NCBI GenBank assembly: GCA_002898315.1
Contig: BEHV01000002.1
Coordinates: 162,729 to 226,728, forward strand
Direction: 5' to 3'
Origin: a bacterium HR19
Lineage (GTDB): Bacteria; Calescibacteriota; Calescibacteriia; Calescibacteriales; Calescibacteriaceae
DNA: 64,000 bases
Part shown: one piece after another, positions 1 to 64,000 of the stretch
Layout of the letters: every line of letters begins with the position of its first letter
How positions within the stretch are numbered: the stretch's first letter is position 1
Program-made: the position numbers and the translations under genes
Notes under the pieces: generated by a model
The model's input: only the letters and a program-made list of their open reading frames with translations
Databases searched by the model: none
Told to the model about the DNA's origin: nothing

Positions 1-127
1 ATAAAAAATTCTTTGAAGCAAGCTGAATTTGCTTTCTGGAAATTTCTCATAAGGTTTTGGGGAATCTATGGAGAGGAATTGAAATTATATTTGAACTGCT
101 TTTAACTTTTTTCTGTTCTCCTGTTTT

Positions 128-133
128 TAATTT
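128..133 (+). promoter_or_regulatory. Putative -10 box of clpB (leaderless-type)
   Basis: TAATTT lies 7 nt before the chosen clpB ATG at 141 and no Shine-Dalgarno sequence is present. This spacing would place the transcript start at or next to the start codon. The region is AT-rich, so the box alone is weak evidence; it gains weight from the same arrangement at other genes in the window. Confidence 0.35.
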
Positions 134-140
134 TTTATCT

Positions 141-2759
141 ATGCGTTTTGAGAGGTTCACATCAAGAGCGCAGGAAGTTTTAGAAGAAGCGGCAGAACTT
201 GCGAGAAGGAAAAATAACGGTGAGGTTTTTCCCGAACACGTAGCTTATATTCTCACAAAAGACCAGATGGCAAATGTTATAAAAGCTCTCGGAAAAGATA
301 TATCAAAAATTCTTTTCAAGTTAGAAGAAGCAATATCATATCTTCCGAAGGTCTTTGGGGATTCATCAGAGGTTTATATATCTCCCCAGCTTCGGAAAGT
401 TCTCACAAGGGCAGAAAGCATATCATCTGCTATGGGAGATAGCTATGTATCAACAGAGCATCTTTTTATGGCATCTCTTGAGCACGAACCGGTTCAGAGG
501 ATTTTCCTTTCAGAAGGTATAAGTCCAAAAGACATTGAGGCGAAGATAATTGAGATGAGGAGAGGGAAAAGAATTGAGGGCAGAGATGAAGATTTCGGAG
601 AAGGTTCGGCGCTTTCAAGATACGGGCGAGACCTTGTGGAACTCGCAAAGCAGGGAAAACTTGACCCGGTCATAGGCAGAGAAGATGAAATAAGAAGAGT
701 CATAGAAGTTCTGATGAGAAGGAGGAAAAATAATCCTGTTTTGATAGGAGACCCGGGAGTAGGGAAGACCGCTATTGTTGAAGGTCTTGCGCAGAAAATA
801 GCGATTGGAGATGTTCCGGAACCACTCAAAGGCAAAAAGATATTTCAGCTTGATATGTCATCTCTTCTTGCAGGAGCGAAGTACAGAGGAGAATTTGAGG
901 AGAGATTAAAAAGCGTTCTTAAAGAAGTTCAGGAATCAGGTGGTGAGATAATTCTTTTTGTTGATGAGGTTCATAATCTTGTTGGGGCGGGGAGAGCTGA
1001 GGGTCAGGCGATGGATGCTGCGAACATAATGAAGCCCGCGCTCGCACGAGGAGAAATACGACTTATTGGAGCAACCACAATAGATGAATACAGAAAATAC
1101 ATAGAAAAAGACCCTGCTCTTGAAAGGAGATTGCAACCTATATTTGTGAGAGAACCCACCATTGAAGAGACAATATCAATCCTCCGAGGATTAAAACAAA
1201 AATACGAGGTCCATCATGGAGTTAAAATTTCTGATTCTGCAATAGTTGCTGCTGCAAAGCTTTCGGCACGATATATACAAGATAGGAAGCTCCCAGATAA
1301 AGCCATAGACCTGATAGATCAGGCGGCGAGCTCTCTCAGAATGCAGATAGAAAGCACCCCGGCTCCGATATATGAGCTTGAAAGAAAAATATCCGAACTT
1401 GAGATTGAGAGACAGGCGTTGACACTTGAATTAAGCACAGCATCTCAGAGAGAAAAGACGGAAATTCAAGAAAAGATAAATGATATATCTCATAGGTTAG
1501 CCGAACTCAGAGAGAAGTTAAATCAGCTCAGATCAAAGTGGGAGTATGAGAGAAAACTTCTTGATAGAATTAGGGAGCTGAAAGATAAGATTTCTGAACT
1601 TGAGCTTTCTGCTGAAAAAGCGACCCGTTCGGGAGATTACGAGAAAGCGGCGAGGATAACCTACGGTGAGATTCCCACTTTGAAAAAAGAGCTTGAAAAG
1701 CTTAACGCAGAATTTGAGAGCTTGAAAGATCGGCTCGTTTCAGATCAGGTGACAGCAGAAGATATAATGCGACTTATATCAAAGATGACGGGAATACCTG
1801 TTGAGCGTATGAGGGAGGAGGAGATGGAAAAACTCGCTCATATTGAAGATTTTCTCTCAAAAAAGGTTGTAGGGCAGGACCATGCGTTGAAGCTTATAGC
1901 TAACACCATAAGGAGAGCCAGAGCGGGTTTTTCGGACCCAAAAAGACCAATAGGTTCTTTTCTTTTCTTGGGACCGACAGGAGTTGGGAAAACACTTACC
2001 GCAAGGGCGCTTGCTGAATTCCTGTTTGGAGATGAAAACGCAATGATAAGAATAGATATGTCTGAGTACATGGAAAAGCACTCCGTGGCAAAACTCATAG
2101 GAGCTCCCCCCGGATATGTGGGATATGAAGAAGGTGGTCAGCTCACAGAGGCGGTCAGACGAAAGCCGTTCTCTGTCATACTCCTTGATGAAATAGAAAA
2201 GGCGCACCCAGAGGTGTTCAATTTACTCCTGCAAGTCCTTGAAGATGGACGGCTCACCGACTCAAAAGGAAGAACTGTTGATTTCAAAAATACAATAATA
2301 ATAATGACTTCAAACATAGGAAGCGATATAATAATGCGAGAAAGTTTTGAATCTGCTGAAAGGAAGATAAAAGACCTCCTCCTCTCATATTTCAGACCAG
2401 AGTTCATCAACAGAATTGACGAAATCGTTGTCTTCAAACCTCTTTCAGAGGAAATGATAAGAAAGATTGTAGATATACAGCTTGAGGAAGTTATAAAGAG
2501 ATCTCTTGAAAGGAGAATTCGCATTAAATTCACTTCTCGGGTGAGAGATTTTCTGGCTCAGGTGGGTTTTGACCCGAACTTTGGTGCAAGACCGCTGAGG
2601 AGAGCTATTCAAAAATACATATTAGATGAACTCGCTTTGAAGTTTGTTTCAGGAGAAATAAAAGAAGGTGATGAATGTGAAATTGATTACGATGGAGAGA
2701 AAGTGGTTTTCAAAGTGGTTTCATCTGATTTAGGAGCAGAGCAGGTTCAGATAAATTGA
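141..2759 (+). CDS. clpB: ATP-dependent disaggregase ClpB
   Basis: ClpB is a hexameric AAA+ chaperone of the cytoplasm that threads aggregated proteins through its pore together with DnaK. The 872-residue product shows the full order: ClpN repeat domain (about 1-140), first AAA module with Walker A GDPGVGKT near 201 and Walker B ILFVDE near 270, a long coiled-coil middle domain (about 405-545), and a second AAA module with GPTGVGKT near 609. The long middle domain and about 870-residue length identify ClpB rather than ClpC or ClpA. I chose ATG 141 because the protein then begins [12 protein letters not shown], the normal family N-terminus. An upstream TTG at 57 would add 28 unrelated hydrophobic residues. 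Confidence 0.95.
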
Positions 2760-2774
2760 AAATTTTTGAAAGAC

Positions 2775-3212
2775 ATGCAGAGGATTCAGAAAGACGGTGT
2801 GAGAAAAGTCAGGCATCCCGGCGGTGGTTGCGTCTTCTGCTCAAAAGGTTTCTGGGGATTTTTTGACCCGGAAAATAACAGAGCTTTCTTTGAGTTTATA
2901 TTCTCTGATGAGCATCAGGGACCTCCCAATCATGTTCACGGAGGCGTAATTGCAACTTTTATAGATGAGGTCATGAGCTTCGCTACGGGAAATTTTTTTC
3001 CTTGCTTTCTCGGAAAGATTGAGATATGGTACAGAAAACCTGTTCCTCTTTTTTCTCGTCTCCAGCTTGAAGGTGAAGTGGTAAAGGTTGAAGGGAGAAA
3101 AATTTTCACGAAAGGGTTCATAAAAAAAGACGGAGAGGTTCTTATTGAGGCACATGGAGTTTATATTCAGCCAAAAGAGAGAAATGATGTTTCGCTTGAG
3201 TTTATTGAGTGA
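2775..3212 (+). CDS. PaaI-like hotdog-fold thioesterase
   Basis: Single-domain hotdog protein of about 145 residues, probably hydrolysing acyl-CoA thioesters in the cytoplasm. The diagnostic stretch NHVHGGVIATFIDE around residues 50-65 matches the 4HBT/PaaI-type helix, where an Asp or Glu activates water. ATG 2775 is preferred over the in-frame TTG at 2766. It follows clpB by 15 nt and may be cotranscribed. An N-terminal CVFCSKG segment carries two cysteines of unknown role. The substrate cannot be read from the sequence. Confidence 0.75.
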   Translation: MQRIQKDGVRKVRHPGGGCVFCSKGFWGFFDPENNRAFFEFIFSDEHQGPPNHVHGGVIATFIDEVMSFATGNFFPCFLGKIEIWYRKPVPLFSRLQLEGEVVKVEGRKIFTKGFIKKDGEVLIEAHGVYIQPKERNDVSLEFIE

Positions 3213-3278
3213 TTTTTCTTTCCTGGAAATTTCCTGTCTTATCTGAAAAAATTTTTTATTCTTTGAAATTTTAAGTTT

Positions 3279-4010
3279 ATGGAGAGGGTTTTTGCTACTT
3301 CAAGGCGTGACATATGGTGGGCTGAAACTTTTGGAAGTGCGGTTGTTTTTCTGGGGGTGATTCTTTATTCAATAGTAAGAGCTCTTGAAGGGAAGTTCTT
3401 TGAGTGGGGACCTTATGTTTCTCCCTTGTATTCTATACCTTTTGATACCGCGTGGATTTCTCCGGCTGTTTTCACCATGTGGGTTCCCGCTGGGTACAGG
3501 ATAACATGCTACTTTTGCCGTCGTGTTTATTATCGGAGTATATTTGCTGACCCGCCTGCCTGTGCTGTGAGGGAGTTCAAGAGAAATTACAAAGGAGAAT
3601 CTGCTTTTCCTTACATTCTTTTGAACGTTCACAGATATTTTCTTTATCTTGTTGTGATTTTTGTTTTTATTCATTGGGGGCACGCTATATCTGCATTTTT
3701 GAGATGGGGTGAGAATGGGAGTATAAAGTTCGGTATGGGGCTTGGTTCCCTTCTTATTCTTGGTGATACGGTTCTGCTTACGCTTTATGTTCTTTCTTGT
3801 CATTCTTTGAGGCATATTTTGGGTGGTGGTTCTGATTTTTATTCTGTGGAGCATATGGGGAAGATAAAGTATTCGTTGTGGAAGTTTGTGAGCAGGTTGA
3901 ATGAGCATCACGGGTTTTTCTTCTGGACGAGCCTTTTGAGTGTGGCGATAGCAGATTTTTATGTAAGGGCGGTCTCTTCCGGGGTGATAAATGATATAAG
4001 GTTCTTCTGA
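3279..4010 (+). CDS. SdhC-like cytochrome b membrane protein
   Basis: A 243-residue integral membrane protein with about five hydrophobic helices (roughly 18-38, 60-75, 110-132, 150-172, 212-230). The motifs YVSPLYS, ITCYFCRRVYYRS, DPPACAV, LNVHRYFLYL and CHSLRHILGGG are those I recall from membrane anchors found beside actinobacterial-type succinate dehydrogenase/fumarate reductase. The histidines in the NVHRY and CHSLRH helices are the likely haem ligands. It would anchor an SdhA/SdhB pair and pass electrons to quinone, but no sdhA or sdhB lies in the window. Its 3' end lies 7 nt from the convergent glycosyltransferase. Confidence 0.65.
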   Translation: MERVFATSRRDIWWAETFGSAVVFLGVILYSIVRALEGKFFEWGPYVSPLYSIPFDTAWISPAVFTMWVPAGYRITCYFCRRVYYRSIFADPPACAVREFKRNYKGESAFPYILLNVHRYFLYLVVIFVFIHWGHAISAFLRWGENGSIKFGMGLGSLLILGDTVLLTLYVLSCHSLRHILGGGSDFYSVEHMGKIKYSLWKFVSRLNEHHGFFFWTSLLSVAIADFYVRAVSSGVINDIRFF

Positions 4011-4017
4011 ATTTTTA

Positions 4018-4950
4018 TTACATTCTGAACTCTTCAAGTTTTTCAGGGGGATATTTTAACTTCATGTATTTTTCGTATAGCCCGAGCAAAAGTAAAATAG
4101 ATTTAGCAAGGTCTTTTACATTTTTTGTGTAAAGAAAAGATAAGAGTAAGGATTTTAAAGCTATATCTTTGTATCCTGCCAAGTATGAAGTCCAAGCAAG
4201 ACGGTTGAACCTGAACGAGAGCTCCCTTTTTCCCAGCTCCCTTAAAATCTCATCTTTGAATTCAAGTAAGATGCTTAAAAATTCTTTCATCTGAATATTT
4301 GTTTTCATGCTTAATCTTTCGAGCGAAGACCTCCTTTTTATTACACAAAGTGGTTCTGGGACATAGTCAAAGCTGGTGATTCGTGATACGCAAACTAAAA
4401 ATTTGGTATCATCTGTTATTATTCTTCTTTCATCAAATAAACCAGATTGTGTTGCTATATCTTTTCTCACAATTAATGTTTGGAGATTTATCAAAGGAAA
4501 TTTTAGCATTTCTCTATAAACATAACCTTTAAGCCTTTGTATCCTCATTAATTCCATCCCTTTTCCCGTCTCTATAAATGCGTCACAATAAACAAGTCCT
4601 ACATCACCATCCCTCAAAAGCAATCTAACCTGCTTCTCCGTCTTCTCAGGTAAGAAATAATCGTCATGATCAAGGAAAGCAAGAATTTCACCATCTGAAT
4701 TCAAAATACCTATATTCCTTGGCACAGCAGGTCTCCCACTATTTTTCGGCAACCTTATATATTTTATTCTTGAATCCTTGAATCTTTGAACTATCTCAGG
4801 TGTGTTATCTTCCGAAGCATCATCTACCACTACAACCTGAATGTTCTTATATGTTTGGTCAAGACAACTTTGAATAGCTCTCTTCAAAAGCTCTGCTCTG
4901 TTATATGTCGGTATTATAATTGATACTAAAGGCTCATATATCCTCTTCAC
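4018..4950 (-). CDS. Family 2 glycosyltransferase
   Basis: 310-residue GT-A fold transferase, predicted to add a sugar from a nucleotide donor to a growing cell-surface glycan. The N-terminus has the GT2 signature VSIIIPTYNRAE (about 9-20), VVDDASEDN (41-49) and the metal-binding acidic motif DHDD at 94-97. The C-terminal 100 residues are helical without a clear membrane segment. It lies 4 nt downstream of the second GT2 gene on the same strand, so the two form an operon, divergent from the Wzt/Wzm exporter. Donor and acceptor are unknown. Confidence 0.85.
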   Translation of the reverse strand: MKRIYEPLVSIIIPTYNRAELLKRAIQSCLDQTYKNIQVVVVDDASEDNTPEIVQRFKDSRIKYIRLPKNSGRPAVPRNIGILNSDGEILAFLDHDDYFLPEKTEKQVRLLLRDGDVGLVYCDAFIETGKGMELMRIQRLKGYVYREMLKFPLINLQTLIVRKDIATQSGLFDERRIITDDTKFLVCVSRITSFDYVPEPLCVIKRRSSLERLSMKTNIQMKEFLSILLEFKDEILRELGKRELSFRFNRLAWTSYLAGYKDIALKSLLLSFLYTKNVKDLAKSILLLLGLYEKYMKLKYPPEKLEEFRM

Positions 4951-4954
4951 AAAG

Positions 4955-5965
4955 TTATAAATTTTTTACCTTCTTTAAGATTTTTGAAGAAAATTCACAA
5001 AATTTTGCATATAATTGCAAGATTTTGCTATCGGGCATAGTTTTATAAAGTAAATAAGGAAGTATATGAACTGACCATAAGGCAAGATAAATTTTTTGTT
5101 TTTGAGATATATTACTGTTAAGCTTATCAGCCAACAAACATATTCTCACACTTTCGAAGATAAATTTTATTTCCTCAGGAACAAGCACAAGGCGTAAAAT
5201 ACTCTCCCTATATTTTCCTGGTATTTTATCAATAATACTATGGTATATCATGTAATAAAATTTGTTGTGTGGTTTAAGGTGGAGAATTTGTCTAAAAAGA
5301 TTATCTTCGGTCCCTATAAAAATTGGATGATTTATGGTTCTGTAAACAATTGCTTCTGGTTCAAACTTATATTTCCCTATTAATGCTCCCTGAGCTAGCA
5401 TATATGCATCTGAAACTATGGTTTCCGGAAAGTTTATCTTTTCTAATACTTCTTTTTTCCATAATCCATAAATTGTAAATGAACCTAGGTCTTCAAGGAT
5501 TCTTTTGTACCTTTCTATAGCATTTTCAATCTCAGATGTATCCTCTTTTTGTATCCATGTGTACTCAGTATTTGAACTGGAATCAATTACTTTGGGAAAC
5601 ACAAGAATTATTTTGTCATCATTTGATTTCTTGAATGAATTTAAGAGTTTTTCAAGCAGTTGTGGATGCCATATATCGTGTCCAGATAACCAGATAAAAA
5701 AAGGAGTTTTCGCTTGATCTAATACAAACTTGAAGTTTTTCAAAGCTCCGAGGTTTTTCTTCTGCCTGAAAAACTTTATTCTTTTTTCTTTCTTTGCGTA
5801 CTCTTCGCATATCTTATCTGTTCCATCAGTTGAACTGTTATCTGAAATCACAACTTCAAAATTCTGATATGTCTGATTGAGTAAAGATTCAAGAGTTTTT
5901 TCTATGAATTTTCGCTCATTATACACCGGCATTCCCACTGTTATTTCAGGATTTCCCTTCTTCAT
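4955..5965 (-). CDS. Family 2 glycosyltransferase, variant DXD
   Basis: 336-residue GT2 protein with N-terminal EITVGMPVYNERKFIEKTLESL-type signature, SDNSSTDGT (41-49) and an acidic motif read as GHD near 95-97 in place of the usual DxDD. The altered motif may change metal or donor binding, or the alignment may be offset. It is the first gene of the minus-strand pair and faces wzt across a 55-nt AT-rich divergent spacer (5966-6020). Context points to O-antigen or related surface polysaccharide synthesis. Confidence 0.8.
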   Translation of the reverse strand: MKKGNPEITVGMPVYNERKFIEKTLESLLNQTYQNFEVVISDNSSTDGTDKICEEYAKKEKRIKFFRQKKNLGALKNFKFVLDQAKTPFFIWLSGHDIWHPQLLEKLLNSFKKSNDDKIILVFPKVIDSSSNTEYTWIQKEDTSEIENAIERYKRILEDLGSFTIYGLWKKEVLEKINFPETIVSDAYMLAQGALIGKYKFEPEAIVYRTINHPIFIGTEDNLFRQILHLKPHNKFYYMIYHSIIDKIPGKYRESILRLVLVPEEIKFIFESVRICLLADKLNSNISQKQKIYLALWSVHILPYLLYKTMPDSKILQLYAKFCEFSSKILKKVKNL

Positions 5966-6020
5966 AATCTACAATTTTTAATTTTATCTTTAATCCAAAT
6001 CACAAATTAAAAATTTTGCA

Positions 6021-7316
6021 ATGAATATAGCTATAAAAGTGGAGAATTTGAGCAAGCTTTACAAGATAGGGAAAAAAGAGCCATATATGGCACTCCGAGA
6101 TGCTCTTTCCGAAAGCATAAAAAAACTTTTCAGAAAAAATGAAAAAGATAAAGAAAATGAAAGCTACATATGGGCTTTAAAAAATGTATCATTTGAGGTA
6201 AAAGAAGGAGAAATCGTAGGAATAATAGGTAGAAACGGAGCTGGGAAAACAACTTTACTTAAAATCCTCTCACGCATAACATATCCAACAGAAGGAAAAG
6301 CAGTTGTGAAGGGAAAAGTCGGCTCTCTCCTTGAAGTCGGAATAGGTTTCCACCCAGAACTCACAGGAAGAGAAAACATTTACCTTTATGGAACAATCTT
6401 GGGCATGAAGAAAAAAGAAATTGATGAGAAATTTGATGAGATAGTTGAATTCTCTGGACTGGCACAGTTTATAGATACACCCGTGAAATACTATTCATCT
6501 GGAATGTATGTTCGTCTTGCTTTTGCTACTGCTGCCTATCTTCAAACAAATATATTGCTCATTGATGAGGTCCTGGCAGTTGGAGATGTTGGTTTTCAGA
6601 GGAAATGTTTTCAGAGGATGGAAGAGGTAAGAAAAGAGGAAAGAACAATCCTTGTTGTATCACATAATATGGAAGCTATTTTAAGATTCTGCAAAAGGTC
6701 AATTCTTATTGACAAAGGAAGAATAATAAAAGATGGAAATACTAAAGAAGTTGTAGAAGAATATCTAAAATATTTCTCGGAAATTTACAATTTTAGAGAA
6801 TGGAGTTTTGATCAAGCTCCCGGCAGCGAATTCGCAAAGCTAAAATCTATAAAAATCAAAGATAAAAATGGAAATCAGAAAAACTCATTTGACTCAAGAG
6901 AACCCATATTTGTTGAGGTAGAATACTGGATAATAAAACCAAAGAATATCTACGCTAGTATTGTTCTACAAAACCAGATGGGAGTAATAGTATTCATAGC
7001 ATCGGAAAGCTCTTCTTACCTCGGTAGAGCATATAAAATTCTTGAGCCAGGATTATATAGGGCTGTATGTGAGATACCATCTAATCTCCTTGCAGATGGT
7101 AACTACACTTTGAGAGTGGTCCTAGTAGAGCTGGGAAAGGATAGTTCACCTTTATATCATGCAGATGTTCATAATGCTGTTGGCTTCCAAGTTTTTGTCC
7201 CTCTTGCTCCCGATTCCCCGCGTGGAGATTATCCCGGGGGATACCCAGGAGTAGTTTGGCCAAAATTCAAATGGGAAACATATCAGGTAGATAAAAACAT
7301 TTTTCCTGAAAGTTAA
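6021..7316 (+). CDS. wzt: Polysaccharide ABC exporter ATPase (Wzt-type)
   Basis: 431-residue ATPase of an ABC-2 polysaccharide exporter at the inner membrane. The nucleotide-binding domain has Walker A GRNGAGKT (70-77), signature SSGMY (159-163), Walker B ILLIDE (178-183) and H-loop His at 215. After about residue 260 a separate beta-rich domain follows, the position of the Wzt carbohydrate-binding domain that recognises the finished, end-modified glycan in Escherichia coli O8/O9a. The insert between residues 20 and 50 is typical of the family. The permease gene follows after 17 nt. Confidence 0.88.
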   Translation: MNIAIKVENLSKLYKIGKKEPYMALRDALSESIKKLFRKNEKDKENESYIWALKNVSFEVKEGEIVGIIGRNGAGKTTLLKILSRITYPTEGKAVVKGKVGSLLEVGIGFHPELTGRENIYLYGTILGMKKKEIDEKFDEIVEFSGLAQFIDTPVKYYSSGMYVRLAFATAAYLQTNILLIDEVLAVGDVGFQRKCFQRMEEVRKEERTILVVSHNMEAILRFCKRSILIDKGRIIKDGNTKEVVEEYLKYFSEIYNFREWSFDQAPGSEFAKLKSIKIKDKNGNQKNSFDSREPIFVEVEYWIIKPKNIYASIVLQNQMGVIVFIASESSSYLGRAYKILEPGLYRAVCEIPSNLLADGNYTLRVVLVELGKDSSPLYHADVHNAVGFQVFVPLAPDSPRGDYPGGYPGVVWPKFKWETYQVDKNIFPES

Positions 7317-7333
7317 AAATTTACTTAAACATT

Positions 7334-8167
7334 ATGCAAGAAAAAAAAGAAACTATTATTATAAAACCCCCCTCTTCTGTTTTTGATGCAATAAATCTGA
7401 AGGAGATAATAAGCAGAATAGACCTTCTTTTTGCGCTTGCTATAAGAGACATAAAAATAAGGTACAGAAGAACTATTATAGGATTTGGATGGGCTGTTAT
7501 TCAACCATTTGCGCAAATGGTCATTTTCTCACTGATTTTCGGCAAGTTCACAAAAATACCCTCTGAAAATGTTCCTTACCCGATTTTTGTTTACTCCGCT
7601 CTTGTCCCCTGGCAACTTTTCGCAAGAGCTCTGAACGATGCCAGTATGAGCGTTGTAAATAATATTCACATAATATCAAAAATATACTTCCCGAGAATTA
7701 TTCTCCCTATGTCTGTCATAATTTCCGCGCTGGTTGATTTTTTCTCCGCTTTCTCAATACTCATACTTCTTATGATTTTTTATGGTGTAATCCCGACAGC
7801 AAAGGTGCTCCTTTTTCCTGTCTTCGTGTTTGTGGAGATTTTATGCGCCCTTGGAGTTGCTCTATGGCTATCTGCCCTAAATGTAAAATTCAGAGATGTA
7901 AAATACACTCTGCAGTTTCTCACACAAATCTGGCTCTTTGCAACGCCCGTTATTTACCCCGCAAAAATCATCCCCGAAAAATTCAAATTTATTTTCGCTC
8001 TCAACCCCATGACAGGAGTAGTTGAAGGGTTCAGATGGATTCTCCTTAACACCACTCCCCCTGATTTTACCATGATGGCTATCTCAACTCTCATGATTTT
8101 TATCGTCTTTATATTCGGAGTCGTTTTCTTCTACAAAATGGAAAAAGAGTTCGCAGATATAATGTGA
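7334..8167 (+). CDS. wzm: Polysaccharide ABC exporter permease (Wzm-type)
   Basis: 277-residue ABC-2 permease with about six transmembrane helices. The stretch FALAIRDIKIRYRRTIIGFGWAV-like coupling segment near residues 32-57 and the NPMTGVVEGFRW motif near 223-234 are typical of Wzm/TagG/KpsM proteins. It forms the membrane channel for the Wzt ATPase encoded just upstream, moving lipid-linked polysaccharide across the inner membrane. Its stop overlaps the GTG start of the next ABC ATPase gene by 4 nt, so all three genes are translationally linked. Confidence 0.87.
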   Translation: MQEKKETIIIKPPSSVFDAINLKEIISRIDLLFALAIRDIKIRYRRTIIGFGWAVIQPFAQMVIFSLIFGKFTKIPSENVPYPIFVYSALVPWQLFARALNDASMSVVNNIHIISKIYFPRIILPMSVIISALVDFFSAFSILILLMIFYGVIPTAKVLLFPVFVFVEILCALGVALWLSALNVKFRDVKYTLQFLTQIWLFATPVIYPAKIIPEKFKFIFALNPMTGVVEGFRWILLNTTPPDFTMMAISTLMIFIVFIFGVVFFYKMEKEFADIM

Positions 8168-8883
8168 GTCAAAAACAAATTTTTCAAAAGGGAAAAACAA
8201 GAATGTTAGTTCATAAATATTTAAAATCTGATTTTTCAGTTGTGAGCGAAAGAAATAACAATAAACTTGAAGTTGTAGGTTTATCAAAATCTTATAACGG
8301 TATCCAAGTCATAAAAGATTTGAGCTTTTCTGTTGAGAGAGGAGAAGTTTTAGCAGTAGTAGGGAAGAACGGCTCGGGAAAAACCACTTTGCTCAAACTC
8401 ATCTCAGGAATATCACAGAAAGATTCCGGAACTATAAAGTTATACGGGAAAGATATTTCTCATCATGATGTAAGAAGCAAAATTCTTTTTGTCGGACATT
8501 TTCCGAACATTTACAGCCACCTTACTGTTTTTGAAAATCTTGTTTTCTGGGCGAAAATCTGGGGAAAAAATTGTGATGAAAAAAACATAAAATTCGCTCT
8601 TGACTTTTTCGGAATCTTGAAATTCAAAAACTATTTTGTACATCAGCTATCTCAGGGGACGAAAAGGAAAGTTTCCCTCTGCAAGTTCTTCATTATAGAC
8701 CCTGATGTTTTGGTCGTAGATGAACCGTTTTCTAACATAGATGATTTCGGCAGAGAAAAAATCTCCGAACTCTTTTCAAGGTGCAAGAAAGAAAATAAGA
8801 TAGTCATTTTCTCCTCTCCCGAGAAAAAAACCGAATTCAAAGCAGATTTGATTTTAGACCTTGATTCTCTTCCGAGAACCTGA
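8164..8883 (+). CDS. ABC transporter ATPase without H-loop histidine
   Basis: 239-residue single ATPase domain, closest in feel to CcmA/short ABC-2 ATPases. It has Walker A GKNGSGKT (67-74), signature LSQGT (162-166) and Walker B VLVVDE (182-187). At the H-loop position the sequence reads FSSPEKK, so the switch histidine that helps catalysis is absent. No permease of its own is nearby. It overlaps wzm by 4 nt (GTGA), which suggests an accessory role in the same export operon. An internal ATG at 8203 would remove 13 residues and is a possible true start. Confidence 0.75.
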   Translation: MSQKQIFQKGKTRMLVHKYLKSDFSVVSERNNNKLEVVGLSKSYNGIQVIKDLSFSVERGEVLAVVGKNGSGKTTLLKLISGISQKDSGTIKLYGKDISHHDVRSKILFVGHFPNIYSHLTVFENLVFWAKIWGKNCDEKNIKFALDFFGILKFKNYFVHQLSQGTKRKVSLCKFFIIDPDVLVVDEPFSNIDDFGREKISELFSRCKKENKIVIFSSPEKKTEFKADLILDLDSLPRT

Positions 8884-8985
8884 TATATACTTTTTCTTTT
8901 CCCGCAAACGGAATTTTGGTTTTCGTTGTATTTTTGCGAGAATCTTTTTTAGCGAATTTGCCTGCTCGCTCGTTCCCATTTATTT

Positions 8986-8991
8986 TAATTT
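8986..8991 (+). promoter_or_regulatory. Putative -10 box of thiI (leaderless-type)
   Basis: TAATTT with 8 nt between it and the ATG at 9000. No purine-rich ribosome-binding site precedes the start. The 116-nt spacer 8884-8999 holds no other recognisable element. Confidence 0.35.
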
Positions 8992-8999
8992 AAATAGAT

Positions 9000-10439
9000 A
9001 TGAATTTCAGATATCTGATAACTGTTTCGGGAGAACTTCCTATAAAATCAAGTAAGACCAGAATAAAATTTTATAGAACTCTTCTCAGTAACATAAAACA
9101 TCTGCTAAAAGAAAAGGGTTCTAAAACCTATAAACTTGAAATAATCTCCGCAAAGATTTTTTTAGAAACAGATACAGATGTTCTTGAAGATTTAGCAAGA
9201 GTTTTCGGTGTGATGAGGGTCGCAAAAGTAGAAGTGATGGAGTTTTCTGACATAAAAGACCTCGTTCTCAAAATCGGTGAAAGAACAAAGGACATGGTTT
9301 CAGGTAAAAAGTTTGCGGTGAGAGTTAGCAGGTCGGGAGAGCATAATTTCTCCTCGGAACAGTTCGCAAGAGAACTTGGTGCCTTTCTGAAACCATACTC
9401 CGCAGGTGTTGACCTTGAAAATCCAGATGTAGAGATTCGTATAGAGATCAGAGATAGGAGAGCATTTTTGTATAAGAATTTGCTTTCTGCTTGTGGTGGT
9501 CTGCCTATCGGAACAGAAGGAAGAGCCCTTTCTCTTTTCTCTGGTGGATTTGACTCACCTGTGGCTTCATACCTTATAGCTAAAAGAGGTGTAAAGATAG
9601 ATTTTCTCCACTTCTTCTTCGGCTCAGTTAGCGCGACAAGATTAGCTTTCTCTGTCGCAAAAAAACTCACAGAAAAATGGTTTTACGGACATAATCCGAA
9701 GTTCTATTTTATAGACCTCACAGAGCTTATAGATTTTTTAGCGGGTAAGGTAAGATGGGAGTTCAGGCAGGTTGTTCTGCGAACTCTTATGTATCGTATT
9801 GCATCAAAAGTCGCCGGCAAAAAATATAGTGCAGTAATCACAGGCGAATCAATAGGGCAAGCATCAAGCCAAACCCTTGCAAATATCAGAAGTTGTGAGC
9901 TCGTCTCGGGGATAGAAATACCAATCTTAAGACCACTTCTCGGATTTGATAAAACCGAGATAATAGATTATTCACGCAAGATAGGAACTTATGAGCTATC
10001 TTCCAAGGTATGTGAAGCATGTGCCATAGCTCCGAAAAAAGTGAGAACAAAAACCGAAGTGGAAGAGCTGAAATCAGAATTTGAAAAATTGCCAGAAGAC
10101 CTTATAGATAAAGCCATTGCAGAAATGAAAACCTTAGATGTCAGGAGCTCAATTATTGATGATATACTCGTTCAAAAAAGTGTTATTATTGACTACATTC
10201 CAGATGATGCCGTTGTTCTTGACCTCAGAGATTACAGCTCTTATATTAAGTGGCATTATCCCGGCGCCCTACACTATGACAATGTAAATTTAGAAGAACT
10301 CAAAGATAAAACTCTGGTTCTATACTGCTATGCGGGAGCAAAAAGCTATCTCGAAGCTTTGAGATTAAGAGCAAAGAACATCAAAGCGTATTCTTTTGCC
10401 GGTGGTCTTGAAAACATCAAAAAGATAGCAAAATCTTAG
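9000..10439 (+). CDS. thiI: tRNA 4-thiouridine synthetase ThiI with rhodanese domain
   Basis: ThiI adenylates U8 of tRNA and transfers sulfur to give s4U; in enterobacteria it also supplies sulfur for the thiamine thiazole. The 479-residue protein has an N-terminal ferredoxin-like/THUMP region (about 1-165), a PP-loop with SGGFDS near 181-186, a conserved Cys in the EACA motif (338/341) and a C-terminal rhodanese domain with catalytic Cys443 in CYAG. This is the long E. coli-type architecture, with Cys341 and Cys443 as the candidate redox pair. It appears transcribed alone. Confidence 0.93.
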   Translation: MNFRYLITVSGELPIKSSKTRIKFYRTLLSNIKHLLKEKGSKTYKLEIISAKIFLETDTDVLEDLARVFGVMRVAKVEVMEFSDIKDLVLKIGERTKDMVSGKKFAVRVSRSGEHNFSSEQFARELGAFLKPYSAGVDLENPDVEIRIEIRDRRAFLYKNLLSACGGLPIGTEGRALSLFSGGFDSPVASYLIAKRGVKIDFLHFFFGSVSATRLAFSVAKKLTEKWFYGHNPKFYFIDLTELIDFLAGKVRWEFRQVVLRTLMYRIASKVAGKKYSAVITGESIGQASSQTLANIRSCELVSGIEIPILRPLLGFDKTEIIDYSRKIGTYELSSKVCEACAIAPKKVRTKTEVEELKSEFEKLPEDLIDKAIAEMKTLDVRSSIIDDILVQKSVIIDYIPDDAVVLDLRDYSSYIKWHYPGALHYDNVNLEELKDKTLVLYCYAGAKSYLEALRLRAKNIKAYSFAGGLENIKKIAKS

Positions 10440-10532
10440 CTTTCAGAAAATCACGAGAATCAAGAGAGAAAACATTACAAAAATTTTTATTTTTTCGGCT
10501 TTTCTTCAAAAATTTTATTTTGATTTTTTAAG

Positions 10533-12590
10533 ATGGACAGGGTTGAAAGCAGAGCAGAGACCTCAAATTTATTTCAAAAACTCTCTTTTATCTGGAACTT
10601 TCTGATACCTTTGAGCATAGGTGCTCTATTTTTCACTTCTCTCTTTATACTCGCAATAATGAGAAAAGAAAATATATCAGCATCATGGATACTTGTATTG
10701 GCCCTATCTTCATACTACATAGGATATAGATATTACAGCAGGTTTATTGCTGGAAAGGTTTTTGGTTTAGATGATAATGCAAAGACCCCAGCACATATTT
10801 TCAACAACGGATACGATTTTGTTCCAACAAATAAGTTTGTTCTTTTTGGACACCACTTTGCTGCAATAAGTGGAGCAGGTCCTCTCGTCGGTCCAGTTCT
10901 TGCAGCTCAGATGGGATACCTTCCAGCAACCTTATGGATAGTTTTCGGAGTTATTCTGGCAGGAGCAGTCCAAGATATGGTCATACTCATAATTTCAGAA
11001 AGGAAAAACGCGAGGTCTCTTGGAGAAATCATATCTGATGAGCTCGGAAAATTCGGCGGTATAATAGGACTTATAGGAATTTACTCAATTCTGATAATTC
11101 TTATAGCAGTGCTTTCTCTTGTTGTCGTTAAAGCCCTCTTTGAAAGCCCCTGGGGTGCATTCACTCTACTTATGACAATACCCATAGCGATGATTATGGG
11201 AACTTGGATGTGGAAGATAAAACCAGGAAGCGTTATCGGTCCAAGTGTTTTCGGATTTGTCGCACTTCTCGCAAGTTTGATCGCAGGAAGATTCGTCGCT
11301 CTACACCCAGAACTCTCACGAATATTTTCGTTTTCCGAAACTCATATCGCACTTGGCATAATAATTTACGGAGCTTTGGCATCAATACTCCCTATATGGC
11401 TCCTCCTCGCTCCGAGAGATTATCTCAGCACATTTTTGAAAGTCGGTACGGTTTTTATTTTAGCTGTCGGAATATTCATCGCCCTCCCTGATATAAAAAT
11501 GCCAGCGATAACTCAATTTATAAATGGCAACGGTCCTGTTTGGAAGGGGGACCTATTCCCTTTCCTTTTCATAACAATCGCCTGCGGAGCTATATCTGGT
11601 TTTCATTCCCTCGTGTCTTCTGGAACTACTCCCAAACTCCTTGATAAAGAACCAGACGCAAGGTTTGTGGGATACGGCGGAATGCTTACAGAGTCATTCG
11701 TTGCCATAATGGCTCTTATTGCTGCTGTCACTATGGAACCAGGAATATACTTTGCAATAAACTCTCCCCCCTCTGAAATAGGAAAAGATATAGCGCAGGC
11801 AGTTGAGAAGATAAACTCCTGGGGATTTCATATCACAAAAGAAGAAATTGAAGGTCTTGCCACAGCAATAGAAGAGAAAACCATACTTTCAAGAACAGGT
11901 GGCGCTCCATCTCTTGCCATAGGTATGGCTCTCATATTCTCAAAAACATTCGGAGAACATCTTATTGCCTTCTTCTACCACTTCATAATCTTATTTGAAG
12001 CGCTCTTTATCTTAACTACAATAGATGCTGGAACAAGAATAGGAAGATATATCTTTCAAGATATAGCCGGCAAAGTCATAAAACCGCTCGGAAATTATAA
12101 CTCTTACTTATCCTCATTCGTAGCTACTATTATAACTGTCTTTCTGTGGGGATACTTTCTCTACGCTGGTGTTGTTGATCCTTATGGTGGTATAAAGACA
12201 TTCTGGCCAATATTTGGTATTGCGAACCAGCTCCTTGCAAGTATGGCTCTGATTACAGCTACAACATACCTTGTAAACAACGGAAAAACAAAATATGCCT
12301 TCATAACAGCTATTCCTATGGCTTTCGTTGTCACAAATACAATCTACGGAGCTTTGCAGAAAATATTCAGTTCAAACCCGCAGATCGGCTTTATCTCACA
12401 CGCAAGAAAAATGAAAGAGTTTCTCTCCTCCGGAACTGTTCCTGAAAACATACCTTCTCCCGAAATACTCAAAAAAGTTATATTTTCAGATTATCTCAAT
12501 GTCTTTGTTCTTTCAATCTATATAACTGTTGTTTTCATTATCTTTGCTCTTGCTGTAAGAAAATGGTTTAACGCGATCTATAAGACCTGA
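10533..12590 (+). CDS. cstA: CstA-family carbon starvation transporter
   Basis: 685-residue polytopic inner-membrane protein, roughly 16-18 helices. The motifs SSYYIGYRYYSRFIAGKVFG, DFVPTNKFVLFGHHFAAISG and GPLVGPVLAAQ near residues 50-125, and FHSLVSSGTTPK near 360, are the CstA/YjiY (BtsT) core. Members import pyruvate or peptides under carbon limitation. The N-terminus carries an extra 30-residue segment before the first helix pair. It is a single-gene unit, and a two-component regulator such as BtsSR is not visible in the window. Confidence 0.9.
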   Translation: MDRVESRAETSNLFQKLSFIWNFLIPLSIGALFFTSLFILAIMRKENISASWILVLALSSYYIGYRYYSRFIAGKVFGLDDNAKTPAHIFNNGYDFVPTNKFVLFGHHFAAISGAGPLVGPVLAAQMGYLPATLWIVFGVILAGAVQDMVILIISERKNARSLGEIISDELGKFGGIIGLIGIYSILIILIAVLSLVVVKALFESPWGAFTLLMTIPIAMIMGTWMWKIKPGSVIGPSVFGFVALLASLIAGRFVALHPELSRIFSFSETHIALGIIIYGALASILPIWLLLAPRDYLSTFLKVGTVFILAVGIFIALPDIKMPAITQFINGNGPVWKGDLFPFLFITIACGAISGFHSLVSSGTTPKLLDKEPDARFVGYGGMLTESFVAIMALIAAVTMEPGIYFAINSPPSEIGKDIAQAVEKINSWGFHITKEEIEGLATAIEEKTILSRTGGAPSLAIGMALIFSKTFGEHLIAFFYHFIILFEALFILTTIDAGTRIGRYIFQDIAGKVIKPLGNYNSYLSSFVATIITVFLWGYFLYAGVVDPYGGIKTFWPIFGIANQLLASMALITATTYLVNNGKTKYAFITAIPMAFVVTNTIYGALQKIFSSNPQIGFISHARKMKEFLSSGTVPENIPSPEILKKVIFSDYLNVFVLSIYITVVFIIFALAVRKWFNAIYKT

Positions 12591-12704
12591 AACCATCTCC
12601 GTTTCCAACATAAACAGAAAAATAGAATCTGCCCTTCGGTTTAAATTAAATTAATCTGAATTGCTTTTTGTGATTCCGATATAAGTGTTCTTGAAAACTT
12701 GAAA

Positions 12705-14180
12705 ATGATAAAAGAGCAAAAAATAAATGGAAGAGAAAACGAGAGAGATGAACCCCGAAAAAACAATATAACTTTATTTTTCAGAAACTTCGGATGTAAG
12801 ACGAACTTTTCAGACATTTTCTCAATCATAGGGAAATTAAAAGATAGTTTCAATTTTAAAGTGGAGAGTTTTGATAGCGCTCAGGTGGTGCTTCTGAACT
12901 CATGCTCGGTGACAGAAGACGCCGAAAGAGAACTTGTAAAGTGGATAAGAAAAGCAAAAAGATACGGAAAAAAAGTCGTGGTCACAGGATGCCTGCCCAA
13001 CCTGAACTATTCAAAAGTTATAAACTCAGGAGCAGATGTCGCCATAGGTACAGGAAAATATTCGCAAGAAAACCTGATTTCAGCATTCTCAAAACTTTTC
13101 AACGAGTATGACCGAGAAAAATCAGCTCAAAAAGATTCTGAGAAGCAAAACCAAAACCAGAATTCCGAAAAATATTCTGACTTCTACCTTGCGAAGATTT
13201 CAGACATATCTTATGATATTGAAGAAGATTTATATTTCTTCTCTTTTGATCTTTTCCCCAGGCACAGAGTTTATCTCAAAATTCAAGAAGGTTGTTCAAG
13301 GTTTTGCACATTCTGCTCCATACCTATAACTCGTGGTCTTCCTCGTTTTGTCTCGCCGGAAAAAGTTATTGAAAAACTCAAAGAACTTCAAGACAGTGGA
13401 GTAAAGGAAGTTGTTCTTGTTGGAACTCACCTTGCACTCTACGGAAAAAACGGAAAGGTATCAGAAAACAGCAAATCATCTGGTAAAGAAAATATATCTC
13501 TTGGAACTCTTGCGCAGAAGATAACGAAAGAGATTTCTGGTATTAGAATAAGGTTCGCTTCTTTATCTCCTGGGGAAATAGATGAAGATTTTCTCTCTGC
13601 AATTGAAATTGGCAGAAAAATTTTCTGCCCACACTTCCATATCTCTGTTCAATCCGGTTCAAACAAGATTCTTAAACTTATGAGAAGATGGCATACTTTT
13701 GAAGATTTTATCAACGATTCCGAAAAACTCCTTAAAATTTTTCCATACGCTTCAGTTGGAACAGATATAATTGTTGGATTTCCCGGCGAAACAGAAAAGG
13801 ATTTCCTTGAGACATACAATAACCTTAAATCAGCAAAAATCGGATACATTCATGTTTTTCCTTTTTCTCCGCGCCCGAGAACTCCTGCATATTTTATGAA
13901 GGGTTTGCCGAAGTCAGAAATAAAAAGCAGAGTAGAAATCCTCATCTCATTATCTTATGAGAAAAAATTCAAATTCTATAATAGCTGTGTTGGACAGAGT
14001 TTTGAGCTCCTCGTAGAAGAACAAAAGGGAAATACTTTTGAAGGAACTACTGAAAACTACCTCACTATTGTGTTGGAGAAAACATCTTCAAAAGTCAATT
14101 GTGGAGACATTATAAAGGTAAAGCTAAAATGCGTTCAGGAAAAAGATGGAAAGATTTACGGATTAGGAGAAACTATATAA
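12705..14180 (+). CDS. MtaB-like radical SAM tRNA methylthiotransferase
   Basis: About 491 residues in the methylthiotransferase order: an N-terminal UPF0004 domain with three cluster cysteines (FGCKTN, NSCSV, VTGCL), a radical SAM domain with CSRFCTFC (C197, C201, C204), and a C-terminal TRAM-like segment from about 425. It inserts a methylthio group into a modified tRNA adenosine next to the anticodon. The FGCKTN and NSCSVT motifs favour the MtaB branch (ms2t6A37) over MiaB. A charged 30-residue insert near 140 and another near 250 are unusual. ATG 12705 is preferred over TTG 12699. Confidence 0.82.
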   Translation: MIKEQKINGRENERDEPRKNNITLFFRNFGCKTNFSDIFSIIGKLKDSFNFKVESFDSAQVVLLNSCSVTEDAERELVKWIRKAKRYGKKVVVTGCLPNLNYSKVINSGADVAIGTGKYSQENLISAFSKLFNEYDREKSAQKDSEKQNQNQNSEKYSDFYLAKISDISYDIEEDLYFFSFDLFPRHRVYLKIQEGCSRFCTFCSIPITRGLPRFVSPEKVIEKLKELQDSGVKEVVLVGTHLALYGKNGKVSENSKSSGKENISLGTLAQKITKEISGIRIRFASLSPGEIDEDFLSAIEIGRKIFCPHFHISVQSGSNKILKLMRRWHTFEDFINDSEKLLKIFPYASVGTDIIVGFPGETEKDFLETYNNLKSAKIGYIHVFPFSPRPRTPAYFMKGLPKSEIKSRVEILISLSYEKKFKFYNSCVGQSFELLVEEQKGNTFEGTTENYLTIVLEKTSSKVNCGDIIKVKLKCVQEKDGKIYGLGETI

Positions 14181-14224
14181 AAATAAAATTGCGCAAGAAC
14201 TGCTTAAAAAAATAAAAATAGTTC

Positions 14225-14854
14225 GTGAGAACGGAGAGACAAAAACTACCTTTTCTTGTAATACTTATAATAATCTTCTTGGCGATCGGCTATGTTATAA
14301 ATAGTTCGGGAGAAGAACCCGAGCAGAAATACCTTCAAAAAGTTATTGATATTTCAGATTTCGTAAAGAGCATAACAGATGTTCCGGGAATAGAACTTGA
14401 GAAAGCAAGGTATTTTTCTGATAATTTTCTTATACACCCGCTGGCGGAAATCTCTCTTCCCGACCCGCTCTACAACCTTCTCTGGTTCTCAAAAACTTTT
14501 GACACATTTTCAGAAAACATAAAAACAAGAAAGTTTTCCCCCATATTCTATGCTATCGCTAAATACTCCAGCAAAATAAAAAGAATAGATATAATACAAG
14601 ACCCATCAATCCAGTTTTTTGAAGAGAAATCTCCCCCTCCTCCGGAAGCAATGAAAGTTTTCTCCGGAAAAATTCAAAATCCTTCGCTGATTTTCTCGCT
14701 TGTAAGATGCCTCTCAAAACCATATTCAAGATATAAAACCTATGCCGAAAAGCTAACAAACTATATAGGAGAGATAAAGAAGTTTGAAGATACGGAAAAT
14801 ATTTCTTCTTTTCTGATGAAAAAAGATTTAGAAGAAATTAACAACATCGCTTAG
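14225..14854 (+). CDS. N-terminal part of interrupted repeat protein
   Basis: 209 codons from GTG 14225 to a TAG at 14852-14854. A membrane or signal-anchor helix (LPFLVILIIIFLAIGYVI, about 8-25) is followed by a soluble helical region with a proline-rich spot SPPPPEA near 140. No family is recognised. The next reading frame (14882-16225) is in the same frame, and the 27 bases between contain no further stop, so this and the next entry look like one gene of 666 codons broken at codon 210 by TAG. The helix suggests export, placing the repeats outside the cytoplasm. Confidence 0.6.
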   Translation: MRTERQKLPFLVILIIIFLAIGYVINSSGEEPEQKYLQKVIDISDFVKSITDVPGIELEKARYFSDNFLIHPLAEISLPDPLYNLLWFSKTFDTFSENIKTRKFSPIFYAIAKYSSKIKRIDIIQDPSIQFFEEKSPPPPEAMKVFSGKIQNPSLIFSLVRCLSKPYSRYKTYAEKLTNYIGEIKKFEDTENISSFLMKKDLEEINNIA

Positions 14855-14881
14855 GTCTCAAATACATCTTTTTACAATATC

Positions 14882-16225
14882 TTGCTCTGCTTTGAAAATT
14901 TTCTCAGCAAAATAAAAGATGACCCGAAAATACTTGGTGTTTTCAACGCAGATGTATCAGATTTTTCTGTTTTATCACTCGGAGAGAAAGATAACTTTGT
15001 TGTTATACCACAAACACCAACAATAATAATTGATGTTCTCAAAAAAGATACAACCTATATTTACAAAAGATGGGATAGCGATGGCTTATTTTCACCCGGA
15101 TTGGTGATAATAATTGATTTTGGAGGAAACGATAAATATATTTTTGAAAATTCATCGGTTCTCTCTTTTGTTCTGACTTATGACCAAGAAGGAAATGACG
15201 AAAGGATTTGCAATTTTGTGTGCCAAGGAGGTTCAATCGGTGGAGCAGATATGCTTATTGATTTATCGGGGAACGATACTTATAAATCCTTGGGAATAAG
15301 TCAAGGTGCTGGAATACTCGGAACAGGAGTTCTTTTAGATTATGATGGAGATGACACATACGAATCGGTCTCTTTCTCGCAGGGGTTTGGTGGCGTCGGC
15401 GGAGGAGCTCTCGTGGATTTCAAAGGCAACGATAAATATATCTTGAAAGAAGGAACAGAAAACCCATCTTTTCAGGATAGAACAAAAAATTTGAGCATGG
15501 GGCAAGGATGCGGAAGCGGACTTAGAGCTGACTTCCTTGAAGATTTCAAATCTGTCCCCGGCGGGCTTGGAATTCTCTTTGATTACGAAGGAAATGACCT
15601 TTATTCAGCTCAGGTTTTCTCTCAGGGCTGTGGATACTGGTACGGTATAGGGGTTATAGTTGACGGCGGAGGGAATGATACTTATAAAGGATACTGGTAT
15701 TGTCAGGGAACATCTGCTCACTTCGGAACGGGCATCCTCTTGGATTTTTCGGGAGATGATTCTTATTCCTGTGATTATCAGGGAATGGGGCAAGGACACG
15801 ATTTAGGTCTCGGAATTATATTTGATATAGAGTCAAAAAGAAATTCTGATTCTGATTCCTTTGAGTGTAAAACAAGGTGTCTTGGTATGGGACACGCTAA
15901 CGGAGTAGGAATATTTATAAATCAAGGTGGAAGTGATTTTTACAGAGCAGATGATTACGCTTTCGGAGATGTCACTGTAGATATATACAGAAGACCTCCC
16001 GGCATAAGAGAGATTATTCCAACTTGGGGGTTTTTCTTTGATCTGAACTCATATAAGTTCAATTCGTCTCGCAAAGAAAATCCCGCTGAAAAATCTGATG
16101 AGAAACTCAAAAATGTGAGCAAAGATAAATTTCTCCTCAGAGGTAAAGAAATTTCTCCCGAAGAGATAAAGTCAGCCATAAAAAAAACTTTTCCTTTTTT
16201 GAGAACTTTCTTTTACAGTGAGTAG
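14882..16225 (+). CDS. C-terminal GNDxY/SQG repeat part of interrupted protein
   Basis: About 447 codons if begun at the first in-frame TTG, but more likely the continuation of the gene starting at 14225 (same frame, separated only by TAG 14852-14854). The region about 15100-15960 encodes eight or nine imperfect repeats of some 26-28 residues with the pattern D-x-x-G-N/D-D-x-Y, then five to six residues, then SQG-x-G and G-x-G before the next hydrophobic trio. Asp/Asn-Gly richness recalls calcium-binding RTX-type coils, but spacing and the SQG element differ. I do not recognise the family. A charged, helical tail ends the protein. Confidence 0.6.
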   Translation: MLCFENFLSKIKDDPKILGVFNADVSDFSVLSLGEKDNFVVIPQTPTIIIDVLKKDTTYIYKRWDSDGLFSPGLVIIIDFGGNDKYIFENSSVLSFVLTYDQEGNDERICNFVCQGGSIGGADMLIDLSGNDTYKSLGISQGAGILGTGVLLDYDGDDTYESVSFSQGFGGVGGGALVDFKGNDKYILKEGTENPSFQDRTKNLSMGQGCGSGLRADFLEDFKSVPGGLGILFDYEGNDLYSAQVFSQGCGYWYGIGVIVDGGGNDTYKGYWYCQGTSAHFGTGILLDFSGDDSYSCDYQGMGQGHDLGLGIIFDIESKRNSDSDSFECKTRCLGMGHANGVGIFINQGGSDFYRADDYAFGDVTVDIYRRPPGIREIIPTWGFFFDLNSYKFNSSRKENPAEKSDEKLKNVSKDKFLLRGKEISPEEIKSAIKKTFPFLRTFFYSE

Positions 16226-16245
16226 AGAGAAGAAATTAAGTTTTT

Positions 16246-17073
16246 TCATTGCTCAAGCGGGTGAAAGATGCTTTCTACAACAAATATGATTATCCATAGT
16301 ATCACCGCTCCGATTATTTGTTTATCTACGACAAGAAGTGAAGGGTCTTTTCCTTTGTTCTGCTCCGCTACTATGTAGTACCTTATTATTCCAAATACAA
16401 CCGGTATTATTGAGAGGAGGAGGAAGTAGCTTTCTCTTTCTACTACGACATACATTGTGAAGAAGATAATTGTCAAAGTAGCAGATATCAAACCGATGGT
16501 TTCGTAGATTTTTGATTGTTCCTGTGTTTCTGCTTCTCTTTTCATCGCAGATATAAAAAGTGATACAAAAAACGTGCATGTGATAAGCCAAGAGGAAGGT
16601 TTAACAGATATGGCTATCCCTCCTGCTAAAACTCTTATTACAAATCCAAGAGAGATGATTATTATATCAGCTGGTGTGTTGCCTTTTATACGCAGTGAAT
16701 ATACGACATTAAGGAGAAAGTAAATCATAATTACCGCTTTGATGTATATATTATCTGCAATGGCAAGAGATAGCAGAAGAAGTGAAGAAGAAAAGAGTAT
16801 TGCTTCTTTTTTTGATATAGTTCCGCTTGCTACGGGACGATTTTTTTTTACGGGATGGTTTTTGTCTTTTTCGTAGTCGATCACATCGTTCAGAGAGTAT
16901 ACAGAAGATGATGCAAAGATAAAGCAGATGAGAGTGATTAATGATTTCAGGATTTTTTCTTTTGAGAACGAGAAGGAGAAAAATAAAGGAGCAAGTACAA
17001 AGACGTTTTTGTGCCACTGAAAAGGTCTTGAAAGTTTCAAAAACACAAGAATTTTACTTTTTGCTGTTTTCAT
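16246..17073 (-). CDS. UbiA prenyltransferase, DPPR-synthase-like
   Basis: 275-residue membrane enzyme with about eight helices. The first Asp-rich motif reads LNDVIDYEKDKNHPVKKNRP (61-80) followed by VASG. With the N-terminal RPFQWHKN this matches decaprenyl-phosphate phosphoribosyltransferase (the mycobacterial Rv3806c family) better than quinone UbiA. Such enzymes join phosphoribosyl pyrophosphate to polyprenyl phosphate, the first step toward a lipid-linked pentose donor. Partner DprE1/E2 genes are absent here. The surface-glycan genes at 4-8 kb make such a donor plausible, which is inference. It converges on the repeat protein with 20 nt between stops. Confidence 0.75.
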   Translation of the reverse strand: MKTAKSKILVFLKLSRPFQWHKNVFVLAPLFFSFSFSKEKILKSLITLICFIFASSSVYSLNDVIDYEKDKNHPVKKNRPVASGTISKKEAILFSSSLLLLSLAIADNIYIKAVIMIYFLLNVVYSLRIKGNTPADIIIISLGFVIRVLAGGIAISVKPSSWLITCTFFVSLFISAMKREAETQEQSKIYETIGLISATLTIIFFTMYVVVERESYFLLLSIIPVVFGIIRYYIVAEQNKGKDPSLLVVDKQIIGAVILWIIIFVVESIFHPLEQ

Positions 17074-17170
17074 TTTTCTTTCTTCCTGTTTGCGACTCTA
17101 CTTACTGATATTTTTAGAAATTTGGCTTTTGTTTTGTTGGATACATATATTTTTAGGGATAGGGGGAAAT

Positions 17171-17245
17171 CGGGGCGTGGCGTAGAGGTAGCGCGTTGGC
17201 ATGGGGGGCCAAAGGTCGCCGGTTCAAATCCGGTCGCCCCGACCA
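17171..17245 (+). tRNA. tRNA-Pro(GGG), CCA encoded
   Basis: Cloverleaf read by eye: acceptor CGGGGCG/CGCCCCG with the C1-G72 pair typical of bacterial tRNA-Pro, D arm GCGT/GCGC, anticodon stem TTGGC/GCCAA with loop ATGGGGG (anticodon GGG), T arm GCCGG-TTCAAAT-CCGGT, discriminator A at 17242 and an encoded CCA at 17243-17245. The thioredoxin ATG follows at 17257. Confidence 0.93.
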
Positions 17246-17256
17246 CCCAAACCAAA

Positions 17257-17574
17257 ATGGCAATACAACTTGACGACAAAAACTTCGATAATGAAATAAA
17301 CTCAGAAAAACCAATACTTGTTGATTTCTGGGCTGCTTGGTGCGCCCCTTGCAGAGCAATAGCTCCAATACTTGAAGAAATAGAAAAAGAAGACGGTGAA
17401 AAAATAAGAATAGGAAAACTCAATGTAGATGAATACCCTGACATCGCTTCAAGATTCAAAATATTCTCTATCCCAACCCTCGTCATATTTAAGTCGGGTA
17501 AGGAATTAGGAAGAATGGTAGGTGCAGCACCAAAATCTAAACTCAAACAGTTTATAGAAGAATCCCTAAAATAA
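17257..17574 (+). CDS. trxA: Thioredoxin (CAPC active site)
   Basis: 105-residue thioredoxin, a cytoplasmic disulfide reductase. Active site WCAPC (Cys29, Cys32) replaces the commoner WCGPC, and cis-proline Pro73 sits in SIPTLVIF. The start ATG is 14 nt after the tRNA-Pro discriminator base, 11 nt after its encoded CCA, with no Shine-Dalgarno sequence in the A/C-rich spacer. The reading frame is open back through the tRNA gene, but only the ATG at 17257 gives the normal thioredoxin N-terminus. The SufD-like gene follows after 25 nt. Confidence 0.92.
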   Translation: MAIQLDDKNFDNEINSEKPILVDFWAAWCAPCRAIAPILEEIEKEDGEKIRIGKLNVDEYPDIASRFKIFSIPTLVIFKSGKELGRMVGAAPKSKLKQFIEESLK

Positions 17575-17599
17575 CCAAAATCCCTTAAAAATTAACTGA

Positions 17600-18658
17600 A
17601 TGCAAGAAATCAAAGGAAGATATATAAGAGTAAAACTCCCAGATAACCTCAAAAGCGTTGAATGGAGAAAATCAGATAGCGAAACAAGAGTCCAAGTATT
17701 CCTCAAACTCTTCAACAAAGAAAGAGAAAAAAATCAGGTCTTCGTTTTTGCGGATGAGGGAATTTTTATCGCAAATTCAAATGTAAAATCTGACATCAGA
17801 ACAAACAAAGCAGAAATCGGAGATACTAGTTTTGAGACAAACGAATTAGCTCTTTTCATCTTTGAAAGTTCAGATGTTTTCTTGATATTCGGAGAGAACC
17901 AAGCAAACTATGTCAGCTCAATCTCTATAACGGTAGAGAGCGGGATATCTGTAAACCTTTTTGAAATCTGGAAGACGCCCCCGCAATCTTCTTCATTTAA
18001 CATAACAAAAATTTATCTCAAACCGTCAAGTTCTCTTAAACTGCTGTTTTTAGAAAACACAGAAGAATCATCCCTCGTGGTTCAGAAAAAAAAGTTTTTT
18101 ATCTCAGAAAGCTCTGATATGTACGGAGGAAATATATGGAGGGGATTAGGAAAAACCTTCGTTTCAGAGGAGGTATATCTTGATGGAGATGAGAGTTCTT
18201 TGAGGGATTTTCACCTGTGCTTGGGAGAAGGTAAGAAAAAACTTGAAGTAAATTACAAAGTTTTTCACAGAGGGAAAAGGACAAAAAGTTTTGTATCTTC
18301 TAAAATTATTTTGAAAGATAGCTCAGAGATTGCTTTCCTTGAAGATGCAGAGATAGAAAATTCAGCTCTTGATTCCGACTCTTATGTAGAGGGCAAGTCG
18401 CTGATTCTTTCGGAAAAAGCCAAAAACTTCCTTATTCCGTCAATGAATATAGGGGTAAATATAGTCAAGGCGAAGCACTCTGCTTCTTGTAGTAGAGTGG
18501 GGGAAAAAGAACTCTTCTATCTTATGTCAAGAGGTCTTGATAGAGAAACTGCCGAAAAACTTATAATATATGGTTTTATATCAGAGATACTTAATGAGTT
18601 CCCTTTGAAACGTTTTATTCCCAAACTCCCTGATTTCCCCCAAGACCTTTTGCTTTGA
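17600..18658 (+). CDS. SufB/SufD-family Fe-S assembly protein (SufD-like)
   Basis: 352 residues. The C-terminal segment HSASCSRVGEKELFYLMSRG, followed by LDRETAEKLIIYGF and a short tail (about 295-345), is the hallmark end of SufB/SufD, which form a beta-helix scaffold with the SufC ATPase for building Fe-S clusters. The family's HGAT motif is HSAS here, followed by a cysteine. The N-terminal two thirds are beta-rich and poorly conserved, fitting SufD more than SufB. No sufB, sufC or sufS lies in the window. It is probably cotranscribed with tRNA-Pro and thioredoxin. Its last 44 nt overlap the 3' end of the opposing GGDEF gene. Confidence 0.72.
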   Translation: MQEIKGRYIRVKLPDNLKSVEWRKSDSETRVQVFLKLFNKEREKNQVFVFADEGIFIANSNVKSDIRTNKAEIGDTSFETNELALFIFESSDVFLIFGENQANYVSSISITVESGISVNLFEIWKTPPQSSSFNITKIYLKPSSSLKLLFLENTEESSLVVQKKKFFISESSDMYGGNIWRGLGKTFVSEEVYLDGDESSLRDFHLCLGEGKKKLEVNYKVFHRGKRTKSFVSSKIILKDSSEIAFLEDAEIENSALDSDSYVEGKSLILSEKAKNFLIPSMNIGVNIVKAKHSASCSRVGEKELFYLMSRGLDRETAEKLIIYGFISEILNEFPLKRFIPKLPDFPQDLLL

Positions 18659-19976
18659 GCAATCTCTTATCTGCAACTTTTATTATCTCCTCGTAGTTTG
18701 AATCCGCTTCTTTTACTGCACATAAGCCCCAGCTCACAGTGGGGCTTTCCCCAAGAATAGCTTTGAGTTCTTGATATAAACTGAATTTTCCAGTTATCCT
18801 CCTTATGACAGATATACTTTCCTCTTTCTCTATTTCATCAAGAAGAAGAACGAACTCATCTCCTCCAAATCTTGCAGGTATATCGTATCCTCTTACATTC
18901 TGCTTCAAAATAAGAGCGAATTTTTTCAAAATCTCATCTCCTACTGTATGACCGTACTTATCATTGATTGACTTGAATCTATCTATGTCAAATATAACTA
19001 CAACATAGTTTTTCTGAGTTCTCCTGTATTTTGCAAAGTTTTGTTCTAAGCGAGCCATAAAATATCTTCTGTTGTATATTGCGGTAAGAGGGTCTGTGAT
19101 AGCTTTTATTTTTAGCTCTTCTTCGGTCTCTATGCGTTTGAGTATAGCAGATGTTAATTTTGAGATAAGATAGAGAAGATTCTTCTTGTTTGCGTCAAGT
19201 TCTCCTCTCACTACTATAAATCCATACTTTTCTCCGTTAGATAATGGAAATGAAGTGTATTCTTTCTCTTCTTCTATCATTCCCTTTGCTATACTATCTA
19301 TGATTTTGCTTAAAAACTCCTCTCCTTTGATTATCTTTATTTTTTCTTTTTTGTCGGTTTCTGTTATTACTTCTTGTTCAGAACTCTTCTCAAATATAGC
19401 TATGCCTATTTCATTTTGGGGTAGTATATACTCCAAAAAATTTCCAACTTCTCTGAAAAGTTTATATCTATCTGTTTCCGCAATTGAGTATCTTATAAAG
19501 TTTGTGAGGTAAATGATAAATTTTTCATGCTTATCAGCAGAAACTAATTTTTCTTTGATTCCTTTTTTGGTTTTCAGTATTGTATAGAATATTTCTTCTA
19601 ACTCTTTTGATAATTCAGGAATACTGATTTTCTCTAATTTTTCGTCCGGGCTTTTGGGGGAAGATGCTTTTTCTTCCTTTCCTTCTGGATTTTCTAATAT
19701 ATTTTTTATGTATTTCAGCTCTTCAAAGAAATTCAATATCTTTGATATGAACTCTCTGTAAATTATAAAGCTCAAAATAAAGAGCGAAAAAGCAATTAAA
19801 ATGAAAGAGATTATATCTATCCTCCCAAAGATGTGGAGCAAAAGGAGAATAATGAAAATAGTTGCAGGAATAATAAAAAAGCTCTTTGGAAGAATGAAAA
19901 ATATTCTCATTTTCGCCAGGGCGAGCGAGGCAAAAGAAAATAAAACAAAAAGCAGTATATACAAAGTGATTTCCAT
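18615..19976 (-). CDS. Membrane-anchored diguanylate cyclase
   Basis: 453 residues. Two or three N-terminal transmembrane helices (about 1-80) are followed by a GAF-like or other sensory region (about 150-290) and a GGDEF domain (about 295-450). The active-site motif FGGDEF is at 370-375, and an allosteric I-site RGYD lies at 362-365, so the enzyme should make c-di-GMP and be product-inhibited. The PilZ protein at 59.1 kb is a possible effector in the same genome. The 3' end overlaps the SufD-like gene. Confidence 0.9.
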   Translation of the reverse strand: MEITLYILLFVLFSFASLALAKMRIFFILPKSFFIIPATIFIILLLLHIFGRIDIISFILIAFSLFILSFIIYREFISKILNFFEELKYIKNILENPEGKEEKASSPKSPDEKLEKISIPELSKELEEIFYTILKTKKGIKEKLVSADKHEKFIIYLTNFIRYSIAETDRYKLFREVGNFLEYILPQNEIGIAIFEKSSEQEVITETDKKEKIKIIKGEEFLSKIIDSIAKGMIEEEKEYTSFPLSNGEKYGFIVVRGELDANKKNLLYLISKLTSAILKRIETEEELKIKAITDPLTAIYNRRYFMARLEQNFAKYRRTQKNYVVVIFDIDRFKSINDKYGHTVGDEILKKFALILKQNVRGYDIPARFGGDEFVLLLDEIEKEESISVIRRITGKFSLYQELKAILGESPTVSWGLCAVKEADSNYEEIIKVADKRLLKAKGLGGNQGVWE

Positions 19977-20069
19977 ATTTGCTCAATCTCCTTCCTCACG
20001 ATTTCCCGATACAATAAAAAATATAAAAATCCTGAATATACTTATTGCTTTACTTATACTTTTTTCTTG

Positions 20070-20075
20070 TATCTT
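20070..20075 (+). promoter_or_regulatory. Putative -10 box of trpF (leaderless-type)
   Basis: TATCTT separated by 5 nt from the trpF ATG at 20081. No ribosome-binding site is visible. It lies in the divergent region between the GGDEF gene and trpF. Confidence 0.3.
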
Positions 20076-20080
20076 ATTTT

Positions 20081-20707
20081 ATGGTTGTGAAGATATGTGG
20101 TCTGACAAATGAGGAAGATGTTCTGCTATGCGACAGCGAAGGAGCAGATATGCTCGGATTCATATTTATAAGGCAAAGCCCAAGATATGTAGAGAAGGGC
20201 TCAAAAATCTTTAAATTGAAAACTCGTGCGAAAAAGGTTGCTGTGCTATCAAATCCAGAGATAAAAAATATTGAATTCTTCGCAGAGCATTTTGAGTTCG
20301 TTCAGCTACACGGATTGGAAGAAAGAAAAACTATAAATGAATTCAAAAAAATCGGTTTGAAAATCATAAAGACAATTTTCCCGGAAGTTGAAGAGTCGGT
20401 AAAGCTGTGCTTTCAAGTTTCAGATGTAGTTGACCTTTTTCTTGTTGATTCGTCTTCCAAACTCAAAGGAGTAAAGAGTTCCCTCTTTTCATTAGAAAAA
20501 CTGAAAGATATATTAGATAGTGAAGGAAAGATTCTCGGTGTGAATTACATATTATCTGGTGGCTTAAATCCCGAAAATGTTGTAGAATTTCTCAGAATCT
20601 TAAAGCCCTACGGTGTTGATGTCGCCTCTGGTGTAGAGGACTCTCCCGGAAAAAAATCTCCCGAAAAAGTGAGAAAATTCATACTAAGTGTAAAAAATTT
20701 TTCTTAA
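20081..20707 (+). CDS. trpF: Phosphoribosylanthranilate isomerase TrpF
   Basis: 208-residue TIM-barrel enzyme that isomerises N-(5-phosphoribosyl)anthranilate to CdRP in tryptophan synthesis. The N-terminus MVVKICGLT with MLGFIFIRQSPR, the QLHG motif and the C-terminal SGGLNPENV and GVDVASGVE phosphate-binding loops are diagnostic. ATG 20081 gives the standard N-terminus; the longer TTG start at 20045 would add an unrelated hydrophobic stretch. No other trp gene is adjacent. The next gene starts 2 nt after its stop. Confidence 0.93.
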   Translation: MVVKICGLTNEEDVLLCDSEGADMLGFIFIRQSPRYVEKGSKIFKLKTRAKKVAVLSNPEIKNIEFFAEHFEFVQLHGLEERKTINEFKKIGLKIIKTIFPEVEESVKLCFQVSDVVDLFLVDSSSKLKGVKSSLFSLEKLKDILDSEGKILGVNYILSGGLNPENVVEFLRILKPYGVDVASGVEDSPGKKSPEKVRKFILSVKNFS

Positions 20708-20709
20708 AC

Positions 20710-21381
20710 ATGCATAAAATCAACTCAAAAATGCGCGAGATAGATTCAGGAATACAATTTGATTTTCCAACCGGAGAAAAAGGTATCTTCTTCTTCAAGA
20801 ATTTTCAAATCACAGAAGAATTCATAAACGATATGGTTCTTGCGAGACAAAATCATACGGGAACAAATATAATTTATCCAGATGAATACAATAAATTTGA
20901 ATTTTTTGATGGCTTGGTCTCTTATAGGAGTGTAAGGCAATATCTTGGTGTTAAGACCGCAGATTGTCTCCCTGTTCTTTTCGCATCAGAGAAGTTAAAG
21001 GGTTGCTTTCATTCTGGATGGAGAGGTCTGATAAACGGTATAGTTGAAAACCTTTATGAAAAGGTGAAAATTATGGGTGAGGATTTTTCAGAAATAACAT
21101 TTGTTATTGGACCTCATATCTGTGGCAGATGCTATGAAGTCAAGGAAGATGTAGCCGATATTTTCATAAGATTTGCAAAGGAGAAAGGTATCAGCCAGAG
21201 TGTATTTATGTATTTCAAAGACCACAAGATTTTTATTGATCTTGCTTCCTGCTGTAAGGCCTTGCTCAAAACATTTTCTGTAAAAAAAATTTTTGATGTC
21301 CAGATATGTGTTAAAGAAGATATGAGGTTTTTTTCAAGAAGAAGGGGAGATAATTCCTCGCAGATTTCAGTGATATTTTAG
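20710..21381 (+). CDS. YfiH/LACC1-type purine nucleoside phosphorylase family protein
   Basis: 223-residue multicopper-oxidase-like (laccase domain) protein. A zinc site can be read as His49 (RQNHTG), Cys86 (KTADCLPVL) and His101 (FHSGWRG), with GPHICGRCYEV at 134-144. Family members cleave adenosine or inosine by phosphorolysis and deaminate adenosine; a peptidoglycan-quality role has been reported for E. coli YfiH. It starts 2 nt after trpF, so the two are translationally coupled. The family is usually encoded elsewhere, and I see no metabolic link to tryptophan. Confidence 0.85.
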   Translation: MHKINSKMREIDSGIQFDFPTGEKGIFFFKNFQITEEFINDMVLARQNHTGTNIIYPDEYNKFEFFDGLVSYRSVRQYLGVKTADCLPVLFASEKLKGCFHSGWRGLINGIVENLYEKVKIMGEDFSEITFVIGPHICGRCYEVKEDVADIFIRFAKEKGISQSVFMYFKDHKIFIDLASCCKALLKTFSVKKIFDVQICVKEDMRFFSRRRGDNSSQISVIF

Positions 21382-21477
21382 GATGAATTTTGTGTTTAGT
21401 TATTGAGCGTGGGAGAGCATATTTTGTAAAAGAAGATATTTTTGTCCGAAGGTAATAAAATAATTTTTTTATATTGG

Positions 21478-21564
21478 GGGTAGGTGGCGGAATGGTAGAC
21501 GCAGGGGACTTAAAATCCCCTGGGGGTGTAAACCCCCGTGCGGGTTCAAGTCCCGCCCTACCCA
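21478..21564 (+). tRNA. tRNA-Leu(UAA)
   Basis: Type II tRNA: acceptor GGGTAGG/CCTACCC, anticodon loop CTTAAAA (anticodon TAA) closed by GGGGA/TCCCC, a long variable arm GGGGGT/ACCCCC, T arm GCGGG-TTCAAGT-CCCGC and discriminator A at 21564. CCA is not encoded. The FIST protein GTG follows at 21575, exactly 10 nt after the discriminator base. Confidence 0.93.
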
Positions 21565-21574
21565 CATATTATTT

Positions 21575-22705
21575 GTGTTTTGTACAACCTCTTTCTCTAA
21601 CATCAAAAGCGAAGAAAAAGCATGCAAGAGCATCATAGATGAAGTTATAAGTAAACTTGAACTACCGAGAAAAAAAGATATGATGCTCATAATTTTCCTC
21701 AGCTCAAAATACAAAGTTGAAAAAGTGATGGATTTTTTTTCAGATATAGATAATATCGGTGTCTCTGTTGGTGGAAATATAACAGATGATGGTGAATTTG
21801 AAGGAGAAGAGTCAGGAATATCTGTTCTCGCAATAGATAAAAGGTATATCCGTTGTCAGAGCTTCTCTTTTTCCGTCCCACAAATGGGATTGAGGGAAGT
21901 AGGTAGAAAAATCGCAGAAAGATTTGCAACAGACATACCATCATCTCTAATTCTTTTTCCAACCCCTTTTTATAACATAGATGAAATTCTGAACGGAATA
22001 AGAGATATAAAAAGTGATAACCTTTTTGTAACCGGAGGAGTAGCGAGTTCTTATGGAGATTCTCCTATCTTTACATTTGAAAATGGCTCGATAGGAAGCT
22101 ATGCGATAAGTGGAGTGTTTTTGGAAGGTGTGGAGGGAAGCGGAAGAGTTGCTCAGAGCTGTAAAGTTGTGAGCAGTAAGTTTGTGGTTACATCATCAGA
22201 AACCAATGTCATAGAGGAGATAGATGGAGAGTTAGCTTCTGATGTGTTGAACTATGTTGCTTCTGAAGTAATTACCGAAGAACCCGATATAGGAAAATTA
22301 CCATGGTTCGTCGGAGTTGAAATTGACAGCAGATTGGAGCTGTTCAGATTCTATCCTATTTTAGATGTCAAAAACGGGTATATATATGTTGGTGGTGAAG
22401 TGGAGGTAGGAAAAAACATAGTGTTTGCGGTTATGTCTCGGAAATATGCAGATGAGATTTCAAAAATGGAGTTTTCATCCATCAGTCCTAATTTATCTTA
22501 CGATTTTTGCATGATTTTCAACTGCCTTGCGAGAGGAAAAAAGTTTTTCGGAAGAAAAAATCACGATATATCAATAGTAAAAAAGAGATTGAAGTGTTCT
22601 ATAGGTGGGTTTTTTTCAAACGGTGAAATAATAACTTTGGGTTCGCCTTTTCTTTTCACATACTCAGCAGTTCTCGCAAATTTCAGAAAAGTTTTCATAT
22701 CGTAA
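21575..22705 (+). CDS. FIST-domain sensor protein
   Basis: 376 residues spanning FIST_N (about 5-190) and FIST_C (about 200-355). The FIST_C core reads VAQSCKVVSSKFVVTSSETN then VIEEIDGELASDVL, matching the family pattern around a conserved A-Q-x-C block. FIST proteins are stand-alone or signal-coupled cytoplasmic sensors thought to bind small ligands such as amino acids. GTG 21575 lies 10 nt after tRNA-Leu with no Shine-Dalgarno sequence, and gives the usual family N-terminus. The two genes that follow encode membrane coiled-coil proteins resembling degenerate chemoreceptor signalling domains, so this may be their ligand-sensing partner. Confidence 0.8.
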   Translation: MFCTTSFSNIKSEEKACKSIIDEVISKLELPRKKDMMLIIFLSSKYKVEKVMDFFSDIDNIGVSVGGNITDDGEFEGEESGISVLAIDKRYIRCQSFSFSVPQMGLREVGRKIAERFATDIPSSLILFPTPFYNIDEILNGIRDIKSDNLFVTGGVASSYGDSPIFTFENGSIGSYAISGVFLEGVEGSGRVAQSCKVVSSKFVVTSSETNVIEEIDGELASDVLNYVASEVITEEPDIGKLPWFVGVEIDSRLELFRFYPILDVKNGYIYVGGEVEVGKNIVFAVMSRKYADEISKMEFSSISPNLSYDFCMIFNCLARGKKFFGRKNHDISIVKKRLKCSIGGFFSNGEIITLGSPFLFTYSAVLANFRKVFIS

Positions 22706-22768
22706 TTGAGCTATATGGTTTTTATTGTAAAATTCGGAAGAAATATTTAAACTAATTTTTATATACTT

Positions 22769-24508
22769 ATGCTTTGGCTCTATGCTATAAGGTTTGTGCT
22801 CAAATTGCTTGCTGTCTCCTTTGTTGATTACTCTAAAATCACGTCTCCTGAATTTTCCTTGCCTTTCCTTTTCATTTCCTCTTTTGAAATATTATTTTCA
22901 CGCAGATTATATTCTCGCAGAGAAAACATATATCTTATCGCAATAGCTTCTTTTCTCATCTATCTTATCACAATATACTCCAAAGCTCATCTTTATCTCC
23001 TTTTGCTTTTCTTATTCATTGATATAAGCTCGGGAATGGCTATTTTTTTGAGATGGGTGGTATTTCTACCTCTGATATTTACGGTTGCGATTTTCTCTCT
23101 CAATATCCCTGTTTTATTTGTGTCTCGCTCGGTGAGTCCAGATAAAGACCTACCCGAAAATTTCAAGGTGATCAAAGGAAGCATGATAGACAGATACACG
23201 GGGAAAAAGGGGAGTGTAAATTTTTTGGGTGGTTTCCTTGTTGGTAATTATCTTTTTTCCACAACATCTCCAGAAGGAGACGAGTTCTTTGTTTTTCTGA
23301 GAACAATTGATAGCGAGAAAGAAATACTCTTTTTTTCTTTTTTGATAATTTTGAGTTTGATTTTCGTACTACTTATTTTGCAAACTGAAAGAAAAGATTT
23401 TTCCGCAGATTCATACTCAAATGGTAAAGCCAAAACAGATAGAAATATATCTGATGAAAAGGGGGTGCCAAGCGAAGATAAAACCGAACTCTTTGCTCTA
23501 TACAAAAAATATTTAGAAGAAGCCATATCAAATCTGAAAGTAAACATTGAAGAAGATAAAGCTTACCTATCATCAATCACCAAAACCTTAGACGATTTCA
23601 AGTTTAAGGTCTCATCAATACTTCTTGAAAGATCATCTGAAACAGATGTAGGGTCATTGATTAAGAATTTCAAATCATCAATATATGATAAAGTTCAGCA
23701 AATATCTAAAAAGATTGATGAGTTTGAAAGAGTCATTGATATTTCTGCATTTGAGAGAATTCAGCTCTCATCTTATGATTTTTATCTCTCTCTTATTACA
23801 CTTAAAGAGAGTATAAGCTCACTCCGTGAAATTTTGCTCCATAAGTTCAGAAATATTGAGTATGTTTTCCACGAGATTTACTCCCCTCTTGGCGGTATAG
23901 AGAATGATATTGGTAAAATAAGATTTTTCAACATACAGAAAATTTTTGATTTTTCCGACATTGAAGAGGTATTTCAGGATTTTTGTGAAATGATTGTAAG
24001 GTTCAAATCAAGTATATCTGCAATTCTTGACAGCATAAAAATTCTCGCTTTCAACTCTTTCGTGATAGCATATAAAATAAAGGACAAGGTGGAAAGCTTT
24101 GAAGTCCTTTCATCAGCGATAGAGATGATAATGGTAAATGTAGAGAATTTTTACTCTGAAGTGCAGGAGCTATGGAATGTGGTAGAGGAAAATCTGGCAA
24201 ACCTTAGGTTTGAAAACCCAGGTATTTCACTTGACGAGCTTGAAAAACAGATTGCCGAAGCGAAGAAAATATTAGACGAAGGAATGCAGGGAATAAGGTC
24301 TTTCGTAAGTTCTCTTGTCCAGTTTACCAATACATTTTTGAACAATTTAAGTTCGGGTATAGAAGATATGACAGAAGGTACCAATTTCTTCTCCAAAGTT
24401 CATATCAAATTTGAACTCCTGAAAGATAGTTTTGATTTGATAAAAGGAGATATTTCTCTGCTAGAAGATTTTGCAAGTAAAAAAAGTGAGGGGGTGGAAG
24501 AAAAATGA
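22769..24508 (+). CDS. Membrane coiled-coil protein, degenerate chemoreceptor-like
   Basis: 579 residues. The N-terminal half-membrane region has several helices (about 5-125), a short extracytoplasmic loop (about 130-185) and a final helix near 190-210. It is followed by about 360 residues of mainly coiled coil. Near 415-445 the sequence ILDSIKILAFNSFVIAYKI followed by FEVLSSAIEM has the shape of a methyl-accepting hairpin tip (I-x-x-I-A-x-N-A-x-I-E-A then F-x-V-V-A-x-E-V), but the CheW-contact residues are lost. This resemblance is read by eye. The stop overlaps the next start (ATGA). Confidence 0.5.
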   Translation: MLWLYAIRFVLKLLAVSFVDYSKITSPEFSLPFLFISSFEILFSRRLYSRRENIYLIAIASFLIYLITIYSKAHLYLLLLFLFIDISSGMAIFLRWVVFLPLIFTVAIFSLNIPVLFVSRSVSPDKDLPENFKVIKGSMIDRYTGKKGSVNFLGGFLVGNYLFSTTSPEGDEFFVFLRTIDSEKEILFFSFLIILSLIFVLLILQTERKDFSADSYSNGKAKTDRNISDEKGVPSEDKTELFALYKKYLEEAISNLKVNIEEDKAYLSSITKTLDDFKFKVSSILLERSSETDVGSLIKNFKSSIYDKVQQISKKIDEFERVIDISAFERIQLSSYDFYLSLITLKESISSLREILLHKFRNIEYVFHEIYSPLGGIENDIGKIRFFNIQKIFDFSDIEEVFQDFCEMIVRFKSSISAILDSIKILAFNSFVIAYKIKDKVESFEVLSSAIEMIMVNVENFYSEVQELWNVVEENLANLRFENPGISLDELEKQIAEAKKILDEGMQGIRSFVSSLVQFTNTFLNNLSSGIEDMTEGTNFFSKVHIKFELLKDSFDLIKGDISLLEDFASKKSEGVEEK

Positions 24509-26127
24509 AATTTGATTCCGCAAAAATAAAGCCAGCTCACAGAGATATATTCAAGGTTATTTTGCTTATTGCAATTTTTATTCTTCTCAATATATCCTTC
24601 GGTAAAGGTATTTTTGATTTTCCCGATCTTTATATTTTGCCTTTTGGATTCATATTGGCACTCTTTATTAGAAAAGAAAGAAAATTATTCTTTTTCATCT
24701 TCTTCACGACATTTCTTCTTCCATATTTTGGTATAAGAACTGCTTTCTCATCGGTTCTATATCATGAGCTATCAGCTATATTGATTCTCTCTCTTTCATC
24801 ACTCTTTATTTCACTTGTCTTATCATTTCTCACCGTAAAATTTCTGCAAGATAAAGGAGAAATTTTTTATAAGATAAGTGAGGTTGAAGACAAAAAGTTA
24901 GAAAAAGAGAAAGAGGTGGAAGTGTATGTGAGAGATGATGAAGATCAGAAAAGAGTAGTAGAAGAATTGAAAGATGAGATAAGATTTTTTGAAACAGAGA
25001 TAGAGAGCGAGGTAAGGAAGAAATTTCCCGAAATTAATTCGGCTGAAGAAGAGCTGGAAAAGAGCATAGAAAGAGAGAAGAAAAGAAGAGAGGAGAGCAT
25101 AGCATCTTTGTATGAGCTGAAAGAGAAGATTTCCTACTTCAAAAAGAGAGTGAGCAAAAGCTACTCTGAACTCTCTTCATTCATAAAAGATGTCAAAGAT
25201 ATTTATACATATACTGTTTCGTTTATCAGAAAAGTTGAGAATTTGAAAGAACTTTTAGATGCTAAAATTCCCGCTAAAACAACAATTTCCCTTATGTCTG
25301 ACAAAAAAATTTTGGAATTGAAAGATATCTTTGAATCTTTCAGCAATTCCTTCAGAGAGCAAGTTGAGAGAATCCTGAAGTTTAATGTGGAAGATATGAT
25401 GGAAAAAATATTCATTTTGCGGACATTGATATACAACTTGAAAGAGCTTTTAAAAAAGCTTGATAGAATAAACTACTTTTCTTATGCTGTTTCACTTAAA
25501 ATATCACAGATCGCAGGCAGTTCAGGAGATAGTGCTGTGAGAAGAACTCTTCTTTCCATAGCCCAAGATATAGATAACCTTTCATTCAAGTCATTAATTA
25601 TATTCAGCGAAGCAGAGGAAAACATTGAAAAACTTGAAAAGAAAACAGGTGTCGTTGTTGAAAGCTTTGATGAAAAAAGCGAAAACCTGAACCAGATGAG
25701 ATCTTCTATTAAAAATGCCATGAACAAGCTGAATGTCATTCTCAAAGACAGAATTCAAAACTTTACTCAGGAAGTGAGTGGTTTTATGAACATATCAGAG
25801 ATAGAAGAAATCAACAGATTTATTTCGAAGAATCAAGAATATATACAGAATATTTTGGAGTTTGGTCAAGATATAGAGAAAAAATTTCTCGTTTTCATAG
25901 ACATGCTTGAAAGAATAGAATCTGATATAGATGAACTCATAGATATATTTATACTATATGAAAATCAGTTTGAGGAAATCATAAGCAGAGAGAAGAAAAT
26001 TCTTGAAGAGTTGTCAGAAATAGAGTTTGGCTGGAAGAAACTTTATTTATCTGATTTCAAGAGCATTTCAGAGCTAAGGAATATAAAAAATATAATATCA
26101 GAATTTGAAAAAGAATTTATGTCTTAA
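24505..26127 (+). CDS. Membrane coiled-coil protein, second pseudo-chemoreceptor
   Basis: 540 residues with about four N-terminal transmembrane helices (15-115), then a long acidic/basic coiled coil. Around 325-355 the segment INYFSYAVSLKISQIAG followed by RRTLLSIAQDIDNLSFKS again resembles the hairpin tip of a methyl-accepting domain with the conserved glutamates and asparagine missing. Its architecture parallels the upstream protein although sequence identity is low by eye, suggesting divergent paralogues or a heteromeric pair. ATG 24505 overlaps the upstream TGA by 4 nt. No cheA or cheW is in the window. Confidence 0.5.
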   Translation: MKFDSAKIKPAHRDIFKVILLIAIFILLNISFGKGIFDFPDLYILPFGFILALFIRKERKLFFFIFFTTFLLPYFGIRTAFSSVLYHELSAILILSLSSLFISLVLSFLTVKFLQDKGEIFYKISEVEDKKLEKEKEVEVYVRDDEDQKRVVEELKDEIRFFETEIESEVRKKFPEINSAEEELEKSIEREKKRREESIASLYELKEKISYFKKRVSKSYSELSSFIKDVKDIYTYTVSFIRKVENLKELLDAKIPAKTTISLMSDKKILELKDIFESFSNSFREQVERILKFNVEDMMEKIFILRTLIYNLKELLKKLDRINYFSYAVSLKISQIAGSSGDSAVRRTLLSIAQDIDNLSFKSLIIFSEAEENIEKLEKKTGVVVESFDEKSENLNQMRSSIKNAMNKLNVILKDRIQNFTQEVSGFMNISEIEEINRFISKNQEYIQNILEFGQDIEKKFLVFIDMLERIESDIDELIDIFILYENQFEEIISREKKILEELSEIEFGWKKLYLSDFKSISELRNIKNIISEFEKEFMS

Positions 26128-26216
26128 ATCTGAAACTCTGCTCAACTCAAAAATTTTCGGCAACAAATTTTTCAGTTTTTTTATCAACAAAAGATAACTT
26201 CATAATTTTTAAAAAA

Positions 26217-26717
26217 ATGAATTTGGAAAGCATACTTTTTTTCGTCTTTGCGAGTGCAAGCATAATCTCTTCTGTTCTGGCTATTTCAAGAAGGCAACCT
26301 ATTTTTGGTGTTATGTATCTTTTGGTTCTCGGTTTATCTGTTGCCGGGCTCTTCGCAGTAAAAAAAGCGTTCTTCCTCTCCTTGATTCAGATAATAATAT
26401 ACGTCGGAGCAGTGCTTGTCCTCTTCGTATTTGTCATAGCTATGATGAACCTCTCAAAAGAAGAACTTATATTCGGAAAGATCAGGAGATCAAGATTTTT
26501 CTTCCTTATTCCCTTGATGCTTACTTTCATACTTATACTATCGGTCGTAATATCTGAAAGTACGCATAACATACAGAGGTTTCAGTTCTTCACAGCAAAA
26601 GATGTTTCACTTGCTCTTTATAAAGACCTTATTTTCCATTTTGAATACCTTTCTGTTTTTTTATTATCAGCAATAGTAATAACTGTTTTCATAGGTATGA
26701 GAGGAAAAAAGCTGTGA
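26217..26717 (+). CDS. nuoJ: NADH-quinone oxidoreductase subunit J
   Basis: 166-residue membrane subunit of complex I with five helices. The segment FFLSLIQIIIYVGAVLVLFVFVIAMMN-type third helix (about 56-82) is the NuoJ signature, including the pi-bulge region that couples quinone chemistry to proton pumping. No Shine-Dalgarno sequence precedes ATG 26217. It begins a plus-strand cluster nuoJKLMN. nuoH, nuoI and the peripheral-arm genes are not upstream of it, so this is a split cluster. Confidence 0.92.
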   Translation: MNLESILFFVFASASIISSVLAISRRQPIFGVMYLLVLGLSVAGLFAVKKAFFLSLIQIIIYVGAVLVLFVFVIAMMNLSKEELIFGKIRRSRFFFLIPLMLTFILILSVVISESTHNIQRFQFFTAKDVSLALYKDLIFHFEYLSVFLLSAIVITVFIGMRGKKL

Positions 26718-26781
26718 GAGATGAAATGGAATATGCTGAAAGCAAGAAAATTTTTTAAATAGAGGATATATGGTATAAGAT

Positions 26782-27093
26782 ATGGTGGGAGCAGAAATAA
26801 CTCCTTTTCACTTTATCACGCTTGGCTTAATTCTTTTTTTCATAGGTATATGCGGGATTATTTTGAGAAGGAATATAATCTTTGTTTTCATATCTCTTGA
26901 AGTAGCTACGAATGGGGTTTTCCTCATATTTTTTGGTGCGAGTTTGAAGGTAGGGTACCTCTCGCAAGCTCTTATACTTGTTTTTATGGCTATCGCTGCT
27001 GTTGAGGTTGCTGTTGGACTTGCTTTGGCTATCGCTATCTTCAGAACTTCAAAAACGGTTAATGTAGATGAAGTATCTCAACTTAAAGGTTAA
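26782..27093 (+). CDS. nuoK: NADH-quinone oxidoreductase subunit K
   Basis: 103-residue subunit with three transmembrane helices. The two intramembrane glutamates required for proton translocation in E. coli NuoK are visible as Glu40 (ISLEVATNG) and Glu75 (AAVEVAVGLA). It lies 64 nt after nuoJ and 24 nt before nuoL. Upstream sequence is AT-rich without a close ribosome-binding site. Confidence 0.93.
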   Translation: MVGAEITPFHFITLGLILFFIGICGIILRRNIIFVFISLEVATNGVFLIFFGASLKVGYLSQALILVFMAIAAVEVAVGLALAIAIFRTSKTVNVDEVSQLKG

Positions 27094-27117
27094 TAAAAAT
27101 GAGGAGGTGAGCAGGTT

Positions 27118-28947
27118 ATGGAAAGCTTATCTGCTATACTTGTAGTATTTTTGCCTCTTGCGGGAACACTTATAAATCTTCTCCTACTTTCTTACGAAAT
27201 TCTTACGAAAAAAGAAGATGAACACCTCAACCCCATCAAAATCATCTCAGGAATAGTATCCTGCCTTGCGGTCGCAGTACCTTTCTTGCTCTCCCTCTAT
27301 ATCTTCGGAAAAGAAACTATAAGAATTGAATTTTTCAACTGGATTCCTCTTGGTGGATATAAAATAACATTTTCAGCACTTTTTGATAATCTTTCAAAAG
27401 TATCGCTCCTTTACATAACAGGAGTTTCATCACTGATACATATATACTCGGTAGGTTATATGTCTCACGACAGGGGCTTTATAAGATACTTTATGCTCCT
27501 CAATCTTTTCGTTTTCTTCATGATTCAAATCGTTGTCTCTGAAAACCTTGTCCAGATCTTTTTAGGGTGGGAAGGTGTTGGATTCTGCTCATATGCACTT
27601 ATAGGATTTTGGTATTCTGGGTATGAGAACGCAAGAGCCGGTTTCAAAGCATTCATAGTAAACAGAGTGGGGGACTTTGGTTTCTTGGTCGGAATTGCCC
27701 TCTTTCTGATATACACGGGGGGAGTAGATTACTCACTTGTGAAGAATCTGCCTTCTGATAAGGTTTTTCTTGTTGCTTTAGCTCTCTCTATGGGGGCGAT
27801 GGGTAAAAGCGCTCAGGGACCGTTCTGGCTGTGGCTCCCGGATGCTATGAGAGGTCCTACTCCTGTTTCTGCTCTTATACACGCCGCTACGATGGTGACT
27901 GCTGGTGTATATATGGTAGTGAGGTTGAAAGACCTGTTCTCGTTCCCGTCAGGTGCTTCCGAGTTTGTGTTCTGGGTGGGAGTTATTACATCAATACTTA
28001 TGGGGTTTTTCGGAATCTTTGAAAGAGATATAAAAAGAATTCTTGCTTTCTCAACTTTGTCTCAACTCGGGCTTATGTTCGCAGGTGCGGGAACTTCTTT
28101 CAAATATACCGGAATGTTTCATGTATTTGAACACAGCTTCTTCAAGGCTTCACTCTTCCTTATATCTGGAATACTTATGCACGAATTTGAAAACGAAACA
28201 GATATTTATAAACTCAAAGAGAAAAAACCACTTGAAAAAGGTATGACTCTCTCTGCTCTCGGTTTTCTCATAGGAGCCCTCGCTATGAGCGGTGTTTTCC
28301 CGCTATCTGGATACTGGTCAAAAGAATCTATAATTCAAGCGGTCTCACACGATTTCGGAACTACTGGCTCAATACTCATGCTCATCGCAAGCTTTGTCAC
28401 TCCACTTTATATGTTCAGAGCATACTTTGTTGTGTTTGGAAATCAGAAATTCAAAATTTCTTTCTCACCATCGCACGAAGGTGGATACCTTATGTTTGTA
28501 CCTGTTCTTGTTCTGGTTATCCTCAGCGTTATCGGGGGCGTATTTGATGTCGGGCACTGGCTCGGAAAAGAATACGGATACCAAGAACATATACACGGAG
28601 GAGTTTCACCGGTTGTCGTGCATATTACTGTTTTTCTTGCTGTTTTCATCTCATATATTATATGGGGCAGAGGGAAAGAAGTTCCCGAAAGCGGAGTAGG
28701 AAAAATTCTCTGGAGGAAGCTTTATCTTAACGAAATTGAAGAATACTCGTTCATAGGCGGAGCCGTCGCACTTATGAAACTCATGTACTCCTTCGCAGAA
28801 AGAATAATTATAGAGGGTTTTTATCTTTTTCTATCTGCTCTGGCAAGAGTTGTTGGTTATTTGATCGCTTCCGCTCACGGAGGGGAACCGGTAAGAATAT
28901 TATTTCTGATTATCCTTGGAATAACCTTTGTGCTTTTTATTGTATAG
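27118..28947 (+). CDS. nuoL: NADH-quinone oxidoreductase subunit L
   Basis: 609-residue antiporter-like proton-pumping subunit at the distal end of the complex I membrane arm. The core helices carry GWEGVGFCSYALIGFWY (about 149-165) and the lysine/histidine pump residues around ARAGFKAFIVNRVGDFGF and PLSGYWSKE. The C-terminal region includes the amphipathic lateral helix and anchoring helix, giving the usual length. A strong ribosome-binding site GAGGAGGTGA precedes ATG 27118. Confidence 0.95.
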   Translation: MESLSAILVVFLPLAGTLINLLLLSYEILTKKEDEHLNPIKIISGIVSCLAVAVPFLLSLYIFGKETIRIEFFNWIPLGGYKITFSALFDNLSKVSLLYITGVSSLIHIYSVGYMSHDRGFIRYFMLLNLFVFFMIQIVVSENLVQIFLGWEGVGFCSYALIGFWYSGYENARAGFKAFIVNRVGDFGFLVGIALFLIYTGGVDYSLVKNLPSDKVFLVALALSMGAMGKSAQGPFWLWLPDAMRGPTPVSALIHAATMVTAGVYMVVRLKDLFSFPSGASEFVFWVGVITSILMGFFGIFERDIKRILAFSTLSQLGLMFAGAGTSFKYTGMFHVFEHSFFKASLFLISGILMHEFENETDIYKLKEKKPLEKGMTLSALGFLIGALAMSGVFPLSGYWSKESIIQAVSHDFGTTGSILMLIASFVTPLYMFRAYFVVFGNQKFKISFSPSHEGGYLMFVPVLVLVILSVIGGVFDVGHWLGKEYGYQEHIHGGVSPVVVHITVFLAVFISYIIWGRGKEVPESGVGKILWRKLYLNEIEEYSFIGGAVALMKLMYSFAERIIIEGFYLFLSALARVVGYLIASAHGGEPVRILFLIILGITFVLFIV

Positions 28948-29004
28948 CTTATGACCTGGTTTTATAAAGTATGTGTTGAAAATTGTGGGGAGGAAAATTA
29001 GAGT

Positions 29005-30456
29005 ATGGATGCGGTAAAGATGACTTTGATTTTTCCTTACCTTGGTTTTTTCCTCTCGCTTTTTATAAGGTCAGTATATATCGGGTTTTTTTTCTCCCTT
29101 GCGACTTTGATCTCCTCTCTTTTTATAAATGTAGGTTATTCTGATGAGATACTTATAGCGGAGAAAATAGGTTTTTCAATTTCGCTATATGTTGATGGCT
29201 TGAATATTTTGCTGATATGGCTGACAACAGGGCTTTTTTTTCTTGTTTTTCTCTATGCGATAGTTGAAAAGAGAGAAAGAAAAGATGAATACACGTTTTT
29301 GTTTTTACTTCTTGAATCACTTCTCATACCTTCTTTCATGACAAAAAATGTTCTCGTATTTTACTTTTTCTTTGACGCCACTTTAATCCCGATGTTCTTC
29401 ATAATAGGGATATGGGGGACTGGGAGAAAAGTTTATTCTGCTTACAAGTTTTTACTTTTCACATTCTTCGGAAGTGTTCTCTTTCTTGTTTCAATAATAT
29501 ACCTTGGAATTGAGTTTTTTTCTTCTGAGGGGAGATTATCTTTTGAACTTGAAGATCTGATAAAGGTTGCTGGTCAGCTTGATTTTCAAACCAAAGCTCT
29601 TCTTTTTCTTGGGTTTTTCCTGGCTTTTGCGGTAAAAATTCCTCTGATGCCTGTTCATGTGTGGCTTCCTGACGCTCACACAGAAGCACCAACAGGTGGT
29701 AGTGTGATACTTGCAGGAATTTTGCTGAAACTCGGCTCTTACGGATTTTTGAGATTTGCTCTTCCACTCTTTCCTGATGTCGTAAAAGAATACTGGCAAA
29801 TCATAGCGGTAATATCTCTTGCAGGTATAATTTTAGGTGCTGTTTTAGCGTTATCTCAGGAGGATATGAAGCGACTCATAGCTTACTCCTCGGTATCGCA
29901 TATGGGGTACATTACTCTTGGTTCCGTTGCTTTTTCAGGAGACAAGATAACATATGAGGGCTTACAGGGGGCTGTTTTGCAGATGGTAAATCACGGTATA
30001 GCAACAGGAGCTCTCTTTTTCATCGTGGGAATGATATACGAAAGAACTCATACGAGAATGATAAGAGATTACAGCGGAATTGCGAGAAAAGTGCCAATAT
30101 TTACTTTCTTCTTCTTCATCTTCGCTTTATCATCTATCGGATTCCCTTCAACAGGTGGATTTATAGGAGAGCTTCTTGTGATATTTTCTGCTATGAGGTC
30201 AAACATAATTTTCGGGGTGCTCGTAGCTGCGGGAGCAATATTTTCTGCTGGATACCTCCTTTACCTTATTCTGCGAGTGTTTTTCGGGGCTGAAAAGAGC
30301 GATATAAATAACCATATAAAAGATACAAGTTTTGTGGAGTTTTTAACTCTTGTTCCGCTTGCGATCTTTGTGTTCATCATAGGAATTTTTCCCGGATACT
30401 TTATGAAAATTATAGACGGAGGTGTTGAGTTTGTATGGAAACATCTTTTACAATAA
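29005..30456 (+). CDS. nuoM: NADH-quinone oxidoreductase subunit M
   Basis: 483-residue antiporter-like subunit with about 14 helices. The motif PLMPVHVWLPDAHTEAPTGG with the following ILLKLGSYG (about 213-247) is diagnostic of NuoM. It follows nuoL after 57 nt with a GGGGAGG site about 11 nt before the ATG. Its last 22 nt overlap nuoN, so the two are translationally coupled. Confidence 0.95.
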   Translation: MDAVKMTLIFPYLGFFLSLFIRSVYIGFFFSLATLISSLFINVGYSDEILIAEKIGFSISLYVDGLNILLIWLTTGLFFLVFLYAIVEKRERKDEYTFLFLLLESLLIPSFMTKNVLVFYFFFDATLIPMFFIIGIWGTGRKVYSAYKFLLFTFFGSVLFLVSIIYLGIEFFSSEGRLSFELEDLIKVAGQLDFQTKALLFLGFFLAFAVKIPLMPVHVWLPDAHTEAPTGGSVILAGILLKLGSYGFLRFALPLFPDVVKEYWQIIAVISLAGIILGAVLALSQEDMKRLIAYSSVSHMGYITLGSVAFSGDKITYEGLQGAVLQMVNHGIATGALFFIVGMIYERTHTRMIRDYSGIARKVPIFTFFFFIFALSSIGFPSTGGFIGELLVIFSAMRSNIIFGVLVAAGAIFSAGYLLYLILRVFFGAEKSDINNHIKDTSFVEFLTLVPLAIFVFIIGIFPGYFMKIIDGGVEFVWKHLLQ

Positions 30457-31826
30457 GAGATTTGATAGAGGATTGGGGAGCCTTCGTTCTCTCCCTGATT
30501 CTGGGTAGCTTGGGACTTATATTGGGTAGGTTGTTGAAGAAGAACTTAGTTTCTATGCTTTTTAACCTTTTTGCTCTGCTAATCCTTCTTATCTTTTCTA
30601 TACTTTATAGCGGAGATGGGAATGAGGTATTTGGGATTTTTGAGTTTGATAGATTTTTCTTTAACTCTTGTTTTTGGCTTTCTGTTTTTGGGATAATAAC
30701 TCTTTTCGTATCGTTTCAGGAGGTATCGTCAAAAGGTGAGGTTTTTCCTGAAAACTTCTTTTTTGTTCTTCTTTCCTCGCTGGGTGCGATTTTGATGACA
30801 AGTTCAAAAGATTTTCTCTCACTTTTTATCTCAAAAGAGCTGATGTCTTTCAATATATATGCGATGATATACTTTATCAGGGATAGGTATGGAGTAGAGT
30901 CGGCTTTCAAGTATTTTATATCAAGCGCTCTGCTATCTTTGTTTTATCTTCTTGGATTTTCCTTCTTTATCATATCAAACGAAACGATTTTCATATCAAA
31001 TCCAAAGACAATTCTTGGAATTTTAGGAGTTTATCTTGTTCTGTTTGACCTTTTTTTCAAATCTGGTTCTGCTCCCTTTCATTTTTGGGTTCCTGATGTG
31101 TATCAGGGGGCTCCTTCTTCCACTGTTGTATTTGCCGGTTCGGTTGTGAAGTTTGCCTCTTTTCTCGCCATAATGCGCATCTTTGACTTTACAGGTCAAA
31201 ACTACCAACACCTTTTAGAGATAATCGTTGTTTTATCTGTTATCATAGGTTCTTTTGGGGGACTTGTTCAGAAGGAGCTGAAAAGGCTTCTTGCGTACTC
31301 ATCAATAGCCCACTCAGGTTTTATCTCTCTTTTGCTTTTCGGAACGGGGAACAAAGATTTTAAGGAGTTTCTGCTATTTTATCTTGCGACTTATGGGATT
31401 TCATTTGCAGGTGCTTTTTCTGTAATCTCACTTTTCAAAAACACTCTTTTATATCTTGAAGATATTCGTGGGTTCTCTTCTTCTCACAGATTTTTCTCTC
31501 TTCTCCTATCTGTTTTTCTTCTCACATTTACGGGACTACCTCTTCTTTCAGGTTTCCCATCAAAATACTTTGCGTTCTTCACCGCTTTATCATCTAAAGA
31601 ATTTATACCTGTCATAATCTCGGCAATAGGGAGCTTAATATCACTATACTTTTACTTTATCCCTCTTGTGAGAACCTTTATGGAAAGCGCGGAAAATAAA
31701 ATTTATTTCAACATCAATACTTTTATAGGACTGATTCTGATGATTTTAGCTTTCTTATCTTTTGTTTTCGGAGTGTATCCCGATTTATTCTTTATTATGA
31801 TTCAAAAAATTCCTTTATCTTCTTGA
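30435..31826 (+). CDS. nuoN: NADH-quinone oxidoreductase subunit N
   Basis: 463-residue antiporter-like subunit. The stretch KSGSAPFHFWVPDVYQGAPS with the following VVFAGSVVKFAS (about 208-240) is diagnostic, and the central LKRLLAYSSIAHSGF motif is intact. The start lies inside nuoM (22-nt overlap). It ends the cluster, and its last 32 nt overlap the 3' end of the opposing uracil-DNA glycosylase gene. Complex I proton pumping needs the missing NuoA-I subunits, which must be encoded elsewhere. Confidence 0.94.
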   Translation: METSFTIRDLIEDWGAFVLSLILGSLGLILGRLLKKNLVSMLFNLFALLILLIFSILYSGDGNEVFGIFEFDRFFFNSCFWLSVFGIITLFVSFQEVSSKGEVFPENFFFVLLSSLGAILMTSSKDFLSLFISKELMSFNIYAMIYFIRDRYGVESAFKYFISSALLSLFYLLGFSFFIISNETIFISNPKTILGILGVYLVLFDLFFKSGSAPFHFWVPDVYQGAPSSTVVFAGSVVKFASFLAIMRIFDFTGQNYQHLLEIIVVLSVIIGSFGGLVQKELKRLLAYSSIAHSGFISLLLFGTGNKDFKEFLLFYLATYGISFAGAFSVISLFKNTLLYLEDIRGFSSSHRFFSLLLSVFLLTFTGLPLLSGFPSKYFAFFTALSSKEFIPVIISAIGSLISLYFYFIPLVRTFMESAENKIYFNINTFIGLILMILAFLSFVFGVYPDLFFIMIQKIPLSS

Positions 31827-32604
31827 AGTCGTTTTCAAGAGTTTCTGTGTATGATGGATTTCTGACGACGAAAGCGGGGTGGAAAGTGACAAACACAGTA
31901 AATTCGGGTCTCGTGTAAAATTTTCCTCTCATCTCGGAGATTTTTTCATCTTTTCCTAAAATTGCTTTTGCTGCGGGAGCTCCAAGTGCGACAACAAGAC
32001 GTGGTCTTATAACAGAAAGCTCCTCAAAAAGATAGTTCAAACACGCAGATACCTCTTCTTTCTCGGGTGTCCTGTTCTCAGGCGGACGGCATCTTACAAT
32101 ATTAGTTATAAAAACATCTTCTCTCCTCAAACCTAAAACATCTTGAATCATTTTCATAAGAAGTTTCCCTGATTTCCCTACGAATGGTTTCCCTCTTTTA
32201 TCTTCTTCATATCCCGGGGCTTCTCCTACAAAAACAATCTGTGCGTTCGGATTTCCGTCTCCCGGAACGGCATTTGTTCTGCTTTTCCAGAGTTCGCATT
32301 TTTTGCATACCTTTATTCTCTCAGCTATATCTTTGAGCATTCTTTGCTTTTCTTCGCGAATTATGTGATATGGGTCGGGCAACTTTGATACCTCATCCAT
32401 AATCTTCTCAAAAATCCCAGCACTTTTGTTTTTGTTATCATTCCTTCTTTCCTTCTCTTCTCCCGTATTGTTTTTATCTTCTTTTATTATAAACTGCTCT
32501 CCATAGCATTCCTCTATAAATTCAATAAAGTTGAGCACATCATCAAAGTTTATCTGACTTCCCGCCTTCTCCGTTTTTTTCTCATCTCCCATGGTTATAG
32601 ACAC
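31795..32604 (-). CDS. Type-4 (Fe-S) uracil-DNA glycosylase with N-terminal extension
   Basis: 269 residues. The enzyme removes uracil from DNA. Four cysteines expected to hold the [4Fe-4S] cluster are at 100, 103, 172 and 188; motif FVGEAPGYEED is at 125-135 and the second catalytic loop FHPAFVVRN at 241-249. About 95 residues precede the catalytic domain, an acidic and lysine-rich extension longer than the usual 200-residue type-4 enzymes, possibly a protein-binding tail. GTG 32604 lies 1 nt after the tamB stop; ATG 32592 is an alternative. It overlaps nuoN by 32 nt tail to tail. Confidence 0.9.
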   Translation of the reverse strand: MSITMGDEKKTEKAGSQINFDDVLNFIEFIEECYGEQFIIKEDKNNTGEEKERRNDNKNKSAGIFEKIMDEVSKLPDPYHIIREEKQRMLKDIAERIKVCKKCELWKSRTNAVPGDGNPNAQIVFVGEAPGYEEDKRGKPFVGKSGKLLMKMIQDVLGLRREDVFITNIVRCRPPENRTPEKEEVSACLNYLFEELSVIRPRLVVALGAPAAKAILGKDEKISEMRGKFYTRPEFTVFVTFHPAFVVRNPSYTETLENDFKKIKEFFES

Positions 32605-32605
32605 A

Positions 32606-35600
32606 TCAAAATCTTTTTGTGGTTCTTAAATCTAATCCCAGGTTTCCCAGGTTTCCAAAAAGTGAGTATCCGTATTTTCTGTTATCCCACGACATGATCA
32701 TAGAGAGATTATCAGAAATATCTCTTGATAAAGAGAAATAGTTTATTCCTTCAAATATGTTCTGTGAGAATCTGTAATTTATGCTTCCGACTTTCCCTAA
32801 AAAACCGAATTCCGTTGGAGTAAAGAAAGTTCTAATGGCTCTGTCTTCCGGTGATATAGCGCTCTGGACTTTCTTTAAAGCTGTTGATAGTCCTCTGTAT
32901 GTTGCGCTCTCAAAAGCGTTTTTGTAATCTTCTATTGATTTACATCTTCTCAGAAAAACAAGAACACACATCAGGTCTGTCTGTGATAAAGATGGAATAG
33001 ATGAAAGGTACACTGATGGGTTATCTAAATTACCTACAATACGCAACTCCACCGTGAATTTTTCATTCTCAAAAGTTATAATCTCTGTCTTTCCGGAGAT
33101 ATTCAGGAAGATTTTTCCCTCTTTCATAATGGCAATCCCTGACACCTTTGAGAATTCTGTATCAGCAAAAGAGAATCCACCATCTAATATCTGAAAGACA
33201 CCAACTATCTGCGGGTCAGAAGTTTTTCCGGTTATGTTTATTCTTCCGTTCAGCTTTATTCCTCCGAAGGATTCTTTGAGGTAAATATTTTCCAAAACCA
33301 CAACTATATTCAGAGTCCCTTCTGCGTTATCTTCTTGCATATCTCTTTTGTTTTCACTGCCAGCTTCTATTTCGCCAGCGAAAAGGTTTTTTATTTCGTC
33401 TATCTTTTCGGTATCAAACTGAAATTGACTTATTTTTATCTCACCCGATATGAAGGGTTTATCTAATGTTCCGGTGATATTTATTTTTCCCGAAACCGGT
33501 ATTTGAGCTATGGTCTTTGGGAGAATTGAAACTTGCATCCTCTTTTCTTGTATATCATACTCTCCCTGTATAACTAATTCGTCTTCTTTCAAGTATCCTG
33601 TGGTATAGAAGTTCAGAATTCCCTGGTTTATTCTTGATGAGAACCTGACATTTTTCAGTCCGAAACCGGCTACTTTAACATACGGAGATTCAAAATCAAA
33701 GTTTCCTGACTTTCCGGGTATATTGTATTTGAGAGTGAAAAATCCTTCATTTGCGAGCTTTACATTTAAGATAGAAGATATATCTTCAATTTTTCCACTG
33801 CCTTCCAAATTATCTCCTGAAAATTTCACGAATGTCTCTCCTTTTGATATGGAGCCGAAAATTTTTTCGTTCTGGTATGTGATTGAGATTTCAAACTCTT
33901 CGCAAGTTTTCCCATCAAAGCTCACTTTTTCTGAACCTTCTATTATCACATTTCCCGAAACGCACGATGAACTCAAAGGATATTCCGAGAATCTGAAATC
34001 CTTTGCGAGAACTTTTATATTCCCTTGAAGATTTTTTTCAAGGTCGCTTTCTATCTCTCCTGAAAATTCAGCATCACCTTCAAGACCGAAAGGAAGCATT
34101 CCGAAATCTTTCAGCTCATATTTTCCATTTTCTATTTTCAGCTTCAGCATATTCTGATTAGCTTGGGCTGAAAAATCAAACCTTGAATTAGCTGTTTCAT
34201 CACATCTCAATACTCCATCTTTTCCCTCTCCTTCAATATCTATTGAAAAGTTTCCTGAAAAATTAACTTTCCCTTCTATGTTGGCTCTGATACAACTTAT
34301 ATTTTCTCCAAGTATTTTGAAGTTCCTTGCAGTGAGGTTTTCAGATATGAAGTGGACAATTTTGTTTTTTGGATTTATGTCAATATTTACTCTGGAAGAA
34401 GAAAGCAAAGCGTCAAAAGGAATACTCAATTTCACTACTTCAAGAGAATCTTTTACACCTGAATTATCAAGATACAAACTTATATTGATGGTTTTCCAAT
34501 CCTCTATGCTTCCTGAAACTGAAATGTAGCTTTTGTGATTTACAAGAATTCCCTTGAATTTTAAATTTTTGCCGTTTTCAATAGATACATCTCCATAAAA
34601 CTCTTTGAACTTGATAAACTCTAAATTGAAATTTTTGACTTCCGAGCTTATTTTAGCGGTCAGTTCAGGAATGTAAAATATACCATCTACCAGTATTTTA
34701 CCTTTTGAGTTTTCAAGAAATTTTGTATTTTGTAGGTCAATTTCTCCTGAGAAATTTATAGCTCCTCTACCGGTACCCACTGGTATATCGCCGGAGAGGT
34801 CTAGTTTTTCTAATCCATCGCCAGATACTTCCGCATAAACATGAATTTTTCCGTCTTTATAGATTAACTCTATGTTTCCATAAAACTCTCCGATGTGTGT
34901 ATCATTTATCTGAATATCTCCGACATTTATTTTTGAAAATGCTTTGCTTTCCAATTTTCTTTCAGATATAGATAACTCAATTTCTGGATATATTTGTAAT
35001 CTGCCGGAGTTTGCTTGAGCAACGAAATTTTTCAGGTCGGCCGAAGTTTCTCCCTTGAGTTTGAGTAATAGCTCCTTTTCCTTACACAGAGATAGAGAGA
35101 AATCAAATGAGGCAGAGATGATACCATCGTTTATTTTCACATATCCTATTGCATCAAGGTTTTTCAGATTTCCGAGAGCTCTCAAATTTACTTTTGCTTT
35201 TTCAAATCCATCGCTAAAAGATTTGGGGACATCATTTTTGAACCTAAGCTTTACACGGGTTTCAGGAATTTCAAAGTAGAATTTTGATAGAGATAAAGTC
35301 AATTTATCTGAAAAAGAAGAGAAATCTTTGGTTTGAAGTTCAAATCCTTCAATTTTTACTTCTCCTTTGAGCAAGACCGAAGGAATATGTTCTACTATCT
35401 TTCCTATTTTGCTCTCATAAAAAGATTTTGTCATTTCGCATACTGGTCTCAGGTCTGGAACACCACCTCCCCCGGAAGGGACAGAAATTTTCAATGACCT
35501 TATATCTACTTTTCCAATTGCCAATTTTATCTCATCTGAATATAAAACCTCTCCTGCACTTATACCATTAACTCTGATGTCAAGTGGTCTTGCGGAGATT

Positions 35601-35878
35601 TCTTTTATATGCAGAGATTCCTTTTTAATGCCTTCTAATTTTATCTCAAAAGATTTTGATAAGGGAAAGAGCTTTATGTCTATATTTTCTATGTGGATTG
35701 CAAATTTTTTTTCTACAACGCCCAAGAATGCTTTTTTTACTTTACTATGTCTTGAAATTATAAGCCCTATAAGAGAAACGATTGACATTATGACTGCAAA
35801 AATTGTTATAATCCAAAGTAGAATAACAGAAAGAGGAGTTCTCTCTCTTCCTGAAATTTTTTCTTTTTCTTCCGACAC
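32606..35878 (-). CDS. tamB: TamB-like AsmA-superfamily envelope protein
   Basis: 1090 residues. One N-terminal signal-anchor helix (about 16-44) is followed by about 1000 residues of repetitive beta structure. The last 180 residues show the TamB/DUF490 pattern, including IVGVFQILDGGFSF-type and DLMCVLVFL motifs. TamB-like proteins bridge inner and outer membranes and are thought to carry phospholipids along a hydrophobic groove. The tamA/bamA partner is not in the window. The start is GTG, 6 nt after a TAAAAT box. The gene is upstream of and practically fused to the UDG gene (1 nt apart). Confidence 0.82.
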   Translation of the reverse strand: MSEEKEKISGRERTPLSVILLWIITIFAVIMSIVSLIGLIISRHSKVKKAFLGVVEKKFAIHIENIDIKLFPLSKSFEIKLEGIKKESLHIKEISARPLDIRVNGISAGEVLYSDEIKLAIGKVDIRSLKISVPSGGGGVPDLRPVCEMTKSFYESKIGKIVEHIPSVLLKGEVKIEGFELQTKDFSSFSDKLTLSLSKFYFEIPETRVKLRFKNDVPKSFSDGFEKAKVNLRALGNLKNLDAIGYVKINDGIISASFDFSLSLCKEKELLLKLKGETSADLKNFVAQANSGRLQIYPEIELSISERKLESKAFSKINVGDIQINDTHIGEFYGNIELIYKDGKIHVYAEVSGDGLEKLDLSGDIPVGTGRGAINFSGEIDLQNTKFLENSKGKILVDGIFYIPELTAKISSEVKNFNLEFIKFKEFYGDVSIENGKNLKFKGILVNHKSYISVSGSIEDWKTINISLYLDNSGVKDSLEVVKLSIPFDALLSSSRVNIDINPKNKIVHFISENLTARNFKILGENISCIRANIEGKVNFSGNFSIDIEGEGKDGVLRCDETANSRFDFSAQANQNMLKLKIENGKYELKDFGMLPFGLEGDAEFSGEIESDLEKNLQGNIKVLAKDFRFSEYPLSSSCVSGNVIIEGSEKVSFDGKTCEEFEISITYQNEKIFGSISKGETFVKFSGDNLEGSGKIEDISSILNVKLANEGFFTLKYNIPGKSGNFDFESPYVKVAGFGLKNVRFSSRINQGILNFYTTGYLKEDELVIQGEYDIQEKRMQVSILPKTIAQIPVSGKINITGTLDKPFISGEIKISQFQFDTEKIDEIKNLFAGEIEAGSENKRDMQEDNAEGTLNIVVVLENIYLKESFGGIKLNGRINITGKTSDPQIVGVFQILDGGFSFADTEFSKVSGIAIMKEGKIFLNISGKTEIITFENEKFTVELRIVGNLDNPSVYLSSIPSLSQTDLMCVLVFLRRCKSIEDYKNAFESATYRGLSTALKKVQSAISPEDRAIRTFFTPTEFGFLGKVGSINYRFSQNIFEGINYFSLSRDISDNLSMIMSWDNRKYGYSLFGNLGNLGLDLRTTKRF

Positions 35879-35884
35879 CTGTAA

Positions 35885-35890
35885 ATTTTA
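35885..35890 (-). promoter_or_regulatory. Putative -10 box of tamB (leaderless-type)
   Basis: On the minus strand TAAAAT is followed by 6 nt and then the GTG start at 35878. A TTTAAA element sits 18 nt upstream as a weak -35. No Shine-Dalgarno sequence lies between box and start. Confidence 0.4.
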
Positions 35891-35993
35891 TTCATTTGAG
35901 TGAGTTTCTTTAAATTTTTCAAGAGAAAGTGAAAGCAAATTGAGAAAAAAAATGAAAAACAAAATTAAAATCTGAAATTCCGGAGGAAGAACT

Positions 35994-38519
35994 ATGATAG
36001 GCGACGAAGAAAGGGAAGAAGATGTTAATGAAGATAATGCCGCAGGTTCGTCTGGGAACAATGCAGGAGATGAGAAGCCACCTATACCTCTTTTGGGACC
36101 TCTTCCAACTATTAACTTCCGGAAGGACCTTCCGATACCTGTGGTGAATTTGGTGGGTTTTGTGATTTTTCCGGGAAGTATAACTCCGATAACAGTAGCA
36201 AATCCCGAGTCGCAACTTGCTATTGAGCACGCAATTCAATCTCATAGATTCATTTTTGCATCGCTCATAAACGAACAAGCCACAAATCCAAAAGATGCAA
36301 TAAGGGACTTTGGGGTTGTAGGATTCATTATGAGGGTGGCGAAAGATGGAAACTCAATAAGAGCTCTTGTTAGCGGAATTTACAGAGCTAAAATAGAGAA
36401 ATTTGTAAGCTCAATCCCCCCATTTCTTGTGAATGTTCAAATATTTGAAGATAAAAAGCCAGTTATATTCAATCCAACTCTTGAGGCGATGACAAGGCAA
36501 CTTTTAGAACTTTTTGAGGAATATGTTTCTCTTCTGCCCATAAAACCGCCACCAGAAGCTATTGCAGTTTTGCGAAGTGTTGAGGTTCCCGGAAAAATAG
36601 CCGACCTTATTGCTGGCTCGCTCCCTCTCAAACCGTCAGAAGCACAAGACATTTTAGAAACAATAGACCAAGAAGAAAGAATACGAAAACTCATCTCAAT
36701 CATAATAAAAGAAAAAGAGATACTCAAAATACAGAACGAAATATCTAAGCGAGTTCATGAAAACATAGATAAAGCACAGAGAATAAGGATACTTCAAGAA
36801 GAAATAAAGGAAATGCAAAAAGAACTTGAACAGCTTGAAGGAGTAAAGTCAGAAATAGAAGAGTTAAGAGAAAAAGCAGAAAAACTTCCGGAACAAGCAA
36901 AGAAAGAAGTCCTCAAACAAATTGAAAGATTGAACACAATACCAAAAGAATCGCCAGAGTACACAGTAGCTCTGACATGGATAGAGGAGGTTTTATCTTT
37001 GCCGTGGAACGAGGAAACAAAAGATAACCTTGATATAAAGAGAGCAAAAGAAGTTCTTGATGAAGATCACTGGAACCTTGAAGATGTGAAAGAGAGAATT
37101 CTTGAGTTTTTATCTGTCGCTTACCTGAAAAAGAGCATCTCTCGTGGAACTACGCTTTGCTTTGTCGGACCTCCCGGAGTTGGAAAAACATCTCTTGGAA
37201 GGTCAATAGCAAGAGCATTAGGGCGCAAGTTTGTCAGAATATCTCTTGGGGGAGTAAGAGACGAGGCCGAGATAAGGGGACACAGAAGAACTTATGTCGG
37301 AGCTATGCCAGGCAGAATAATCGCAGGAATAAAGCAAGCCGGAACAAAAAATCCCGTCTTCATGTTAGACGAAATAGATAAGATTTATGCTGATTTCAGG
37401 GGAGACCCTGCATCTGCTCTGCTTGAGGTCCTTGACCCCGAGCAGAACAACGCATTTTTAGACCACTACATATCAGTACCCTTTGACCTATCAAAAGTTT
37501 TTTTCATATGCACAGCAAACCAGATTGATACAATACCCCCGCCTCTCCTTGACAGAATGGAACTGATATTTATTCCTGGATACACAGAAATAGATAAGCT
37601 CAATATAGCGAAAAAATTCTTCATACCAAGGTATAAGGAGGAAACAGGTCTTCAAGAATACAATATTAAGATAGAAGATCGGGCGATTTTCAAGGTGATA
37701 AACGAGTATACAAGGGAAGCAGGTGTGAGAGAGCTCGGAAGAAAAATCCAGAACATCTTTCTGAAAATAGCAAAGAAAATAGCAGTGGGAGAGATAAGTG
37801 ATAACAAAAAAGAAATTGTGATAGATGAGAAAAAGGTTGAAGAACTTTTGGGACCAGAGGAGTTTGCTATATTTGAAGATACGAGAGGTGAAGAGATAGG
37901 AGTAGTGACAGGTCTTGCTTGGACACCATACGGCGGAGACATACTCAAAATAGAATGCAATATTGTTCCAAACGAAAAATCAATTACCCTTACAGGTAAT
38001 TTGGGAGAAGTTATGAAGGAATCTGCAAGAGCTGCGTTGACTTATGCAAAAGTAAATGCAAAGAAGCTTGGGATCCCGGAAAAAAAGTTCTCTTATGGAA
38101 TACACATACATGTTCCTGAGGGAGCGGTGCCCAAAGATGGACCATCAGCCGGCTCAGCCATAGCTATATCTTTGATATCTGCTCTTTCGTCAAAGCCCGT
38201 TCGTCAAGATATAGCAATAACAGGAGAGATAACCCTGCGCGGTAAGATATTGCCAGTCGGGGGAATAAGAGAAAAAGTCCTCGCCGCTTCACGCTATGGT
38301 GTCAAAGAAGTCGTCCTCCCGAAACTCAATCAAAAAGACCTTGAAAAAATTCCAGATGAAATAAAAAATAAGATCAAATTTCACTTTGTAGACCATCTTG
38401 ACCAGCTTGTTGAAATAGTTTTCGGAAGAAAGACATCGGCAAAAGAGAACGCTCCAAAAGAAAACAAGAATAATAATTTATCAATAGGTCGTAAAAGAGC
38501 CAAGCAGAGAAAAAAATGA
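35994..38519 (+). CDS. lon: ATP-dependent Lon protease
   Basis: 841-residue LonA, a cytoplasmic hexamer that degrades damaged and regulatory proteins. Order: N-terminal substrate domain (about 40-240), coiled coil (240-330), AAA+ module with Walker A GPPGVGKT near 392, and a protease domain with the Ser718 (DGPSAGS) and Lys761 (GGIREK) dyad. An acidic N-terminal tail of about 35 residues precedes the conserved domain. A CGGAGG site 8 nt before ATG 35994 supports the start. Confidence 0.95.
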   Translation: MIGDEEREEDVNEDNAAGSSGNNAGDEKPPIPLLGPLPTINFRKDLPIPVVNLVGFVIFPGSITPITVANPESQLAIEHAIQSHRFIFASLINEQATNPKDAIRDFGVVGFIMRVAKDGNSIRALVSGIYRAKIEKFVSSIPPFLVNVQIFEDKKPVIFNPTLEAMTRQLLELFEEYVSLLPIKPPPEAIAVLRSVEVPGKIADLIAGSLPLKPSEAQDILETIDQEERIRKLISIIIKEKEILKIQNEISKRVHENIDKAQRIRILQEEIKEMQKELEQLEGVKSEIEELREKAEKLPEQAKKEVLKQIERLNTIPKESPEYTVALTWIEEVLSLPWNEETKDNLDIKRAKEVLDEDHWNLEDVKERILEFLSVAYLKKSISRGTTLCFVGPPGVGKTSLGRSIARALGRKFVRISLGGVRDEAEIRGHRRTYVGAMPGRIIAGIKQAGTKNPVFMLDEIDKIYADFRGDPASALLEVLDPEQNNAFLDHYISVPFDLSKVFFICTANQIDTIPPPLLDRMELIFIPGYTEIDKLNIAKKFFIPRYKEETGLQEYNIKIEDRAIFKVINEYTREAGVRELGRKIQNIFLKIAKKIAVGEISDNKKEIVIDEKKVEELLGPEEFAIFEDTRGEEIGVVTGLAWTPYGGDILKIECNIVPNEKSITLTGNLGEVMKESARAALTYAKVNAKKLGIPEKKFSYGIHIHVPEGAVPKDGPSAGSAIAISLISALSSKPVRQDIAITGEITLRGKILPVGGIREKVLAASRYGVKEVVLPKLNQKDLEKIPDEIKNKIKFHFVDHLDQLVEIVFGRKTSAKENAPKENKNNNLSIGRKRAKQRKK

Positions 38520-38656
38520 TAACCTTTCAATAATCTATTCTGAATTTATTTTGCCGAATTTCATCAACAAAAATTTGTTTATATTATTTTTTATTTTTTA
38601 AAATTTTGAAATAGCTTTTCTTATCAGCGTTTTGAGTAAATTAGGGAGAGTAAGTT

Positions 38657-40798
38657 ATGAGAATAGGAATGAAATTTGAAGGGGAGAATCTTGAAGCAAT
38701 TGTAGGAGAATTTGCGGGTCAGGCAGATGGCTCCTGTCTTCTTATGTATGGTGAAACAGTGGCTCTATCTACTGTTGTGTCGTCAAAGAAAAATGTTGCA
38801 GGAATAGATTTTCTTCCGCTTACCGTTGAGTTCAGAGAGAAATCTTATGCTGTCGGAGAAATCCCCGGGGGATTTTATAAAAGAGAAGGAAAACCCAGCG
38901 AAAGAGAAATACTGATTTCAAGATTAATAGATAGGTCTATAAGACCTCTTTTTGAAAGAGGATATGTAGAAGATACTCAGGTTATATCTTATGCCCTTTC
39001 AGCAGATAAAATTCACGAGCCAGATATATTGGCTATCAACTCTACTTCAATTGCCCTTTTGATCTCTGACATACCTTTCTACACTCCTGTGGCAGCAGTA
39101 AAAGTTGGTATGAAAGATGGTAAATTTATCCTCAATCCCAAAAGCGAGGAAGAAAAAGCTCAACTTGAGCTTGTGGTAGCTGGAACAGAAACAGGAATAG
39201 TTATGGTTGAAGGACGGGCTAACTTTGTATCAGAAGATACTTTCTTAGACGCTATATTTTTCGCTCACAAGTATATAAAAAAACTCATAGAGTTCCAAAA
39301 GAAAATATGCGAGGTTTTGGGCAAGCCAAAAAGAAGTTTTAAACCCATAACCTACTCGGAGGATGTTATAGAAAAAATAGCGAGCAAGATAGACATCAAA
39401 GATATAGTTCTGACATCTTCAAAGATAGAAAGAAGAAGAAAAGAAGACGAGGCGTTGGAAAACCTGAAAAAAGAGTTAGACCATTTTGTCCCTCCTGATG
39501 AGAGATATTCCGATGAAGAGAAGGTTTCAATACTGACCCACTCGTTTTTTGAACTCACCCGGAGGTTTGTCAGAAGAATGATAGTAGAAGATAAAAGAAG
39601 AATAGACGGGAGGGGTCCAGATGATATAAGAGAGATAGAGATACTTCTTGGTGTTCTTCCAAGGGCACACGGTTCTGCGATATTCAGAAGAGGAGAAACA
39701 CAAGCTCTCGTCACTGTGACTTTGGGGACTCCAAAAGATGTTCAGCCGGTTGAGGGTTTTGGCGTAGAGCTTGAAGCAAAAAGGTTCATGCTACACTATA
39801 ACTTCCCTCCTTTTTCATCGGGAGAGGTAAAGCCCATCAAAGGTCCTTCAAGAAGAGAGATAGGGCACGGCTATCTTGCGGAAAAAGCTCTCGCTCCCGT
39901 AATACCGCCAGAAGATATATTCCCTTATACTATACGCGTCGTTTCAGATATACTCTCATCAAACGGCTCAACTTCAATGGCATCGGTGTGCGGTGGAAGT
40001 TTGGCTCTTTTTGACGCAGGTGTTCCAGTCCTCTCACACGTTGCAGGAGTTGCTATGGGAGTCATAAAAGAGGGAGAAACCTTTGAGGTCATAACAGATA
40101 TTTTGGGAGATGAGGACCATCTTGGGGATATGGATTTCAAAATAGCGGGTTCTGAAAACGGAATAAGCGCAGTACAGATGGACCTCAAAACTATGGGACT
40201 ATCGTTTGACATAATAAGAGAAGCTGTGTACAGAGCTAAAAAGGCAAGAGAGAAAATCCTTCAGTTCATGTATAACCATATACAGAAACCAAAATCGCTC
40301 TCTCCATACACTCCAAAATTCCATAAGCTCAAAGTTGATGTTGATAAAATAGGAGCCCTTATAGGTCCGAACGGCAGAAACATAAAACAAATAGTTGAAA
40401 AGACAAAAGCAGATATAGAAATAGACCTTGATGGTAATGTCAAGATTTTTGCTCCAGACGAAGAGAAACTCAAAGAGGTGATTGACCTTATAAATTACTA
40501 CACAAGTGATGTAGAAGAGGGCAAAATATATAAAGCTAAGGTGAAAAGAATACTACCAAACGGCGCATTGGTACAACTTATCCCTTCTCTTCAATACGCT
40601 TTCATGCATATTTCTCACGTTGATGTGAAAAGAATAAGCAGAGTAGTAGATGCTATAAAACCGAACGAAGAAATAGAGGTTAAAGTTGTCAAAATTGAAG
40701 AAGACGGGAGAATACTCGTATCAAGAAAAGAAGCCCTCCTTGAAAAAGAAAGAGGCGAGAGAAGAAAAGAGAAGGAAGAGAAAAGAAGAAGAATATAA
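38657..40798 (+). CDS. pnp: Polyribonucleotide nucleotidyltransferase (PNPase)
   Basis: 713-residue trimeric 3'-5' phosphorolytic exoribonuclease. Two RNase PH domains (about 1-225 and 305-545) flank an all-helical linker, followed by a KH domain (GALIGPNGRNIKQI near 565) and an S1 domain (about 618-690). The tail is Arg/Lys/Glu-rich. The gene is not next to rpsO, its common neighbour. PNPase also trims tRNA and mRNA 3' ends, which matters given the tRNA-mRNA arrangements here. The 137-nt spacer before it shows only a weak AT inverted repeat (AACAAA/TTTGTT near 38570). Confidence 0.95.
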   Translation: MRIGMKFEGENLEAIVGEFAGQADGSCLLMYGETVALSTVVSSKKNVAGIDFLPLTVEFREKSYAVGEIPGGFYKREGKPSEREILISRLIDRSIRPLFERGYVEDTQVISYALSADKIHEPDILAINSTSIALLISDIPFYTPVAAVKVGMKDGKFILNPKSEEEKAQLELVVAGTETGIVMVEGRANFVSEDTFLDAIFFAHKYIKKLIEFQKKICEVLGKPKRSFKPITYSEDVIEKIASKIDIKDIVLTSSKIERRRKEDEALENLKKELDHFVPPDERYSDEEKVSILTHSFFELTRRFVRRMIVEDKRRIDGRGPDDIREIEILLGVLPRAHGSAIFRRGETQALVTVTLGTPKDVQPVEGFGVELEAKRFMLHYNFPPFSSGEVKPIKGPSRREIGHGYLAEKALAPVIPPEDIFPYTIRVVSDILSSNGSTSMASVCGGSLALFDAGVPVLSHVAGVAMGVIKEGETFEVITDILGDEDHLGDMDFKIAGSENGISAVQMDLKTMGLSFDIIREAVYRAKKAREKILQFMYNHIQKPKSLSPYTPKFHKLKVDVDKIGALIGPNGRNIKQIVEKTKADIEIDLDGNVKIFAPDEEKLKEVIDLINYYTSDVEEGKIYKAKVKRILPNGALVQLIPSLQYAFMHISHVDVKRISRVVDAIKPNEEIEVKVVKIEEDGRILVSRKEALLEKERGERRKEKEEKRRRI

Positions 40799-40893
40799 CA
40801 ATTTCTTTTTGTAATTCCTAAATTTTTCTTATGAGGTTTTATTTTTCTTTTCAATTGTAAAATAGATTGAAGATAGGGGAGGTAGTGAGGTTT

Positions 40894-41652
40894 ATGGCAG
40901 GGCACTCAAAATGGCACAATATAAAGCATAAGAAAGCAGCACAGGACCAGAAGAGAGGGAGAATTTTCACAAAGGTGATCAGAGAGATTGAGGTTGCGGT
41001 AAGACAAGGGGGGCCGAACCCCGAGACAAATCCTCGTCTGCGACTTGCGATTGAGATGGCAAAAAGTGTCAACATGCCAAAAGAGAATATAGAAAGAGCT
41101 ATAAAGAAAGCAACAGGTGAACTCGGTGGTGAAAAACTTGAAGAGGTCTTCTTTGAGGGATATGGTCCCGGCGGAGTTGCAATGTATATCTCTGCTATAA
41201 CAGATAATAAAAATAGAACCGCTTCCCAAATAAGAGCAATCTTTTCAAAATTCGGCGGAAGCCTCGCAGAAGCTGGTTCTGTATCATGGCTCTTTGAAAT
41301 GAAAGGAGTCATCACATTTCAGAAGAACTCTATACCTTCAAAAGATGAATTTATAGATTTCGTCATAGAAAGCGGAGCAGAAGATATAAACGAACTTGAT
41401 GATGTGATTGAGGTGTACTGCAACCCTAAAAATTTTGAAGAACTGAAAAAGAAAATTGAAGATGCTGGATGGAGATACGAAAGAGCAGAAATAAGCTTTG
41501 TGCCAAAAAGTACGGTTAAGGTATCGGGCAAAGATGCAGAACATCTCCTCAAACTTATGAACGCAATTGATGAACTTGACGATGTACAAAAGGTATGGGC
41601 AAACTTTGAAATAGAAGATGAAGAAATGGAAAGATTGATTGCAACAATGTAG
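40894..41652 (+). CDS. yebC: YebC/PmpR-family translation/regulatory protein
   Basis: 252 residues beginning MAGHSKWHNIKHKKAAQDQKR, the family's invariant N-terminus, which fixes ATG 40894. A GGGGAGG site lies upstream. The three-domain TACO1/YebC fold is complete. Members act as transcription regulators, and recent work links YebC to relief of ribosome stalling at proline runs. The stop codon TAG ends on the first base of tRNA-Tyr (41652), so the mRNA and tRNA must be separated by cutting at the stop codon. Confidence 0.94.
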   Translation: MAGHSKWHNIKHKKAAQDQKRGRIFTKVIREIEVAVRQGGPNPETNPRLRLAIEMAKSVNMPKENIERAIKKATGELGGEKLEEVFFEGYGPGGVAMYISAITDNKNRTASQIRAIFSKFGGSLAEAGSVSWLFEMKGVITFQKNSIPSKDEFIDFVIESGAEDINELDDVIEVYCNPKNFEELKKKIEDAGWRYERAEISFVPKSTVKVSGKDAEHLLKLMNAIDELDDVQKVWANFEIEDEEMERLIATM

Positions 41653-41735
41653 GGGAGGTGCCGGAGCGGTCAAACGGGCCCGGCTGTAAACCGGGTGGCC
41701 CCAGGCCTACGGGGGTTCAAATCCCTCCCTCCCCA
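41652..41735 (+). tRNA. tRNA-Tyr(GUA)
   Basis: Type II tRNA: acceptor GGGGAGG/CCTCCCC, anticodon loop CTGTAAA (anticodon GTA) on stem CCCGG/CCGGG, variable arm TGGCCCCAGGCCTA, T arm GGGGG-TTCAAAT-CCCTC and discriminator A at 41735. CCA is not encoded. Its first base is also the last base of the yebC stop codon. The next protein start (TTG 41746) is 10 nt after the discriminator. Confidence 0.93.
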
Positions 41736-41745
41736 CACAAAAAAA

Positions 41746-42195
41746 TTGCTCCTTACCACTATCTACTCAATTATATCTTTCTCATTCTTCCTCAACATAA
41801 AGGGTGGTTTGTCTTTTCCTTCCTCAATAGCCCAGAAGGTTTCTCCTTCCTTCGCTTTTGCTCTCGGAGTTGCGGAATTTGATAGCTTTGATGCTGGAGC
41901 AAACTTTTACTTCTTCCCATCTGCCGGTTTTTTCTTCCCATCATCAAGAGTTTCAATACGTTTTGATTCCCCTGGCTTTTTCGCAAGCATAGGAGCAGGA
42001 ATCGGTCCAGGTATTCAGTCCCAGAGACAAAAAATTTTAGCTTATCTTGGACTTGAGACATTTGGAGATTTCGGAGTGTGGATAGAACCAAGGAGGTTTT
42101 CTGCCCACCTTTCCCCTATAATTTCCGGTTTTTTTGGAAGTAATTCCGGATACATAATTTCTCTTCTCTTCGGTTTCTCGGTGTTCTCCCCGTAA
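41746..42195 (+). CDS. Putative exported beta-barrel-like protein
   Basis: 149 residues from TTG 41746. A hydrophobic N-terminus (SIISFSFFLNIKGGLSFPSS, about 9-28) could be a signal peptide. The rest alternates aromatic and small residues in short beta-strand-like blocks with many Phe and Gly, and ends in LLFGFSVFSP, as small outer-membrane proteins often do. No family is recognised. The frame is also open through tRNA-Tyr, but nothing in the tRNA portion looks like protein. The start is 10 nt after the tRNA and has no Shine-Dalgarno sequence. Reality as a gene is likely but not certain. Confidence 0.55.
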   Translation: MLLTTIYSIISFSFFLNIKGGLSFPSSIAQKVSPSFAFALGVAEFDSFDAGANFYFFPSAGFFFPSSRVSIRFDSPGFFASIGAGIGPGIQSQRQKILAYLGLETFGDFGVWIEPRRFSAHLSPIISGFFGSNSGYIISLLFGFSVFSP

Positions 42196-42238
42196 CCCTT
42201 AACAAATATTTCATTTCTGAATTAAATTTTTTCTCTGA

Positions 42239-43252
42239 ATGAAATTAACTCTGGAGAAAGATAAACTGCTTATATTTTTTTTCTTCATTTTTTTCTCTTG
42301 CTCTGGAACATCTGAGGTTAATCTTGGTTCGGCTTATTTCTCCTTCTCATCTACATACCGGCTCATAAAATTTTTGAGAGATGGCGTCTTCCCAAAAAGC
42401 TGGACCGACCCCTCTGACTTTTTTGAGAAACTTTATAACTTCTTTACAGTTCTTTTCCCGAATTATAAATCAATCATACAGGTAAAGCCGTTCTCTACAA
42501 GAGATTTCTCAAATTGTATCACCTCTGCTATATTCCCTGACTCAACTTATGTTTTTGGAGAGTGTTCTGAATTCACAGAAGATAAAGATGATAAATCTGT
42601 ACCTTTGATCTTAATTCGCTCATCATATATCTGCTCTGATATAAAGTCAACGAAAAACTGCAAAGGGAAAATAGAATACTTTTTCAATATTTTGGGCTGG
42701 TGTATAGATAACCTTGATTACCTATCGTGTTCTGATATTTTCAGAAATTTTTCGGTTTCTTATTTTTACTTTTTTTCTGAATTTTCTTATTTGTCAGCAG
42801 AAACTCAAAGCACAGCTTACACACTAAGCATCAACATTGACTATTTCAGCACAAGTATAACTCTGTTTTCTGAATATAAAGATAGAAGAACAATTTTGAT
42901 GAGATATAACTCAGAAATACGGGATTTTTCTTTTATGTATGAGGTTTATAGCAAAATTATTCTCAATGTATATTTTGATGGGAAATCTCTTTTATCTTAT
43001 ATGAACTCTCCCGAAGGGACTTGCTATACTGTCAAATCTGATTTCAAAACCAAAGAACCATTAATATATATATTTCCAGATTTTTCTCAACGGTTTGGCG
43101 AAGATAATTTTGCGTATTGCCCTGAAAAAGGAGTTATAAATATAAACACGAATTCAAGAAGTTTTCAGATTGATTTTGCGAAAGCTCAATGTCAAGAACT
43201 CATAAATTCTTCAAAAGATTTTGAGAGAAATTCAAGTTCTTGCTCGCCATAG
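42239..43252 (+). CDS. Putative lipoprotein of unknown function
   Basis: 337 residues. The N-terminus has a charged start, a Phe-rich hydrophobic core and FFSC at about 18-21, a plausible lipobox with the lipidated cysteine, followed by SGTSEVN. The mature part is rich in Phe, Tyr, Ser and contains about ten further cysteines (for example CKGK, CIDN, CSDIF), suggesting disulfides in the periplasm or cell surface. No family is recognised. It follows the previous gene by 43 nt and has no clear ribosome-binding site. Confidence 0.65.
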   Translation: MKLTLEKDKLLIFFFFIFFSCSGTSEVNLGSAYFSFSSTYRLIKFLRDGVFPKSWTDPSDFFEKLYNFFTVLFPNYKSIIQVKPFSTRDFSNCITSAIFPDSTYVFGECSEFTEDKDDKSVPLILIRSSYICSDIKSTKNCKGKIEYFFNILGWCIDNLDYLSCSDIFRNFSVSYFYFFSEFSYLSAETQSTAYTLSINIDYFSTSITLFSEYKDRRTILMRYNSEIRDFSFMYEVYSKIILNVYFDGKSLLSYMNSPEGTCYTVKSDFKTKEPLIYIFPDFSQRFGEDNFAYCPEKGVININTNSRSFQIDFAKAQCQELINSSKDFERNSSSCSP

Positions 43253-43275
43253 ATATTATGTGAAAAACCCTAACT

Positions 43276-44559
43276 TTAAGAAGATACCTCAACATCTTGA
43301 AACATTATTGATGGAGTTCCTATATTTCCGCAAACTTTGAAATCAGAAAATAAAACCGCATCTTTCAAAATTTCAAATATGTTCCCAGATATTACTGCTG
43401 TTTTGAATGGCTGTCGGGAGTTCAAAACATACCCTCTACAACCCACAGAGAAGTTCCCTCTTACTTCATCTCCTGTATGCAGACCTATTATTTCAGATAC
43501 ATATAAGGTTTTTGGCATTTTCTCTGCGTCTTCTCTTTTTATCTTCCCTGGAAGAAGAGCTAATGCAGAAAAGTATTGTGATGGGAGAGCAAGATGGTTC
43601 TGCCTCATAGAACATCTTGTATTCTTTATTCCCAATATTTCTGATGTTTTTTCATCTGTAAAGAAGTTCTCAATAACTCCACCATTTATGAGGTAGAAAT
43701 TATTTTTTACTCCTCCTTCATCATCAAAAAACCTCAGACCTCTGTTGAACTTCATTTCATCTTTTATTTGTGAAAAACTTTTCGGCTCAACTATCTCGCA
43801 TATAAATATATTGTCTCCAAAAATTTTCTTTCCTATATCCTTTATTGAAAATCTTGAATTTCCTTTTACTAATCTATCTCCGCAGAAGTTCTGGACTATA
43901 AACTCAATAAACTGTGCGGAGATCTTCGGAGGTAGAACAATATTATATTTCCCGCTCTCTATCTTTCCGTTTCCGAAGGAAAAATCATTCAAAATCTCAT
44001 CGCAAATTTTCCTTATGTCTATTTTATCGGGCGAGAGATAAGATTCTGAGAAATAAACGATCTGCGATTCGCCATTTTTTTCTCCCCCTACCGAACCATA
44101 GATGAAAAAGTAGTTTTTCTCTTCTTCAAGCTTTACTCCGAACGAATTTATGATCTTCCTTTTTTCGGTTGTCTTACCACAGACGATTTTATCTACTATT
44201 ACTTTGAAATCTGCTTTTTGTTTTATGATGCTGGTAAGTTCCATCACCACCTCTTTTGATTTCCATTTCTTCTTCTCTCCAAGAGTAAATTTTTTTGACA
44301 CCTTGACTCTTGGTATTGAAAGTTTTTCTTCTATAAGTGGTTCTGGAATTGATTTACCAGATACTCTATCTTTTCCCGATTTTTCAAAGGCAAAAAATCC
44401 ATACTTTTCCATATCAGAATACCTTACAGAAGTTGATTTTATTTTTTTCGTCTGTGGGTTCGGGGAGGTATCACCTGCGGAAAGAACGAACTCCTCCGAT
44501 ACCTTTTCGTATTCAAAAACTTCCCATACTTTGTATTTTTTCTTTATATCATTTATCAT
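43276..44559 (-). CDS. pmbA: PmbA/TldE-family protein (metalloprotease subunit homologue)
   Basis: 427 residues. The C-terminal third shows family blocks IIGLHTGDEVRGNFSVGCRGY, then AVISGNIFEIL and NIGTPSIMFQDVEV, matching PmbA/TldE. There is no HExxxH motif, which distinguishes it from the catalytic TldD subunit. TldD/TldE pairs process ribosomally made peptides and degrade CcdA in E. coli. No tldD lies in the window, so this copy is an orphan or works with a distant partner. It converges on the lipoprotein gene with 23 nt between stops. Confidence 0.78.
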   Translation of the reverse strand: MINDIKKKYKVWEVFEYEKVSEEFVLSAGDTSPNPQTKKIKSTSVRYSDMEKYGFFAFEKSGKDRVSGKSIPEPLIEEKLSIPRVKVSKKFTLGEKKKWKSKEVVMELTSIIKQKADFKVIVDKIVCGKTTEKRKIINSFGVKLEEEKNYFFIYGSVGGEKNGESQIVYFSESYLSPDKIDIRKICDEILNDFSFGNGKIESGKYNIVLPPKISAQFIEFIVQNFCGDRLVKGNSRFSIKDIGKKIFGDNIFICEIVEPKSFSQIKDEMKFNRGLRFFDDEGGVKNNFYLINGGVIENFFTDEKTSEILGIKNTRCSMRQNHLALPSQYFSALALLPGKIKREDAEKMPKTLYVSEIIGLHTGDEVRGNFSVGCRGYVLNSRQPFKTAVISGNIFEILKDAVLFSDFKVCGNIGTPSIMFQDVEVSS

Positions 44560-44655
44560 CTTAATTGATTTTATATCTCATCAAAACTAAAATGTGTGTT
44601 GTGAAAATATTTGCAGGAATATAAACAAAACTTCTTTGAAAACGGTTTGATTTAT

Positions 44656-45003
44656 CTATTGGACTTTTGGAATTTTTCCTGTTATCAAGTAATCTGTAAA
44701 TAATGTTTCCACATCTATTATTTTGTTTCTCAGGTCTCTTACTATTTCTTTTGCTTCTTCATCTTCTTTGAGGAATCTTTCCCCTACAATAAGGCAGGAA
44801 TCAATAAATTCAAGAATATCTATTATTTTCACAATTTTTTTTACTCTGTTAGCGAGTTCCTCATCTTTCAAAAAGTCATCCGCAAGCAAAACCTTATCGC
44901 TGGAATTATCAAATTGAGCTTTATCTTCATATTCGCTATTTTCCAGATTATCTTTTTCCTTCCCCACAATAGGTTTAACTTTCTTTCTTTTTTTCTCATT
45001 CAT
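44656..45003 (-). CDS. Small charged protein of unknown function
   Basis: About 115 residues if started at ATG 45003 (MNEKKRKK); an in-frame ATG at 45066 would add 21 basic residues. The first half is strongly charged and low-complexity, the second half predicts as helices (NRVKKIVKIIDILEFIDSCL and following). No family is recognised. It lies 48-111 nt downstream of the yjbQ homologue on the same strand and may be the last gene of the tRNA-Thr unit. Confidence 0.5.
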   Translation of the reverse strand: MNEKKRKKVKPIVGKEKDNLENSEYEDKAQFDNSSDKVLLADDFLKDEELANRVKKIVKIIDILEFIDSCLIVGERFLKEDEEAKEIVRDLRNKIIDVETLFTDYLITGKIPKVQ

Positions 45004-45114
45004 AGCTTTTGTATATTTTCGGAAAAAAAGTTTTTTTTTATACTGTGGGATTTGGAGCTTTTTCATTCATATTGAAAAGGAATTATAAGAATTCTCTTTG
45101 GTGTTTTCTACCAT

Positions 45115-45534
45115 CTATACCCCAATTATTTTTACTATCACCTTTCTTGTTCTGGGACCATCAAACTCAACCAGGAAGATTCCTTGCCATGTTCCCCACG
45201 GTAAGCTCCCGTTTTCTATTGGTATAGAAACTGAACTTCCAACAATTGAGGTCTTTATATGAGCATCAGCGTTTCCTTCTGTGTGTGAGTAGCTTCCTCT
45301 GTGAGGTATGATTCTGCTGAGTGTTTCGTGAATATCTTTCTGAACCGTTGGGTCCCAGTTTTCGTTTATCATAACTCCACAGGTTGTGTGTGGAATAAAC
45401 ACTGCCATAATTCCATCTTTTATACCGCTTTCTGAAAGAATCTTTTCAACTTCTTTGGTTATATCTACGCTTGATGTTCTTGACGGGGTTTTGACCTGTA
45501 TTGTTTTAGAGAAGGTTTTGAAACTTCCGGACAA
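45115..45534 (-). CDS. yjbQ: YjbQ/UPF0047 family protein
   Basis: 139 residues, a compact beta-barrel trimer family. Motifs IPHTTCGVMINENWDP (around 50-65), HRGSYSHTEGNADAHIKTSI and WGTWQGIFLVEFDGPR are diagnostic. Members have been assigned thiamin-phosphate-synthase-like side activity in E. coli, but the physiological role is uncertain. The start is TTG at 45534, 13 nt after the tRNA-Thr discriminator base, and no alternative ATG exists before the conserved core. The spacer CCCCAAAAATTTT has no Shine-Dalgarno sequence. Confidence 0.88.
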   Translation of the reverse strand: MSGSFKTFSKTIQVKTPSRTSSVDITKEVEKILSESGIKDGIMAVFIPHTTCGVMINENWDPTVQKDIHETLSRIIPHRGSYSHTEGNADAHIKTSIVGSSVSIPIENGSLPWGTWQGIFLVEFDGPRTRKVIVKIIGV

Positions 45535-45547
45535 AAAATTTTTGGGG

Positions 45548-45620
45548 AGCCAAGGGTGGGATTCGAACCCACGACCTGGTGCTTACAAGGCACCCGCTCT
45601 ACCACCTGAGCTACCTTGGC
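45548..45620 (-). tRNA. tRNA-Thr(UGU)
   Basis: Minus-strand cloverleaf: acceptor GCCAAGG/CCTTGGC, D arm GCTC/GAGC, anticodon stem GGTGC/GCACC with loop CTTGTAA (anticodon TGT), T arm GTGGG-TTCGAAT-CCCAC and discriminator T at 45548. CCA is not encoded (CCC follows). The yjbQ homologue begins 13 nt downstream on the same strand. Confidence 0.95.
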
Positions 45621-45758
45621 TCAAAATAAAAAACAAATCCAAAATGAAACTGAGGTTAAGATAAAATTTTATCGCAGTGCCGCCAGATAGAAAAAAATTC
45701 AAAATTTTAACTGCCAGAGCGAAAATGAAATAGAAAACATCAAAATTTTTGTTGTTTT

Positions 45759-45788
45759 TACAAAATTCAAAAATCAGAAAATTATAAT
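45759..45788 (+). promoter_or_regulatory. Promoter of rplU (leaderless-type)
   Basis: TTGTTG (45759-45764), an 18-nt spacer and a perfect TATAAT (45783-45788). The rplU ATG at 45798 lies 9 nt beyond the -10 box, so the transcript would start at or within a few bases of the start codon. No Shine-Dalgarno sequence fits in the gap. This is the cleanest leaderless-style promoter in the window. Confidence 0.6.
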
Positions 45789-45797
45789 TTTGATTCT

Positions 45798-46103
45798 ATG
45801 TATGCGGTAATAAAGTTAGCCGGAAAACAATACAAAGTCAAAGAAGGAGACCTTATAAGAACAGAAAAAATAGAAGGAGTTAAAGAGGGAGAAATTTTAG
45901 AGGTAAAAGATGTCCTGCTAATTGTGAAAAACGGTGAAGTAAAACTTGGGAAAACTAACACTACTGTAAAACTCAAAAAAATAAAAGATGGAAAAAGCAA
46001 AAAGATAATAGTTTTCAAATTCAAAAGAAAAAAAAGATATAGAAGAAAATATGGGCACAGACAGCTTTTCTCAATATTCAGAGTTGAAAAAATAGAAAAT
46101 TGA
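45798..46103 (+). CDS. rplU: 50S ribosomal protein L21
   Basis: 101 residues, full length. MYAVIKLAGKQYKVKEGD at the N-terminus and the basic KRKKRYRRKYGHRQ segment that contacts 23S rRNA near residues 75-88 identify L21. rpmA (L27), the near-universal downstream neighbour, is absent; a MenA-like gene follows after 34 nt. The start codon sits 9 nt after a TATAAT box. Confidence 0.95.
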   Translation: MYAVIKLAGKQYKVKEGDLIRTEKIEGVKEGEILEVKDVLLIVKNGEVKLGKTNTTVKLKKIKDGKSKKIIVFKFKRKKRYRRKYGHRQLFSIFRVEKIEN

Positions 46104-46137
46104 AGAAACTCCTCTCAGAAACTAAAAATTATCTTTG

Positions 46138-47130
46138 ATGGAGTTCTCTAAATTTGATGAGGCGGAAGCTAAAATCTGGGGGAACTTTCTCAAAATAACC
46201 TCAGGCTTTGAGAAAAACAAAATTTTGGGATTAATAAGGGTTGTCTCTCTTCCTATAACTCTGTTTTCTGTTATAATCGCTGGATTACTTGCGTGGATCT
46301 TTGACTCTTTTGACCCAACTTTGTTCGTAGTAAATATGATAGGGCTCCTTCTCGCTCACGCTTCAAGCAACGTTATAAACGATTGGTGGGATTACAAAAA
46401 CAAAGTTGATACCCCTGAGTATTTCAGGTTATTATATGGGGTACACCCTGTATTTTCTATCGGAGAGAGGAAATCTCTTTTTCTTGGACTTTTTCTTTCA
46501 TTTCTTGCTTTTTTGTGCGGATTATTTCTCGCATCAAAAAGAGGACCTGCGGTTATTGCCCTTGCGATAGTCGGCTTTATCCTTCTTTTCTCATATTCCG
46601 GAAAACCCTTGAAGCTAAAATATAGGGGGCTCGGGGAATTTCTTGTATTTTTAATATGGGGACCTCTGATGATAGCTGGAAGCTTCTTTGTAATAACAGG
46701 ATACATAAACGAGAAGATTATTTTTGCTTCTCTGCCTTATGGTATTTCTGCTTCGCTTATTATTTTTGGAAAACACCTTGATAAATTAGAGGAGGACTCA
46801 AAAAAAGGAGTGAAAACGCTTCCTGTTATTTTGGGAGAAAGAAAAACAAAAATCCTCTGCAAGATTCTCATTTTTGCTATGTATATTTCTGTTATTTTAA
46901 CTGCTCTTATAACTCAGAGGTTGGGTTTTTTCTTTTCATTTTTATCTTTGCCGAGAGCAATTAAGGTTTTCAGAGGTATAGATTACGATAGACCAAAGGA
47001 TTTAAGCGAAGTCCCTGATTTCTATCCAAAAGATTTCTGGCCCATGTGGTATGTTGGAGGAGCTTTCATCTTGAACACAGATTTTGCTCTTTCGTTTATT
47101 CTTGCAACTTTTCTCGCAAGATTTTTCTAA
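46138..47130 (+). CDS. MenA-like UbiA prenyltransferase
   Basis: 330-residue membrane enzyme with about nine helices. The first Asp-rich motif NVINDWWDYKNKVDT (78-92), the YRGLGEFLVFLIWGPLM helix and the later KHLDKLEEDSKKGVKTLPV motif match 1,4-dihydroxy-2-naphthoate prenyltransferases, which attach the isoprenoid tail in menaquinone synthesis. That would serve the respiratory chain represented by nuoJ-N. The C-terminal 60 residues, including a RGIDYDRPKDLSEVPDFYPKD-like loop, are longer than usual. ATG 46138 is preferred over TTG 46135. Confidence 0.78.
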   Translation: MEFSKFDEAEAKIWGNFLKITSGFEKNKILGLIRVVSLPITLFSVIIAGLLAWIFDSFDPTLFVVNMIGLLLAHASSNVINDWWDYKNKVDTPEYFRLLYGVHPVFSIGERKSLFLGLFLSFLAFLCGLFLASKRGPAVIALAIVGFILLFSYSGKPLKLKYRGLGEFLVFLIWGPLMIAGSFFVITGYINEKIIFASLPYGISASLIIFGKHLDKLEEDSKKGVKTLPVILGERKTKILCKILIFAMYISVILTALITQRLGFFFSFLSLPRAIKVFRGIDYDRPKDLSEVPDFYPKDFWPMWYVGGAFILNTDFALSFILATFLARFF

Positions 47131-47178
47131 AATCAGTAAAGTAAAAAAAGAGGAGAGAGAACCCTTTTTATTTTGCGT

Positions 47179-48570
47179 ATGGAAAAAATTATCAGAGTTT
47201 TGGAGAGAGTGAAAAGAGCTTTTCAAGATAAAGATGTGAGAGAAATATTCAGTTTATCTTTTTTAGCTGCTTTCTCCCTTGCTTCCTCAAACATACACAA
47301 TTTTTTCGGAACGATGATGGTGGGGCACATAGGAGAAGATGCAACCGAACAGATTTCTGCTATGGGGCTTGCTCTCCTTATACTCCTGCTCTTTACCTCC
47401 CCTATGAACGCTCTCGCTTCTTCTTCTCAAACATTCATATCTCAGTTCTGGGGCAGAGGAGAAAGAAAAAAATCCCTCATGTCTTTTAAATCAATGCTGT
47501 CTGTAAGCTTTATCATAAGTTTGTTTATGAGCATAATCGTTTTTGCTCTCGGAGATTTTTTTATGAAGATATTCTCCCCATCTCAGAAGGTTGCAGAGTA
47601 TGGAAAAAAATTTCTCTCAATAAGAGTGGTCGGACTTCCAGCGACATCTATGACTTTTGTCATGAGAAGTTTTTTTGACGCAATAGGAGAACCAAAAAAA
47701 CATCTTGCTTTCAACCTGTCTTCAACTATATTCTGCATAGTCCTCTCATACTTTCTCGTGTTCGGAATATTTTTTCCCAAAATGGAGCTTTATGGGTTTG
47801 CTCTTGCCTCTTCTCTTTCCTCGTTTTTTGCACTCTTTCACGGATTCCTGATAATAAAACCATATCTCAAAGAACATTTTTCGGTGTCAGAAATAAAAAG
47901 TGAAAACTACCGAACAGATATGTTTGAGTTTTCGCTCAAAAATCTGAAACTCTCTTTACCTGCGGGATTGAGTCAATTTATTGCTTCGCTGAGCTTTCTT
48001 ATCTTTATGTGGTTTGCGGGATTTTCAGGAGTTGAACATCAGGCGGTATCTTTCATACTTGTCAATATTCTCGGAGTCATAATGCTTCCCATGATAGCTA
48101 TCGGGACATCGCTTGCAGGATTTACCGGTAGATTGATAGGAAAATCTGAAATAAAAAGAGCAGAAAACCTCCTCAAAAATATAATAATAGTTGTCGGAAC
48201 TTCTTCTCTTTTTGTTTCTCTTATGCTTGTTATTCTTCCAGAGCTGACTATGAGGGCTTTTTCAAGTGAAAGAGAAATAATAGAGTCGGGTAAAATAACA
48301 CTCATAACCTTTGCTCCATCTCTCATATTCGTCTCTGTTTCTATCATGCTCCTCAACGCACTTATAGGACTTGGAGATACGAAATTTGTTGTTCTCGTGG
48401 AAACAACACTCCACTTCCTATTCTTTATTCCCTCACTCATAATACTCGGACCGGTTATGAAACTTGACTCATCTTTCTTATGGGGCTTGATATCTATATA
48501 TTTTGGATTGCTCTCATTAGCGCTGATATTCAGAGTAAAATCAAGAAAATGGATAAAAAAAGTATTCTGA
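47179..48570 (+). CDS. MATE-family efflux transporter
   Basis: About 463 residues in 12 helices with the two-fold MATE repeat. The first repeat begins SLASSNIHNFFGTMMVGHIG (about 32-52), the second near 255-275 with SLPAGLSQFIASLSF. Such proteins export cationic drugs or metabolites in exchange for Na+ or H+. ATG 47179 is preferred over TTG 47173. A TATTTT box ends 4 nt before the ATG, and no ribosome-binding site is seen. Confidence 0.88.
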   Translation: MEKIIRVLERVKRAFQDKDVREIFSLSFLAAFSLASSNIHNFFGTMMVGHIGEDATEQISAMGLALLILLLFTSPMNALASSSQTFISQFWGRGERKKSLMSFKSMLSVSFIISLFMSIIVFALGDFFMKIFSPSQKVAEYGKKFLSIRVVGLPATSMTFVMRSFFDAIGEPKKHLAFNLSSTIFCIVLSYFLVFGIFFPKMELYGFALASSLSSFFALFHGFLIIKPYLKEHFSVSEIKSENYRTDMFEFSLKNLKLSLPAGLSQFIASLSFLIFMWFAGFSGVEHQAVSFILVNILGVIMLPMIAIGTSLAGFTGRLIGKSEIKRAENLLKNIIIVVGTSSLFVSLMLVILPELTMRAFSSEREIIESGKITLITFAPSLIFVSVSIMLLNALIGLGDTKFVVLVETTLHFLFFIPSLIILGPVMKLDSSFLWGLISIYFGLLSLALIFRVKSRKWIKKVF

Positions 48571-48630
48571 CCTGAAAAAATGAAAAAATTGAAGAGAACA
48601 AAAAATTAATCGGTGTTTGGGTTATAGATT

Positions 48631-49245
48631 ATGATTGGAAAGCAGAAAATATGGATAGTTGATTACGGTATGGGAAACCTAAAAAGTGTATGGGGTGCAT
48701 TCAACTTCTTCGGGGTCAACTCAGTCGTCAGCTCTTCCTTTGAAAAAGCAGATAAAATAGTTATTCCCGGAGTCGGTGCTTTCGGACAAGCAATATACAA
48801 CCTCAAGAAACTGAACCTCTTTGAAAAAATAAAAGATGAGATTTTATCTGGAAAACCTGCGCTTGGAATATGCCTTGGAATGCAAATACTTTTCCAGTTC
48901 TCGGAAGAAAGCGAAGGAGTTGAAGGGCTTTCATTACTGCGAGGGGTTGTGAAAAACCTCAGAAACCTATCTCAAAATATGAGGGTTCCTAACATAGGGT
49001 GGGGCAGAACAAACCTGAAGAAATCTCAAATTTTCAGCGGACTTGATCAAGAAGAGTTCTTCTACTATATTCACTCATACTATGTCTTGCCAGAAGATAC
49101 AGAGATTATATGTGCAAATTTCTCCTCGGAAAATATAAATTTCGCATCTGCTATCAATTTCCAAAATATTTTTGGGGTTCAGTTCCATCCAGAAAAGAGT
49201 GGTTTGAAAGGACTAAAAATAATAGAGAACTTCATAAAAGTATGA
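48631..49245 (+). CDS. hisH: Imidazole glycerol phosphate synthase subunit HisH
   Basis: 204-residue class I glutamine amidotransferase. The triad is Cys81 (GICLGMQ), His186 and Glu188 (FGVQFHPEKS); the N-terminal VDYGMGNLKSV is the HisH signature. It hydrolyses glutamine and channels ammonia to HisF in histidine synthesis. No hisF, hisA or other his gene is adjacent, and the gene stands between a MATE transporter and the acyl-CoA operon. Confidence 0.93.
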   Translation: MIGKQKIWIVDYGMGNLKSVWGAFNFFGVNSVVSSSFEKADKIVIPGVGAFGQAIYNLKKLNLFEKIKDEILSGKPALGICLGMQILFQFSEESEGVEGLSLLRGVVKNLRNLSQNMRVPNIGWGRTNLKKSQIFSGLDQEEFFYYIHSYYVLPEDTEIICANFSSENINFASAINFQNIFGVQFHPEKSGLKGLKIIENFIKV

Positions 49246-49357
49246 GAAAATTTTCCTGAGTACAAATGAAAAAAACTTGAACAAGTATTCAAAAATTCTT
49301 GAAAAAACAAAATTTATCTTGGAATTTGAGAAATTCTAAATAAGGAGGCAGGCGACT

Positions 49358-50428
49358 ATGTTTGATTTTTCGTTAAATGAACAACAAGACCTGCTCGTAA
49401 AAACCGTTGAAGAGTTTGCGAGAAAAGAGATAAGGGAAAAAATAAGAGATTTTGAAGAAAAAGGTGTAGATGAACTCAGGAAAAAGGTATTTGAAATAGG
49501 ATTATCTGGTGTTGAGTTTCCCGAAGAGTTCGGTGGTGCTGGAATGGGAATGCTTGAAAGAGCTCTCGTCCTCAAAACGATGGCTGAAAAAGGAGATGGA
49601 GGAACAACTTACTCTGTATTTTCGTTTTTACCACCTTTATATGCATTATACGAGCTTTCAGATACAGAAAAAACAAAGGAGATCATAAAAAAGGCATTGC
49701 AAGGAAAAGAAAGAATTGCGCTTGCCAAATCTGGTATATATCAAGATAGCGTGACAACAAGAGCAAAAATTGATAAAAACCTCACAACGTTGGTCGTAGA
49801 AGAAGAGAATCCAAGCATAATTGTTTTCTTCGGTGAAGAAAATGGTAAAATATCGCTCTATATTTCACGGAAGTTCAAAAGAGGAAAGAAACTTTTCAGG
49901 TCGGGAGTTTTTTCCTCACCTGCTTATGAGTTCAATATAGAAGAATACGATAAGGTTGCAGAAAATTTTGTGAGAACCGAAAAATGGGCAAGATTTATTG
50001 CAAGAGTACATATAATGTTATCTGCTATATGTGCAGGGATAGCAAAATGTGCATCTGATTACGCTCTTGAATATGCTCTTGAAAGAGTCGCGTTCGGTCG
50101 TCCGATCGCTTACCATCAGGCAATTTCTTTTATGCTCGCCGATATGGACACCACATCAGACGCACTTGAAATCCTCCTCCTCAAATCCGCGTGGGATTTT
50201 GATAAATCAAAAGAGTACTGGCAAGATTCTACAACCGAACTTATTTTAGAATCACTTGATATTGGCAAGAAGGTGACATCTGATGCTGTTCAGGTTCTCG
50301 GTGGACACGGATACATAAAAGACCACCCAGTAGAAAAGTGGATGCGCGACTTTGAAGATATAATAAACGCTTTCGGTAGCCCAATCAGGTTTGAAGGAAC
50401 TATAAAAAACCTGCAAACCGGTTTTTAA
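49358..50428 (+). CDS. Divergent acyl-CoA dehydrogenase subunit
   Basis: 356 residues, about 30-60 shorter than typical acyl-CoA dehydrogenases. The N-terminal helical domain (FPEEFGGAGMGMLERALV) and C-terminal helical domain (ALERVAFGRPIAYHQAISFMLADM, VQVLGGHGYIKD) are clear, and Glu346 in RFEGT is at the catalytic-base position. The middle beta-domain is degenerate: the LTEPxAGSD flavin loop is missing. This recalls the alpha2-beta2 FadE heteromers of steroid degradation, in which the two subunits contribute unequally. AAGGAGG lies 9 nt before the ATG. It is the first gene of a three-gene operon. Confidence 0.82.
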   Translation: MFDFSLNEQQDLLVKTVEEFARKEIREKIRDFEEKGVDELRKKVFEIGLSGVEFPEEFGGAGMGMLERALVLKTMAEKGDGGTTYSVFSFLPPLYALYELSDTEKTKEIIKKALQGKERIALAKSGIYQDSVTTRAKIDKNLTTLVVEEENPSIIVFFGEENGKISLYISRKFKRGKKLFRSGVFSSPAYEFNIEEYDKVAENFVRTEKWARFIARVHIMLSAICAGIAKCASDYALEYALERVAFGRPIAYHQAISFMLADMDTTSDALEILLLKSAWDFDKSKEYWQDSTTELILESLDIGKKVTSDAVQVLGGHGYIKDHPVEKWMRDFEDIINAFGSPIRFEGTIKNLQTGF

Positions 50429-50476
50429 AACTACGGGAAAAATTTGATTTTGATGAAAAAAGGGAGGTAGAAGGAG

Positions 50477-51730
50477 ATGGAGTTTGAACTCTCTGAAAAT
50501 CACAGACAAATACTTGAACTTTTGAAGTGGCTCGCAAAAGAAAAACTCAGACCACTTGGATTAGAGTACGATAAAAAAGAAGAACCAATCCCCCCCGACC
50601 ACCCTTTCTTCAAAGAGATAAAAGCAATGGGAATAGGCATAGGAGTTATGGGTGGTGATGATGGTGGAGAGAAGACAGAAGCAGAAAGCAGATTAAAAAG
50701 CATGCTCGGAGATAAACAAAATCCTATGCTCGCAACTCTATCAATACTTGCTGCTGAAATTTTAGCGTGGGGTGACCAGGGGGTCTTTATGTCATTCCCC
50801 GGTCCCGGGCTTGCATCTCCTCCGATAAGAATAATGGCTACCCCTGAGCAGAAGAAGATATTTTATGATTCGTTCAAGGGAGATGAGCCGAAGTGGGGTG
50901 CATTTGCTTTAACAGAACCCGGTGCCGGCTCAGATGTGGCGCGGATAAGAACAACAGCAAGAAAAGAAGGTAAATACTACATTCTCAACGGTGAAAAAAT
51001 GTATATCACAAATGGAGCGAGAGCAGAGTGGGTTGTGGTTTTTGCTACGGTTGACCCCAAACTCGGAAGAGCTGGACACAGAGCTTTCCTCGTAAGAAAA
51101 GGAACTCCCGGATTCAAGGTTTCAAGAATTGAAAAGAAAATGGGGCTTCACGCCTCTGAGACCGCCGGACTTTTGTTTGAGGACTGCAAAGTAGAAGAAG
51201 AATTTCTGCTCGGAGGAGAAGAATACTACAAGTCAAAAGAAGGATTTAAAGGAGCTATGGAAACCTTCAATATGACTCGTCCAGCAGTTGCTGCTATGGC
51301 TATTGGAATAGCCCGTGCTGCGTATGAATACACAAGAGATTACTTCGCAGAAAACTATATGCTAAACGCGGTATCACCATTTGCTTCAAGAGTAAGAGCT
51401 GAACTTGAAAGAATGAAAAGAAAACTTGACATAGCCCGACTCGTATGCGTAAGAGCAGCATACCTTATGGATATGAAAAAACCAAACGCTAAGGAAGCAT
51501 CACAGGCGAAGGCATTCGCCCCACCCATCGCCCTTGATGTCGTTTCAAAATGTGTTGAACTCCTCGGTGAAGAAGGAACTCTGGAATACCATCACATAGT
51601 AAATAAAGCTTATAGAGACATAAAAATATTTGATATATTTGAAGGAACCGGGCAAGCTCAAAGAATAGTTATATCAAAACGGCTCTTTGCAAGCAAAGGC
51701 AAACCTACTGAATGGACAGAAACCACCTGA
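50477..51730 (+). CDS. Acyl-CoA dehydrogenase
   Basis: 417-residue flavoprotein oxidising acyl-CoA at the alpha-beta bond. LTEPGAGSD (145-153) contacts FAD, YITNGARAEW continues the beta-domain, and Glu389 in IFEGTGQAQR is the catalytic base. An unusual glycine/glutamate insert VMGGDDGGEKTEAESRLKSM sits near 58-76. GGGAGG upstream and ATG 50477 define the start. It follows the degenerate subunit by 48 nt and precedes the SDR by 45 nt. Substrate unknown; pairing with a second subunit suggests bulky acyl-CoAs (inference). Confidence 0.9.
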   Translation: MEFELSENHRQILELLKWLAKEKLRPLGLEYDKKEEPIPPDHPFFKEIKAMGIGIGVMGGDDGGEKTEAESRLKSMLGDKQNPMLATLSILAAEILAWGDQGVFMSFPGPGLASPPIRIMATPEQKKIFYDSFKGDEPKWGAFALTEPGAGSDVARIRTTARKEGKYYILNGEKMYITNGARAEWVVVFATVDPKLGRAGHRAFLVRKGTPGFKVSRIEKKMGLHASETAGLLFEDCKVEEEFLLGGEEYYKSKEGFKGAMETFNMTRPAVAAMAIGIARAAYEYTRDYFAENYMLNAVSPFASRVRAELERMKRKLDIARLVCVRAAYLMDMKKPNAKEASQAKAFAPPIALDVVSKCVELLGEEGTLEYHHIVNKAYRDIKIFDIFEGTGQAQRIVISKRLFASKGKPTEWTETT

Positions 51731-51775
51731 AAAATAAAAAAACTCTGAATATAAAAAGATGGGAGGTTTTTATAA

Positions 51776-52648
51776 ATGGCAGGACTACTTGAAAACAAAG
51801 TTGTCATAATAACTGGCTCTGGCAGAGGGATAGGAAAGGAGACAGCAAAAATATGCGCATCTGAAGGAGCATGCGTGGTCATAAATGATGTTGACCCTGA
51901 ACCAGCTCTTGAAACCCTAGAAGAGATAAGAAAGAACGGAGGAAAAGCTACTGCTTACATAGGGGATATATCAGATGAAAGCGGGGCAAAAGATATAGTA
52001 GAACTTGCAAAAAATGCTTTCGGGAAAATTGACGCGCTCGTGAATAACGCTGGAGTAACAAGGGATTCGCTCCTTGTCAGAATGGAGGTTGAAAAATGGG
52101 ACGAAATAATGAAGGTTCACCTCCGGGGAGCTTTTTTATGCACAAAAAATGTTGTTGCTGAGATGATAAAACAAAAAAATTCCGGCTCTATCATAAACCT
52201 CTCTTCTCCCGCAGGTCTCAGGGGTAATATAGGGCAGGCAAACTACGCTTCAGCTAAAGCTGGACTTATGGGTTTTACACTGACACTTGCAAAAGAACTT
52301 GAAAGATACAAAATAAGGGTTAATGCTATCGCTCCTATTGCCTGGACGCGCCTTACTCAAGCTATTCCAGAAGATGTTCTCAAAAAAAGAGGAGAAGAGT
52401 TTGCTCAAAAACTCAAATCTGCAAAACCGGAGTTCGTCGGACATCTTATCGCCTTCCTCATATCAGACAAAGCACAACATATAACGGGGCAAATATTTGG
52501 AGTGTTCGGAGAAGAATTCCATATATGGTCCCCCCCAAAAATAGTTTTCAGAAAACAAAAACCAGGCGGATTCCAGATAAACGACTATATCTCTATTCTT
52601 GAAGAGATAAATATGTGGCTTCAGAAACCAGAGGAAAATGTAGGTTAA
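51776..52648 (+). CDS. Short-chain dehydrogenase/reductase
   Basis: 290 residues with a classical Rossmann fold: TGSGRGIG (13-20), NNAG (90-93) and the catalytic Ser144, Tyr157, Lys161. Asp38/Asp40 after the second strand favours NAD+. The 50-residue C-terminal extension after the fold (HIWSPPKIVFRKQKPGGFQI) resembles MFE-2/17-beta-HSD type 4-like SDRs, which oxidise 3-hydroxyacyl-CoA. With the two upstream dehydrogenases this gives oxidation steps 1 and 3 of a beta-oxidation cycle; the hydratase and thiolase are not here. GGGAGG precedes the ATG. Confidence 0.86.
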   Translation: MAGLLENKVVIITGSGRGIGKETAKICASEGACVVINDVDPEPALETLEEIRKNGGKATAYIGDISDESGAKDIVELAKNAFGKIDALVNNAGVTRDSLLVRMEVEKWDEIMKVHLRGAFLCTKNVVAEMIKQKNSGSIINLSSPAGLRGNIGQANYASAKAGLMGFTLTLAKELERYKIRVNAIAPIAWTRLTQAIPEDVLKKRGEEFAQKLKSAKPEFVGHLIAFLISDKAQHITGQIFGVFGEEFHIWSPPKIVFRKQKPGGFQINDYISILEEINMWLQKPEENVG

Positions 52649-52654
52649 AAAAAC

Positions 52655-53722
52655 TTATTCTGAGTTATTCTCCTCTATTCCGTCTTGTGAATTTTGGATT
52701 TTTTCATTTTCTCCTGTTTCTCTCATCTCTTTTACCTTTTTTATGTTTTCAAGGTGTTCTTCGTATGTCTTTGAGAAAAAGTGAGTTCCATCTCCTTTTG
52801 CAACAAAGTAAAGATATTCGGTTTTCGCTGGATTTAAAACTGCATCTATTGATGATACTGTGGGATTACATATAGGAGTTGGGGGCAGTCCATCTCTTGT
52901 ATATGTGTTGTGAGGTGAATCTATTCTGATGTGGAATGGTTTCGGAGGAGTTCCAAAAATTCTCAAGCCATAGAGCGCTGTCGGATCTGCTTGCAATCTC
53001 ATACCTTTTTTTAACCTGTTAAAAAATACAGAAGCTATAATTGGCTTTTCAAACTCAAAAGTTGATTCTTTTTCAACTATTGAAGCCAGTATAAGAACTT
53101 TGTAAAACCCCAACTTCTCCATCATTTTCAATCTTCTTTCTCCGAGCTTTTTTATAAAGTTCTCATACATTGTGTGTATTATCAATCTTGCATCAGAGTT
53201 CTTTGTGAAGAGGTAAGTATCTGGATATAAAAATCCCTCTGCGGTTTGGTAATTTATTCCTATCTTTTTCAAAAACTCCTGATTTTCAGCCCAGTATAAA
53301 AAATCGTCTTTATTTTCTAGTATGCCTGACTCTACTAAATTTTCTGCTATCTCGTATATGCTTTCTCCTGGAATTACTGTTATTTTTCTTTTGTAGAAGT
53401 TAGAAGTTGTGAGGAGTTCGGTTATATCTTTTGGTGAGAGATTTCCATAAAGTTCAAACTCACCCGCCATAAATTTTTTCACTTTGCTTCTCGCAAATAT
53501 TCTGAAAGAGAGAGGGTATTTGAGGATTTTCAAGCTAACAAGCTTTTCTGCGATTGATTTTAATGATTCCCCCTTATTTACCTCTATCAGCAAAGGTTTT
53601 AATATCTCTCTCTTTTTCGCATAGTCAAAAAAGTAAAGATACAGGAAAACGATAAAAACAGTTGAGAAAATAAATGAGAAAATTATGGTAAGCGAAATAA
53701 TTAATTTTCTTCTTTCGATCAC
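52655..53722 (-). CDS. mltG: Endolytic murein transglycosylase MltG
   Basis: 355 residues anchored by one N-terminal helix (about 8-33), with a LysM-like region (about 45-110) and the YceG catalytic domain. The active-site segment ASIVEKES has Glu217/Glu219, and NPAKTEYLYFVAKGDGTHFFSK is the conserved end. MltG cuts nascent glycan strands and helps set their length. GTG 53722 follows a TAATAT box by 6 nt. A low-complexity tail ends the protein. The 3' end is 6 nt from the convergent SDR gene. Confidence 0.93.
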   Translation of the reverse strand: MIERRKLIISLTIIFSFIFSTVFIVFLYLYFFDYAKKREILKPLLIEVNKGESLKSIAEKLVSLKILKYPLSFRIFARSKVKKFMAGEFELYGNLSPKDITELLTTSNFYKRKITVIPGESIYEIAENLVESGILENKDDFLYWAENQEFLKKIGINYQTAEGFLYPDTYLFTKNSDARLIIHTMYENFIKKLGERRLKMMEKLGFYKVLILASIVEKESTFEFEKPIIASVFFNRLKKGMRLQADPTALYGLRIFGTPPKPFHIRIDSPHNTYTRDGLPPTPICNPTVSSIDAVLNPAKTEYLYFVAKGDGTHFFSKTYEEHLENIKKVKEMRETGENEKIQNSQDGIEENNSE

Positions 53723-53728
53723 GAAATA

Positions 53729-53734
53729 ATATTA
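53729..53734 (-). promoter_or_regulatory. Putative -10 box of mltG (leaderless-type)
   Basis: On the minus strand TAATAT is followed by 6 nt and the GTG start at 53722. A TTTACA element lies 19 nt upstream (53754-53759). No ribosome-binding site can fit between. Confidence 0.45.
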
Positions 53735-53762
53735 ATCATCAGGTTGGGGAGCGTGTAAAAAT

Positions 53763-54479
53763 TTAATGAATTAAAAGATTTCCAAGCATAAGAGAAATGA
53801 CCGCTCCCAAAATGAAAACCAAAAAATCATTTATCGTTTTCAGGTAAGGAATGAAATCATGAATTGCAACATAAATCAGTATTCCAGCAGATAAAGGCGA
53901 AAATATAGAAACCGCCTTGGAAAACCCCAGCAATTTGTAAGCGAATAAAACCCCTATAACATTAAAGAGAGACATAAGAGTTATAAACATAGTTGCCCTT
54001 TTTATACTCTGTCCAGAATATATCACAGAGAGAATGAAACCATCTACTAACTTGTGAAAAAATATGGGAATGAGAAAAATTAAGAATTTGTCTGTTGAAA
54101 GAAGAAAGCCACCGAGGAAGAATCCATCTATAAGATAATGTATCCCGAGTCCGAGAAATATCTGCAATGAAAAAGGATTATCACACTCCCAGCAAGCAAG
54201 TGTTTCGTTAGATATGTGTTCCCCCTTCAAAAGATTTATCTTATCAAGCAATACAGATATTACTACTCCTGCAAACATAAAAATTGAGACCTTTTCAGAT
54301 GAAGAAAGTTCAATAGATTCGGGGAGAATTCTTAAAAAGACGATAGAGAGTATTATACCAGAAGCCAGGGGAAATATCACTTTTGCTCTCTCTCTTGAAA
54401 ATTTCAGAAAGAACATAGAGGAGATGACAGGGACGAAAAAGAGAGTCGCTATTACCGATGAAATTCTTACCCAGTTCAT
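53763..54479 (-). CDS. ZIP-family metal transporter
   Basis: 238 residues in about eight helices. Helix 4 carries HYLIDGFFLGG and helix 5 FFHKLVDGFILS, the two half-motifs that form the ZIP metal site; the usual HExPEG of helix 5 is HKLVDG here. The loop between helices 3 and 4 has CWEC near 96-99 instead of a histidine-rich stretch. It probably imports zinc, iron or another divalent cation across the inner membrane. The CDF exporter gene lies 43 nt upstream on the same strand, so import and export genes may share regulation. Confidence 0.8.
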   Translation of the reverse strand: MNWVRISSVIATLFFVPVISSMFFLKFSRERAKVIFPLASGIILSIVFLRILPESIELSSSEKVSIFMFAGVVISVLLDKINLLKGEHISNETLACWECDNPFSLQIFLGLGIHYLIDGFFLGGFLLSTDKFLIFLIPIFFHKLVDGFILSVIYSGQSIKRATMFITLMSLFNVIGVLFAYKLLGFSKAVSIFSPLSAGILIYVAIHDFIPYLKTINDFLVFILGAVISLMLGNLLIH

Positions 54480-54522
54480 AACTCAAAGAATTTATCATTG
54501 ATTTTTCTTTTTTTCTCATTTG

Positions 54523-55389
54523 CTAACTTTCTCCCGCAAGGTGTGCTCCTTTTGGTTCAAAGTGAATTGAGCAGTTTTCAACTTCAAGATTTATCTCTTT
54601 CATTTTCCGCCTGAGATTTTGTTCTATTTGATGAGCAATGGCATGGGCTTCTTGTAATGAGAACCTTCCGTCAATCTGAATTACGAGCTCCAACCTTATA
54701 GTTCTTTCAGAGGAGAAAGAGGTTTTCAGTTCCCGAACAGAAATATCATTATTATCTTCAAGGACGAACTCCTTTATTTTTGATATAAGTTCTTGGCTTG
54801 GTGCTCTATCTACAAGAAATTTTTCAACTCTGAATATTCCTATTGCCCCGTTTAAAAAGAGCAGAACGCATATGAGCAGAGAAAAGATAGAGTTTATCTC
54901 GGGCAGAAGTTTCAGAGAAAGATATGTGCTTATGACAACGAAGAAGGTTTGCAAAAGGTCTATCGCTTCGTGCAAAAACTCGCTTCTCATAGCAGACGAT
55001 TTCTTATCTCTTATATATAATGCAAAGAGGATTATTATTATTGTCATCATCAAAAGCGATGCGACCGAATATTTCAGCGATACCTCCTCTGGAACCTTTC
55101 TGAAATTCAGTATAACATATGTTGCAGTTACCCCGCTTATGAAAATCTGGAACACGCTGATAATCAGGGAACCAAAAGCATCATATTTTTTGTGTCCCCA
55201 GTGATGAGTTCTATCTGCTTCCTCTTGTGATAAATTAAAGAAAAAAGCAGAGAGAAAAAGTGTCATAAGATTTTTCAAAGAATCTACACCGTCAGAAAAC
55301 AGAGCATTATTACCTGATATAAGACCAGAAAGAATTTTGAAAACTGTTGTCAAAATGTAGATGAGAAATATAAACCTCAGAAGCATCAT
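54523..55389 (-). CDS. Cation diffusion facilitator (CDF) transporter, variant site
   Basis: 288 residues: six helices plus a C-terminal cytoplasmic domain ending in CSIHFEPKG. The membrane site normally D-x3-D in helix 2 reads D36-x3-N40, while helix 5 keeps H140-x3-D144. HHWGHKKYD (62-70) is the family loop. The Asp-to-Asn change may alter metal preference. Start ATG 55389 is followed at once by a second ATG; a perfect TATAAT box lies 3 and 6 nt before them respectively. It exports divalent metal in exchange for protons. Confidence 0.85.
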   Translation of the reverse strand: MMLLRFIFLIYILTTVFKILSGLISGNNALFSDGVDSLKNLMTLFLSAFFFNLSQEEADRTHHWGHKKYDAFGSLIISVFQIFISGVTATYVILNFRKVPEEVSLKYSVASLLMMTIIIILFALYIRDKKSSAMRSEFLHEAIDLLQTFFVVISTYLSLKLLPEINSIFSLLICVLLFLNGAIGIFRVEKFLVDRAPSQELISKIKEFVLEDNNDISVRELKTSFSSERTIRLELVIQIDGRFSLQEAHAIAHQIEQNLRRKMKEINLEVENCSIHFEPKGAHLAGES

Positions 55390-55392
55390 AAT

Positions 55393-55398
55393 ATTATA
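55393..55398 (-). promoter_or_regulatory. Putative -10 box of the CDF gene (leaderless-type)
   Basis: A perfect TATAAT on the minus strand, 3 nt before the first ATG and 6 nt before the second (55386). The tandem ATGATG start directly behind it suggests that the second ATG is used on a leaderless transcript. Confidence 0.5.
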
Positions 55399-55482
55399 AT
55401 TCTTCAGCTCTATTACTGAATAAATAGATAATAAAACTGCTTTTTATATCTTCCTTTGAGAAAATTCAGAATTTATTTTTCA

Positions 55483-56814
55483 ATGTGGCACGAGTGGAAA
55501 GACGAAGAGCTGTCAAAAGACCCAAGATATAAGCTCTTATTTATAAGGTCGTTCGGAGAAGCTGAAAGTGAGTTTATGGAAAAGGGTGTCTTCGGAAGAA
55601 AAGGAATTGAAACTCTAACCCAAAGATATATGCCGGTCAAAGTTGATGCAGAAGAAAGACCAGATATATTTTTGAGATACGCTCTGAAAACGACCCCAAC
55701 AGTCATTATACTCACAAGAGATGGAAAAATCATAGGTGGAGGAAATTTTTGCGACTACGATACCTTTATAAAGTTCATGGTTGAGCTCGGGACCCTCATC
55801 ACAAAACAAAAACACATAATAGAAAATATTGCAGCAGAAGATATAAAAGAAGATGATGAAGAAAATTTTTCTGAGCCGGAATCAGAATTTATAAACCAGG
55901 TAAGCTCATCTATACCTCATCTATTAGATAAGATTTTGAACTCATCTCTGATTTCTCCGAAGATTCTTTTTCTCGGACTTGATTTCTTTATAAAAAATGG
56001 AGATGAGGCGAAGGCGAGGAAAGTTATTGAACTACTTTCAAAAGCGGAAGATAAAATAGAAGGTGGATTATTTTCTTCACAGTCCTTTGAAAACCCCACG
56101 AAATTCTCAACTCAAAAAAGCTCTCTTATAAACGCAAAGTACGCGCTTTTACTCAAAAAATTCTACGAAAAATTCAAAGATGAAGAGATAAATAAAAAAT
56201 TCGCTCAACAGTTTGAATTTCTGAAAACATTTTATAATCAGAATTTCTTCATCAATAAGATTGCGGAAGATGAAGAATATTATAAATCTACAAAAAGCAT
56301 AAGAGATATAAGACAGAAACCTCAAAGAGATGAAAGGTTGTTTTTTGATCTAAATCTTGAAATAGCTGAAATTCTTGTTGAGATGGGGGAGATAGAAGAT
56401 GCAAGAAAAATAACAGATTATGTTATTTCCGAACTTGTTGAAGTATCGGGAGACGAGATAAAAATTTTTCACTCAAACAAAAAAGATACTTTTAACCTCC
56501 TGTGCGATGTCTCACAAGGAATTATAACACTCTACAAAATCTATAAAGAGACAAAAGAAGAAAAGTACAGAAAACTCATAGCGAAATTTGAAAAGGTCTT
56601 GAACTCAAAAAAAGGAGATGTGCTTTATTTTGATTTCAACAAAAACGGCTTCGGTGCCCTGAAAAAGAAAAAAATAGATATTTTTGCAAATATAAAGGTA
56701 TCAAAATATTTTGAATTTATTGGAGAGAAGGAGAGAGCAGAGAAAATTAAAAGGTTGCTCCTACCTTATGCTATGACAAAAGATACTTTCGCATTTTTAT
56801 ACGCCTTATTATAA
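55483..56814 (+). CDS. Divergent DUF255/YyaL-type thioredoxin-fold protein lacking CxxC
   Basis: 443 residues from ATG 55483 (an in-frame TTG at 55456 would add nine). The start MWHEWKDEEL and the block MPVKVDAEERPDI (about 55-70) match the N-terminal domain of the DUF255/SSP411 (YyaL) family, followed by TPTVIILTRDGKIIGGG. The family's CHWCHVM redox motif is replaced by EAESEFM, so the thioredoxin function is lost. The remaining about 330 residues are helical and shorter than the alpha/alpha barrel of full-length members. It is 14 nt upstream of der. Function unknown. Confidence 0.62.
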   Translation: MWHEWKDEELSKDPRYKLLFIRSFGEAESEFMEKGVFGRKGIETLTQRYMPVKVDAEERPDIFLRYALKTTPTVIILTRDGKIIGGGNFCDYDTFIKFMVELGTLITKQKHIIENIAAEDIKEDDEENFSEPESEFINQVSSSIPHLLDKILNSSLISPKILFLGLDFFIKNGDEAKARKVIELLSKAEDKIEGGLFSSQSFENPTKFSTQKSSLINAKYALLLKKFYEKFKDEEINKKFAQQFEFLKTFYNQNFFINKIAEDEEYYKSTKSIRDIRQKPQRDERLFFDLNLEIAEILVEMGEIEDARKITDYVISELVEVSGDEIKIFHSNKKDTFNLLCDVSQGIITLYKIYKETKEEKYRKLIAKFEKVLNSKKGDVLYFDFNKNGFGALKKKKIDIFANIKVSKYFEFIGEKERAEKIKRLLLPYAMTKDTFAFLYALL

Positions 56815-56828
56815 AAAATTATCCTGAT

Positions 56829-58334
56829 ATGATAAAGGTAGCAATAGTCGGAAGAGTCAATACCGGAAAATCTACGCTTTTTAACGATCTTGTTGGCTCA
56901 TCTGTTTCAATAACATGGAAAGAACCCGGAACTACAAGAGACGTTGTAGAAGCAATAGCTCACTCAAAAAAAAGAAGCTATGTACTTATGGATACAGCCG
57001 GATACACTTTTGAAGACGACCCGATGTATGAGATTTTCAAAGCCCAGTCAGATAGAGCAATAGAAGAATCAGATATAGTAATAGCTGTGTTTGATGTCAA
57101 ATCTGGCTTCACAGATATAGATGATATGGTAAGGAAAAAAGTGATAAGAAGTGGCAAACCGTTTATTTTTGTAGTAAATAAAGTTGATTCAAAAAACCTT
57201 GAACTTCTTGCGTTCTCCGAGTTCTCACAGCTTGGGAAGAACTTCATAACTGTATCTGCTCTCCACAAAAAAAACATAGAGAAAATCTTTGAAGAACTTG
57301 ATAAAATAGCAGATGAGCTTGAAAAAGAGAAATCAGAAAAAGCAGATTACGATCTGGAAGAAGAGGCATTTGATATTAAAATGCAGGAAATACTTTCAAT
57401 ACAGAGCTTGAAAGAATTAGAAAGAAAAATAGATGAGGAGAGAGAAAAAGAAATTCAGTCCGCATTCAGAAGAGAAATTCTGAAAGAAAGTGAAGAAGTA
57501 GAAGAAACATATAAAGAGCTTTATGAAAAGAAAGAAAAAAGGGAGAAAATAAGAATATCGTTTGTTGGGAGACCGAATGTCGGAAAATCTTCCCTTATAA
57601 ATGCTATTTTGGGCTATGAAAGATGTGTGGTGTATCACGAGCCGGGAACGACAAGAGATGCAATAAGGATTCCCTTCCGGTTTAACAATACAGATTTCAT
57701 ACTTGTAGATACACCCGGGTTGAGGAAAAAATCAAAAATAGATGTTGAAGGTCTTGAATTCAAGTCGGTCGGTAGGTCTCTTACCGCTATTTTCGTCTCA
57801 GATGTATGTGTTCTTGTTATAGATTCTGCGGAGGGAGTGACTCATCAAGATAAAGCTATTGCTGGTCTTATAGAAAGAAGGGGCAGAGGACTTGTTGTTG
57901 CATTCAACAAAATAGATATAATAAAAGAACTCAAACCCGCAGGAGGAATAGGAACTTTCGTTTCTGCTCTGAAAACCTCTTTGAAGTTCATAAAGTGGGC
58001 TTACTTTATTCCTGTATCTGCGAAGACAAAATATGGTATTGATGGTCTTCTTTCTGCAATAAAATCATCTTACCAGAGCTGGACAAAAAAACTCAAACCC
58101 TCTCAGCTTCTCAAAATAAGAGAAAGATTAGTTCAACTTGATTTTATGAGGAATCAAAGCCCGAAAATTTTTCAACTCACAGTGAAGCCACCGACATTTC
58201 TCGTATATGTCAATGAACCAGAAAATCTGAGGAAGTATCAGGTAAAGCATATAGAAAAGATAATTCGTCAGCTTTATGGCTTTTATGGAAGCCCGATTCA
58301 TTTCAGAGTAAAAAGGCATGGAGAACCATACTGA
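56829..58334 (+). CDS. der: Ribosome-assembly GTPase Der (EngA)
   Basis: 501 residues with tandem G domains: first P-loop GRVNTGKS (8-15), second GRPNVGKS near 247-254, NKVD and NKID base motifs, and a C-terminal KH-like domain ending in the typical HFRVKRHGEPY. Der matures the 50S subunit. The linker between G domains (about 160-240) is an unusually long, highly charged coiled coil, making the protein some 60 residues longer than the common 435-490. It follows the DUF255-like gene by 14 nt. Confidence 0.95.
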   Translation: MIKVAIVGRVNTGKSTLFNDLVGSSVSITWKEPGTTRDVVEAIAHSKKRSYVLMDTAGYTFEDDPMYEIFKAQSDRAIEESDIVIAVFDVKSGFTDIDDMVRKKVIRSGKPFIFVVNKVDSKNLELLAFSEFSQLGKNFITVSALHKKNIEKIFEELDKIADELEKEKSEKADYDLEEEAFDIKMQEILSIQSLKELERKIDEEREKEIQSAFRREILKESEEVEETYKELYEKKEKREKIRISFVGRPNVGKSSLINAILGYERCVVYHEPGTTRDAIRIPFRFNNTDFILVDTPGLRKKSKIDVEGLEFKSVGRSLTAIFVSDVCVLVIDSAEGVTHQDKAIAGLIERRGRGLVVAFNKIDIIKELKPAGGIGTFVSALKTSLKFIKWAYFIPVSAKTKYGIDGLLSAIKSSYQSWTKKLKPSQLLKIRERLVQLDFMRNQSPKIFQLTVKPPTFLVYVNEPENLRKYQVKHIEKIIRQLYGFYGSPIHFRVKRHGEPY

Positions 58335-58353
58335 AAAGCAAAAACAAAAATCA

Positions 58354-59052
58354 TCACTTTATCAATCCGTACTTTTCTTTTGAGAAATTGTAGATTTTGA
58401 GGAGAACCATTTTGAAAACCTCATTCGGCTCATTTTCTCCGTCCACAATAAAAACATTCTCTTGCGTCTTTGATATTTCAAGATAGTATTCTCTTACTCT
58501 TCTCAAAAAGTCCTCTCCTTCTCTTTCAAATCTGTCTTTCTTGCTTTCATCTTGTCTGTATCTTTCTTTCAACCTTGAAATTCCGACTTCTGGTTTTACA
58601 TCAATCACTATTACAATTTCGGGTTCTACACCTCCTGTTGAGAGGTAGCAGAGCATAGGGAGCGTCTCCGGAAAAAGCATTCTTCCTCTTCCCTGATATG
58701 CAAGGGTAGAGTGAGAGAATCTATCGGAGATAACGATTTTACCTTTTCTGAGTGCTGGCTTTATAACCTCTTCAACGAGTTGTCTTCTTGCCGAGAGGAA
58801 TAAAAAGAGTTCAGCGGTAGGAGATATTTCTATGTTTGATTTGAGTATTTTTCTTATTTTTTCTCCGAGTTTTGTAGTTCCAGGGTCCTTTACGAGAATT
58901 GCGGGGAGTCCGATTTTTTTGAGCGCTGATGTGAGAATTTTTGCCTGAGTTGTTTTTCCTGAACCCTCTATACCTTCAAAAGATATAAAGTGAGGAATAT
59001 CGCGCAATCTCTTAAAATCAGAAAGTATATCTTTTATATCGCTATCTATCAT
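58354..59052 (-). CDS. tmk: Thymidylate kinase
   Basis: 232 residues. P-loop FEGIEGSGKTT (25-35), the DPG motif (VKDPGTTKLGEKIR) and DRFSHSTLAYQGRGR identify dTMP kinase, which makes dTDP for DNA synthesis. About 20 extra residues precede the core. The usual E/R placement of the lid region is seen as RYRQDESKKDRFE. It converges on der with 19 nt between stops. Confidence 0.93.
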   Translation of the reverse strand: MIDSDIKDILSDFKRLRDIPHFISFEGIEGSGKTTQAKILTSALKKIGLPAILVKDPGTTKLGEKIRKILKSNIEISPTAELFLFLSARRQLVEEVIKPALRKGKIVISDRFSHSTLAYQGRGRMLFPETLPMLCYLSTGGVEPEIVIVIDVKPEVGISRLKERYRQDESKKDRFEREGEDFLRRVREYYLEISKTQENVFIVDGENEPNEVFKMVLLKIYNFSKEKYGLIK

Positions 59053-59106
59053 CTATACCTGAAAAAATATTTTCCGAAAAAATTATTAACGCATTTGCAA
59101 ATTATG

Positions 59107-59112
59107 TAAAAT
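59107..59112 (+). promoter_or_regulatory. Putative -10 box of the PilZ gene
   Basis: TAAAAT, preceded by TG as an extended -10 would be nearby (TATGTAAAAT), lies 10 nt before ATG 59123. No ribosome-binding site is seen between. It sits in the 70-nt divergent spacer between tmk and the PilZ gene. Confidence 0.35.
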
Positions 59113-59122
59113 AAAAAGTAAT

Positions 59123-59602
59123 ATGTCAGAGGAAAAATCGGCGAGAAAAAGTAAAAAGAGAGCAAAAGAAAAAAAAGAAGCCAGAACTAATAATGGAGCA
59201 AAAAGCAAAAAGAGAGAGAAAAAAAACTACAATTATAGTGATAGAGATATGGAAGAGAGAAGGAAATCCAAAAGGTATCCTACGGAAATTGAAGTGAGAT
59301 ATTCATCAGAGCAAGGTTTGGCTGTTGAGTGGATAACAAATATATCAAAAGGAGGGATGTTCATAAAGTCAGAAAATCCTCTTCCTCCGGGAACCCCTCT
59401 CAAAATAACTTTCTCTGTTCCTGGCAGGGAGGACTTATCTATTGAGGTTGAAGGAGTTGTCAAGTGGAGGGCAGAACCATCTGACCCATCTATAATACCC
59501 GGAATAGGAGTTGAAATAACGAAAATAGATGACAGAAACAGAAAGCTCTTTGAAGAACTTATTGAGAGTTTGACAAAAAAACAAAATCAGAGAACTGCTT
59601 GA
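59123..59602 (+). CDS. PilZ-domain c-di-GMP-binding protein with lysine-rich tail
   Basis: 159 residues. A highly basic N-terminal tail (about 1-40) precedes a PilZ domain with RRKSKR (46-51) and NISKGG (73-78), the two c-di-GMP-contacting motifs. The C-terminal portion PGIGVEITKIDDRNRKLFEEL is as in the short myxococcal-type PilZ subfamily. The basic tail could bind nucleic acid or membrane. It is a likely effector for the GGDEF enzyme at 18.6 kb. Its stop lies 3 nt from the stop of the convergent tusA. Confidence 0.86.
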   Translation: MSEEKSARKSKKRAKEKKEARTNNGAKSKKREKKNYNYSDRDMEERRKSKRYPTEIEVRYSSEQGLAVEWITNISKGGMFIKSENPLPPGTPLKITFSVPGREDLSIEVEGVVKWRAEPSDPSIIPGIGVEITKIDDRNRKLFEELIESLTKKQNQRTA

Positions 59603-59605
59603 AAA

Positions 59606-59848
59606 TTATCTTTTCCTTATATAGAATTTAAATACACCGTTTTCCTCCTGTGAGGCGATAAGTTCATGACCTGTCTGAGAGCAGAACGCTGGAAAATCTT
59701 TTTTCGCCCCCGGGTCATCTGCGAGAATAAGCAAAATTTGTCCTGTTTTCAATTGGTCAAGATATTTTCTCGCTTTTATAACTGGCATAGGACATTTCAT
59801 TCCCCTTGCGTCAAATTCTAAATCGGGTTTTCCTATCTCCCTTTCCAT
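59606..59848 (-). CDS. tusA: TusA-family sulfur carrier
   Basis: 80 residues. The CPMP motif with Cys19 (MKCPMPVIKA) and the ADDPGAKKDFPAF segment are diagnostic of TusA/SirA. The cysteine carries persulfide sulfur to acceptors. A GGGAGG site precedes the ATG. It is 38 nt downstream of the DsrE2-like gene on the same strand; in sulfur metabolisers these two genes commonly travel with a rhodanese, which is absent here. Confidence 0.9.
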   Translation of the reverse strand: MEREIGKPDLEFDARGMKCPMPVIKARKYLDQLKTGQILLILADDPGAKKDFPAFCSQTGHELIASQEENGVFKFYIRKR

Positions 59849-59886
59849 ATTTTATCCTCCCTTTAATTATTAAATTTAAGAATTTT

Positions 59887-60402
59887 TCATATAAACAGGC
59901 AAATTCCACCTTTTGCTTCTGATATAAATGTAGCTGCTCCGACTATTTCTTGGACTTCGTCTATGAGCTGGTCTTTATCTACTCCAAGTATACTGCATGA
60001 GGTAGAGCAGGCGTAAAACTTGACTCCCGATTCTTTTGCTGCCTGAAAGAGGTCATCTAGGGTAGGTGAGCCGGTCTTTTTCATAAGGATTTTCATCATA
60101 GCCGGAGCAATTCCAGCCATGTTCATTTTTGACAGACCAAGGGAGTTCAAACCTTTTGGCATCATCATTTCCATCATCTTTTGAATGAAGTTTTTACCTT
60201 TGAATTTTCTCTTTTTCTTTATGAGAGAAAGTCCCCAGAAAGTGAAGAATATTGCGACATCCATTCCGAGCGATGCGGCGGTTGAAGCAAGCGTAAGGAC
60301 AGCGAACGCCTTATCCATATCTCCTGAAAAGCAAATTATCCTCAATTTGTTGTGCGGGTCTGCTCCTTCTATTTGTAATGCTCTCTCTCTTTCTTGGGAC
60401 AT
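59887..60402 (-). CDS. DsrE2-like DsrE/DsrF family protein
   Basis: 171 residues. The core FSGDMDKAFAVLTLASTAASL (25-45), VAIFFTFWGLSL and the cysteine motif ACSTSC (Cys132, Cys136) followed by LGVDKDQLIDEVQEIVGA are typical of the DsrE2 group, membrane-associated or soluble persulfide-handling proteins. Several Met-rich segments (FIQKMMEMMMPKG) are present. GGAGGTG lies 8 nt before the ATG. With tusA it forms a probable sulfur-transfer operon that could feed ThiI or respiratory sulfur metabolism (inference). Confidence 0.85.
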   Translation of the reverse strand: MSQERERALQIEGADPHNKLRIICFSGDMDKAFAVLTLASTAASLGMDVAIFFTFWGLSLIKKKRKFKGKNFIQKMMEMMMPKGLNSLGLSKMNMAGIAPAMMKILMKKTGSPTLDDLFQAAKESGVKFYACSTSCSILGVDKDQLIDEVQEIVGAATFISEAKGGICLFI

Positions 60403-60450
60403 CTTTTATCTCACCTCCTTTTTCTTATTCATTTATATTAGTTATTTTCT

Positions 60451-60499
60451 TTTGCGGTTTGGAGTTTTGCGGTTTTGTTGAATTTTGAATTTGCGGTTT
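60451..60499. repeat. Three direct copies of TTTGCGGTTT
   Basis: Exact copies start at 60451, 60466 and 60490 (spacings 15 and 24 nt) in the 150-nt region between the divergent dsrE2 operon and tRNA-Ser. They are much more GC-containing than the surrounding AT tract. Candidate binding sites for a regulator of dsrE2-tusA or of the tRNA-Ser unit; no known motif is recognised. Confidence 0.6.
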
Positions 60500-60552
60500 A
60501 TTTTTTACTTTTGCCAAACTTGATTTTTCGGGATTAATCTTTTTTTGATTTT

Positions 60553-60644
60553 GGAGAGGTGCCGGAGCGGACGAACGGGACGGACTTGAAATCCGTTGGG
60601 GGCGATAAGCTCCCTCGTGGGTTCAAATCCCACCCTCTCCGCCA
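60553..60644 (+). tRNA. tRNA-Ser(UGA), CCA encoded
   Basis: Type II tRNA: acceptor GGAGAGG/CCTCTCC, anticodon loop CTTGAAA (anticodon TGA) on stem ACGGA/TCCGT, long variable arm, T arm GTGGG-TTCAAAT-CCCAC, discriminator G at 60641 as expected for serine, and an encoded CCA at 60642-60644. The next protein ATG at 60652 is 10 nt after the discriminator. Confidence 0.94.
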
Positions 60645-60651
60645 TCAATAC

Positions 60652-61776
60652 ATGAAAACTCCCATAATGCAAAAACTCCCATCTCCAAACTTCCTAAAAT
60701 CAAAAATCTTTATTCTGCTGTTCATCTCACTTTTTTTATCTTATGTATCAAATTCATCAGCAGATTATCCTGATACCCTGCCTTTTCAAGATATAATAAG
60801 AATTGACTCTTTCAGAAAAGATATGATAATTCCATTCCTTGAACTCAGGTTTTCAATGTGGCAGAAAAAAATAAATGCTCAAGATATATCACTTAACCTT
60901 GATAACTACTCAATACTGACATCTGTCAAGGGAGTGAACTATGGATGGGAACAGGTGGTAAAGCTTTCCGGGAACAAAGTATCTGTGCAGGACTTTGATG
61001 TCGGATTCTCAACTGAATATGCTTTTTCAGATTCATTCTTCGCAAGAGCAAGTGTATTTTCAAGGTATAGAACTTTCGGACCTATTTCATCTTTTGGGCT
61101 GGGCGATATATTTTTATCTTTTTCTTTCAGGTTGATGAGAGAGCCGATTGAGATATTTCCGGGTTTTTCGGCTGTTATACCTCTTGCAGGAGAGCCAGAT
61201 GAGAATCTCATAACTTTCAGAAGAATTAATGTTTCGTCTTTTGGTGTGGATTTTCCGTTTCAACTGCTTGCGAAAAAAAGAATTCAGTTTGGAGAAACCG
61301 AGCTATCTCCTTACGCCTTGGCGGGATACATTCTACGGATAGGTTATATAATTTTCGGGCAGAATGTTTTTCCGGGAGATATAGTGTTCGGCGGTGTTGG
61401 TATATCTTCAAGGATAAGAAATTTTTTTCTGACACGAGGGGATTTATCTCATGACCTTGGGATTTCGTCTTCAATCTTTGTGCTTCACGGGTTTCCAGAA
61501 TCTCAAGACGCTTCAATATATAAGGTGACGGGGAGCTCGTGGGATATTGTCAAGTTGAAGATAAATCCTTCTTTTATTTTGAAGAAGGAATTTGAGGAGC
61601 TCGGAAAAAAGCAGGTAAGGGATTTTGCATTCGTTGAGCTTTCTCTGTTCTTTACCATGTATGAGAGGAGTTTTATTTATCTTGGGAATCAGGAGTATGT
61701 TCTGCAGAGGTTTCCGTTTTTAGATAGGGTCAAACCGGGCTTTTCTTCAATTCTATCAGCAGGTCTGATATTCTGA
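60652..61776 (+). CDS. Putative outer-membrane beta-barrel protein
   Basis: 374 residues. A signal peptide (about 1-37) ends near SSADYP. The mature part alternates hydrophobic and polar residues in strand-length blocks and terminates in SAGLIF, a C-terminal aromatic residue after a final strand as in BAM-inserted barrels. No family is recognised; the pattern (DVGFSTEYAF, GLGDIFLSFSF) resembles transporters of the OmpA/porin-like general type. ATG 60652 lies 10 nt after tRNA-Ser with no Shine-Dalgarno sequence; a second ATG at 60667 is possible. The frame is open through the tRNA but that portion is not protein-like. Confidence 0.75.
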   Translation: MKTPIMQKLPSPNFLKSKIFILLFISLFLSYVSNSSADYPDTLPFQDIIRIDSFRKDMIIPFLELRFSMWQKKINAQDISLNLDNYSILTSVKGVNYGWEQVVKLSGNKVSVQDFDVGFSTEYAFSDSFFARASVFSRYRTFGPISSFGLGDIFLSFSFRLMREPIEIFPGFSAVIPLAGEPDENLITFRRINVSSFGVDFPFQLLAKKRIQFGETELSPYALAGYILRIGYIIFGQNVFPGDIVFGGVGISSRIRNFFLTRGDLSHDLGISSSIFVLHGFPESQDASIYKVTGSSWDIVKLKINPSFILKKEFEELGKKQVRDFAFVELSLFFTMYERSFIYLGNQEYVLQRFPFLDRVKPGFSSILSAGLIF

Positions 61777-61792
61777 TAGGCAGAATGTTTTA

Positions 61793-61981
61793 TCATCTGA
61801 TTTTCCACACTATGCCTTTTCTTTTGATATTTTTTGCGATTTTTTGGAGTTGAATGAGGATTTTTATTTTCTCTTCAAACGAGAGTTTTGCTTGTTCTCT
61901 GTGGAAAATCTCCTTCTGCCTGTAAATATCTTCTTTTTTCAGAATTTTTCTTCCTATGCGGATTTTCATATCTCCAGCCAT
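61793..61981 (-). CDS. Small partner of AbiEii-like protein
   Basis: 62 residues, basic and helical. The segment LSFEEKIKILIQLQKIAKNI resembles short proteins commonly found beside nucleotidyltransferase-fold AbiEii-like genes. It begins 7 nt after the stop of the upstream nucleotidyltransferase gene, so the two form a bicistron. A role as antitoxin or accessory protein is inference only. The start ATG at 61981 could be replaced by the internal ATG four codons on (MKIRIGRK). Confidence 0.55.
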   Translation of the reverse strand: MAGDMKIRIGRKILKKEDIYRQKEIFHREQAKLSFEEKIKILIQLQKIAKNIKRKGIVWKIR

Positions 61982-61988
61982 ACACTTG

Positions 61989-62459
61989 CTACTTTAATAT
62001 TAAATTTTCTCTGAGAATGTTTTTCAACCTTCTCTTATTAATTTTGGTCTGTTGAAGAAGCATTTTCACTTTTTGAATATCTTTCTCTCTCCCAGCTCTC
62101 AGAAAAATTGCAATCAGATGTTCAGACGAAAAAACTTTGTTGGGGATACCCTCGTAAGTTATTCCTTTTGCATTTTTTATTCCTTCTTCTTCAAGTTCGT
62201 CGGCGACTATAAACTGAACTGGTACACCCTCAATCACAATATGCTCGTCTTTCCATTTATATCCTTTTGATTTCAGGTAGTCATAAATAGGAGTAAGGTC
62301 AATAATTTTGCCGGATTGTTTTATGGTAATAAAAATATCAAGGTCATAAGTCAAGAACGGTTCTGCATAAAAAAGTGTCGCAATTCCACCACCGATTGCA
62401 TAATCATCAATCACCCCTTTATCTTTGAGTTCATTTATAACTTCAGGGGTTTTTCTCAT
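61989..62459 (-). CDS. AbiEii-like nucleotidyltransferase-fold protein
   Basis: 156 residues. The pattern YAIGGGIATLFYAEP (20-34) followed by LTYDLDIFI with the Asp39-x-Asp41 pair is the minimal nucleotidyltransferase core of the AbiEii/AbiGii toxin superfamily. The later block EHIVIEGVPVQFIVADE is shared by a group of small chromosomal homologues. It may transfer nucleotides to RNA or protein in a defence or stress role. It is the first gene of a two-gene unit with the 62-residue protein. Confidence 0.72.
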   Translation of the reverse strand: MRKTPEVINELKDKGVIDDYAIGGGIATLFYAEPFLTYDLDIFITIKQSGKIIDLTPIYDYLKSKGYKWKDEHIVIEGVPVQFIVADELEEEGIKNAKGITYEGIPNKVFSSEHLIAIFLRAGREKDIQKVKMLLQQTKINKRRLKNILRENLILK

Positions 62460-62576
62460 CTCCTTCTTTTCTCTCTTTAATTTTAGTTTCCTCTTGGCGA
62501 TTCCTTAATTAGTCCCAAATCTTTTTTCCTGCTATCTTTCGTTTTTTCTGTTCTTCGCTTTTATTTCAAAATAGTT

Positions 62577-62969
62577 CTACCACCTCTTAATCTTAATGCA
62601 CGCCTTATATTTCCTATCACACCGAAAACCTATTGGACAATCAAAATCACTTTCACAATCACCCTCATACCGAGGATAAATGCTTTCAGGTCTCGGGAGA
62701 ACTGGTTTTGGTATATTATATTCATCTACTACTTTCATACAAGTTCCATAACTCTTATAAGGTGGTTTTACGCAGTAATAACCTATTCCACAGTCAAAAT
62801 CTGAACTACATCCTCCCACACAAACACCATAATCATCGTAGGGAGATTTCACACAGTATTGACCTGTGTCGCAATCAAAATCTGACTCACATATTACTAT
62901 CTTTTTGCTCCATACATAAGCTGGAATGCCAAGCAGAAAAACTATTACTATCTTGGTAATATGCTTCAT
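62577..62969 (-). CDS. Exported cysteine-rich SDFDC-repeat protein
   Basis: 130 residues from ATG 62969, set by the AAAGGAG site just upstream; a longer start at 62987 is possible. A signal peptide (about 1-21) is followed by three modules with the pattern C-x-SDFDC-x2-G-x2-C, the first two followed by (V)K-PP/SP-Y-x3-YG-x-C. The even number of cysteines per module suggests disulfide-bonded knots outside the cytoplasm, similar in style to cysteine-rich modules of myxobacterial surface proteins. It directly follows the beta-propeller gene. Confidence 0.72.
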   Translation of the reverse strand: MKHITKIVIVFLLGIPAYVWSKKIVICESDFDCDTGQYCVKSPYDDYGVCVGGCSSDFDCGIGYYCVKPPYKSYGTCMKVVDEYNIPKPVLPRPESIYPRYEGDCESDFDCPIGFRCDRKYKACIKIKRW

Positions 62970-62983
62970 AATTTCATCTCCTT

Positions 62984-64000
62984 TCATTTCAGTTTTGCTG
63001 ATTTCAAGACGCGTTTTACACTTAAACTACTTCCTTGAACTTCAAAAACCCACTTTGTGTATATGACATAACTTTCATCAGGAGTGGTGAAGTAATCGCC
63101 ACTAACACCGGTGTCAATAACTCCCTTTGTGCTTCCATCTAGGGATGTGAAAAGAAGTGAATAACTGCTCCACCAAGAAGAGCTCCAAGGAGCTTGCTCT
63201 CCCTTTTGATACAGAATTTTCCCTGCGCTCGGAAGAACGCGGAAGCTTCCCAGAACGTTAAGATCAGCAATAGTCGGCGAAGCCCCTTCTCTGAGGTCAG
63301 ATATGTATAAATAACCATCTTTCTCCCACACTATCTTACTCCCACCCGAATATATTTGGTAAGATACATTATCAATTGCAAAAATATCTGTCCCATCTGG
63401 GTTTAAAAAGATGATATAGTATCTGTAAGTCGAGCTGTCGCTACAGTATACGCGAATTTTCCCTATGTACGCTCCTTGAACGTCTCGGACAAATTCTGGG
63501 AAACCACAAGAAATATCTCCATATTTTTCTGAAATCTTACCGAGGAGATTTGCCACACCAGAACCATCTTCTTTTATGGAGAATAAATTATTCATATCAC
63601 CACCATAAACATAAACATATTTGCCATCGGGAGAAACAGAAATTCCGCTTACCAGAGCATCCACCTGACCTATAACCTGAGTTGATTTACCTTGATAGCT
63701 GAACTTCATAATTGCAATAGTTGCATTATTTGGAAATGGTTTCAGATAAAATAGAGCAATATTTTGAAAAGTGGAGTAACCCCGAACACCTTCTGCTACT
63801 ATATGAGTGCTTCCATCAAAGTAATATATGCGAGTTGATTCAGCAAAGTAAAGTTCATTTCCTACGCTCGTTATGTATCCGGGATAATAATAATAATCGG
63901 GATAATAATAATAATAATAATCTAAATCTTTTACTTTGCTTGTTGTTTCATTTTGATATGAGTAGAACCAGAGAGCTGACGATTTTCTATAAACTATTCC
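62984..64000 (-). CDS. Beta-propeller protein (5' end beyond window)
   Basis: The minus-strand frame is open from 62986 to the window edge, at least 338 codons, with no stop; the true start is beyond 64000. Repeats such as ISVSPDGKYVYVYGG and TPDESYVIYTKWVF indicate a TolB/WD40-like beta-propeller, probably exported. A run of tyrosines with prolines is encoded near 63886-63922 by TAT repeats. The cysteine-rich gene begins at or just after its stop. The internal ATG at 63709 is not a start, because propeller-like sequence continues upstream. Confidence 0.7.
   Translation of the reverse strand, partial: GIVYRKSSALWFYSYQNETTSKVKDLDYYYYYYPDYYYYPGYITSVGNELYFAESTRIYYFDGSTHIVAEGVRGYSTFQNIALFYLKPFPNNATIAIMKFSYQGKSTQVIGQVDALVSGISVSPDGKYVYVYGGDMNNLFSIKEDGSGVANLLGKISEKYGDISCGFPEFVRDVQGAYIGKIRVYCSDSSTYRYYIIFLNPDGTDIFAIDNVSYQIYSGGSKIVWEKDGYLYISDLREGASPTIADLNVLGSFRVLPSAGKILYQKGEQAPWSSSWWSSYSLLFTSLDGSTKGVIDTGVSGDYFTTPDESYVIYTKWVFEVQGSSLSVKRVLKSAKLK
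63884..63922 (-). repeat. In-frame TAT trinucleotide repeat coding poly-Tyr
   Basis: Two runs of the triplet (ATA on the plus strand), one of four and one of six copies, each closed by ATC and separated by GGG. On the minus strand they encode runs of six and four tyrosines separated by Pro-Asp. As the unit is three bases, slippage would change the length of the tyrosine tract without breaking the frame. Confidence 0.85.

Follow-up and report, generated by a model that had tools for sequence, protein, structure and literature searches.

Each of the five tRNA genes in the window (the whole 64,000-nt stretch of DNA analysed here) is followed on its own strand by the start of a protein gene, which raises the question of whether tRNA excision generates the 5′ ends of the downstream mRNAs. 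ARAGORN and Rfam found exactly the five tRNA genes of the initial annotation, at the positions given there, and with the Rfam 3′ end taken as the discriminator base the spacers up to the start codons (14, 10, 10, 13 and 10 nt for Pro, Leu, Tyr, Thr and Ser, respectively) were identical to those reported (Table 1). As had also been noted, none of the five spacers contains a Shine-Dalgarno (SD) motif, and three of the five start codons are GTG or TTG. A model of coding potential that had been trained on the window, and was blind to the tRNAs, chose the same start in four cases and extended the Ser-led gene into the tRNA. The ORFs listed for the Pro and Ser junctions begin upstream of the real start; at such junctions, gene callers may place the start of a tRNA-led gene within or 5′ of the tRNA.

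Table 1. Coordinates of the tRNA genes, spacers and adjoining protein genes in the window.
Feature	Position	Strand	Remarks
tRNA-Pro(GGG) body	17171..17242	+	CCA encoded (17243-17245); ARAGORN, Rfam
Pro spacer, 14 nt, CCACCCAAACCAAA	17243..17256	+	No SD
Thioredoxin gene, ATG 17257	17257..17574	+	TIGR01068; tRNA-gene pair also in G003 and G004
tRNA-Leu(TAA)	21478..21564	+	CCA not encoded; ARAGORN, Rfam
Leu spacer, 10 nt, CATATTATTT	21565..21574	+	No SD
FIST-domain protein gene, GTG 21575	21575..22705	+	PF08495/PF10442; pair with 10-nt spacer in G004
Protein gene 5′ of tRNA-Tyr	40867..41652	+	Last base of TAG is first base of tRNA-Tyr
tRNA-Tyr(GTA)	41652..41735	+	CCA not encoded; ARAGORN, Rfam
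Tyr spacer, 10 nt, CACAAAAAAA	41736..41745	+	No SD
149-aa protein gene, TTG 41746	41746..42195	+	Hydrophobic N-terminus; no family match
tRNA-Thr(TGT)	45548..45620	-	Discriminator 45548; Rfam
Thr spacer, 13 nt, CCCCAAAAATTTT	45535..45547	-	No SD
YjbQ gene, TTG 45534	45115..45534	-	TIGR00149
tRNA-Ser(TGA)	60553..60641	+	CCA encoded (60642-60644); ARAGORN, Rfam
Ser spacer, 10 nt, CCATCAATAC	60642..60651	+	No SD
374-aa protein gene, ATG 60652	60652..61776	+	No family match; hydrophobic N-terminus

The products had been described as thioredoxin, a FIST sensor, YjbQ and two envelope proteins. Family matches support the first three, but the Tyr- and Ser-led proteins matched no family, and their description as envelope proteins derives only from their hydrophobic N-termini.

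The statement that every tRNA gene leads into a protein gene holds for the window (5/5), but not for the genome as a whole (G000), where a same-strand CDS comes after 33 of the 45 tRNA genes, a convergent gene after eight and another tRNA gene after three, with one case unclassified. The genome-wide scan of tRNA-to-start distances that had been proposed as a check nevertheless came out in favour of the observation. In 26 of the 33 same-strand cases the predicted start lies 9–15 nt after the discriminator (mode 9–10), a count that includes one corrected start (SmpB, PF01668; a TTG at 3 nt replaced by an in-frame ATG at 9 nt) and depends on a genome-wide discriminator rule which is off for a few tRNAs (11 or 12 nt for Thr-TGT, compared with 13 nt by Rfam). 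Gaps between same-strand CDSs fall within this range in 7 of 126 cases (median 55 nt), and this difference (Fisher p = 2.6e-17), obtained with a simple custom gene caller in which a few same- or opposite-strand assignments were settled by a score rule, bears out the view that the geometry is not due to chance.

RNase P RNA was considered as a second RNA class that might show the tRNA geometry, which was not seen: at the few, orthologous loci available the nearest same-strand starts were 60–170 nt away. In G004 (L125, G004:C49), RNase P RNA, tRNA-Asp and hslV are arranged in series on one strand, approx. 59 nt and 12 nt apart.

The family is represented in the collection by five genomes (G000–G004), two of which (G003 and G004) belong to two other genera; the remaining sampled genomes are related at the domain level only. 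The comparison with related genomes revealed the same short tRNA-to-start geometry in both of these genera, with starts located within 3–16 nt of a same-strand tRNA at 25 of 36 junctions in G003 and 22 of 33 in G004 (together 47/69). Longer spacers account for approx. one fifth of the same-strand junctions in G000 and one third in G003 and G004.

For most of the tRNA-led genes of G000, the homologue in G003 and/or G004 is also tRNA-led, nearly always by the same tRNA (protein identity 38–89%), and the N-termini of the homologues mostly align. Across genera the spacers are unrelated in sequence, while their length is often roughly kept. In G000, G002, G003 and G004 the spacer is 9 nt throughout for both the Val/PfkB kinase pair and the pair of tRNA-Pro with a protein without known function, and 12 nt throughout for Asp/HslV. 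The lengths in G000, G003 and G004 are 9, 9 and 9 nt for Cys/release factor, 9, 10 and 9 nt for Gln/ribose-phosphate pyrophosphokinase, and 11, 9 and 9 nt for Ser/DnaX. As for the two window proteins that matched no family, the 149-aa protein has a homologue in G003 that is also led by tRNA-Tyr (spacer of 9 nt), and the 374-aa protein has homologues in G003 and G004 behind the same tRNA (8 nt each). Not all pairs retain the spacer length, as seen for YjbQ (13, 7 and 188 nt) and MreB (20, 14 and 9 nt). In HslV, the catalytic N-terminal Thr directly follows the Met; since this Thr is required at that position, the TTG start of the gene is certain.

In the three genera taken together, 73 of 102 junctions are of the short type (3–16 nt), and SD-like 4-mers are missing from 70 of these 73 spacers, which are followed by ATG (39), TTG (21) or GTG (13). 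Within G000 no SD was found in front of 25 tRNA-led genes, compared with 17–22% of the genes in other classes; for this genome alone the deficit is modest (approx. 5 expected). The 3′ end of its 16S rRNA (CACCTCCTTT) has an intact anti-SD. Moreover, tRNA-Leu(CAA) (L037 and the corresponding loci of G003 and G004) is followed by a spacer of 93–111 nt in which an AAGGAGG-type SD is kept in all three genera, and this conservation indicates that the SD system is functional.

CCA is encoded in 39–42% of the tRNAs of the three genera counted. The mean spacer measures 10.6 nt where it is encoded and 9.7 nt where it is not (p = 0.21); this near-independence indicates that the spacer length is set from the tRNA body.

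A sequence scan of 25 junctions of G000 for −10 boxes between tRNA and start detected TATAAT-like (5/6) matches at only two isolated positions (−11 and −8). On the 5′ side of the tRNAs there are mostly 40–280 nt to the preceding gene and a TANAAT peak at −16/−15, which indicates that a unit usually begins with its tRNA. An exception in the window is tRNA-Tyr, which lies inside a protein operon, as the stop codon of the preceding gene overlaps its first base. Operon-leading genes without an SD show a weak TANAAT peak at −13, which points to leaderless mRNAs for many other genes of G000. A de novo motif search by EM returned an uninformative motif.

Each of the five family genomes contains RNase P RNA, and the idea that the tRNAs are transcribed leaderless and dispense with RNase P was rejected on this ground. 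The initial annotation had named RNase Z as the 3′ processing enzyme, and this part of its proposal was not upheld: no member of TIGR02651, the canonical RNase Z, scored above the cut-off in any of the five (best 36–51 bits, against a cut-off of 293). The best-scoring protein is similar to class II cAMP phosphodiesterase as well, and the only solved structures that it matches are those of 3′,5′-cyclic-nucleotide phosphodiesterase 1. Two candidates found via PF12706 were rejected, one being a UlaG-like hydrolase (L128) and the other a 256-aa protein closest to class II cAMP phosphodiesterase. The genomes are 82–86% complete, and it is unlikely that RNase Z was missed by chance in all five; the family may possess a divergent or unrelated tRNA 3′ enzyme. 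With canonical RNase Z absent the cut site is not fixed, so the spacer gives only an upper bound for the length of the mRNA leader.

The suggestion that tRNA maturation releases the mRNAs otherwise agrees with the geometry, its conservation, the SD-less starts, the near-absence of promoters at the junctions, the free space and −10 peak 5′ of the tRNAs and a spacer length counted from the tRNA body. From these observations we infer co-transcription, cleavage and the mode of translation, and consider it probable that most of the family's tRNA genes that precede a protein gene on their own strand form the 5′ part of a promoter-tRNA-mRNA unit, whose tRNA would be excised to leave a nearly leaderless mRNA. 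A promoter directly 5′ of the tRNA, to which the weak −10 peak points, would give a single transcript composed of a short 5′ leader, the tRNA, a spacer of 9–14 nt and the start codon. RNase P would form the 5′ end of the tRNA, and an endonuclease other than canonical RNase Z would cut at or just past its 3′ end. The freed mRNA would carry a 5′ leader of at most approx. 9–14 nt and no SD, and its translation would be initiated in the 5′-end-dependent manner of leaderless mRNAs, seemingly a common route in this genome. The tRNA would then be a product, a leader and a 5′-end-forming element at once, comparable to mitochondrial tRNA punctuation. Genes led by tRNAs include hslV, prs, smpB, dnaX, mreB and those of a peptide release factor and thioredoxin, and we tentatively put forward, as a possibility with slightly less than even chances, that tRNA excision by a non-RNase Z endonuclease is a general maker of mRNA 5′ ends for housekeeping genes, coupling protein output to the transcription and maturation of tRNAs.

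The main rival to this proposal is compaction, because convergent genes likewise abut tRNA 3′ ends: at six of the eight tRNAs with a convergent neighbour (L004, L006, L007, L009, L022 and L038) the 3′ end of that gene is −1 to 17 nt away, which leaves no space for an intrinsic terminator behind the tRNA, and the genome is fairly compact. If tRNA 3′ ends required neither terminator nor trailer, and most genes required no SD leader, neighbours in either orientation could simply pack against the tRNAs; co-transcription would be incidental and translation independent of processing. That compaction is the whole explanation seems rather unlikely, given that same-strand CDSs seldom lie 9–15 nt apart, that the upstream side of the tRNAs is not compacted and that the spacers have a mode of 9–10 nt and a length often constant between genera.

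The spacers, counted from the tRNA body and not from CCA, also resemble in length (9–14 nt) the distance from an SD to its start codon, and together with the lack of a detectable canonical RNase Z in the family this would fit translation of an uncut tRNA-mRNA precursor, in which the tRNA body, near the site of the SD helix, would act as a structured 5′ element that places the start codon. We regard such a mechanism as improbable, since the tRNA must be released in order to function and a bulky structure situated 9 nt before the start codon would be expected to clash with the ribosome; moreover, we found no precedent for it among the open-access papers searched. Finally, each downstream gene could have its own leaderless promoter, located in the 3′ half of the tRNA or in the spacer. 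Other genes of this genome do seem to carry −10 boxes close upstream of their starts, and the Leu spacer contains TATTAT, but the scarcity of TATAAT-like matches at the junctions and the G+C-rich 3′ half of the tRNA, constrained by tRNA structure, make this explanation very improbable.

Excision of the tRNA from a joint transcript, the reading we prefer, has known parallels. The mitochondria of animals use RNase P and RNase Z to cut tRNAs out of the transcript, which generates nearly leaderless mRNAs with 0–3 nt left (tRNA punctuation). Both systems have a tRNA directly 5′ of a protein gene, an SD-less start and no intervening promoter, and in the family, too, excision would make the mRNA 5′ end. 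In contrast to mitochondria, (i) the arrangement occurs on a bacterial chromosome, in many separate units in which the tRNA is mostly the first gene, (ii) a spacer of 9–14 nt is present (a little, not none) and cleavage is proposed from the sequence, and (iii) RNase P RNA is present but canonical RNase Z was not found in the five genomes. Mixed tRNA-protein operons also occur in E. coli (thrU-tyrU-glyT-thrT-tufB, tyrT-tpr and metY-nusA); they are few, their spacers are longer and their protein genes have an SD. In the family, too, tRNA and protein gene probably share one transcript, judging from the short gap and the missing promoter, but there the arrangement predominates, and its short spacers, devoid of an SD, are conserved between genera.

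Propionibacterium acnes has no obvious tRNase Z, and approx. half of its tRNAs encode CCA (PMC3848588). Endonucleolytic cuts occur at its tRNA 3′ ends, where the 5′ ends of downstream fragments are found, and leaderless mRNAs are common (PMC3848588). The family resembles this bacterium in that no canonical RNase Z was found, in the partial encoding of CCA and in its (predicted) leaderless mRNAs, but most tRNAs of P. acnes are described as individually transcribed, and the passages devoted to them describe no tRNA-led mRNAs (PMC3848588).

If the proposal is correct, this little-known bacterial lineage would provide a chromosome-wide bacterial counterpart to mitochondrial tRNA punctuation, tRNA supply would be coupled to the expression of core genes, and a further tRNA 3′ endonuclease would be expected in bacteria lacking RNase Z.

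The distribution of the trait was surveyed in approx. 290 sampled genomes with a pattern composed of a T-arm plus an ATG at 9–15 nt, the same pattern shifted by 10 nt serving as the control. The family genomes gave 11–17 matches each (67 in total, against 24 for the control); in most other genomes the counts at the true and shifted spacing were similar, i.e. there was no excess. Short junctions were absent from G006, G011 and G012, and G007 had two at 17–18 nt. On inspection, the matches in G222 and G218 turned out not to have this geometry, and G085 and G129 are sporadic carriers at most.

No RNase Z above the cut-off was detected in G093, a genome from another phylum-level lineage (77% 16S identity to G000). 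The canonical enzyme was found neither in the five family genomes nor in G093, though fewer than half of the tRNAs encode CCA (three genera counted). The survey gave 18 matches in G093 (6 for the shifted control), and 10 of 17 sampled same-strand junctions have spacers of 8–13 nt, in front of genes different from those in the family. This geometry indicates that the trait, although rare, extends beyond one family, and its occurrence in the two lineages is perhaps convergent.

Follow-up and report, generated by a model that had tools for sequence, protein, structure and literature searches.

A translationally coupled pair of membrane proteins in the Calescibacterota, the first of which bears a degenerate chemoreceptor-like tip

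The window, a stretch of 64,000 nucleotides from the bacterium HR19 (contig BEHV01000002.1, positions 162,729 to 226,728), belongs to the Calescibacterota, a group of little-known hot-spring bacteria. At the locus described here, a tRNA-Leu (TAA) gene identified by ARAGORN (21478-21565) is followed on the same plus strand by a gene for a 376-residue FIST/FIST_C protein (21575..22705; Pfam FIST 3.5e-18 and FIST_C 3.9e-9, both above the cut-offs) and by the open reading frames of two membrane proteins, P0002 (22769..24508; 579 residues) and P0003 (24505..26127; 540 residues), which share four bases as an ATGA start/stop overlap (24505..24508) that couples both genes. Hydropathy analysis of P0002 indicates about six transmembrane (TM) segments, clearest in the orthologues, with an extracytoplasmic loop of ~70 residues between TM5 and TM6; the cytoplasmic part is long and helical and carries a tip of the chemoreceptor (MCP) type. 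P0003 has four TM segments followed by a long helical hairpin. The original prediction, made from the letters of the sequence, had placed a tRNA-Leu gene, a FIST protein and two membrane and coiled-coil proteins joined by an ATGA overlap at these positions, and all of this is borne out. Neither P0002 nor P0003 belongs to a family in Pfam, NCBIfam or PHROGs, where the two give weak coiled-coil matches (ZorA_3 at 0.023, tape-measure proteins), and a promoter scan at the locus performed no better than on shuffled sequences.

The distribution of the genes was followed in five genomes of Candidatus Calescibacterium/Calescibacterota (Calescamantes), drafts that are about 82-86% complete: the source genome (G000), its sister species (G002) and three other members of the family (G001, G003 and G004). 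Orthologues of P0002 and P0003, the latter always beside the former, are adjacent in all five, and the ATGA overlap is kept in four (G000, G001, G002 and G004) with a short gap in G003. The distant orthologues of either protein are only 21-27% identical and are conserved in short blocks. In comparison with the sister species the dN/dS values of P0002/P0003 are 0.145 and 0.154, similar to those of the adjacent trpF and pgeF, and we therefore regard both as functional genes under purifying selection; the nuo genes are lower still in the same comparison (0.055-0.076). When 84,980 genomes were scanned for the pattern, only four loci came up, two of which carry the name Candidatus Calescibacterium; no relative was found in viral contigs. 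A three-gene neighbourhood including the FIST gene had been proposed, of which the P0002-P0003 part recurs in every family genome and the FIST gene adjoins it only in G000 and G002; no conserved neighbour genes of the pair were found in the five. Since the pair is always adjacent whereas the linkage to FIST and to other neighbours is not kept, the conserved unit consists of two genes: P0002-P0003, a membrane module coupled in translation and present throughout the sampled Calescibacterota.

Few signalling proteins are as well understood as chemoreceptors, whose hairpin tip is nearly invariant because it is needed for trimer building and for the binding of CheA and CheW. Both membrane proteins had been predicted to be chemotaxis-derived pseudo-chemoreceptors, each with an MCP-like tip, and we compared profiles of five sequences for each with a profile built from 32 MCPs of diverse genomes. 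Residues 380-480 of P0002, the segment for which the original prediction had itself proposed such a comparison, match the MCP profile with P 0.00099 and a score of 26.1, above all 200 column shuffles (maximum 22.1); when the MCP profile is reversed, it scores 13.7 against the same residues. With the full-length P0002 family the best alignment is gapless and places residues 409-451 on the MCP tip (P 0.0034). The degenerate hairpin tip itself, residues 416-456 (24014..24136, plus strand), aligns without gaps to the tip of the MCP profile and of the B1 proteins (the first-gene family of the G171-type pairs discussed below) in hhalign. When the entire PDB was searched with the profile, three Thermotoga maritima MCPs came first (E 4.2e-6 to 8.5e-6), with the tip in register, and the next match followed at 0.003. 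Of the 26 best outside matches of the P0002 profile that were examined across 290 genomes, 23 are MCPs in exact tip register, in which N429 of P0002 falls on the tip asparagine (N381 of Tsr) and F444 on the tip phenylalanine (F396).

Coiled coils inflate E-values, as illustrated by a control with the P0003 family, similar in composition and depth, which reached 2.6e-5 in the PDB and 2.7e-7 in one genome; its matches in the same genome search lie on scattered coiled-coil arms, none of them across its own tip. It is therefore the register and not the E-value that carries the claim for P0002. In Pfam P0002 does not reach the cut-off of PF00015, and hmmsearch of an MCP profile against the single proteins aligned, in the alignments shown, the coiled-coil arms only and not the tip. 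The AF2 model of P0002, a poor one with a pLDDT of 46, breaks the helix at 437-444 where the turn is expected; Foldseek found no significant matches for it. The profile comparisons support the descent of P0002 from a chemoreceptor.

For P0003 the same approach gave a different answer. Compared with the MCP profile, residues 290-390 obtain a score of 14.7, which 12 of 200 column shuffles attain as well; the tip does no better than shuffles against the profiles of MCPs, of B1 and of B2 (the corresponding second-gene family), and its MCP matches in the PDB are out of register. The most conserved segment of P0003, residues 327-362 (YAVSLKISQIAGSSGDSAVRRTLLSIAQDIDNLSFK; 25483..25590, plus strand), as delineated by conservation, alignment and model, contains a predicted hairpin turn at 340-342 in an AF2 model of pLDDT 60. 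Foldseek lists chemoreceptors first for this model (E 5e-6), with low TM-scores, and the top rows from VIA-align are unrelated helical bundles. Comparisons between P0002 and P0003 yielded coiled-coil or insignificant alignments only, also when restricted to the tips or the N-termini. As HMM-HMM comparison with the MCP profile and both B-pair profiles, controlled by shuffles, gave no signal, we do not count P0003 as a second MCP; its lack of a sequence link to MCPs weakens the case for a heteromer by paralogy. Of the two predicted pseudo-chemoreceptors the first is thus supported and the second is not, and the support for a chemotaxis origin pertains to P0002.

The layout of P0002, with long helical arms after the TM segments and a tip in the register of the MCP signalling domain (PF00015; Tsr and the T. 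maritima MCPs 2ch7/3ja6), follows that of canonical receptors, from which it differs by its six-TM N-terminus, its constant, translationally coupled partner gene and its escape from the Pfam model. It also differs in the residues at the tip. In the receptor trimers of MCPs, E385 and R388' form an ionic lock between dimers (PMC8144572), and determinants for CheA and CheW likewise reside in the tip (PMC4692393). Across the five P0002 orthologues Tsr E385 is replaced by I, L or R and R388 by K, Q374 has become S or N and N376 K, G, D or H, and the glycines G390, G393 and G395, including those of the GxG turn, have mostly disappeared, although all these residues are near-invariant in MCPs. All five orthologues retain N381 and four retain F396; hydrophobic tip positions are kept as well. 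P0002 has no site of the strict methylation consensus, a weak test given that the consensus is present in only three of the five MCPs of its own genome. The prediction of an MCP-like hairpin devoid of the conserved coupling residues therefore describes the P0002 tip well. The loss of these residues implies that P0002 probably signals in another way than through the kinase that controls swimming, and is consistent with the earlier proposal that it would no longer use CheA.

Gene pairs of a similar design occur in other phyla. Two of the outside matches of the P0002 profile, P0004 (G171) and P0006 (G053), are the first genes of tandem MCP-like membrane pairs, P0004/P0005 and P0006/P0007, which like P0002/P0003 (the A pair) consist of adjacent multi-TM genes with the same four-base ATGA overlap and no adjoining che genes. 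Their members match MCPsignal in Pfam at 6e-16 to 2.7e-8, P0007 falling just under the cut-off. P0004 is conserved in eight of the nine genomes of its small phylum, the phylum of G053 being represented by a single genome; all six further loci that were read show the P0004/P0005-type overlap, and the pair lies upstream of recO-like and M50 protease genes wherever the contig reaches that far. The tip of P0002 resembles that of B1 (91%, P 1.1e-6, 49 gapless columns) more closely than that of general MCPs (41%), and BLAST aligns P0002 pairwise with P0004 in register at 6e-5. B1 has likewise lost E385 and R388, and the tips of the second genes also lack both when inspected by eye. The B pairs differ from P0002/P0003 in that their proteins are larger (about 850 residues) with a bigger extracytoplasmic domain, and in that both members can be recognised as MCP homologues and are paralogous to one another over their full length (99.6% in the HMM-HMM comparison of B1 and B2).

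Since the P0002 tip is closest to the first genes of coupled pairs in two other phyla, the paired arrangement may recur; no relationship was detected between the TM domains of the A pair and those of the B pairs, and the pairing may therefore be convergent. Our literature searches, with most subscription journals outside their scope, returned no description of such coupled pairs. We tentatively raise the possibility that chemoreceptor-derived pairs without the E385-R388 lock represent a CheA-independent class of heteromeric receptors in several small phyla, with the Calescibacterota pair as the most derived. With similar coupled pairs in two further phyla, the Calescibacterota pair would be no isolated oddity but part of a class of receptors.

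We favour, with belief and doubt in about equal measure, a reading in which P0002-P0003 is a translationally coupled, probably heteromeric and chemoreceptor-derived device that has been uncoupled from the standard kinase complex and whose output would go to a partner outside CheA/CheW. Translational coupling would provide equal amounts of both proteins, which may assemble into a heteromeric rod resembling the cytoplasmic bundle of chemoreceptors with the two conserved tips at the distal end; a signal sensed by the membrane part would then change the bundle, and the altered tips would relay this change to a partner distinct from the canonical CheA/CheW core complex. The heteromeric scaffold suggested in the original prediction fits the conserved ATGA coupling, and of that interpretation as a whole the chemotaxis origin of P0002 is supported, and the pseudo-receptor nature of P0003, the control by FIST and the unit with the tRNA gene are not. 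That a receptor-like protein can have an output other than the kinase has a precedent in Tls of E. coli B2 strains, which is described as a chemoreceptor-like regulator that sequesters FlhDC and represses flagellar genes (PMC12623472). Compared by description only, Tls likewise does not feed the chemotaxis kinase; it differs from P0002 with its P0003 in being a single gene, the part of that source used here describing no paired partner. A gene pair that is retained lineage-wide under purifying selection, with a tip that has shed the coupling residues, raises the question of which other functions a receptor hairpin can serve.

The main rival to this device is an accessory role in chemoreceptor arrays, in which P0002, together with P0003, would be a highly diverged receptor that still takes part, as an accessory or decoy, in canonical CheA/CheW arrays. 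Proteins with CheW domains, long CheA-type proteins, CheR proteins and true MCPs are encoded in all five family genomes, so that P0002 could retain some residual coupling to arrays, and Calescamantes carry flagellar genes (PMC4791363); it is the presence of this machinery that gives the alternative its standing. The retained N381, F396 and hydrophobic tip positions agree with it. Against it speak the changes at E385, R388, Q374, N376, G390, G393 and G395 in nearly all orthologues, the missing methylation consensus with the reservation made above, and the location of P0002-P0003 away from any che genes, and on balance we consider an array role unlikely.

Slightly less probable again is a coiled-coil membrane scaffold, for instance an envelope or cytoskeletal tether, that keeps an MCP-like tip and transmits no signal. 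The pair diverges fast while its presence is conserved and its conserved blocks are short, and no conserved signalling gene adjoins it, as would suit such a scaffold. Window conservation, however, singles out two regions of P0002, the tip and the block at residues 365-379 (YVFHEIYSPLGGIEN; 23861..23905, plus strand), as the most conserved of the family, with this block in first place, which suggests specific binding, and the arrangement of six TM segments with an extracytoplasmic loop resembles that of sensors.

A three-gene device, in which FIST would sense a ligand and control both membrane proteins, had been envisaged at the outset, together with a unit that also comprised the tRNA gene. 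In G000 the FIST gene lies 63 bases upstream of P0002 on the same strand, in G002 it is likewise close by, and solo FIST proteins, to which the FIST-FIST_C protein encoded here belongs like NosP and CdpA, are partners of kinases in cases such as NosP (PMC8846402). Its linkage to the pair, like that of the tRNA gene, is nevertheless confined to these two sister species: in G001 and G004 the FIST gene resides on a separate contig, its neighbour being a GGDEF gene in the former and a GMC oxidoreductase gene in the latter, and in G003 it was not found, a weak absence because the genomes are incomplete (about 84%), so that the pair occurs without a nearby FIST gene in three genomes. FIST control of the device is thus very improbable; we rejected the gene as a component, the tRNA gene likewise lies outside the module, and FIST is best read as an incidental neighbour. 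Scarcely credible, finally, is a histidine-kinase-derived phosphotransfer protein with FHEIYSPLGG (H368) in the conserved block of P0002 as its H-box: a HisKA profile aligns with the block over 22 columns (P 3.6e-4, with none of 200 shuffles reaching the score of the region alone in hhalign), yet this is a motif-level match, Pfam detects no HATPase domain in P0002, the histidine is a tyrosine in G003, and the PDB profile search of the region, which holds no histidine kinase down to E 10, returns GCN4-type coiled coils.

ATGA-overlapping tandem pairs of divergent, multi-transmembrane MCP-like proteins also occur in two other small phyla (locus excerpts L157, 943-6014; L158, 1592-6726; and L172-L177), and a literature search for such pairs found no description of them. 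Within P0002, the upstream member of the pair in the window, the strongest conserved block is YVFHEIYSPLGGIEN (window 23861-23905); it is H-box-like, yet the tests made indicate that it is not a kinase motif.

Weak matches to MCPsignal (PF00015) call for caution, since an MCE/MlaD-like protein of the same genome (G000:C2; L006, 1066-2391) scores 20 bits against this model, apparently owing to its coiled coil alone. Contig C8 of this genome (L005, 157-2295) encodes a single, unpaired MCP-like protein of 712 aa with a HAMP domain, whose tip NAHIVASHEKGESGKEF likewise lacks E385 and R388, the Tsr residues that form the trimer salt bridge of canonical chemoreceptors; the gene is flanked by a dnaE-like gene on one side and an outer-membrane-protein-like gene on the other.

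Directly 3' of P0003, the second member of the pair, lie nuoJ- to nuoN-like Complex I genes (window 26217-31826), a placement found only in this genome and its sister species (G002). The FIST gene starts with a GTG codon 10 bases past the end of tRNA-Leu, and its reading frame is open upstream through the tRNA (window 21478-21575). In Ca. Calescibacterium nevadense (G001:C42; L030, 7893-9827), FIST closely follows a GGDEF gene in the same orientation, an arrangement that suggests a possible link to c-di-GMP in that organism.
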